IMG/VR virus record: IMGVR_UViG_3300009441_000036
Location: 1-26,095 of that record
DNA: 26,095 nt
Reading direction: 5' to 3' (one strand)
From: a virus
A program made the position numbers and the translations under genes. Positions 1 to 26,095 of the stretch are shown in pieces. The number at the start of each line of letters is the position of its first letter. The first letter of the stretch is position 1. Under the pieces are notes generated by a model, which saw only the letters and a list, made by a program, of their open reading frames with translations, was not told where the DNA came from and did not search any database.

Positions 1-696
1 AAGAAAGTTATAGATGCATTCTATGACGGTAAAGACATGGACGGTAAAACCGTTAAATCAGTTGGAGACAAACTCGAAACAACTGGTATGGGTGCTCAAG
101 TCGTTCTAAAGAGACAGGGTAATAAGTTTAGAATCTTTGGTATTATTGATAGTAGACGCGTCCAAGAGATTATCAGATACATCAAGAAGTCTTACCCTAA
201 GAACACTATAATAGAAAGTGTAGAGGAAGGCAAACAAGTAGCATCATTCAATGATATTGCTGACATAGTTCTCAACAAAGTAAAACAGAGATTAGAAAAG
301 GAGTGGAATAAGAATACCGAAAAAGGTTTAGGAATGCTAAACACTTTAGGTTCAATGGTTGGTTACAAAGCAACTGATAAGAAACAAGATAAAGGTAAAT
401 TATTCCTCAAGTTCGGTGACATGAACGAAGATGCAGCGGTAGATGGTGCAGAGTTAAAGGCAAAACAAGCAGGTGAACTTGAGAGAATCAAGAACAGACA
501 CGAAACTGAACTTGAAGCACTTACTGATAAGCACGAAAGAGAACAAGAACGTATCGACGGTCAGAAAGAAAAAGAGACTGCTGATAACGCAATCAAATCA
601 AAACGTGATGCAGACAGAAAGAAAGCTGAAGCAGACGCAGACAAAAAAGAATCGTACCACATGAGTACGTTAAACAAATTGAGGAAGGAAAAATGA
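1..696 (+). CDS. Hypothetical protein with charged coiled-coil C-terminus (5' partial)
   Basis: The frame is open from base 1, so the gene starts upstream of the window; the first internal ATG is at 37. About 231 residues are visible. The N-terminal part is a mixed alpha/beta segment containing GMGAQVVLKRQGNKFRIFGI. From about residue 150 of the visible part it becomes almost purely charged (E, K, D, R, Q), as in a long coiled coil. It overlaps the next gene by ATGA at 693-696, which suggests translational coupling. I do not recognise the family. Its place at the head of a run of virion-type genes suggests a structural or assembly role, which is inference only. Confidence 0.75.
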   Translation, partial: KKVIDAFYDGKDMDGKTVKSVGDKLETTGMGAQVVLKRQGNKFRIFGIIDSRRVQEIIRYIKKSYPKNTIIESVEEGKQVASFNDIADIVLNKVKQRLEKEWNKNTEKGLGMLNTLGSMVGYKATDKKQDKGKLFLKFGDMNEDAAVDGAELKAKQAGELERIKNRHETELEALTDKHEREQERIDGQKEKETADNAIKSKRDADRKKAEADADKKESYHMSTLNKLRKEK

Positions 697-1196
697 AAGG
701 TACTGGTAACAAAAACGACAACGGCGTTCTAGAAATAGGGACTGATGAAATAGTAAGTTCTTACCAAGAAGACACCCCAGGCCAACAGGTAGAGAAATAT
801 CTATCTCAAATTGCACAGGTAAATGAAGAGAGACAGAAAAAACACTTCTCTACTAAGTATCCTAACCCTCTAAAAGGTTTCCCATACAACGAGTCTAAAC
901 TAGAAGAAAAAAATTGTGGTTGTGGAAAAACTCCATGCGAAACATATGGTGAGTCTTACGAAGAAGTTCAAGAAGCTGCACCAAAGATGAAAAAACTTTC
1001 TATCTATGGTTCAGAAGTATCAGGACTAAAACGAACTGATAAAGGTAAAGGAACGTCTACCTTACAATATTCGTCAATGTCTACTTACACTGCTAAACCA
1101 GTAGTGTTGAAAGGAAAATTAGCATTTAGAGTAGAAGATACACAAGGTGCATTTGAAACCCTTGACCTTCTAAGCTTTGCAAAGATGTACGGTTAA
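693..1196 (+). CDS. Hypothetical phage protein with a short Cys cluster
   Basis: This 167-aa protein starts at an ATG that overlaps the upstream stop (ATGA) and is preceded by a good Shine-Dalgarno sequence (GAGGAAGG). A small cysteine cluster, NCGCGKTPC, lies near residues 73-81 and could bind a metal, though four tightly spaced cysteines are not a classic zinc ribbon. The C-terminal third is rich in beta-forming residues and has no recognisable catalytic motif. It sits in a tandem set of likely late genes. The function is unknown, and I only infer that it may be virion-associated. Confidence 0.75.
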   Translation: MKGTGNKNDNGVLEIGTDEIVSSYQEDTPGQQVEKYLSQIAQVNEERQKKHFSTKYPNPLKGFPYNESKLEEKNCGCGKTPCETYGESYEEVQEAAPKMKKLSIYGSEVSGLKRTDKGKGTSTLQYSSMSTYTAKPVVLKGKLAFRVEDTQGAFETLDLLSFAKMYG

Positions 1197-1198
1197 AC

Positions 1199-1732
1199 GT
1201 GAAGACCTTTCATGAACTGGCTATACACGAGACAGTTGATAGTCTACAAGAGACTAACACTAATATAACCGACAATCCCTTTAGATTGGGTTCTATGATG
1301 TATTTTGAAGTCATCAAAGAGGCAAGGAAGAGACTTGCAGAAGGAAGATTCCGACTTACTGAAGTAGATAGACACATCATCGAGACTGATTTAGGTGAAT
1401 TTGAAATCTATGAGGGTAACATGGTACCATTAGATTGTCCTATGATACTGGAAGAAGAAGAGAAAGAACCCGAACTAAACAAACCTAAAGTAGGTGGTTC
1501 GAAGAAGTATTACGTATATGTTAAAGACGGAGACAAGATTAAGAAGATATCTTGGGGTGATACTACAGGGTTAAAAGTCAAGTTAAAGAATGACAAAGCA
1601 AGAAAGAGTTTCGTTGCAAGACACCAATGCGACACTAAGAATGACAAGACTACAGCAGGTTATTGGGCTTGCAGACTACCACACTATGCAAAACAACTAG
1701 GTTTAAGTGGTGGTGGAGACTTTTTTTGGTAG
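1199..1732 (+). CDS. Hypothetical protein ending in a conserved marine-phage C-terminal module
   Basis: This 177-aa protein probably uses a GTG start two bases after the previous stop; the N-terminus MKTFHELAIHE resembles other marine phage proteins. Residues about 30-85 form an acidic helical part. From about residue 100 there is a compact module with KKYYVYVKDGDKIKKISWGD, then ARKSFVARHQC, then GYWACRLPHYAKQLGLSGGG and a final aromatic end. From memory this C-terminal module recurs in T4-like marine phage proteins, sometimes attached to different N-termini; its function is not known to me. The two cysteines (in RHQC and YWAC) are part of the repeated signature. A structural role is inference. 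Confidence 0.75.
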   Translation: MKTFHELAIHETVDSLQETNTNITDNPFRLGSMMYFEVIKEARKRLAEGRFRLTEVDRHIIETDLGEFEIYEGNMVPLDCPMILEEEEKEPELNKPKVGGSKKYYVYVKDGDKIKKISWGDTTGLKVKLKNDKARKSFVARHQCDTKNDKTTAGYWACRLPHYAKQLGLSGGGDFFW

Positions 1733-1733
1733 T

Positions 1734-1740
1734 CTAAATA
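1734..1740 (+). promoter_or_regulatory. T4-like late promoter box (CTAAATA)
   Basis: CTAAATA lies just after the stop of the upstream gene and 19 bases before the ATG at 1760. It resembles the late boxes TATAAATA/CTAAATA of T4-like phages. The expected start of transcription is about six bases downstream, leaving a short leader that still contains the AGGAA ribosome site. Confidence 0.5.
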
Positions 1741-1759
1741 TAGGTGTAGGAATTAAATT

Positions 1760-2020
1760 ATGAACAAAGAATTATACCACTCTTTCAGAAAAGATGAAAG
1801 AAGTGCAGAAGTTTACAGGACTTCAAAGGGTTTCGAAGTAGAGTTATATGAACAGAATGGTTGGAGTGCAACAAGAAAGGTGCATCAGCATTCTGAAACA
1901 TATGCAGAGAATGTGGCTGAAAACTGGGTAGAAAAGGTGTTTAACCTAGAACCCGAAGATAAGGGCTATTATGGATATAGAGAAAAATCAGACAACTACT
2001 ATGAAGGACTCGATGACTAA
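1760..2020 (+). CDS. Small hypothetical phage protein (86 aa)
   Basis: An ATG with an AGGAA ribosome site about nine bases upstream opens an 86-aa acidic protein. It contains an SAEVYRTSKGFEVELYEQNG strand-like segment followed by an HSETYAENVAENWVEKVFNL helix. From memory this two-part pattern (a beta hairpin followed by a helix ending in AExxAENWV) recurs in small proteins of T4-like cyanophages, where it is hypothetical. The stop overlaps the start of the cupin-like gene by eight bases. No catalytic motif is visible. Confidence 0.7.
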   Translation: MNKELYHSFRKDERSAEVYRTSKGFEVELYEQNGWSATRKVHQHSETYAENVAENWVEKVFNLEPEDKGYYGYREKSDNYYEGLDD

Positions 2021-2297
2021 ACCCTATAGGGAAGAAGTCAGAGACCAACACGGTACTGGTATCAAGTATGTTATCAGAACCTTTGAGAACAGTGTATTAG
2101 ATAATGAACTGGTATGGCATAGAGATAGAGACTCTAGAATAGTATCAGTATTGAACGGAAGTGGGTGGGAATTGCAACATGATGATGAACTACCTATACA
2201 ATTAAACCAAGGAGAAGAGTATTATATCCCTAAAATGACCTATCACAGGTTAATAAAAGGCAAGGACAATCTTGTTGTTAGGATACGAATTACATAA
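2013..2297 (+). CDS. Small cupin-like protein
   Basis: I chose the ATG at 2013 because GAAGGA lies five bases upstream; an in-frame ATG at 1971 would add 14 residues and overlap the previous gene far more. The 94-aa product has a single-domain cupin look: ELVWHRDRDSRIVSVLNGSG, then a LPIQLNQGEEYYIPKMTYHR stretch, then LVVRIRIT. H and D/E residues in the first motif and the later YH could be metal ligands. Marine T4-like phages often carry such a short cupin with no known substrate. It may be a fold relative of the many Fe(II) oxygenase-like proteins in this window, but that is inference. Confidence 0.7.
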   Translation: MTKPYREEVRDQHGTGIKYVIRTFENSVLDNELVWHRDRDSRIVSVLNGSGWELQHDDELPIQLNQGEEYYIPKMTYHRLIKGKDNLVVRIRIT

Positions 2298-2300
2298 ATA
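2293..2300 (+). promoter_or_regulatory. T4-like late promoter box (CATAAATA) placed for a leaderless mRNA
   Basis: CATAAATA ends five bases before the ATG at 2306 and overlaps the end of the cupin-like gene. In T4 the late box occupies about -13 to -6, so the predicted transcription start falls on the ATG itself. No Shine-Dalgarno sequence is visible before that ATG. Confidence 0.5.
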
Positions 2301-2305
2301 AGACT

Positions 2306-2737
2306 ATGAGTTATAAATCAGAAAACTGGAAGGAAAAACTAGACGAGGTTCGAAATTATATTGAACCACGCAAAGAAGGTTCAGTTGAAAAGACGGCTGA
2401 GGACGTTATTTCAGATGAGATAGACGCTTTAGTCGCACATCTTGAAGAAGACTTAGCAACCACGAGTACTTTATTAGACGAAGAAAAAGTACCATGTCCT
2501 CATTGTGATGGCAAAGGTTATCACATGAAAGAAAACACTCTACCCGAAGTACCAGTGGGAGATGAAGATGAAGATTCATTACCCGATGTACCAGTCATAG
2601 AAGAGACTTTCCAAAAGACTGTAGAAAAACTCACAGAAAAGAATATGTTAGGTAGACTTGCAAAATCTTTGCGTCTTAATGAAAAAGGCAAAGACCAATT
2701 GTTTGACTACTTCGAAAACGGAGATTTAAAACAATGA
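2306..2737 (+). CDS. Hypothetical acidic protein with one CxxCxGxG motif
   Basis: This 143-aa protein has a helical N-terminus, a single CPHCDGKGYH motif at about residues 63-72, an acidic linker with two near-identical PEVPV/PDVPV segments, and a helical C-terminus (LGRLAKSLRLNEKGKDQLF). The CxxCxGxG is half of a DnaJ-type zinc finger; with only one copy a single chain cannot make the normal site, so metal binding might need a dimer or a partner. There is no ribosome site, but a late box lies five bases upstream. It is coupled by ATGA to the next gene. Function unknown. Confidence 0.7.
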   Translation: MSYKSENWKEKLDEVRNYIEPRKEGSVEKTAEDVISDEIDALVAHLEEDLATTSTLLDEEKVPCPHCDGKGYHMKENTLPEVPVGDEDEDSLPDVPVIEETFQKTVEKLTEKNMLGRLAKSLRLNEKGKDQLFDYFENGDLKQ

Positions 2738-3630
2738 AATTTGAAGGATTAGGTAACGGTTTATCAGACTCTTTACTTGCAGCTGCTAACGCAATTGTAT
2801 TAGAAAGTGGTGATTATAAGAAGTTTTTTCAAGCTGCACTAAAGAAGTTTGGAGTAACATCTCCAGCAGAACTTAAGGGTGACAAAGAGAAAGAATTCTA
2901 TGATTACATCGATAAGAACTGGGACGGTAAAGACGAGAAGAAAGAAGCAAAGATAGAACAAGTCTTACCTACACCAATTGACGGTGTCGCAGAATCAGAA
3001 ACATTTAACGAGAAGGCTGGAAAGTATGCAAAATACTCAGACCTTCTTATGCAAAAAGCAAGACTAGTTGCACAAGGCCCAGCTGCCACAAAAGAAGTTG
3101 GTGACATCAACAAGAAGATTGCATCCGAGATTAAGAAACTTGGTATCAAAGAAGACAAAGGATTTGAAAAAATTCTTATGGCTGTATTCGAAGGACAGAT
3201 AGAAGAGGGGCCAAGAGATAAAGCCAAATCAAAGGTGGGAAAGTATAGAAAACCTAATTACGGACACGGAATGTCTGCAGCTCAAGCTGCTGGTGCTAGA
3301 AACCGTGGTGAAGAAACCGAAGTTGTCTCTGAGAAGGTTAAAAAATCAAAATTAAAAGTTAATTCAAAAGTCTTTAAAGACCTAGAAAAACTACAGAAGT
3401 CTGAAACAATTAATGACAAAGAAGTTGCAGCGATTATCGGTCAACTTAAGAAAGGTATCGAAGTCGAAAGTGATGATGGAGAACCAGTATACATTAGTAA
3501 GAAAGGTCTTGATACATGGGATAAAGTTTGGGGTAGAATGGATACATTCGTAAGAGACGAAATCTATTACATCCTTAAGAAACATGATGATGATGCAATG
3601 TCAGCAATCCTTGCACCATACGGAGCATAA
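2734..3630 (+). CDS. Hypothetical virion or head-assembly type protein (298 aa)
   Basis: The start ATG overlaps the upstream stop (ATGA). The N-terminus contains YKKFFQAALKKFGV followed by SPAELKGDKEKEFYDYIDKN, a short helical motif that I associate with several head or virion proteins of marine T4-like phages. The middle is Lys/Glu/Ala-rich and helical, with an SKVGKYRKPNYGHGMSAAQA low-complexity stretch; the C-terminal third looks globular. No enzyme motif is visible. It forms a tandem set with the next two genes, which are similar in composition (Lys/Asp/Glu/Ala-rich). A structural role is inference. Confidence 0.7.
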   Translation: MKFEGLGNGLSDSLLAAANAIVLESGDYKKFFQAALKKFGVTSPAELKGDKEKEFYDYIDKNWDGKDEKKEAKIEQVLPTPIDGVAESETFNEKAGKYAKYSDLLMQKARLVAQGPAATKEVGDINKKIASEIKKLGIKEDKGFEKILMAVFEGQIEEGPRDKAKSKVGKYRKPNYGHGMSAAQAAGARNRGEETEVVSEKVKKSKLKVNSKVFKDLEKLQKSETINDKEVAAIIGQLKKGIEVESDDGEPVYISKKGLDTWDKVWGRMDTFVRDEIYYILKKHDDDAMSAILAPYGA

Positions 3631-3631
3631 C

Positions 3632-4618
3632 ATGACGTTATCTACTATGAATATCTTCCAAGAAGCAAAAGCAGTCCTAGACAAGGACGGTAAAGTAAAT
3701 CCTTTAGGGCCTTACGGAAAACAAAAGCTTACAGGTAGAGAAATTTCTACTTACTTTAGACGAAATAAGATAACAGACCCCGAAATCAAGAAAGCAGTTG
3801 AAGTTGCACTTGACCTAGGTGGTGCGTTTGACATAGCAGGGAAAGAAATACAGAAGTTTTATGGTCGTGCAGTAAGAAATTCAAAAGAAGTTAAGAATGC
3901 ACTTGTATATGCAAATGAGTCTAGTATACTAGACGGTGAGTCTCTTGATGAAGATTACAAAAAAGTAATCAAAATGTATCCAAGAGATAACGACTGGAAA
4001 AAACTCATCACAAAACACAAACGTGCGATTGACGATTTCAGAAAAAACAACAAGGATTTACCTTCTAAGGTAGAAGACGAATTACTAGGTTGGGCATCAC
4101 AAACTGGTGAAGTCAGTGGTAAACACGATGCAGAAGATTTCATAATGTCAATCCTTGATGAAAGTACTATCTCAGAAGCAAAGAACTTAATGCCTGCAAT
4201 TCAAAAGATTGTAGACGAGAAAGGTGCAGCCAAAGTTGGTGGTGTTATGGTTGATATGTTCACTGCAAGTGTTCTAACTCAAGCATACGGAAAAGTCAAC
4301 GATTCAAACAAGAAGAAAATGGAATCATCAAACATCCAAACACTTGTTAAACTTGCACAAAGAGTTATGGGTATGAAAGAGTCACTTGATGAAGAAGTGA
4401 TTGTTTATAAAGTTAAAGGTATACAGAAACCCGAAACAGAGAAATTCCAATCATCTGCAAAATTAATGAAGTTAAAAGTATCATTCAAGAAAAAAGGTAG
4501 TGATACACTAGTAACTATGACTGGTAATAAGAAACAGTTAAGAGACTTTGATTCAGTTGCAAGAGGCAAATCATCATATGGTGACCCATCTTCAGTACAA
4601 CATTTCGACGAGAAGTAA
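3632..4618 (+). CDS. Hypothetical virion-type protein (328 aa)
   Basis: I chose the ATG at 3632, one base after the previous stop and with CGGAG six bases upstream; an upstream in-frame ATG at 3584 would overlap the neighbour by 47 bases. The protein is helical and charged for about 250 residues, then has a small alpha/beta tail beginning EEVIVYKVKGIQKPETEKFQ and ending after a TLVTMTGNKKQLRDFDSVAR segment. That tail resembles small ACT-like or ferredoxin-like modules found at the ends of marine phage structural proteins. The middle includes DVxxAVLTQAYGKVN-like helical text without a catalytic signature. Function unknown. Confidence 0.7.
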   Translation: MTLSTMNIFQEAKAVLDKDGKVNPLGPYGKQKLTGREISTYFRRNKITDPEIKKAVEVALDLGGAFDIAGKEIQKFYGRAVRNSKEVKNALVYANESSILDGESLDEDYKKVIKMYPRDNDWKKLITKHKRAIDDFRKNNKDLPSKVEDELLGWASQTGEVSGKHDAEDFIMSILDESTISEAKNLMPAIQKIVDEKGAAKVGGVMVDMFTASVLTQAYGKVNDSNKKKMESSNIQTLVKLAQRVMGMKESLDEEVIVYKVKGIQKPETEKFQSSAKLMKLKVSFKKKGSDTLVTMTGNKKQLRDFDSVARGKSSYGDPSSVQHFDEK

Positions 4619-5164
4619 ATGAGTATCAAGGGTGATGCAAGATACAAACTCTTTAAGGAAAAACTTAAGAAATTAGGTTATGTAAAGGGAGAAGCAAAGA
4701 AGGTTTCTGCAGTAATGGAGAAGACTTCAGATTTTGCAATGATGTCGGACGGTGGCAATAAGAAAATTGCACGTGCAGTATCAAAAGCAAAATCAGAGAA
4801 AGAATTGCGTGCAATGATACAGAAAATCAGCATAATGGCTGGTGGTAAGTATTCAGAGGCACAAGAGGACGAAGTTATCGATAGAGCAATCGATGCTTTT
4901 AACTCAAAAGCAAAGGGTATGCAATTAAGACCCGATGCAAACATTCTTGTTCAGTTGTCTAAAATGATAGACACTAAACGAGATACAGAAGTTAGAACAG
5001 ATGATATGAAGAAGTTGAAGGTGAAACACACCGATGCAGAGAAAGTTTATAAGGCATTAATGTCTGTTAAGCCTGCCTTGCGTGATAAATACTCACGACT
5101 TCTACAAAAAGATATAAAATCTTTTAAAAAGACTTTCGACGCAGTGTTGAAGGTTGCTAAATAA
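4619..5164 (+). CDS. Hypothetical basic helical protein (181 aa)
   Basis: The ATG directly follows the upstream stop with no gap. The 181-aa product is lysine-rich and almost entirely helical by composition, with no cysteines, no membrane segment and no catalytic motif. The N-terminus GDARYKLFKEKLKKLGYVKG and the C-terminus (SFKKTFDAVLKVAK) look like helical adaptor or DNA-binding surfaces, but I cannot assign a family. It closes a run of three compositionally similar genes. Its stop lies inside a late-type box (CTAAATA at 5157-5163). Confidence 0.65.
   Translation: MSIKGDARYKLFKEKLKKLGYVKGEAKKVSAVMEKTSDFAMMSDGGNKKIARAVSKAKSEKELRAMIQKISIMAGGKYSEAQEDEVIDRAIDAFNSKAKGMQLRPDANILVQLSKMIDTKRDTEVRTDDMKKLKVKHTDAEKVYKALMSVKPALRDKYSRLLQKDIKSFKKTFDAVLKVAK
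5157..5163 (+). promoter_or_regulatory. T4-like late promoter box (CTAAATA) over a stop codon
   Basis: CTAAATA overlaps the terminal Lys codon and TAA stop of the upstream gene. It lies 21 bases before the start of the Ig-like protein gene, which has its own CGGAG ribosome site. This suggests late transcription of the structural-type set 5185-6401. Confidence 0.5.
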
Positions 5165-5184
5165 ACGTATAAACGGAGAATAAA

Positions 5185-5739
5185 ATGGCACTATGGGGAC
5201 ATACAAGCGGAACAGAGAGTAAACCAAATTGGTTATCTGCAGCCGACAAAACAAACACATCAGCAAAACCACACGGTTGGGAACTGAAGAAGATTGTAGG
5301 GAGTAGAACTTTGACTGAAGTCCTAGTGGCATGGTCAAGCTCTGCTTTAACAACTGCTTTGGGTGCTGCTGATATCACTGATATCGATTGGGTATCAACT
5401 GCACATGACGTGTCTGCTGGTTCAACACTATCTGTTAAAGTTATCTTTAACGAAGCAGTTGACGTAACAGGTACACCACAATTAACTGTAGTTAACGACC
5501 AAAGAGCAAACCACACATTATCATATGCAAGTGGAACAGGTTCTAATGAATTAACATTCAGTCTAGTAGTTGCTGCTGCATCAGCATCAATCGCTGCTGG
5601 TGACGTACTTTCAATCGGTGCTAACACAGTTGCATTGAATGGTGGAACAGTTAAAGACGCAGGTACTTCAACAGTAAGTACAATTACTTCAGTAGCAGGT
5701 ATCGGTACAGCTGCTGGAACAATTACTGCAGTAGCATAA
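5185..5739 (+). CDS. Phage structural-type protein with a bacterial Ig-like repeat
   Basis: This 184-aa protein has two parts. Residues 1-50 (MALWGHTSGTESKPNWLSAA and a HGWELKK segment) resemble the N-termini of small structural proteins in marine myoviruses. Residues about 68-165 match the bacterial Ig-like/SwmB-type repeat: LSVKVIFNEAVDVTGTPQLT, then a SGTGSNELTFSLVV strand, then LSIGANTVALNGGTVKDAGT. Such repeats occur in bacterial adhesins and on phage capsid or tail surfaces, where they may bind cell-surface sugars. A CGGAG ribosome site lies about seven bases before the ATG. I infer a decoration or tail-associated role; the exact virion position is unknown. Confidence 0.8.
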   Translation: MALWGHTSGTESKPNWLSAADKTNTSAKPHGWELKKIVGSRTLTEVLVAWSSSALTTALGAADITDIDWVSTAHDVSAGSTLSVKVIFNEAVDVTGTPQLTVVNDQRANHTLSYASGTGSNELTFSLVVAAASASIAAGDVLSIGANTVALNGGTVKDAGTSTVSTITSVAGIGTAAGTITAVA

Positions 5740-5743
5740 GAAC

Positions 5744-6007
5744 ATGAAACTTAAATTATTAGGTTCAGAGGCTGCGACTGTAGTTGGTTCCACAAACGGT
5801 TCCAACTTCGGTCTCAGTACAGCAGTCAGAGTGCATAACTCTGGCACGTCTGCATACTTGGTTTCAGTTGAAACGGCAGCTGCTTCATTAATCGGAACAT
5901 TCACACTAGGTGGTGGTAAATCTGAAGTCATTCAGAAAGACCCTACAGATGAAGTATTTACGGCCAACGTCGAAGTACTTGGTGTTGGTGTTGCAATAAC
6001 AGGATAA
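5744..6007 (+). CDS. Small virion-type protein (87 aa)
   Basis: This 87-aa, Ala/Gly/Ser/Thr/Val-rich, beta-looking protein begins MKLKLLGSEAATVVGSTNGS and contains a GTFTLGGGKSEVIQKDPTDE segment. From memory this pattern is frequent in marine T4-like phages next to proteins like the upstream Ig-like one. It is four bases from the previous stop. No cysteines and no enzyme motif. I infer a small structural protein. Confidence 0.7.
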   Translation: MKLKLLGSEAATVVGSTNGSNFGLSTAVRVHNSGTSAYLVSVETAAASLIGTFTLGGGKSEVIQKDPTDEVFTANVEVLGVGVAITG

Positions 6008-6011
6008 AATT

Positions 6012-6401
6012 ATGAAAAAATTCAATGAATTTATGACAGAGTCAGCAGGACTTTCTTCATCACCCATCCCTCATGACATTGACGATGCTGAAGTAAAAGC
6101 AAAAATCAATGCAGTCTTAGGACATACAGCAAGTTCAGAATACATGAACCCTCAAGCTGCAGTCGAACAGATGAAGGCAAAACTTGCTCAAGTAGGACTT
6201 GCATGTGTCGAAACTGAGGCACAAGAGTTCAATGAAAGTGGTGAGTTTGACCTTTCTTTCTCAAGATATGGTGAGTCTTTCGGTAAGACAGTAGACACTC
6301 CACATGATGAGTTCGAAAAAGAAGAAAAAATTATTTCACTTAACGTGAGATATGAAAGACTAATGAACAACAGTTACAAAGTATACGGTTCTTTAGCATA
6401 A
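6012..6401 (+). CDS. Hypothetical phage protein (129 aa)
   Basis: The N-terminus MKKFNEFMTESAG is of the MKxFxEFxxES type common in marine T4-like phage proteins. The rest predicts a helix (AAVEQMKAKLAQVGL) followed by beta strands (GEFDLSFSRYGESFG) and a final strand pair. No catalytic residues, cysteine pairs or membrane segments stand out. It ends the structural-type set; the region after it carries a hairpin and late box. Function unknown. Confidence 0.65.
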   Translation: MKKFNEFMTESAGLSSSPIPHDIDDAEVKAKINAVLGHTASSEYMNPQAAVEQMKAKLAQVGLACVETEAQEFNESGEFDLSFSRYGESFGKTVDTPHDEFEKEEKIISLNVRYERLMNNSYKVYGSLA

Positions 6402-6410
6402 ACACCTTTG

Positions 6411-6440
6411 GTTGCGTCTACTAAATACTAGTAGACCAAC
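6411..6440 (+). promoter_or_regulatory. Inverted repeat with a CTAAATA late box at its loop
   Basis: The arms 6416-6423 (GTCTACTA) and 6429-6436 (TAGTAGAC) are perfectly complementary around a five-base loop. An outer GTTG/CAAC pairing (6411-6414 with 6437-6440) adds four pairs around one bulged base. CTAAATA occupies 6421-6427, across the end of the left arm and the loop. Transcription from the box would begin in the right arm, so only read-through RNA could form the hairpin. A further TATAAT occurs at 6447-6452, five bases before the next ATG. Confidence 0.6.
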
Positions 6441-6457
6441 TAACTTTATAATACATT

Positions 6458-6829
6458 ATGAGTCTCTTTGATAAACTAACAGCAAAAAACTTTTCAGCAT
6501 TCGCACTGAAGCATTACGATGACCCACAATGTGAGGACATGGAAGACTTCCAAGAAGACTTACGCAGATTTAGATACCTCAAAAGACTACTCTTTAGATA
6601 CCATGAAAGTGGTGAACTAAGGGAAAGACTACTCCTCAACCACCTTATTTGTCTATTCAATGTATTTGGATACGATGCATGTATGAGGATGTTGAACTTT
6701 AAAATCAAAGAAGACCGATACTGGTCTTCAATAAAAACACTCTTACTATACTTGGACTACATCACACAGGAATTCAGACCCGAATTACCTATCGATGATT
6801 TAATTGCCCAACGATTAAGAGACCTCTAA
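6458..6829 (+). CDS. Conserved marine T4-like phage hypothetical protein (123 aa)
   Basis: This 123-aa, highly helical protein (FQEDLRRFRYLKRLLFRYHE, then LRERLLLNHLICLFNVFG) resembles a protein conserved in T4-like cyanophages that I know only as hypothetical. It is rich in Leu, Arg and Phe and has no membrane segment long enough to span a bilayer. No ribosome site precedes the ATG; TATAAT ends five bases upstream. Its stop abuts the tRNA-Thr gene, so it probably shares a transcript with the tRNA. Confidence 0.7.
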   Translation: MSLFDKLTAKNFSAFALKHYDDPQCEDMEDFQEDLRRFRYLKRLLFRYHESGELRERLLLNHLICLFNVFGYDACMRMLNFKIKEDRYWSSIKTLLLYLDYITQEFRPELPIDDLIAQRLRDL

Positions 6830-6905
6830 GCTCCCATAGCTCAGCTGGTAGAGCAACTGATTTGTAATCAGTAGGTCAACCGTTCGAATCGGTTTGGGAG
6901 CTCCA
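6830..6905 (+). tRNA. tRNA-Thr (anticodon TGT), CCA encoded
   Basis: A 7-bp acceptor stem pairs GCTCCCA with TGGGAGC. The D arm is AGCTCAGCTGGTAGAGC. The anticodon stem CTGAT/ATCAG closes the loop TTTGTAA with anticodon TGT. The T arm contains GTTCGAATC, and the discriminator T is followed by an encoded CCA. It reads ACA, a frequent Thr codon here. Confidence 0.95.
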
Positions 6906-6917
6906 CCTTTTAAATGA

Positions 6918-6925
6918 TATAAATA
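6918..6925 (+). promoter_or_regulatory. Consensus T4 late promoter box (TATAAATA) placed for a leaderless mRNA
   Basis: This is an exact TATAAATA, the T4 late consensus, between the tRNA-Thr gene and the next gene. It ends five bases before the ATG at 6931, so the predicted start of transcription is the ATG itself. No Shine-Dalgarno sequence is present. Confidence 0.6.
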
Positions 6926-6930
6926 GATAT

Positions 6931-7521
6931 ATGAGAATTATAGATACGCTAATAGTCTTTAGAATACTCAAGATGTTGACTACACCTTGGGAAAAAATGC
7001 AGGCATATAAATTTGGTTTCATTGATAAGAAAGGAACTAGGGTTAAAAAGATAGAAGTTGACGGTAAGATGGTCGACAATAACCCCGAAACGTCTGAAGA
7101 AAAATCTTCCCTAACACCATTACATCGACTAGTATTTAATCTAAAGAAAATAATAAACAAGGTACCATTTGGTAAATCTCAATTTGCATCATACGCTGTT
7201 GCATTACTCTTATTGAAAGAAGATAATGAGTTAGATGAAGAACAAATGGAAGAACTATGTGAAAAGTTCTATCGTCACCTAAAGGAATTAGGTAAGGTAG
7301 ATGCAGAGGTTCTAGAAGAATCCATGTCAGTCGGTAAACTAGAGGTAGGTAAATACAACTTACGTAGAAGACTTGAATGGATAGATAAAGAATACGCTCA
7401 CAAAACAGAAATCGTAATAGCTGAACATCATTCGAAAGTCTTCGGGATTGATGTGTATATCGGTTATATGAACGGAGTCAACGAGGACAGGGTATTGGTA
7501 ACAGAAAATGACGTATATTAG
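6931..7521 (+). CDS. Conserved T4-like phage protein (196 aa), probably late
   Basis: The 196-aa product begins MRIIDTLIVFRILKMLTTPW, an N-terminus typical of a protein found in T4-like marine phages, which supports this start although it has no ribosome site. The middle has a LHRLVFNLKKIINKVPFGKS helix and an ASYAVALLLLKED segment; the C-terminus is alpha/beta (IVIAEHHSKVFGIDVYIGYM). No catalytic motif is clear. The consensus late box immediately upstream argues for late expression and a virion or assembly role, which is inference. Confidence 0.7.
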   Translation: MRIIDTLIVFRILKMLTTPWEKMQAYKFGFIDKKGTRVKKIEVDGKMVDNNPETSEEKSSLTPLHRLVFNLKKIINKVPFGKSQFASYAVALLLLKEDNELDEEQMEELCEKFYRHLKELGKVDAEVLEESMSVGKLEVGKYNLRRRLEWIDKEYAHKTEIVIAEHHSKVFGIDVYIGYMNGVNEDRVLVTENDVY

Positions 7522-7702
7522 TACACTATTTGATATGAACAAGAAGAAGGTTGAAGACAACCTTCAGACTGAAGATGCACCTATGAATGCCACAGGTGCA
7601 GCCGTTTCGACTGATGCAAATAGTATCGGTTTCAAGAAGAGAAATAAGAAGTATGAACCAAATGCTCTATTCACTCTCTTGAAAAGAAACATAGACAGGT
7701 AA
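7508..7702 (+). CDS. Small hypothetical protein (64 aa)
   Basis: A 64-aa frame overlaps the preceding gene by 14 bases. Its C-terminus (NKKYEPNALFTLLKRNIDR) is basic, while the middle is Ala/Thr/Asp-rich and probably unstructured. No ribosome site is obvious before either ATG (7508, or 7535 starting MNKKK). It ends three bases before the next gene, so the spacing fits a real small gene in this compact arrangement. Function unknown. Confidence 0.5.
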   Translation: MTYISTLFDMNKKKVEDNLQTEDAPMNATGAAVSTDANSIGFKKRNKKYEPNALFTLLKRNIDR

Positions 7703-7705
7703 ATT

Positions 7706-8881
7706 ATGGATAGATTTTTGAATTACCTCGCGGTAATTACGTCCCTAGGTATTGCAGCTATCGCTGCATACTTCTCAGTGTTAGGACTTGCAACTATATT
7801 TGCTGGTGCTTTCATGGGGATTGTAATCATGGCAGGTGCTTTAGAATTCGGTAAGGTTGTTACTGCAGCCTATCTACACCTTGCATGGGACAAGTTAAAT
7901 TACATGAAGTACTACCTAGTATTTTCAGTGTTTGTCCTTATGTTAATCACATCATTGGGTATATTCGGTTACCTATCTAAAGCTCATTCAGAACAAACAG
8001 GGGATACTGCACAAGCACAATCTTTCGTCGATAGAATCGAGAGTCAGATTGCTAGGGAAGAGAACAAGATAACAACGTATCAAGAAAGGATACAGAGTCT
8101 TGGGGGTGCAAAGATAGATGTATCTACATCTATAGAACAACAGGAAACTATCAGAGATGGTGCATGGGATAGAGTTCAAGGTGATATTGACTATGCAAAG
8201 GGTCAAATTACCTCATTAAGAGGTCAATTAACGGCCTTAGACACCGCTGTGAACACTTTAAGAGATAAAGGGGTTCAGACTATTACTACCGATGATGGTG
8301 GGCTGTTTAGAGAGGCGGATGTAGAGAAGATTGACTATGTTGCACAAGCAAACACCTTATTTGACCAACAGAAGGGTCAGAGACTAGGAGTTAGTGAAGA
8401 CATTGCAGAACAACAGAGTAACATAGACAACTACAGGTCACAAGCACAGGAGACTATTAACGCTGCTAACGTAGAGATTAAGAGACTACAACAGTCCTCT
8501 ACTGGTGATGCAGATGTTATTGTTACTAAAACTGAAGAATTCAACTTGTTGATAGACGCATCTTATGATATAATAGATGAGTATAAAGACGAGATGTTCG
8601 AGAGTAAACAGATAATACTAACTCTTGAACGTGAAGTAGGGCCTATAAAGTATATTGCAGAGGTAATATACGGCCAAGAAGATTCTGTCAAGTACCTTGA
8701 CAATGCCGTAAGGTGGGTGATTTACATGTTAATATTTGTATTCGACCCGCTGGCAATTCTACTACTAGTGACATCACTAGGGTTGATACAAGGTAAAGGT
8801 AAGACAAAAAAGTTGCGTGAAACCCAAAGAATTGTGTTACAGGTACCAAAAAAGAAGATGCAGAACCTTCAAAAAAACTAA
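7706..8881 (+). CDS. Membrane protein with long coiled coil between transmembrane segments
   Basis: The 391-aa protein has three hydrophobic segments near residues 8-28, 30-48 and 68-90, then about 220 residues of Gln/Glu/Lys/Asp-rich coiled coil, then a fourth hydrophobic segment near 336-360 and a short basic tail. The conserved-looking parts are IMAGALEFGKVVTAAYL, LMLITSLGIFGYLSKAHSEQ, EVGPIKYIAEVIYG and the IFVFDPLAILLLVTSLGL region. I recall similar proteins in marine phages, always without a function. With an even number of membrane passes both ends would be cytoplasmic and the coil would be on one side of the inner membrane. Its stop lies in a late-type box. It could act on the host envelope or in superinfection control; this is inference. 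Confidence 0.75.
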   Translation: MDRFLNYLAVITSLGIAAIAAYFSVLGLATIFAGAFMGIVIMAGALEFGKVVTAAYLHLAWDKLNYMKYYLVFSVFVLMLITSLGIFGYLSKAHSEQTGDTAQAQSFVDRIESQIAREENKITTYQERIQSLGGAKIDVSTSIEQQETIRDGAWDRVQGDIDYAKGQITSLRGQLTALDTAVNTLRDKGVQTITTDDGGLFREADVEKIDYVAQANTLFDQQKGQRLGVSEDIAEQQSNIDNYRSQAQETINAANVEIKRLQQSSTGDADVIVTKTEEFNLLIDASYDIIDEYKDEMFESKQIILTLEREVGPIKYIAEVIYGQEDSVKYLDNAVRWVIYMLIFVFDPLAILLLVTSLGLIQGKGKTKKLRETQRIVLQVPKKKMQNLQKN

Positions 8882-8902
8882 ATAAAGATATAAATTTATA
8901 AT
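8878..8902 (+). promoter_or_regulatory. Late box (CTAAATA) next to a 12-bp AT palindrome
   Basis: CTAAATA at 8878-8884 overlaps the stop of the membrane protein gene. It is followed by the perfect palindrome TATAAATTTATA at 8889-8900, itself overlapping TATAAT at 8897-8902. The next gene starts at 8922 with a strong TTAGGAG ribosome site. The region is therefore a candidate late promoter cluster. Confidence 0.45.
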
Positions 8903-8921
8903 ATATTTCTTAGGAGAAATC

Positions 8922-9413
8922 ATGGCGGTAAACGACAAATATTTAGACCCACGTCTAAAGATAGAACAAATGATATATGACATTCGCGGAATGTTATTAG
9001 ATATCGAACATACACTTGGTAACATACCACACGAAGCAGAAGCTCTTGAAGACTACAGTGTAGTATTCACAGAATCAACTGAAGGTGATTACATCCATCC
9101 CGAAACACCAACTCATCCATGCCCAGAAGGGTTCGGAGAAGATGCGTATTGGGATTGTATCTATCAGTGTTGGATGATGCCTAACGACATCGAAGAAGAT
9201 GAGTATAACCTATCAACTAACATTGATACAGATGCTTGTTACGATGCAGTGGCAAACGAGTGGATGAGATGTGAAGAAGATGACTGGTCTAACGACTGGA
9301 CAGCTTACATGGCACCTATCCATGAAATGGAAGAAGAAATGCAACATTCTTCTGAACCTATGACAACAGCCAGTGCAGAAGCACTTGGTTCAACAACTGG
9401 AGAACAACAATAA
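8922..9413 (+). CDS. Hypothetical acidic, Cys- and Trp-containing protein (163 aa)
   Basis: A strong ribosome site (TAGGAG, six bases upstream) and a plausible late promoter precede this 163-aa protein. It is very acidic. A helical N-terminus (PRLKIEQMIYDIRGMLLDIE) is followed by a cysteine-rich middle with C in THPCPEG, YWDCIYQCWMM, DACYDAV and MRCEED. The spaced cysteines and Trp/Tyr residues suggest a small disulfide- or metal-stabilised fold, but the pattern matches no zinc finger I know. The TAATG overlap with the next gene suggests coupling. Function unknown. Confidence 0.65.
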   Translation: MAVNDKYLDPRLKIEQMIYDIRGMLLDIEHTLGNIPHEAEALEDYSVVFTESTEGDYIHPETPTHPCPEGFGEDAYWDCIYQCWMMPNDIEEDEYNLSTNIDTDACYDAVANEWMRCEEDDWSNDWTAYMAPIHEMEEEMQHSSEPMTTASAEALGSTTGEQQ

Positions 9414-9601
9414 TGGCAATCACAGCAGATATGACATTGGTCGAATTTAAGGCACATCTAGTGGCTGAAGCACCTTCAATGGGTGACACACCACCAGCAG
9501 ATGGAACAGATGGTTACACAGAAGCAGTGGCTTCTTTTGATGCATCTACAGTCCTTCATACCGCAGAACTTGCAAGAGTTCAAGCGTTAATCGACGCTTA
9601 A
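9413..9601 (+). CDS. Small hypothetical protein (62 aa)
   Basis: A 62-aa frame starts at a TAATG overlap with the upstream stop and has a weak TGGAG ribosome site. It is Ala/Thr/Asp-rich, with a helix near each end (LVEFKAHLVAE and AELARVQALID) and a Pro/Gly-rich centre. It is the last gene before the early-type promoter of the replication operon. No function can be assigned. Confidence 0.55.
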   Translation: MAITADMTLVEFKAHLVAEAPSMGDTPPADGTDGYTEAVASFDASTVLHTAELARVQALIDA

Positions 9602-9618
9602 ATAGTCTAAAAACTACC

Positions 9619-9647
9619 TTGTAAAATAGCATACATTCATGTATAAT
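9619..9647 (+). promoter_or_regulatory. Sigma70-type promoter before the primase gene
   Basis: TTGTAA (9619-9624) and a perfect TATAAT (9642-9647) are 17 bases apart. The expected transcription start is about 9654, the proposed primase start codon, so the mRNA would be leaderless. This is the only good promoter seen ahead of the primase-nrd operon. Confidence 0.65.
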
Positions 9648-9660
9648 GGATGTATGCTAT
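9626..9660 (+). promoter_or_regulatory. Inverted repeat enclosing the -10 box and the primase start codon
   Basis: The arms 9626-9638 and 9648-9660 form 13 pairs with one G-T wobble around a nine-base loop that contains TATAAT. The ATG at 9654 is inside the right arm. A read-through RNA would bury the start codon in the stem, while RNA initiated at the promoter would lack the left arm. This resembles the logic of T4 gene e, where early RNA folds over the ribosome site and later RNA starts inside the hairpin. Confidence 0.65.
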
Positions 9661-10691
9661 GGTTAGAAAGAAAATATCTTTCGATGACTGTGGGTTCGTT
9701 AGAACTTGCAAAATGGAAGGGTGACACTACGTTGAATCACAGGTGCTTATACTGTGGTGATTCGCAGAAGAACAAACATAAAGCTCGTGGGTATCACTTT
9801 GTCATCGAACAAAGTTTTATATTTAAGTGTCACAACTGTGGTAAATCTACCTCAAGTGTGAACTTTATCAAAGACCATTTCCCAACCCTACATAAAGAGT
9901 ACATTAAGGAATGGTTACAAGAGAGTGGCAAGAAACCAAAGAAGCACGCATCTAATCATAAGATGCCCAGTGCAAATGTTTTCAAGTTTACTCCAAATCA
10001 AGAATTACTAAATATGAAGAAAGTCGATTTGTCTGCAATTATGTTTCCCGCTAAGGAGAAACAAGTTGCACGTGAATACTTACAAGCACGTAAGGTTCCC
10101 GAAGATAAGATTGACCAATTATGGTTCGTAGAGTCAGCCCAAACACTTGCACTCCTAGACGTTAAGTATAGGGATAGAGTTCTTGGGAATGACCCACGAA
10201 TCGTTATACCATTCTTTAGAGAGGATGGGGAACTGGTAGGAGTAAGTGGCAGAGCAATCAACAACTCACCACTAAGATACTTGACCATGAGGTTCCTAGA
10301 TGATGTTCCACTCATCTATAACATACAAAATGTGGACAAAACAAAAACTATCTATGTCACCGAAGGCCCTATAGATAGTTTATTCCTACCCAATAGTGTT
10401 GCAGTCGGGGGTAGTGACTTTAAGAAAATAGACGATGGTATGAAGGAGAACGCAGTTATCATTTATGATAACGAACCACGTAATGGAGAAATACTCAAGA
10501 AACTAGAAGAGGTTATTGAGTTGGGATATCACGTTTGCATATGGGATGATAAACGCATTGCAGACTGTAAGGATATAAACGATATGATTATGAAAGGATT
10601 GACCCAAAGTGAAATAGTAGATATCATTGATACTTGTACATTTGAAGGACTTTCGGCAAAAATAAAATTAATGGAGTACAAGAAAATATGA
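9654..10691 (+). CDS. DNA primase (T4 gp61-like)
   Basis: This 345-aa protein carries an N-terminal zinc-binding module with CLYCGDSQ (Cys31, Cys34) and KCHNCGKS (Cys59, Cys62). A Toprim catalytic core follows, with YVTEGPIDS (Glu237), VIIYDNEP (Asp272) and a CKDINDMI motif near 305-312. This is the architecture of phage replicative primases that make RNA primers with a hexameric helicase at the fork. An upstream ATG at 9639 lies in the hairpin loop and would add only five residues; I prefer 9654 because the homologous region begins at WLERKYL and the promoter predicts transcription from there. It is coupled to nrdA by ATGA. Confidence 0.88.
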   Translation: MLWLERKYLSMTVGSLELAKWKGDTTLNHRCLYCGDSQKNKHKARGYHFVIEQSFIFKCHNCGKSTSSVNFIKDHFPTLHKEYIKEWLQESGKKPKKHASNHKMPSANVFKFTPNQELLNMKKVDLSAIMFPAKEKQVAREYLQARKVPEDKIDQLWFVESAQTLALLDVKYRDRVLGNDPRIVIPFFREDGELVGVSGRAINNSPLRYLTMRFLDDVPLIYNIQNVDKTKTIYVTEGPIDSLFLPNSVAVGGSDFKKIDDGMKENAVIIYDNEPRNGEILKKLEEVIELGYHVCIWDDKRIADCKDINDMIMKGLTQSEIVDIIDTCTFEGLSAKIKLMEYKKI

Positions 10692-12982
10692 ATGCAGAGT
10701 TCAAAGTAGTTAAGTCTGATGGCACGAAATCAATAATAGACTTAGACAAGATTCATAGAATGGTAGAGAAAGCCTGTAAAGGAATCACAGGAGTAAGTGA
10801 GTCATCCGTAGAGATGAATAGTGGATTACAATTCTATGATGGAATTACCACAAAAGATATACAACAGATTTTAGTAAAAAGTGCAAGTGATTTGATATCA
10901 CTAGAACATCCTAATTATCAATTCGTTGCAGCGAGATTACTATTGTTTGGTGTTCAGAAACAAGTGTTTAACACCAAATGGAAAGACTCAACAATCTATC
11001 CACCACTAGGTGACATCGTTCGAAGAAACATAGACCACGGTGTGTATGATAGCGACATCATTAATCATTACCACAAGGAAGAGATAGACCAGTGTAACAG
11101 GTTTATAAGACACCACAGAGATTTAGAATTTACTTATGCTGGTCTGCAACAGATAGTAGACAAGTATCTAGTACAAGACAGGTCATCCAACACATTATAT
11201 GAGACACCACAGTTCATGTACATGTTGATTGCAATGACATTATTTAAAGAATACGGAGAGAATAGGTTAGACTATGTCAAAAGATATTACGATGCAGTAT
11301 CCACATTCAAAATTAACATACCCACCCCAATTATGGCAGGGGTCAGAACACCACTTCGACAATTTGCAAGTTGTGTTCTCGTCGACAGTGATGACACCCT
11401 CGACTCAATCTTCTCCAGTGACATGGCAATCGGTAAGTACGTTGCTCAGAGAGCTGGAATTGGTATCAACGCTGGAAGAATTAGGGCAATTGGTAGTAAA
11501 ATTAGAGGCGGTGAAGTCCAACATACTGGAGTCATACCATTTCTTAAAAAGTTTGAAGCAACCGTCCGAAGTTGTACCCAAAACGGAGTACGGGGCGGAA
11601 GTGCCACGGTACACTTTCCAATCTGGCATGCAGAAATCGAAGACATCTTGGTACTTAAAAACAATAAAGGGACAGAAGATAACAGAGTCCGAAAACTAGA
11701 TTACAGTATTCAGTTATCAGAGTTGTTCTATAAGAGGTTCTTAAAGAACGAAGAGATTACACTATTCTCACCACATGATGTTAAGGGACTGTACGAAGCA
11801 TTTGGTACACCCGAGTTTGATGCATTATATGAGAAGTATGAACGTGCAACCAGTATTCCTAAACAGAAGATTGGTGCAAGACAATTATTTACAAGTTTAT
11901 TAAAAGAAAGAGCAGAGACTGGCCGTATTTACATTATGAATATAGACCATTGCAATTCGCATAGTAGTTTTATCGACAAGATTAACATGAGTAATCTATG
12001 CCAAGAGATAACATTACCCACCGACCCTATCAGTCATATCGATGGGGAAGGTGAGATTGCGTTATGCATTCTTTCTGCAATTAACGTAGGTACTATCAAG
12101 GACTTAGATGAACTTAGTAACCTATGTGACCTTGCAGTTAGAGGTTTAGAAGAACTAATAGACTATCAGAAGTATCCAGTGGTTGCAGCTGAGAGGTCAA
12201 CCCTTGCAAGACGTTCACTAGGAATAGGATACATAGGACTTGCACATTTCCTTGCAAAGAATAAGGTTAAATACGATGACCCCGAAGCACATAGACTCGT
12301 CCATCAACTATCAGAAAGATTCCAGTACGAATTACTTAAAGCATCTAATCAGATTGCATCCGAGAAAGGTGCATGTGAATACTTCGACAAAACTAAGTAT
12401 TCATTGGGTCTGTTACCTATCGACCACTACAAAAAAGAGGTTGACACGATAACCCCACACGTGTTACAATGTGATTGGGAAAAATTAAGAACATGCATTA
12501 AGGTACATGGACTAAGACACTCCACATTGACTGCACAGATGCCTTCAGAGTCCTCTAGCGTGGTCTCTAATGCAACGAATGGAGTTGAACCCCCAAGAGA
12601 TTACCTTAGTGTCAAGAAAAGTAAAAAAGGAACCCTAAAACAGGTAGTTCCACAATATAGTATACTAAAGAATAGTTATACATTACTATGGGACATGCCG
12701 AGTAACGAAGGATATATCAAAGTACTTGCAGTGATGCAGAAGTTCTTTGACCAAGCGATTAGTGGTAACTGGTCATACAACCCCGAGAATTACGACAAGG
12801 GTGAAGTACCAATATCAGTAATGGCCCAAGACATGTTAAACACATATAAATATGGATGGAAAACATCTTACTACCAAAACACAATGGATGGAAAGGTAGA
12901 AGATGTAGTAGAAGATACACCACTCGCACAGAGTGACCCTTTTACAGAAAGTGAGGAAGACTGCGATGCCTGTGCCATTTGA
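10688..12982 (+). CDS. nrdA: Ribonucleoside-diphosphate reductase alpha subunit, class Ia
   Basis: The 764-aa large subunit reduces ribonucleoside diphosphates to deoxy forms, feeding phage DNA synthesis together with NrdB. Residues 1-95 look like an ATP-cone regulatory domain. The key residues appear to be present: Cys229 (FASCVLVDSDDT), the Asn436/Cys438/Glu440 active site in MSNLCQEITLP, Cys460 (EIALCILSAINVG), the radical-transfer Tyr pair in SYYQNT, and a C-terminal CDAC pair (759/762) that passes electrons from glutaredoxin or thioredoxin. The length matches E. coli NrdA. It overlaps the primase by four bases and the next gene by 17. Confidence 0.96.
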   Translation: MNAEFKVVKSDGTKSIIDLDKIHRMVEKACKGITGVSESSVEMNSGLQFYDGITTKDIQQILVKSASDLISLEHPNYQFVAARLLLFGVQKQVFNTKWKDSTIYPPLGDIVRRNIDHGVYDSDIINHYHKEEIDQCNRFIRHHRDLEFTYAGLQQIVDKYLVQDRSSNTLYETPQFMYMLIAMTLFKEYGENRLDYVKRYYDAVSTFKINIPTPIMAGVRTPLRQFASCVLVDSDDTLDSIFSSDMAIGKYVAQRAGIGINAGRIRAIGSKIRGGEVQHTGVIPFLKKFEATVRSCTQNGVRGGSATVHFPIWHAEIEDILVLKNNKGTEDNRVRKLDYSIQLSELFYKRFLKNEEITLFSPHDVKGLYEAFGTPEFDALYEKYERATSIPKQKIGARQLFTSLLKERAETGRIYIMNIDHCNSHSSFIDKINMSNLCQEITLPTDPISHIDGEGEIALCILSAINVGTIKDLDELSNLCDLAVRGLEELIDYQKYPVVAAERSTLARRSLGIGYIGLAHFLAKNKVKYDDPEAHRLVHQLSERFQYELLKASNQIASEKGACEYFDKTKYSLGLLPIDHYKKEVDTITPHVLQCDWEKLRTCIKVHGLRHSTLTAQMPSESSSVVSNATNGVEPPRDYLSVKKSKKGTLKQVVPQYSILKNSYTLLWDMPSNEGYIKVLAVMQKFFDQAISGNWSYNPENYDKGEVPISVMAQDMLNTYKYGWKTSYYQNTMDGKVEDVVEDTPLAQSDPFTESEEDCDACAI

Positions 12983-13907
12983 AGAAAAGACTGTAGTATA
13001 CACATGCCCCGATGATGAACAAAATGACAAACTTCTAACTGGAAGAACTAATCCCGAGACATGGGCCTTGATGAAAGATAGGTTCGTAGTTCTAAGAGAT
13101 TTCATTCCCAAAGATGTCATTAACTTATCACTGGATTCATGGAAGACCATTGAACATAATGATGCATGGAACGAGGCAATATTTAAACGTGAAGTTGACA
13201 TTACTCAGAATTCACCTAAAGATTCATTAAACAAATCTCAAGCAAACTACTGTACTCCAATGGCTGTTTCCCTACATAGATGGCTAAAGAATAAATTAGA
13301 CAACGTGATTGATATGGGACTCAGAGAGACCTATTCATACACTAGGAAGTATGAGAGAGGTGCATACCTCAGAGCTCATACTGATAGACCATCTTGTGAG
13401 ATATCTGTAACTATATGTTTAGATTATCAAACAGATGACAATGCACCATGGAAAATATGGGTACAAAATGATGGTAACTATGTTGATATGCGAGATATGG
13501 ACGAGGTGTTCGAGATATCTCAAGGACTACCACACAGACAAAGACGAGGAATCCCGATAACACTAGAGCCGGGCGATGTATTATTATATCAAGGGCCAAA
13601 TGTTATTCACTGGAGAGACTATCTAGTAGGTGAGTATTCGTATCATATGTTCATGCATTTCTTCAGTGAAGATAGTAAGTTACTAGATATAAATGAGATG
13701 CATACAGACATAGATAACCACTATGCCCTATCATGGGATGGCAGACCCCACAGATATGCCGATGAAAATGATGATGAGGTGGTAGGTAAAACCAAAGACT
13801 TGTTTAAAAAGTTTGGTGATGTCTATCATAATAAGATATCTGATAAAGCTCGTTTTGCAAATAACTATGACCAGTTTGAATTAGAGAAACCGCGGAAGAA
13901 AAGATGA
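12966..13907 (+). CDS. 2OG-Fe(II) oxygenase-like protein between nrdA and nrdB
   Basis: I chose the ATG at 12966 (ribosome site AGGAAG six bases upstream), which overlaps nrdA by 17 bases; an ATG at 12933 would add 11 residues. The 313-aa protein has an oxygenase-like core: AYLRAHTDRPSCEISVTI with His138 and Asp140, then EPGDVLLYQGPNVIHWRD with distal His215. These fit the HxD...H iron triad of Fe(II)/2-oxoglutarate enzymes. The usual Arg that holds 2-oxoglutarate is not obvious in the final strand (YSYHMFMHF), so cofactor use is uncertain. It overlaps nrdB by ATGA and must be made with the reductase. Substrate unknown. Confidence 0.8.
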   Translation: MPVPFEEKTVVYTCPDDEQNDKLLTGRTNPETWALMKDRFVVLRDFIPKDVINLSLDSWKTIEHNDAWNEAIFKREVDITQNSPKDSLNKSQANYCTPMAVSLHRWLKNKLDNVIDMGLRETYSYTRKYERGAYLRAHTDRPSCEISVTICLDYQTDDNAPWKIWVQNDGNYVDMRDMDEVFEISQGLPHRQRRGIPITLEPGDVLLYQGPNVIHWRDYLVGEYSYHMFMHFFSEDSKLLDINEMHTDIDNHYALSWDGRPHRYADENDDEVVGKTKDLFKKFGDVYHNKISDKARFANNYDQFELEKPRKKR

Positions 13908-15001
13908 CAGTATTTAATAAAAAGAACGTAGACTTCACCAAGGAAGCAATGTTTTTCGGTGAGGAGTTGAACACCCAAAGATTCGACGTATTCAAGTATC
14001 CTATATTTGACAAACTAACACAAACCCAGTTAAGTTTCTTTTGGAGACCCGAAGAGATATCCTTGCAGAAAGATAGAGGTGATTACCAAAATCTATCCGA
14101 TGCACAGAAACACATATTTACCTCTAACTTGAGGTATCAAACTTTACTCGACTCAGTTCAAGGTAGAGCTCCATCCATAGCATTTTTACCGTTTGTGAGC
14201 ATACCCGAACTTGAGTCTTGTATTATTACATGGGACTTCATGGAGACTATTCATAGTCGTTCATACACCCATATCATCAAGAACATTTACCCTAACCCAA
14301 ATGAGATATTTGACACCATCCTAGATGAACCAGCAATCGTTGCTCGTGCAGAACAGGTAACAGACAAGTACGATAAGTTCATTACACTAGGAAGACGTAG
14401 ATTATTGGGTCTTAAAGTAGATGATTACGAGCTTAAGAAGGCATTGTACCTTGCACTGGTATCAGTTAACATCTTAGAAGGAGTACGATTCTTCGTATCC
14501 TTTGCATGTTCATTTGCATTCGGTGAGTTAAAACAGATGGAAGGGAGTGCAAAAATCATATCTCTTATTGCAAGAGATGAAGCACAACATCTTGCAATCA
14601 CTCAACACATCATCAAGGCATATCAGAAACAAGAAGGTGATGAGATGATGACTAAAATTATGGCTGAGTGTGAAGACGAAGTGTATGAGATGTACAAAGA
14701 TGCAGTCATACAAGAGAAGGAATGGGCAGAGTTCCTATTCAAAGATGGTTCAATGATTGGACTATCAACACAACTACTAGGAAACTATGTAGAGTACACA
14801 GCAAACAAGAGATTACGTGCCTTAGGACTACAACCACTGTACGATATCTCATCAACCAACAACCCATTACCGTGGACTAAACATTGGTTCAACAGTAGAG
14901 GATTGCAGAATGCTCCACAAGAGACAGAGATAGAGTCATACTTGATTGGTGGTATTAAACAAGACGTAGACGACAACACATTTGAAGGATTTGAACTATA
15001 A
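13904..15001 (+). CDS. nrdB: Ribonucleoside-diphosphate reductase beta subunit, class Ia
   Basis: The 365-aa small subunit houses the diiron-tyrosyl radical cofactor. The expected ligands and radical are all visible: Asp83 (QTLLDSVQGR), Glu114 and His117 with Tyr121 (METIHSRSYTHI), Glu192 (NILEGVRFF), and Glu226 with His229 (ARDEAQHL). Their positions are within a residue or so of E. coli NrdB (D84, E115, H118, Y122) near the N-terminus. It starts in an ATGA overlap with the oxygenase-like gene and ends in a TAATG overlap with the MazG-like gene. Confidence 0.96.
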   Translation: MTVFNKKNVDFTKEAMFFGEELNTQRFDVFKYPIFDKLTQTQLSFFWRPEEISLQKDRGDYQNLSDAQKHIFTSNLRYQTLLDSVQGRAPSIAFLPFVSIPELESCIITWDFMETIHSRSYTHIIKNIYPNPNEIFDTILDEPAIVARAEQVTDKYDKFITLGRRRLLGLKVDDYELKKALYLALVSVNILEGVRFFVSFACSFAFGELKQMEGSAKIISLIARDEAQHLAITQHIIKAYQKQEGDEMMTKIMAECEDEVYEMYKDAVIQEKEWAEFLFKDGSMIGLSTQLLGNYVEYTANKRLRALGLQPLYDISSTNNPLPWTKHWFNSRGLQNAPQETEIESYLIGGIKQDVDDNTFEGFEL

Positions 15002-15381
15002 TGGTAATGGAAGTAATGACAGCAACTAAAAAAGCATTGTTGGACAGGAGTGCAAAGCAATTTGGATGCACTGTTCATGAATATAATACTGTACCTCAAT
15101 TGATACAGAAGATTGCATTGTGGCACCAAGATAGAAACCTCATTGAGGGTTCAACAGACAAAGACCAGTACATGAAACTCATACAGGAATGTGGTGAGTT
15201 ATCCGATAACATCTGTAAGAACAAAGACATTGCAGACGACATTGGTGACATCATGGTAGTGTTAATTAACATTGCAGTTCGTAATGGTCTAAGTATAGAA
15301 CATTGTCTAGAAGTAGCGTACCACGACATCAAAGACCGAAAAGGTAAGATGGTAGACGGTGTATTTATTAAGGAACTTTAA
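15001..15381 (+). CDS. MazG-like nucleotide pyrophosphohydrolase
   Basis: This 126-aa protein carries the all-alpha NTP pyrophosphatase signature: QECGELSDNI (Glu63, Glu66) followed by IADDIGDIMVVLINIA (Asp80, Asp83) and a C-terminal VAYHDIKDRKGKM helix. MazG-type enzymes hydrolyse (d)NTPs, or in some cases alarmones, to monophosphates; phage versions often sit with nucleotide metabolism genes, as here. The start may be 15001 (TAATG overlap with nrdB), 15007 or 15016; the last has TGGAAG just before it. Confidence 0.85.
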   Translation: MVMEVMTATKKALLDRSAKQFGCTVHEYNTVPQLIQKIALWHQDRNLIEGSTDKDQYMKLIQECGELSDNICKNKDIADDIGDIMVVLINIAVRNGLSIEHCLEVAYHDIKDRKGKMVDGVFIKEL

Positions 15382-15382
15382 A

Positions 15383-15625
15383 ATGATAGAGATATACGGA
15401 AAAACCAATTGTCCATTTTGTGACAAAGCAAAAGCATTATGTGTGAGAGAAGGATACACATATATGTACCACCAGTTAGATACTGATTTCACAAGAGAAC
15501 AACTCTTCGAACAGTTTCCTACTGCGAGGACATTTCCTCAAATTAAAATTGACGGCGAGGCAATCGGTGGTTACACTGAACTAAACGCATGGCATAATGA
15601 TGGTCTTGAGGCATATGGAGAATAA
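15383..15625 (+). CDS. Glutaredoxin
   Basis: The 80-aa protein has the thioredoxin-fold active site NCPFC (Cys10, Cys13), the cis-proline segment RTFPQIKIDG (Pro52) and the IGGYTEL glutathione-site motif. It is a typical single-domain glutaredoxin and the likely electron donor to the NrdA/NrdB pair encoded just upstream, analogous to T4 nrdC. The ATG at 15383 starts directly on MIEIYGKTNC with AAGGAAC as ribosome site. Confidence 0.93.
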   Translation: MIEIYGKTNCPFCDKAKALCVREGYTYMYHQLDTDFTREQLFEQFPTARTFPQIKIDGEAIGGYTELNAWHNDGLEAYGE

Positions 15626-15866
15626 ACAAGTACATGTATTTCTTAACATGCCACATAGTCAAACTGCTATGGACATGAGAATGGAACACATTGCCAGAAC
15701 ACTAAACAAAGACTTAAATGATATTAGAATTTACACGTGTGGTTCTGATTTCTTTAAGAAAGACATACCCGAAGGTAGAAGCCTTCCTTATGGGAGTATC
15801 GATGGTAAAATCAAATCCGACGATAACTTCTTTAAAGAGATAGTAGGAGAAAAACTTGAAGATTAG
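15615..15866 (+). CDS. Hypothetical protein (83 aa)
   Basis: I chose the ATG at 15615 (MENKQVHVFLNM) because TTGAGG lies just upstream; an earlier ATG at 15597 would overlap glutaredoxin further. The 83-aa protein is alpha/beta: an initial strand VHVFLNMP, a helix MRMEHIARTLNK, another strand DIRIYTCG and a charged tail. It overlaps glutaredoxin by 11 bases and the next small gene also by 11. No known motif; it likely belongs to the nucleotide operon. Confidence 0.65.
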   Translation: MENKQVHVFLNMPHSQTAMDMRMEHIARTLNKDLNDIRIYTCGSDFFKKDIPEGRSLPYGSIDGKIKSDDNFFKEIVGEKLED

Positions 15867-16008
15867 AATACATTGCACCGATTGTCAATCACAGTGCATG
15901 GTTGTACATGAAATGGACTCACACCAATATGGTATCGACCATTGCCCATTTTGTGGAGCTGATATGGATTTAGATTTATTAGAAGAGTTGGAAGACGACG
16001 ACGATTAG
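15856..16008 (+). CDS. 50-aa zinc-ribbon protein with TTG start
   Basis: This small gene starts with TTG and has a strong AGGAGA ribosome site five bases upstream, inside the end of the previous gene. The product begins MKIRIHCTDCQSQ and contains HCPFCGADM, giving a CxxC...CxxC pair spaced like a zinc ribbon, followed by an acidic tail (LLEELEDDDD). The overlap and ribosome site make it very likely real. Such micro zinc ribbons may bind RNA polymerase or other proteins, but no function can be assigned here. Confidence 0.75.
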   Translation: MKIRIHCTDCQSQCMVVHEMDSHQYGIDHCPFCGADMDLDLLEELEDDDD

Positions 16009-16013
16009 GTGAT

Positions 16014-16328
16014 ATGAATATATTATGTAATAATGTGAAACTAAGAGATAAAGCAATTGAGTTTGCAAAGATGTTAGATATCCAAGATTCTAAGGTTACA
16101 TTGAACATATTCAGATTACCACACCCCGACAAAAGACAGGGGTTCTTGGATTATCCATCCAAACATAGAGTATACACATACATGGAAATGTTCGTCAAGT
16201 ATAATGACGAAAGGTACATAACATTGGCCCATGAAATGGTACACGTGAGACAAGCAATAACAGATGGTATAATAGACGAAAATGAGGCAGAAACATTGGC
16301 CTATAGAATGAACGATTTGCCTGAATAA
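16014..16328 (+). CDS. HExxH zincin-like protein
   Basis: The 104-aa protein contains LAHEMVHVRQ (His73, Glu74, His77) followed 14-16 residues later by an ENEAETLAY helix whose Glu91 or Glu93 could be the third ligand. This HExxH plus downstream Glu layout is that of small metallopeptidase-like domains. The chain is short and the rest of the fold is not recognisable, so proteolytic activity is unproven. A GGTGAT ribosome-like site lies a few bases before the ATG. It ends just before an early-type promoter. Confidence 0.7.
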   Translation: MNILCNNVKLRDKAIEFAKMLDIQDSKVTLNIFRLPHPDKRQGFLDYPSKHRVYTYMEMFVKYNDERYITLAHEMVHVRQAITDGIIDENEAETLAYRMNDLPE

Positions 16329-16331
16329 GCC

Positions 16332-16361
16332 TTGACAATGCCCCTCAGCTAATGAGATAAT
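16332..16361 (+). promoter_or_regulatory. Sigma70-type promoter (TTGACA / GATAAT)
   Basis: A perfect TTGACA (16332-16337) is followed after 18 bases by GATAAT (16356-16361). The predicted start near 16368 leaves a leader with an AAGGA ribosome site before the ATG at 16395. Short inverted repeats around the -10 (CTCAG...CTGAG) are too weak to interpret. Confidence 0.6.
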
Positions 16362-16394
16362 ACTACTTCACTGAGAGAAGAAAGGAACAAAGAA

Positions 16395-16568
16395 ATGTCA
16401 AAACAACTACCCGAGAACTGGACAGACAAAGAGTTTCTAGAAGACGCTACATGGTTGACCCCACATGAACGTATCGAACAGGAAGAGTACGATGCACTTA
16501 AGATAGACAAGGATGCACCCATTGATATCGTTCTTTACCCTAACACTATGACATGGACGGTGGAATAA
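16395..16568 (+). CDS. Small hypothetical acidic protein (57 aa)
   Basis: This 57-aa protein starts MSKQLPENWTDKEFLEDATW and has an AAGGA ribosome site eight bases upstream. It is acidic, predicted helical, and ends TMTWTVE. It lies directly behind a sigma70-type promoter and is coupled by TAATG to the next small gene, both of which support it being expressed, probably early. No family recognised. Small early phage proteins often target host enzymes, but nothing in the sequence shows a target. Confidence 0.65.
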   Translation: MSKQLPENWTDKEFLEDATWLTPHERIEQEEYDALKIDKDAPIDIVLYPNTMTWTVE

Positions 16569-16735
16569 TGACTTTCTATTATCGTATACATTGCATTCAC
16601 ACTAATCGTCCACTATGTTCAAAGGTCTTCACTACAGAGATGGCTGCACATGAGTATGCAGAGAAAGTACACATTCGGATTGCATTAAACCGTTCTATGA
16701 TGGAAACAGATGAAGCTGTGGTCGTGCGATATTGA
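16568..16735 (+). CDS. Small hypothetical protein (55 aa)
   Basis: I chose the ATG at 16568 (TAATG overlap) over the ATG at 16553, which would overlap the neighbour. The 55-aa product begins MTFYYRIHCIHTNRPLCSK, with a helix around residues 24-40 and a final VVVRY strand, so a small alpha/beta fold is likely. It has two cysteines but no CxxC. It forms a two-gene unit with the upstream gene. Confidence 0.6.
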   Translation: MTFYYRIHCIHTNRPLCSKVFTTEMAAHEYAEKVHIRIALNRSMMETDEAVVVRY

Positions 16736-16743
16736 TAAAGGCC

Positions 16744-16773
16744 TTGACAGCATGGCCTATTTAATGGTATACT
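16744..16773 (+). promoter_or_regulatory. Sigma70-type promoter with extended -10
   Basis: TTGACA (16744-16749) and TGGTATACT, whose -10 box is TATACT (16768-16773), are separated by 18 bases. The -35 box sits in the loop of a 5-bp AGGCC/GGCCT repeat. The predicted transcription start falls on or next to the ATG at 16780, giving either a leaderless mRNA or a 27-base leader if translation starts at 16807. Confidence 0.65.
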
Positions 16774-16779
16774 ATACGT

Positions 16780-17289
16780 ATGGAAAATAAAGAAGAAAAG
16801 AAAGTAATGAGAATATTCGTCGATATGGACGGAGTACTTGCCGACTTCAACACTGGAGTTGAGGCATTAACAGGGACACCGTTCCCTAATACCGACCAAG
16901 GTCATAACGATTATGACGACAGGAAGGAAGAATTAACGAACAAGAGATTGTTCAGAATGTTACCACCTATGCCCGACATGTGGGATTTAGTTGGTTACAT
17001 TAGACACACTAACCTACCGTGGGAAATACTCACTGCAGCTGGTGTTGTCAACAGAGAGTTAGTAGTTTGGGACAAACAAGAATGGATTAAGGAACATGTG
17101 AGTCCTACTGTTGTTGTTACATGTACCATGACAGGAAGTCAGAAAGGAATGTTTGCAATAGAGGGAAGTGTCTTGATTGATGATAGACAAAAGAACCTTG
17201 ATGCATGGATAGAACATGGGGGCATCGGTATTTTACATACTAGTGCGGAAGATACAATCAACCAATTAAAAGCATTGAGAAATGGATAA
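16780..17289 (+). CDS. HAD-family 5'(3')-deoxyribonucleotidase-like phosphatase
   Basis: The 169-aa protein has the haloacid dehalogenase motifs: VDMDGVLADF with nucleophile Asp15 and Asp17, ILTAAG (motif II Thr), a Lys around 122, and SVLIDDRQKNL with Asp134/Asp135. The size and motif spacing resemble small 5'-nucleotidases that dephosphorylate (deoxy)nucleoside monophosphates, which fits nucleotide recycling near the nrd genes. Translation may start at 16780 or, with MRIFVDMDG as N-terminus, at 16807. The stop abuts tRNA-Arg. Confidence 0.82.
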   Translation: MENKEEKKVMRIFVDMDGVLADFNTGVEALTGTPFPNTDQGHNDYDDRKEELTNKRLFRMLPPMPDMWDLVGYIRHTNLPWEILTAAGVVNRELVVWDKQEWIKEHVSPTVVVTCTMTGSQKGMFAIEGSVLIDDRQKNLDAWIEHGGIGILHTSAEDTINQLKALRNG

Positions 17290-17366
17290 CGAATTGTAGC
17301 TCAACTGGATAGAGCAACTGCCTTCTAAGCAGTAGGTTAGAGGTTCAAGTCCTCTCAGTTCGACCA
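17290..17366 (+). tRNA. tRNA-Arg (anticodon TCT), CCA encoded
   Basis: The acceptor stem pairs CGAATTG with CAGTTCG (one G-T pair). The D arm is GCTCAACTGGATAGAGC. The anticodon stem ACTGC/GCAGT closes the loop CTTCTAA with anticodon TCT. The T arm contains GGTTCAAGTCC, and ACCA is encoded at the 3' end. It reads AGA, the dominant Arg codon of these genes. Confidence 0.95.
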
Positions 17367-17378
17367 CCTCAGCAAACA

Positions 17379-17410
17379 CTAAATAAGAGTAAGGTATAAT
17401 CCTTACTCTT
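17379..17410 (+). promoter_or_regulatory. Late box followed by a hairpin with a TATAAT loop
   Basis: CTAAATA (17379-17385) runs into a perfect 10-bp inverted repeat, AAGAGTAAGG (17385-17394) and CCTTACTCTT (17401-17410), whose entire six-base loop is TATAAT. No good -35 box lies upstream of that TATAAT, so the late box may be the working promoter. The hairpin could also act as a weak terminator or processing signal after tRNA-Arg. The next ATG is at 17422. Confidence 0.6.
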
Positions 17411-17421
17411 TGGTATATATT

Positions 17422-18021
17422 ATGAATAAAGAAATTATTGATTTAGGTGAACACGTTCTCTTACACAAGGGATTTTGTGACGATGCGTTTATTGAAGGTG
17501 TCATGGAAATCTACAAAAAGTGTGAAGACCGTGGATTAACATCCCCACGTCGAGATTACGATACATCTAAAATCACAAGCAAATCTGATGACGCAATCGG
17601 TGTCACTTCAGTACCCGCCTCATTCTTTGGTGGTCAAATAGGTCATCTTCTCGATATCATTGAGGGTGAAGATGGAGTTCTAGATAATTTCTTTGCAAAG
17701 TACCCAGTCGAAGACAACTACAGAGGTCTTATGGTGAGTGGTGCAAAGATTCAGAAGACACTACCACAACAAGGATATCACGTATGGCATTGTGAACATA
17801 CCAACTGTCCTACATCAAACAAATCACTACTTGCATGGGCAATCTTCCTCAACGATGTTGAAGAGGGCGGTGAGTTAGAATTCTTATACCAATCATTACG
17901 AGTTAAACCAAAACGTGGAGACTTAGTTGTCTGGCCTGCTGGTTTCACTCATCTCCACAGAGGTAACCCACCTTTGAAAGGAGAGAAATACATTATAACA
18001 GGGTGGATAGATTATGCTTAG
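17422..18021 (+). CDS. 2OG-Fe(II) oxygenase-like protein (prolyl-4-hydroxylase type core)
   Basis: The 199-aa protein has a double-stranded beta-helix core: YHVWHCEH with His123 and Glu125, a DVEEGGELEFLYQSLRVKPK section, GDLVVWPAGFTHLHRG with distal His177, and GEKYIITGWI with Lys189 as the likely 2-oxoglutarate anchor. The first pair is HxE rather than the usual HxD, which some active members tolerate. The motif GGELEF and the Lys anchor resemble prolyl-4-hydroxylase-type domains. It begins the long oxygenase/membrane-protein operon and overlaps the next gene by eight bases. Substrate unknown. Confidence 0.85.
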   Translation: MNKEIIDLGEHVLLHKGFCDDAFIEGVMEIYKKCEDRGLTSPRRDYDTSKITSKSDDAIGVTSVPASFFGGQIGHLLDIIEGEDGVLDNFFAKYPVEDNYRGLMVSGAKIQKTLPQQGYHVWHCEHTNCPTSNKSLLAWAIFLNDVEEGGELEFLYQSLRVKPKRGDLVVWPAGFTHLHRGNPPLKGEKYIITGWIDYA

Positions 18022-18271
18022 CAGAATTAAATTCTTCTTCAAGAAGTATCTTTGGAGAATATGGGAATGGATTAAACATCTGTTCAAATCAGAATATGAG
18101 ATTACAATATACAGACAAGCTGAAAGTGGCAACATGTACAAGTCTCAATATGTATCAAGAAATATCTTGGTCAATAAACAAACTAGACTACAGTTCAAAG
18201 ACCATGATACTGGAAAGATGGTAGACATACAGTCAGCCAAGGGTCTAGAATTTAAAATAGTGGAGAAATAG
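18014..18271 (+). CDS. Small protein with aromatic, cationic amphipathic N-terminus
   Basis: The 85-aa product starts MLSRIKFFFKKYLWRIWEWI, a run of aromatic and basic residues likely to form a membrane-surface helix, followed by a soluble beta-rich part (YEITIYRQAES, TRLQFKDHDTGKMV). It overlaps the oxygenase-like gene by eight bases and ends one base before the spanin-like pair. No signal peptidase site and no full membrane span. It might associate with the inner membrane; function unknown. Confidence 0.65.
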   Translation: MLSRIKFFFKKYLWRIWEWIKHLFKSEYEITIYRQAESGNMYKSQYVSRNILVNKQTRLQFKDHDTGKMVDIQSAKGLEFKIVEK

Positions 18272-18272
18272 T

Positions 18273-18656
18273 ATGCAAAACTTACTAATTGGTCTTCTCG
18301 TCGCTTCTTGCTTCTTTGGTTATACAATGTATAGTCAGAATCAAGTGTTATCTGCAAATGTAGTTAAATTAGAAGCAGCGGTAGAGGAACAGAAACGAAC
18401 CATTTCAGCAATGAAAGAAGCCTTTGAAAAACAAGGTAAAGCATTGCAAAACATGAGTCGTAAGAATGCTTCCATCGAAGCAGAAAAGGCGGAGTATCTA
18501 CAGATATTCCAAAGACATAATCTATCTGCTCTTGCAGTTGCAAAGCCAGGCATCATGTCAGGCAAAGTCAACAGAGCAACAGTCAGAGTATTTGAGGGTA
18601 TAGAAGATGACACTAAGAACATTAGCAATCTTGACACTAGCACTAACAACGACTAG
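18273..18656 (+). CDS. Candidate inner-membrane spanin (i-spanin, Rz-like)
   Basis: The 127-aa protein has an N-terminal membrane anchor (LLIGLLVASCFFGYTMY) and then a long coiled coil (VVKLEAAVEEQKRTISAMKE) expected in the periplasm. Its 3' end overlaps the start of a lipoprotein gene by 50 bases in another frame. That membrane-anchored coiled coil plus overlapping outer-membrane lipoprotein layout is the hallmark of Rz/Rz1 spanin pairs, which fuse inner and outer membranes at lysis. Spanins are too divergent for sequence proof, so the call rests on layout and topology. Confidence 0.65.
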   Translation: MQNLLIGLLVASCFFGYTMYSQNQVLSANVVKLEAAVEEQKRTISAMKEAFEKQGKALQNMSRKNASIEAEKAEYLQIFQRHNLSALAVAKPGIMSGKVNRATVRVFEGIEDDTKNISNLDTSTNND

Positions 18657-19164
18657 TTGTAGTATATTCAGTGGATTTGGTAGTAAACCAATTGAGGTGA
18701 TATCTACACCTATCGAAATAGAAATCATGCAACCAGTATTACCTAGACCATTAGACTTAACTGCTCCTAATTGGTTCGTAGTATCAGAGGCTGCAGTAGA
18801 CAACCTATGTGTTAGAACCCTATCATATGACCCTAAGAAGTTTGAAGAGAAAGACGGTATTAAGATAGAGAAACTAAAACGTCCTAAGAACTGTGCATTG
18901 ACAGACAGAGACAATCCCGAGTGGCCAGTAGGATACTCACACCTTGACCTATTCATGGATGAAATGAAAGAGCGTAACGGTGGTGAGATTGTATTCGTTG
19001 CAACTACGATAGGTGACTATGAAGTCATGAGTGGTAACATGCAAGAAATCAAAAGATACATCAAGCAGTTAGGTGAGGTAGTGGTTTACTACAGAGAAGT
19101 AACAATCAAAAAACCAACTGGTGACGAGAAGGGTGCTGGAGTAGCAATTAAAACAAATGACTAA
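18607..19164 (+). CDS. Lipoprotein, candidate outer-membrane spanin (o-spanin)
   Basis: The 185-aa protein begins with a lipoprotein signal (LAILTLALTTTSC, Cys18) and a Pro-containing stretch (MQPVLPRPLDL), then a globular domain with APNWFVVSEAAVDNLC and a long conserved-looking GDYEVMSGNMQEIKRYIKQL section. Similar lipoproteins with an NWFVV segment and an EIKRYI helix are common in marine T4-like phages. It is longer than a classical Rz1, so it may be an enlarged o-spanin or another lysis lipoprotein. The lipobox has Thr at -3, which is unusual. It overlaps the i-spanin candidate and the next small membrane protein. Confidence 0.65.
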   Translation: MTLRTLAILTLALTTTSCSIFSGFGSKPIEVISTPIEIEIMQPVLPRPLDLTAPNWFVVSEAAVDNLCVRTLSYDPKKFEEKDGIKIEKLKRPKNCALTDRDNPEWPVGYSHLDLFMDEMKERNGGEIVFVATTIGDYEVMSGNMQEIKRYIKQLGEVVVYYREVTIKKPTGDEKGAGVAIKTND

Positions 19165-19330
19165 ATTAATATTTGGAATCTTTGGACTACTCATAGTCCT
19201 ACAAGCATTAACAGGATGGGATTTCTTATCTTTATTCCTAGTAGAAGTAAGCACACCAATAGGGTTCCTTGCATTCATAGGGTTGATACTACTGTATGGA
19301 TATGAAGTAGAGACAGAAACGAAAGAGTAA
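19157..19330 (+). CDS. 57-aa two-span membrane protein, holin candidate
   Basis: The gene starts at an ATG overlapping the lipoprotein stop. The 57-aa product has two hydrophobic segments, residues about 4-20 (IFGIFGLLIVLQAL) and 34-48 (IGFLAFIGLILLYG), joined by a short loop and ending in an acidic tail. Two spans, very small size and position right after the spanin-like pair make it a candidate class II holin or antiholin. No endolysin gene is visible in this window. The function is inferred from layout only. Confidence 0.65.
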   Translation: MTKLIFGIFGLLIVLQALTGWDFLSLFLVEVSTPIGFLAFIGLILLYGYEVETETKE

Positions 19331-19343
19331 GGACTTTTATATT

Positions 19344-19571
19344 ATGAAATGGTTAAATAAATTTGTAGACTGGCTAGCAAAAGAAGAAGACATACCCAAA
19401 GAAGCAGAAATCATCGACGTAATGAAAGATGATGTTGACCCCAATGCCATAACAATTGAGAATGCATACAAGACTCGTTGGATTTGGTATCACACTATTC
19501 TTGCAATAGGTATTTTTCTTACTAACATTTTACTCATTGCAATTTTATTATTACTGGCGATTAAATTATGA
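19344..19571 (+). CDS. Small membrane protein with C-terminal span (75 aa)
   Basis: The 75-aa protein has a soluble, acidic N-terminal half and a single hydrophobic C-terminal segment from about residue 48 (WYHTILAIGIFLTNILLIAI and beyond). The TRWIWYHT motif before the span looks conserved in small proteins of marine phages from memory. It lies next to the lysis-type genes and could be a lysis regulator, but a plain membrane anchor is equally possible. Its stop overlaps the start of the next oxygenase-like gene by four bases (ATGA). Confidence 0.65.
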   Translation: MKWLNKFVDWLAKEEDIPKEAEIIDVMKDDVDPNAITIENAYKTRWIWYHTILAIGIFLTNILLIAILLLLAIKL

Positions 19572-20314
19572 AACCAAGTCAGATTAAACCAACACAGTAT
19601 TCACCTGCTCAACATAGAGTGATGAATCTGTTTCCTACACCGTTCCTTAGAGGACAGTTAGGATTCCCCGAAAACCTATTGAAGAAAGATATCGACAAAT
19701 TGATATCTTCTGTTAGTAAACGTGATGGTAAAGACAAGTTGTCAGATTACACATCATACTTTGACCAAGACATAAGAGACGCAACACACAAGTTACCATG
19801 GTTCACCGACTTTGCAAATATCATGAAAGATACTTACATAGAGTTTATCCGTACACAATTTAACAAAGACGTGAGTCATCTTAACAGGAGTGATATACAT
19901 TTCTTTGCATGGATTAACAGATACGAGAGTGAACACCAGCATGACATTCATAATCATGTTGACTCATATATCAGTGGAACCTACTATGTCAATGACACTG
20001 ATAGACCAATCAAGTTTTGGAATCCCAACATGGCAGCTCAATACGCACACAATGGTAGAGAGGACGTAGTCCAATTTGATGATTTACCCAATATGCAGTT
20101 CACAGGATGTGAAGGATTTCAATCAGACATGATGTTTGAACCATCGGCTGGTGATTTCCTACTTTGGCCGTCTTATGTAATGCACTCAGTACCACCATCG
20201 ACTAGCGCAAGCAGCTCAACACGGTATTCCATATCATTTAATCTTAAACACACTGAACCCATGAACGATACAGAACATGGTGATGCATTCAGTTATGGGA
20301 ATGTATTCAAATGA
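19568..20314 (+). CDS. 2OG-Fe(II) oxygenase-like protein (TIGR02466/2OG-FeII_Oxy_5 type)
   Basis: The 248-aa protein contains HDIHNHVDSYISGTYYVN with His130 and Asp132 as an HxD pair, a FWNPNMAAQY segment, then GDFLLWPSYVMHSVPPS with distal His206 and TRYSISFNL with Arg219. The SGTYYVN and ISFNL motifs are those of the putative 2OG-Fe(II) oxygenases of the TIGR02466 group. It is coupled to the upstream membrane protein by ATGA and overlaps the next small gene. All key positions are present, so catalysis is plausible. Substrate unknown. Confidence 0.85.
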   Translation: MKPSQIKPTQYSPAQHRVMNLFPTPFLRGQLGFPENLLKKDIDKLISSVSKRDGKDKLSDYTSYFDQDIRDATHKLPWFTDFANIMKDTYIEFIRTQFNKDVSHLNRSDIHFFAWINRYESEHQHDIHNHVDSYISGTYYVNDTDRPIKFWNPNMAAQYAHNGREDVVQFDDLPNMQFTGCEGFQSDMMFEPSAGDFLLWPSYVMHSVPPSTSASSSTRYSISFNLKHTEPMNDTEHGDAFSYGNVFK

Positions 20315-20490
20315 TAGCAATATTGTATGAGTGGTGGCAGATATGGAAGCATGCTCTAGGTGCATTTGACGAAGAGGATGGTTATAATCCACAACACGAA
20401 AACAAGATAGCATTGATAAGAACTTTAATCGTAGGCATTAACGTCCTAGTCGGTATTCTTATCTCTATCAATATATTAAGGGACTGGTAA
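20311..20490 (+). CDS. 59-aa single-span membrane protein
   Basis: The gene starts in an ATGA overlap with the upstream oxygenase-like gene and ends in a TAATG overlap with the next. The 59-aa product begins MIAILYEWWQIWKHALGAFD, is acidic in the middle, and has a C-terminal hydrophobic segment (LIVGINVLVGILISINIL). It is the third small membrane protein in this stretch. Position between two oxygenase-like genes suggests co-expression, not function. Confidence 0.65.
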   Translation: MIAILYEWWQIWKHALGAFDEEDGYNPQHENKIALIRTLIVGINVLVGILISINILRDW

Positions 20491-21194
20491 TGAACAAAAC
20501 ATACGCGATTGATAAACTATATGCAATCAATCCAAAACTAGAACACACATACGAGAACAATGTTCTCACTATCCACAACTTCTTCGAGAATCCCGAGGAC
20601 GTGTATGAGCATATCACCAGTAGACAGTATCCTATGTGGAAATACTCTACAGAACGTGACTCACCTAATGGAATTGTATACAACGATTGCCGTATCACAG
20701 ACAAGATAGGACATCCTACTAGGGTTGGTGTCAATGAAAATGAGCGAATACTAGACCTTTGCAGACGATACTGGTGGAAAGGTGACTATGACTATCAACA
20801 GATACATGAGTTCAACTGTTTCCAAACCATATCAGAGTTTGACCCAAAGATGCAACACTATCCACACATTGATAGTGCATTCATCACACCCGACGACAAG
20901 TCTACATTGAACATGTTAGTATACATGGACAAGGAAGAGAGTGGTGGAACTGCTGTATATAAGGGTGAGTGGATAACCAACATGGAACATATGGGTGTAC
21001 TATACGAGGTGGAGAAAGACTTCGAAATTGACTATATAATACCAGCAAAGTTCAATGAGTGTGTCATCTTTACAGGTAACAAACTACATGGTGCATGGAT
21101 AGACGACTACAATAAATATTGTGAAGACAAGTGGAGATACTCATACGTGAGATTCTTCCATCCTAGAGAAAGAGGCAACAATGCCAATTCGTAA
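20490..21194 (+). CDS. 2OG-Fe(II) oxygenase-like protein
   Basis: The 234-aa protein has the core motifs HYPHIDSAF (His126, Asp128), LNMLVYMDKEESGGTAVYKG, and ECVIFTGNKLHGAWIDD with distal His200, followed by WRYSYVRFFHP where Arg216 or Arg221 could bind 2-oxoglutarate. The arrangement resembles DUF6445-type proteins. It starts in a TAATG overlap and overlaps the next oxygenase-like gene by 14 bases, so two putative oxygenases are translated back to back. Substrate unknown. Confidence 0.8.
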   Translation: MNKTYAIDKLYAINPKLEHTYENNVLTIHNFFENPEDVYEHITSRQYPMWKYSTERDSPNGIVYNDCRITDKIGHPTRVGVNENERILDLCRRYWWKGDYDYQQIHEFNCFQTISEFDPKMQHYPHIDSAFITPDDKSTLNMLVYMDKEESGGTAVYKGEWITNMEHMGVLYEVEKDFEIDYIIPAKFNECVIFTGNKLHGAWIDDYNKYCEDKWRYSYVRFFHPRERGNNANS

Positions 21195-21825
21195 GTTAGC
21201 AGTTCCGAGTCAACTAGCCAAGGACTTCGAAGAAGAGAGAGATAAAAGTACAGATATGCTACTGGTTGCAGATAGCGTATTGACTAAAGATACATGTGAT
21301 GTTATAATAGGTATTATGGATACAATACCCGAATCGGTAGTGTATCAGAAAGACAATGGTGAAATCTGTTCAGAGGTCAAGAGTGACATGGACAGGAGTT
21401 GGAAATACACACATCCACATACTAACCATAACGTTGTTGTATTAGAGCCAGGCACTCAACCGTTTGAACAAGTATTGGATTTGATAGAACCGTATCTTCC
21501 CAAGTCACGAGACTTCGGAGAGATAACCTATTGCAATATCATGAGATATCCATATGACTCTATGTTCCAATGGCACAAAGACGAAGCGGATGCTGGTGAT
21601 ACAGGAACAGCGATATTCTTATTGAATGATGAGTATCAAGGGGGTAGATTAAATGTCGAAGGACACACAATTTATCCAAGACGAGGCACTATGATTGCTT
21701 TCAACAATTCAACAGAACGTTGGCATAGTGTAGAACCCATATTCAGTGGAGACAGATATGTCTTTGCAATATGGTTTAAAAGGGTAGACGACGAGAAGGA
21801 TGAGACCCATGAGCAACAAGCTTAG
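21181..21825 (+). CDS. 2OG-Fe(II) oxygenase-like protein (P4H-type)
   Basis: The 214-aa protein has a textbook Fe(II)/2-oxoglutarate core: FQWHKDEAD (His132, Asp134), FLLNDEYQGGRLNVEGHTIY, RRGTMIAFNNSTERWHSVEP (distal His182) and GDRYVFAIWF (Arg192). The YQGGRL motif and Arg ten residues after the last His are typical of prolyl-4-hydroxylase-like dioxygenases, so this is the most convincing enzyme of the set. It overlaps both neighbours, by 14 bases upstream and 17 downstream. Substrate unknown. Confidence 0.9.
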   Translation: MPIRKLAVPSQLAKDFEEERDKSTDMLLVADSVLTKDTCDVIIGIMDTIPESVVYQKDNGEICSEVKSDMDRSWKYTHPHTNHNVVVLEPGTQPFEQVLDLIEPYLPKSRDFGEITYCNIMRYPYDSMFQWHKDEADAGDTGTAIFLLNDEYQGGRLNVEGHTIYPRRGTMIAFNNSTERWHSVEPIFSGDRYVFAIWFKRVDDEKDETHEQQA

Positions 21826-21985
21826 ATGTAGTGAGTGTAACAAAGAATTAGATATGACAAAAATCAAATACCACACACCCACAAATCAAAAACCAATTCA
21901 TGTCTTTTGTGATGCATATTGTAGTCACGATTGGTATGTTGTAAATAAACCAAGAACAAAGGAGAGAAATGCCGACAAAATTTAA
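21809..21985 (+). CDS. 58-aa Cys-containing zinc-finger-like protein
   Basis: I chose the ATG at 21809 because GAGAAGGA lies eight bases upstream; an in-frame ATG at 21800 is also possible. The product starts MSNKLRCSECNKELD and later has HVFCDAYCSHDWYVV, giving CxxC and CxxxC pairs about 25 residues apart, which suggests one zinc site. The C-terminus is basic. It overlaps both neighbours. Function unknown; small zinc fingers of this type may bind nucleic acid or proteins. Confidence 0.7.
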   Translation: MSNKLRCSECNKELDMTKIKYHTPTNQKPIHVFCDAYCSHDWYVVNKPRTKERNADKI

Positions 21986-22214
21986 ACCAACCACGAGTGT
22001 CAAAGCTAGAGGTGCAACAATGTCAACAGTAACACATTACTATATGAAGAGTACGCCTCTGAAAGAGCTGATTGAGGAATATAACAAAATCTTAAACACG
22101 AAGGGCAAAGGTAAATTGAGGCAGAAAATCTCAAATGAGTTTGCAAGAAGAAGAAAGATAGGTATACCATATGCACATTTTGTTGAACCGAGTACAGAAG
22201 TAGATGCGAGTTAG
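21969..22214 (+). CDS. Conserved small marine T4-like phage protein (81 aa)
   Basis: A strong ribosome site (AAGGAGAG) precedes the ATG. The 81-aa product begins MPTKFKPTTSVKARG and contains THYYMKSTPLKELIEEYNK and KGKLRQKISNEFARR. From memory this pattern (an HYYxKxTPxxEL helix followed by a basic KxKQKxxNELxRR helix) is a conserved hypothetical protein in T4-like cyanophages. It is basic and could contact nucleic acid, but nothing proves this. It overlaps both neighbours by 17 and 11 bases. Confidence 0.75.
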   Translation: MPTKFKPTTSVKARGATMSTVTHYYMKSTPLKELIEEYNKILNTKGKGKLRQKISNEFARRRKIGIPYAHFVEPSTEVDAS

Positions 22215-22827
22215 TACCCCCAAAGGAAATCTCATAACACCATTCGGCCCACCAGTATGGATTGGTAAGTTAGACGATGCCATGATTGACCATGCAATAG
22301 ACTGTATTGAGTCAAGACGTAACCAGTCTGAATTCGATATGAGTTCTAGACTTGCTGGACGAGTTGATGAACAACTCACTATCGAAGATATTGCATCCGA
22401 AGAACTAAAACTTCACATCATTGACCATGCATCCGAATGGGCCCAAGCAATTGGTATGGAGATATCATCAAATGACTTGATGATAGATGGATTATGGGTC
22501 AACCTACAAAAACAATTTGAATACAATCCAATACATGCACACAGTGGTATGTTCAGTTTTGTATTCTACACAAAGAACAATATGACAAGAGAACAAGCAA
22601 TCGACAACAAGTTCGATACAAGCTCGAACAACCCGAAAACTCTTGCTGGTCATATTGAATTACATTATGGAGAGACCCAGTTCATGAACTGGACTTCCAT
22701 GAATCATTACCCCGAGAAAGGAGATATAATTATCTTCCCATCGTGGTTAAACCACTCAGTATACCCATTCCATGACCCTAAAGGGGAAAGAGTGTCGGTT
22801 GCTGGTAATATGCGTTACAAAGAGTAA
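22204..22827 (+). CDS. 2OG-Fe(II) oxygenase-like protein (TIGR02466 type)
   Basis: The 207-aa protein has NPIHAHSGMFSFVFYTKN (His111/His113), a LAGHIELHYG strand pair, then GDIIIFPSWLNHSVYPF with distal His184 and ERVSVAGNM with Arg196. Family features such as the FPSWLxHSV motif are clear. The first motif is HxH followed by Ser, without the usual Asp or Glu two residues on, so the iron site may use a different ligand or be inactive. It overlaps the previous gene by 11 bases. Substrate unknown. Confidence 0.8.
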   Translation: MRVSTPKGNLITPFGPPVWIGKLDDAMIDHAIDCIESRRNQSEFDMSSRLAGRVDEQLTIEDIASEELKLHIIDHASEWAQAIGMEISSNDLMIDGLWVNLQKQFEYNPIHAHSGMFSFVFYTKNNMTREQAIDNKFDTSSNNPKTLAGHIELHYGETQFMNWTSMNHYPEKGDIIIFPSWLNHSVYPFHDPKGERVSVAGNMRYKE

Positions 22828-22840
22828 CGAGGAGAACGAT

Positions 22841-23077
22841 ATGGGATTTTGGAATAAATTCACAGAGTTTCTAGGATTTGAGATTGTAAGAGCAAGAGAC
22901 GACAAAGGTCGTTATATTGCAGACGACAAATCAACGCCTGATGTAGACGAATCTAAAAAGAAAGTCTACAAGAGCAGAAGTAAGAAAACTGCATACAAAC
23001 CTAACACCAATGGTGGTGGAAGGAAAGGTAAGAAGAAGAAATCTTCTTATAAACCGTCTACCGATAATAACGGATAG
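22841..23077 (+). CDS. Small protein with basic, low-complexity C-terminus (78 aa)
   Basis: I chose the ATG at 22841 (MGFWNKFTEFLGFEIVRARD) because GAGGAG lies just upstream; a longer reading from 22772 would overlap the previous gene. The first 35 residues look amphipathic and folded; the rest is rich in Lys, Ser, Gly, Asn and Thr, with GGGRKGKKKKSSYK. Such tails bind nucleic acid or are flexible linkers. It ends 19 bases before tRNA-Ala. Function unknown. Confidence 0.65.
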   Translation: MGFWNKFTEFLGFEIVRARDDKGRYIADDKSTPDVDESKKKVYKSRSKKTAYKPNTNGGGRKGKKKKSSYKPSTDNNG

Positions 23078-23096
23078 ACTAACTAGATAATATATT

Positions 23097-23172
23097 GGGG
23101 CTGTAGCTCAGTTGGGAGAGCGTCTGCCTTGCACGTAGAAGGTCGTAGGTTCGAACCCTATCAGCTCCACCA
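23097..23172 (+). tRNA. tRNA-Ala (anticodon TGC), CCA encoded
   Basis: The acceptor stem pairs GGGGCTG with CAGCTCC (one G-T pair). The D arm is AGCTCAGTTGGGAGAGC. The anticodon stem TCTGC/GTAGA closes the loop CTTGCAC with anticodon TGC. The T arm contains GGTTCGAACCC, and ACCA is encoded. It reads GCA, the favoured Ala codon here. Confidence 0.95.
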
Positions 23173-23204
23173 ATTATTATTGTAACTTTTAAAAGGAGAA
23201 ATAT

Positions 23205-23834
23205 ATGAAGAATATATTATTAGGATGTCTATTGGCATTCTCTTTCAACTCATATGCAGTTGAAGTAAATGGTACTATAGGGTACACATCTGATTACGTA
23301 TGGAGAGGAGAATCTCAAGGTAATCAACCAGCATTTTCATTTGGGGCAGAAGTCACAACTGATACAGGATTCTATCTTGGTGCGTGGGAGTCAGACGTAG
23401 AGTTTGGTGATACCACAACAGAGACAGACTACTATGGTGGATATAGACTAGACGTTGCTGACAATGTCACAGCGGACTTAGGTTATATGAGATATACCTT
23501 TGATGGTTCTACAGAAACGTTTGAAGAAGTATATGGTATTGTGAAATATCATAACCTATCTGTAGCGTATTTTCAGAACATTGAGGACAACGACAACTAT
23601 GGTGAAGTGAGATACGACTTATGGTTTGTACCTAACGTAGATGTCACTGTAATGTATGGAATGTACACAGTCGATGATACTTTTTGGATGGCAACCATCG
23701 GAAGAGCATTGAACGAGTCGTTCTATATCAAAGCAAAGATAGGCGTCTACAGAGACGCATTCGGTATGACTGGCAATCTGTTTGAAGGACAACTTGCTGA
23801 CCATGTGTCGGTAGGACTAACCTACAACTGGTAG
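23205..23834 (+). CDS. Outer-membrane beta-barrel, TorF/Gcw_chp-type putative porin
   Basis: A strong AAGGAG ribosome site lies before the ATG. The 209-aa product has a Sec signal peptide (MKNILLGCLLAFSFNSYA) with a likely cut after A18, then alternating amphipathic strands and a C-terminal LTYNW ending in an aromatic residue, as in outer-membrane barrels. Motifs such as IGYTSDYVWRGESQG, FYLGAWESDVEFGD and DYYGGYRLD match the TorF/Gcw_chp family (TIGR02001), which is known mostly from bacteria. In a phage it could change host permeability or block receptors; both are inference. A hairpin terminator follows. Confidence 0.85.
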   Translation: MKNILLGCLLAFSFNSYAVEVNGTIGYTSDYVWRGESQGNQPAFSFGAEVTTDTGFYLGAWESDVEFGDTTTETDYYGGYRLDVADNVTADLGYMRYTFDGSTETFEEVYGIVKYHNLSVAYFQNIEDNDNYGEVRYDLWFVPNVDVTVMYGMYTVDDTFWMATIGRALNESFYIKAKIGVYRDAFGMTGNLFEGQLADHVSVGLTYNW

Positions 23835-23848
23835 CACATACCACTGTT

Positions 23849-23867
23849 TGGGGTCAGTAAAACCCCA
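23849..23867 (+). terminator. Hairpin after the porin gene, weak intrinsic terminator
   Basis: TGGGGT and ACCCCA pair around a seven-base loop and are followed by only three T residues. The position, 15 bases after the porin stop, supports a terminator, although the T tract is short. No other element in the first part of this gap is as stable. Confidence 0.45.
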
Positions 23868-23882
23868 TTTACCTATATAATA

Positions 23883-23906
23883 TATGTGTCACATTCTTGG
23901 CACATA
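23883..23906 (+). promoter_or_regulatory. Stem-loop in the gap after the porin gene
   Basis: TATGTGTCA (23883-23891) pairs with TGGCACATA (23898-23906) over nine pairs with one G-T wobble and a six-base loop. A TATAAT lies just before it (23876-23881), but no -35 box fits. The role is unclear: it may be an operator, a second terminator element or an RNA stability hairpin. Confidence 0.35.
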
Positions 23907-23967
23907 ATCGTAACATATAATTAACATGAGTAAGTAGACGAAAGTCGAAGTCCAGTTAAGGAGAGTT

Positions 23968-24027
23968 ATGATACAACAAGGAGATATAAATGCAATATTA
24001 CGCATCAATGTCTGCCGAGTATCTTAG
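23968..24027 (+). CDS. 19-aa micro-ORF, possible leader peptide
   Basis: A strong ribosome site (AAGGAGAG) stands before an ATG that opens 19 codons, MIQQGDINAILRINVCRVS. It overlaps the next micro-ORF in a different frame: its body covers that gene's ribosome site and start. That layout fits a translated leader that affects access to the second start. It may also be chance, because the reading is very short. Confidence 0.35.
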   Translation: MIQQGDINAILRINVCRVS

Positions 24028-24106
24028 GACACAAGCAGACAGATTTCATCGTATGATGAAGAGTGGTAGACTACATAAAGTAGTTAAATTAATGGAAACA
24101 AATTAA
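23990..24106 (+). CDS. 38-aa micro-protein
   Basis: A near-ideal ribosome site (AAGGAG, six bases spacing) precedes this ATG. The 38-aa product starts MQYYASMSAEYLRTQADRFH and continues with a basic helix (MMKSGRLHKVVKLMETN), so it is likely one or two helices with a positive face. I recall loosely similar tiny proteins in marine T4-like phages but cannot name one. It is the only gene-like content of the 390-base gap 23835-24223 besides its leader, hairpins and promoters. Confidence 0.6.
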   Translation: MQYYASMSAEYLRTQADRFHRMMKSGRLHKVVKLMETN

Positions 24107-24116
24107 TAAAAGACAC

Positions 24117-24145
24117 TTGACGAAACCCTTCGTATAGCCTATAAT
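24117..24145 (+). promoter_or_regulatory. Strong sigma70-type promoter
   Basis: TTGACG (24117-24122) and a perfect TATAAT (24140-24145) are exactly 17 bases apart. Transcription should start near 24152, inside the right arm of the overlapping terminator hairpin. It would drive the 291-aa gene at 24224. Confidence 0.75.
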
Positions 24146-24166
24146 AGATTATATGAAGGGTTTTTT
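24123..24166 (+). terminator. Intrinsic terminator with the promoter's -10 box in its loop
   Basis: AAACCCTTCGTATA (24123-24136) pairs with TATATGAAGGGTTT (24150-24163) over 14 pairs with one G-T wobble, and the T run continues to 24166. The 13-base loop contains TATAAT. Upstream transcripts should stop here, while new transcripts starting at about 24152 lack the left arm and escape. It is a compact terminator-promoter switch. Confidence 0.7.
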
Positions 24167-24172
24167 ATGTCC

Positions 24173-24179
24173 CTAAATA
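24173..24179 (+). promoter_or_regulatory. T4-like late promoter box (CTAAATA)
   Basis: CTAAATA lies 44 bases before the ATG of the 291-aa gene and downstream of the sigma70-type promoter, so this gene may be transcribed by both the early and the late programme. Confidence 0.45.
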
Positions 24180-24223
24180 AACACAACAACACAACATTAT
24201 TATTATATTATTAGGAGTTATAA

Positions 24224-25099
24224 ATGTTTGAATTGATTACAGTAAAGACCGAAGGTCTAGGCGTTACGTCTGAAGACGTTAACAGATTAAAGTTATCTTT
24301 GGATAGACAAAGAACGTTAGAGAATGACGGTATGACAGTTGCAAGGTTATCTTGTTATACAGATGATGCAACAGGATTAGACGCGGGTATCCGTGTTATC
24401 CCATTGATGAAAGACCCCGAAATTATTCATGATGAATGGTATCGTATTCTCTTATGGGATGGAGACATGAAAGGACTTAGAGAAGAGTCTAAATGCACAT
24501 ACGTAGATGCAAAAGTAGTTGCACGTAATATGTGTACCTCTATTGTCTATGAAGGATTGCCTAATGAAGGCAAAACAGATGACTGTAACTTCACCTTCAC
24601 TCAAGAAGAAACAGATGCAATCAAGGCAAACAACACAAACTTCCTATACCAAGAACGTAACTGGATGGAAGAAGGTGATACACAATACTTCCCACACTTC
24701 CTAGGATGGGTACAAGGTGACGGTAAGTATATCGTTGACAACTTCCTTGCTGACAAAGCAGGCATCCAAGCAAAATACGGTACTAACGTACAACAATACA
24801 TCGAAGACCAAATTGCATTAAACAATGGTATGATATTAAACACTCAAGCTGGTATGGTCGGTATGTACAATATCAACGATGAGTTTGCAAACCTAGAACT
24901 CAATCAGAAATGGGAAACCGTAGTAAGACCATCATTCACTGATAATGGTGAATGGAGAGGACAAGGTGGAGACGAGACAGCAAAGTTCATATCATTCGAC
25001 CATGAATACCGTACCATCTCACAACAATGTAGTTTCCTATACCTAAAAGGTGATGATGCACCCATCTCGGATAGATATCTACAACTATGGGTTCTATAA
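24224..25099 (+). CDS. Hypothetical protein (291 aa)
   Basis: The ATG follows a good TAGGAG ribosome site, and two promoter types lie upstream. The 291-aa protein is acidic and looks globular: VARLSCYTDDATGLDAGIRV, then WYRILLWDGDMKGLREESKC, TQYFPHFLGWVQGDGKYIVD, an AGIQAKYGTNVQQYIEDQI helix, and a C-terminal ISQQCSFLYLKGDD segment. It has no signal peptide or membrane span and no enzyme motif that I can identify. It overlaps the oxygenase-like gene downstream by 13 bases, so the two proteins may work together. Function unknown. Confidence 0.7.
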   Translation: MFELITVKTEGLGVTSEDVNRLKLSLDRQRTLENDGMTVARLSCYTDDATGLDAGIRVIPLMKDPEIIHDEWYRILLWDGDMKGLREESKCTYVDAKVVARNMCTSIVYEGLPNEGKTDDCNFTFTQEETDAIKANNTNFLYQERNWMEEGDTQYFPHFLGWVQGDGKYIVDNFLADKAGIQAKYGTNVQQYIEDQIALNNGMILNTQAGMVGMYNINDEFANLELNQKWETVVRPSFTDNGEWRGQGGDETAKFISFDHEYRTISQQCSFLYLKGDDAPISDRYLQLWVL

Positions 25100-25806
25100 G
25101 ACAATCTGAAGACTACCATGTAGTCATTCCTAAGTTTTACACAGAGAAAGAATGCGATAGTATCTGTGACCTTATCACACAAAATCACGCCTCCTTAATA
25201 TCAGAACATGGTATTGAGGAGTCGTCACATAGTCACAGTTTCTACACTGGACTCACAGGACTGCATTCAACCTACAACTGGATACCCATCATAGAAGATG
25301 AGTTAGGCATCAACCTACTCGAACGTCTCATGCATGAGATAGACACCAAAGACACAAAGAATATATTCATCAAGTCATGGTGCAATCTATGGAACAACGG
25401 AGAAGGGATAAAACATCATAGACACGCATCCCTTGAGTACGAGACGATTGGTAAGAATGAGTATGCGACTATTGAGAAACACAAGCAACACGAGGAAATG
25501 GCTAGAAATCACATGATTAGCGGTAATATATTCCTTAGTAAGAATGAACATAGAGAATACGGTACATGGTATCAGAACAAAGGATGGGTAGAAAACATAA
25601 GAGGTGACCTACATCTATTCTCACCATTGATTATTCATTCCGTAGACTCCAACACGAGACTCGAGCCCAGAATGTCTCAAGCATTCGACATTCATATAGA
25701 CGGACACGTCACCGACACCTATCTAGAAGATATAGAGATATTCGGTAGAGGAGACGGATGGGACAATTTCATGCACGTCGAGGTAAACTCAGACGAGACG
25801 CGGTAA
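25087..25806 (+). CDS. 2OG-Fe(II) oxygenase-like protein, iron site uncertain
   Basis: The 239-aa protein has a GIKHHRHASLEYETI segment (His111, His113), ISGNIFLSKNE, GDLHLFSPLIIHSVDSNTRL with distal His184, and RMSQAFDIHI with Arg195. The late motifs look like the TIGR02466-type fold (SGNIFL and IIHSV...R...FDI). As in the gene at 22204, the first motif is HxH and lacks the standard Asp. It overlaps the 291-aa gene by 13 bases. It is the last + strand gene before a convergent junction. Activity and substrate unknown. Confidence 0.7.
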   Translation: MGSIRQSEDYHVVIPKFYTEKECDSICDLITQNHASLISEHGIEESSHSHSFYTGLTGLHSTYNWIPIIEDELGINLLERLMHEIDTKDTKNIFIKSWCNLWNNGEGIKHHRHASLEYETIGKNEYATIEKHKQHEEMARNHMISGNIFLSKNEHREYGTWYQNKGWVENIRGDLHLFSPLIIHSVDSNTRLEPRMSQAFDIHIDGHVTDTYLEDIEIFGRGDGWDNFMHVEVNSDETR

Positions 25807-25816
25807 TCACATTAGC

Positions 25817-25866
25817 ACACTAAGTTGCACATAAAACCAACACCATGCAACACTAAGTTGCACATA
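25817..25866 (+). repeat. 17-bp direct repeat with alternative hairpins at a convergent gene junction
   Basis: ACACTAAGTTGCACATA occurs at 25817-25833 and again at 25850-25866, 33 bases apart. The second copy contains the stop and last codons of the minus-strand gene; the first lies in the gap. TGCAAC at 25846-25851 can pair with GTTGCA in either copy (25824-25829 or 25857-25862), giving two exclusive hairpins. A role as bidirectional terminator or a small duplication scar is possible. Confidence 0.7.
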
Positions 25867-26095
25867 TATTAATATTCATAATCCATCTATTAGAATCCCT
25901 AGTATTCTGATACGAATGATATGACCTCTCAGAAGGTCTAAACATATAGGCATCATTCAACGCCCACTCATGACACCATACACGAGACCCCGAGCTACCA
26001 TGAAACATCGTAGGGTCACCCATATGACTCAAAGGGACAAGTATAGTAAGAAGCTTACGACTACCCTTATCAGTATGAGGGGGATACAAGTCAGA
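25853..26095 (-). CDS. 2OG-Fe(II) oxygenase-like protein, C-terminal part (5' end outside the window)
   Basis: The reading is open to the right end of the window, so the gene starts beyond it; a TTG at 26089 is an internal codon, not a start. The visible 80 residues contain YPPHTDKGSRKLLTILVPLS with an HxD pair (HTD), a WCHEWALNDAYMFRPSERSY stretch leading to the distal His (SYHSYQN) and RWIMNINI with an Arg. This is the C-terminal core of a Fe(II)/2-oxoglutarate oxygenase. It is the only gene on the minus strand here and converges with the + strand block. Confidence 0.75.
   Translation of the reverse strand, partial: SDLYPPHTDKGSRKLLTILVPLSHMGDPTMFHGSSGSRVWCHEWALNDAYMFRPSERSYHSYQNTRDSNRWIMNINICAT

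Follow-up and report, generated by a model that had tools for sequence, protein, structure and literature searches.

Absence of GATC from a fragment of a marine T4-like phage, exchange of erased words among its relatives, and host restriction as a probable cause

The loss of restriction sites from phage genomes is a phenomenon of an already known kind. Staphylococcus phage K lacks GATC, which has been attributed to restriction by Sau3A (PMC6532042), and our own count in the first 50 kb of its genome gave 0 sites against 112 expected. More broadly, 46 of 46 phages with hosts that encode enzymes specific for GATC show under-representation of this word, and restriction-site avoidance in prokaryotic viruses is described as widespread, if not universal (PMC6286503, Rusinov et al. 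2018). T7 carries 6 GATC sites against 141 expected, as counted here, and phiX174 carries none, for a reason that its authors called unclear (PMC5014478). In the ocean, pelagiphages are depleted in GANTC, reported with no host R-M system found, and SAR11 genomes have been reported to be free of such systems (PMC9516812).

How does the DNA described here compare? The window, that is, the whole stretch analysed, is a virus fragment of 26,095 bases without flanks. Together with its closest relatives (the window clade) it resembles the Kayvirus phage K, facing Sau3AI, as a lineage of large lytic myoviruses from which GATC has been eliminated; unlike phage K, the window clade belongs to another family and host, has erased several words, and switches the erased set among close relatives. 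As in the phages surveyed by Rusinov et al. (2018), Type II sites are under-represented, but here the loss is near-total over 86–153 kb and is gained and lost repeatedly on a tree. GATC loss is shared with T7 and phiX174, for which Dam/MutH is discussed; unlike these, the window lineage also erases other palindromes, and its putative host order yielded no protein of MutH size. The GANTC-depleted pelagiphages are likewise marine phages missing a methylation or restriction word, although the word is a different one and the window clade has GANTC at a normal level. A literature search turned up nothing specific on phages of marine flavobacteria that have lost GATC. What is unusual in the window clade is the completeness of the loss over about 150 kb, the erasure of several words at once and the rapid switching among close relatives.

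Gene content and GATC counts of the window

The gene content assigns the window to an uncultured marine T4-like myovirus (Kyanoviridae or T4-like), with a T4-type DNA primase (9639..10691, plus strand; PHROG 47, 1.5e-71) and ribonucleotide reductase subunits related to those of T4-like marine myoviruses. The class Ia large subunit gene nrdA (10688..12982, plus strand; PHROG 84, E=0), which served as anchor for finding relatives and building a tree, has its best named matches in cyanophages, at about 72%. The nearest named records of the small subunit NrdB (nrdB, 13904..15001, plus strand; PHROG 86, 5e-154), the anchor for 82 window-clade loci and for the GATC-state tree, are the Pelagibacter phages HTVC008M (68%) and Mosig (64%). 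The gene between them (12966..13907, plus strand) belongs to PHROG 2954, to which PHROGs gives the label ferrochelatase. Downstream on the same strand follow a MazG-like pyrophosphohydrolase gene (15001..15381; PF03819, 1.9e-4), which is the first gene after nrdB and occupies an accessory position in the window clade, a glutaredoxin gene (15383..15625; PF00462, 2.3e-10) and a 5'-nucleotidase (deoxyribonucleotidase) gene (16780..17289; PF06941, 7e-9; PHROG 2643, 1e-35). Five 2OG-Fe(II) oxygenase-like genes lie within about 8 kb of plus strand (17422..25806), at 17422-18021, 19568-20314, 21181-21825, 22204-22827 and 25087-25806, the last scoring below the Pfam cut-off. The same region contains a DUF6445 gene (20490-21194). 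Three tRNA genes, all on the plus strand, read tRNA-Thr(tgt) (6830..6905), tRNA-Arg(tct) (17290..17366) and tRNA-Ala(tgc) (23097..23172). By eye, a minus-strand open frame at 25853-26095 (PPHTDKGSRKL...) looks like another 2OG-Fe(II) oxygenase, and a short direct repeat, CACTAAGTTGCACATA, occurs twice, with a spacing of about 35 bases, in non-coding DNA around 25815-25865.

GATC is absent from the window, against 95 sites expected under a maximal-order Markov model and 87.7 by base composition; a sequence-only reading had put the expectation at about 90, and the computation agrees with it. The score of z = -12.3 is the lowest among all 256 4-mers. As that reading had also stated, the loss covers coding and non-coding DNA alike, the latter amounting to about 2 kb. 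It had named a similar depletion of all palindromic 4-mers as the outcome that would speak against it, and this is not what we found: CTAG (76/85 observed/expected), ACGT (79/81), TCGA (82/84), CATG (132/152) and GTAC (83/109) are near expectation, CCGG (1/17) being the sole further palindromic 4-mer that is strongly low. Because the remaining palindromes are near expectation, palindrome avoidance in general is not the cause. The case for strong counter-selection is upheld by synonymous-codon shuffles of 43 genes that preserved all proteins and overall codon usage, which produced 67.2 +/- 6.4 GATC sites and never fewer than 48 in 1000 runs. Seven GATC-bearing relatives contribute 185 GATC sites to orthologous codon alignments, and the window retains none of them, compared with retention of typically about 15–50% for other 4-mers in the same alignments; roughly half of the differences at these 185 sites leave the local peptide unchanged.

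The constraint is visible in all three reading frames, and the proposal that GATC avoidance constrains codon choice could be demonstrated directly. Ahead of a codon starting with C, aspartate in the window genes is written GAC 50 times and GAT never, while ahead of A the two codons are used 115 and 114 times. Isoleucine after G is ATT (51) or ATA (58) and in 0 of 109 cases ATC; serine after xGA is AGY in all eight cases and TCN in none. These patterns bear on mutational decay, in which deamination of GATm5C to GATT or AATC, or else a technical artefact, would have emptied the window with no selection acting. An M.Sau3AI-like C5 methylase could indeed favour C to T changes. However, GATG (182), GATA (204) and GATT (134) all exceed their shuffle values (144, 168 and 109), with larger excesses for GATG and GATA than for GATT, and this excess without a bias to GATT argues against methyl-deamination, as does the compensating shift to GAC ahead of C. 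The loss also recurs in contigs from many metagenomes, other contigs having normal GATC. We consider decay or artefact scarcely credible.

Extent of the loss and switching of words among relatives

Relatives drawn from IMG/VR via NrdA and NrdB revealed that the loss extends genome-wide. In G033, a near-complete relative of 153.5 kb, a single GATC is left where 529 are expected, and G027 (86 kb) has 0 against 321, whereas G049 (151 kb) retains GATC (287/682). Pooling the 61 GATC-erased window-clade loci gives 32 sites against 3711 expected; the remaining 21 loci of the clade retain the word (891/1467), as do 52 cyanophage-like relatives (3134/3969). Near neighbours can differ sharply, with GATC at 1/61 in one locus (L141) and 46/77 in another (L146). 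On the NrdB tree GATC is erased in 67 of 96 rows, and the minimum numbers of state changes are at least 16 for GATC, at least 12 for ACGT and at least 9 for GTAC, counts that are approximate since the tree is a quick one with several weak deep branches.

Relatives that keep GATC often lack another word instead: AGCT is at 0/13–15 in L102, L104 and L142, ACGT at 0/22 in L155 and GTAC at 0/40 in L146. G039 (140 kb) combines low GATC (18/535) with the absence of ACGT (0/136) and CGCG (0/68). The two named pelagiphages, with which G033 has capsid, portal and terminase homologues in common, infect the same SAR11 strain and have erased different palindromes: HTVC008M (L192, L193, L162) has TCGA at 2/95 and CGCG at 1/68, with GATC low, and Mosig (L194, L195, L163) has ACGT at 0/166, CGCG at 0/45 and GATC at 19/366.

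A scan of 833 restriction-like patterns extended the list of erased words in the window lineage. GGWCC, an AvaII-type site, is at 0/24.6 in the window, 0/79 in G027, 1/142 in G033 and 0/125 in G049, and CCAGA is low in the window (3 against 26 expected). In the window clade the ratio of GGWCC to expectation is 0.10; among pelagiphage-like relatives it is 1.22, and among the cyanophage-like ones 0.89. Since neither GGWCC nor CCAGA is low in the latter two groups, their depletion is specific to the clade. GTGCAC was dropped as a lineage-specific word, being low everywhere, cyanophage-like relatives included. The depletion of CCGG and CGCG, which these relatives also display, was likewise discounted in part. 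The words lost from the window lineage and its kin (GATC, GGWCC, GTAC, ACGT, AGCT, TCGA and CATG) are classic Type II recognition sequences, and those avoided in the window are of this type (GATC and GGWCC, with CCGG nearly so), while ACGT, TCGA and CTAG are normal. Separately, TTAA is strongly depleted in L125 (4/60) and G043 (45/171), an odd loss for an AT-rich phage.

A DpnI-like host enzyme directed at GmATC, acting on DNA methylated by the phage or by a previous host, would also select against GATC, and such enzymes are known (PMC11037411). None of 45 relative records contains a Dam (D12) gene, which leaves phage-made GmATC without support, and the other erased words would go unexplained. 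We judge this mechanism very improbable.

Putative hosts and their restriction genes

Candidate hosts were sought by querying bacterial genomes with the major capsid protein of G033. The three closest matches (92, 88 and 86%) come from MAGs that carry the labels Flavobacteriales and Sphingobacteriales, at places that are themselves GATC-poor (1/32, 1/70 and 0/39) and that group with the window clade. The next capsid group likewise falls in Flavobacteriaceae-type MAGs, with one close place in a MAG labelled Synechococcus. A Nonlabens xiamenensis contig was rejected as host evidence, its capsid protein grouping with that of a Prochlorococcus SAG phage, and no flavobacterial T4-like isolate appears among the phage matches listed for NrdA and NrdB. 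Phage contigs in metagenome bins are weak evidence, and we give marine Bacteroidota as hosts even or slightly better odds. GANTC is the CcrM motif of Alphaproteobacteria, and its ratio to expectation in the window clade is 1.08 where GATC is erased and 0.92 where it is kept, compared with a depletion to 43/336 in HTVC008M; this difference argues against SAR11 hosts.

Does the putative host order contain enzymes that act on GATC? Among 296 genomes from the order of the nearest MAG, eight encode proteins with the MutH/Sau3AI domain (PF02976), 417-481 aa in length and most with two domain matches. The one such protein that was compared aligns with Sau3AI (4pxg) along almost the entire length (5e-77), and C5 methylases adjoin both of the Sau3AI-like loci tested. 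Dam-like methylases score above the cut-off in 13 of the 296 genomes and the DpnII family in one. Neither of the two best-matching MAGs, both incomplete, contains a D12 methylase or a DpnII gene, and in the first a Sau3AI-type domain is missing as well. By these domain matches, GATC restriction is present in the putative host order at low frequency.

The same survey bears on host mismatch repair, a mechanism suggested for T7 and phiX174, in which phage DNA with under-methylated GATC sites would be a target of Dam/MutH. This mechanism predicts exactly a loss of GATC, and the counts for T7 and the zero of phiX174 (PMC5014478) are its models. Yet all eight PF02976 proteins are Sau3AI-like in size and the 296 genomes yielded none of MutH size; nor is GATC alone affected, the loss of GGWCC in the window and of AGCT, ACGT or GTAC in GATC-keeping relatives being unaccounted for. 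Dam/MutH repair is therefore an improbable agent.

Proposed host restriction, candidate phage nucleases and the possible meaning of erased words

We propose, with a probability of roughly three in four, that hosts cutting GATC by Type II restriction, possibly marine Bacteroidota, drove the loss of the word; we infer both the agent and the hosts. Ancestors of the window virus would repeatedly have infected hosts with a GATC-specific Type II system (Sau3AI/MboI/DpnII-like), in which incoming phage DNA with unmodified GATC would be cut. Variants without sites, arising through synonymous or tolerated amino-acid changes, would survive until none were left, and newly arising sites would be purged. 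Through other enzymes the same process would have removed GGWCC and probably CCGG in the window lineage and AGCT, ACGT, GTAC, TCGA or CATG in relatives, and GATC would return once a lineage shifted to hosts lacking the enzyme. Restriction is preferred because, among the relatives, other Type II-like palindromes have been lost in place of GATC or in addition to it, and avoidance differs among related phages as expected with differing hosts. Of the three candidates named from the sequence, a restriction enzyme fits best, while Dam-dependent repair and a DpnI-like nuclease fail on the other erased palindromes. Against restriction, the share of the sampled order with Sau3AI-like enzymes, about 3%, is modest for such complete erasure, although other GATC cutters may be missed, and the contrast between HTVC008M and Mosig on one SAR11 strain is not simply explained by host restriction.

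That contrast is the main ground for looking to the phages themselves. A phage-encoded, sequence-specific endonuclease might degrade host DNA for nucleotide recycling, the phage being protected by lacking the site, and the erased words would then switch as nuclease genes are exchanged. HTVC008M and Mosig, erasing TCGA and ACGT respectively, infect one strain of a group reported to be R-M-free (PMC9516812); the ribonucleotide reductase and nucleotide enzymes of the window make recycling of host DNA plausible, and G033 encodes accessory proteins with SNase, HNH_3 and PD-(D/E)XK domains. But across 82 loci none of the gene clusters near nrdB occurs in every GATC-erased locus while missing from the GATC-keeping ones, the DpnII family is missing from 35 relative records, the PD-(D/E)XK exonuclease is common to GATC-erased and GATC-keeping phages, and the erasure of several words per genome would call for several nucleases. 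We regard such a nuclease, the leading competitor of host restriction, as unlikely. Slightly less probable again is the more specific proposal, drawn mainly from the two phages of one SAR11 strain, that these phages carry exchangeable restriction-type endonucleases of their own with which they destroy host DNA, erase sites in place of methylating them, and record nuclease swaps in their word sets.

Other genes of the relatives deserve mention. The best association near nrdB is that of a 173-208 aa gene, putatively sulfotransferase-like by eye, which 5 of the 21 GATC-keeping loci contain, as against 0 of the 61 in which GATC is erased (L155:6668-7291, L102:7901-8512, L104:6203-6814, L142:12200-12826 and L126:9173-9694; P = 7e-4, uncorrected for 119 clusters and for relatedness), and it is possibly a host-range marker. 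G033 also encodes a DUF6884 protein and the preQ0 pathway, with FolE (L164:725-1384), QueC, a QueE-like radical SAM protein and a PTPS (QueD-like) protein, the QueD/QueE/QueC part being placed only as a region at about 6470-8630 of L169. In some phages the preQ0 pathway feeds DNA or tRNA modification; as an explanation of the GATC loss these 7-deazaguanine genes were rejected, the region being present in a GATC-keeping relative too.

What would host restriction mean for these viruses? Since two pelagiphages differ on a single strain, the question of who cuts can be put to the test. If the restriction reading is true, close relatives that have gained and lost words repeatedly would form a natural data set on the speed at which restriction sites are shed and regained, and the words erased from uncultured marine phages, here GATC and GGWCC, would record the restriction enzymes of their hosts and could be used for host prediction.
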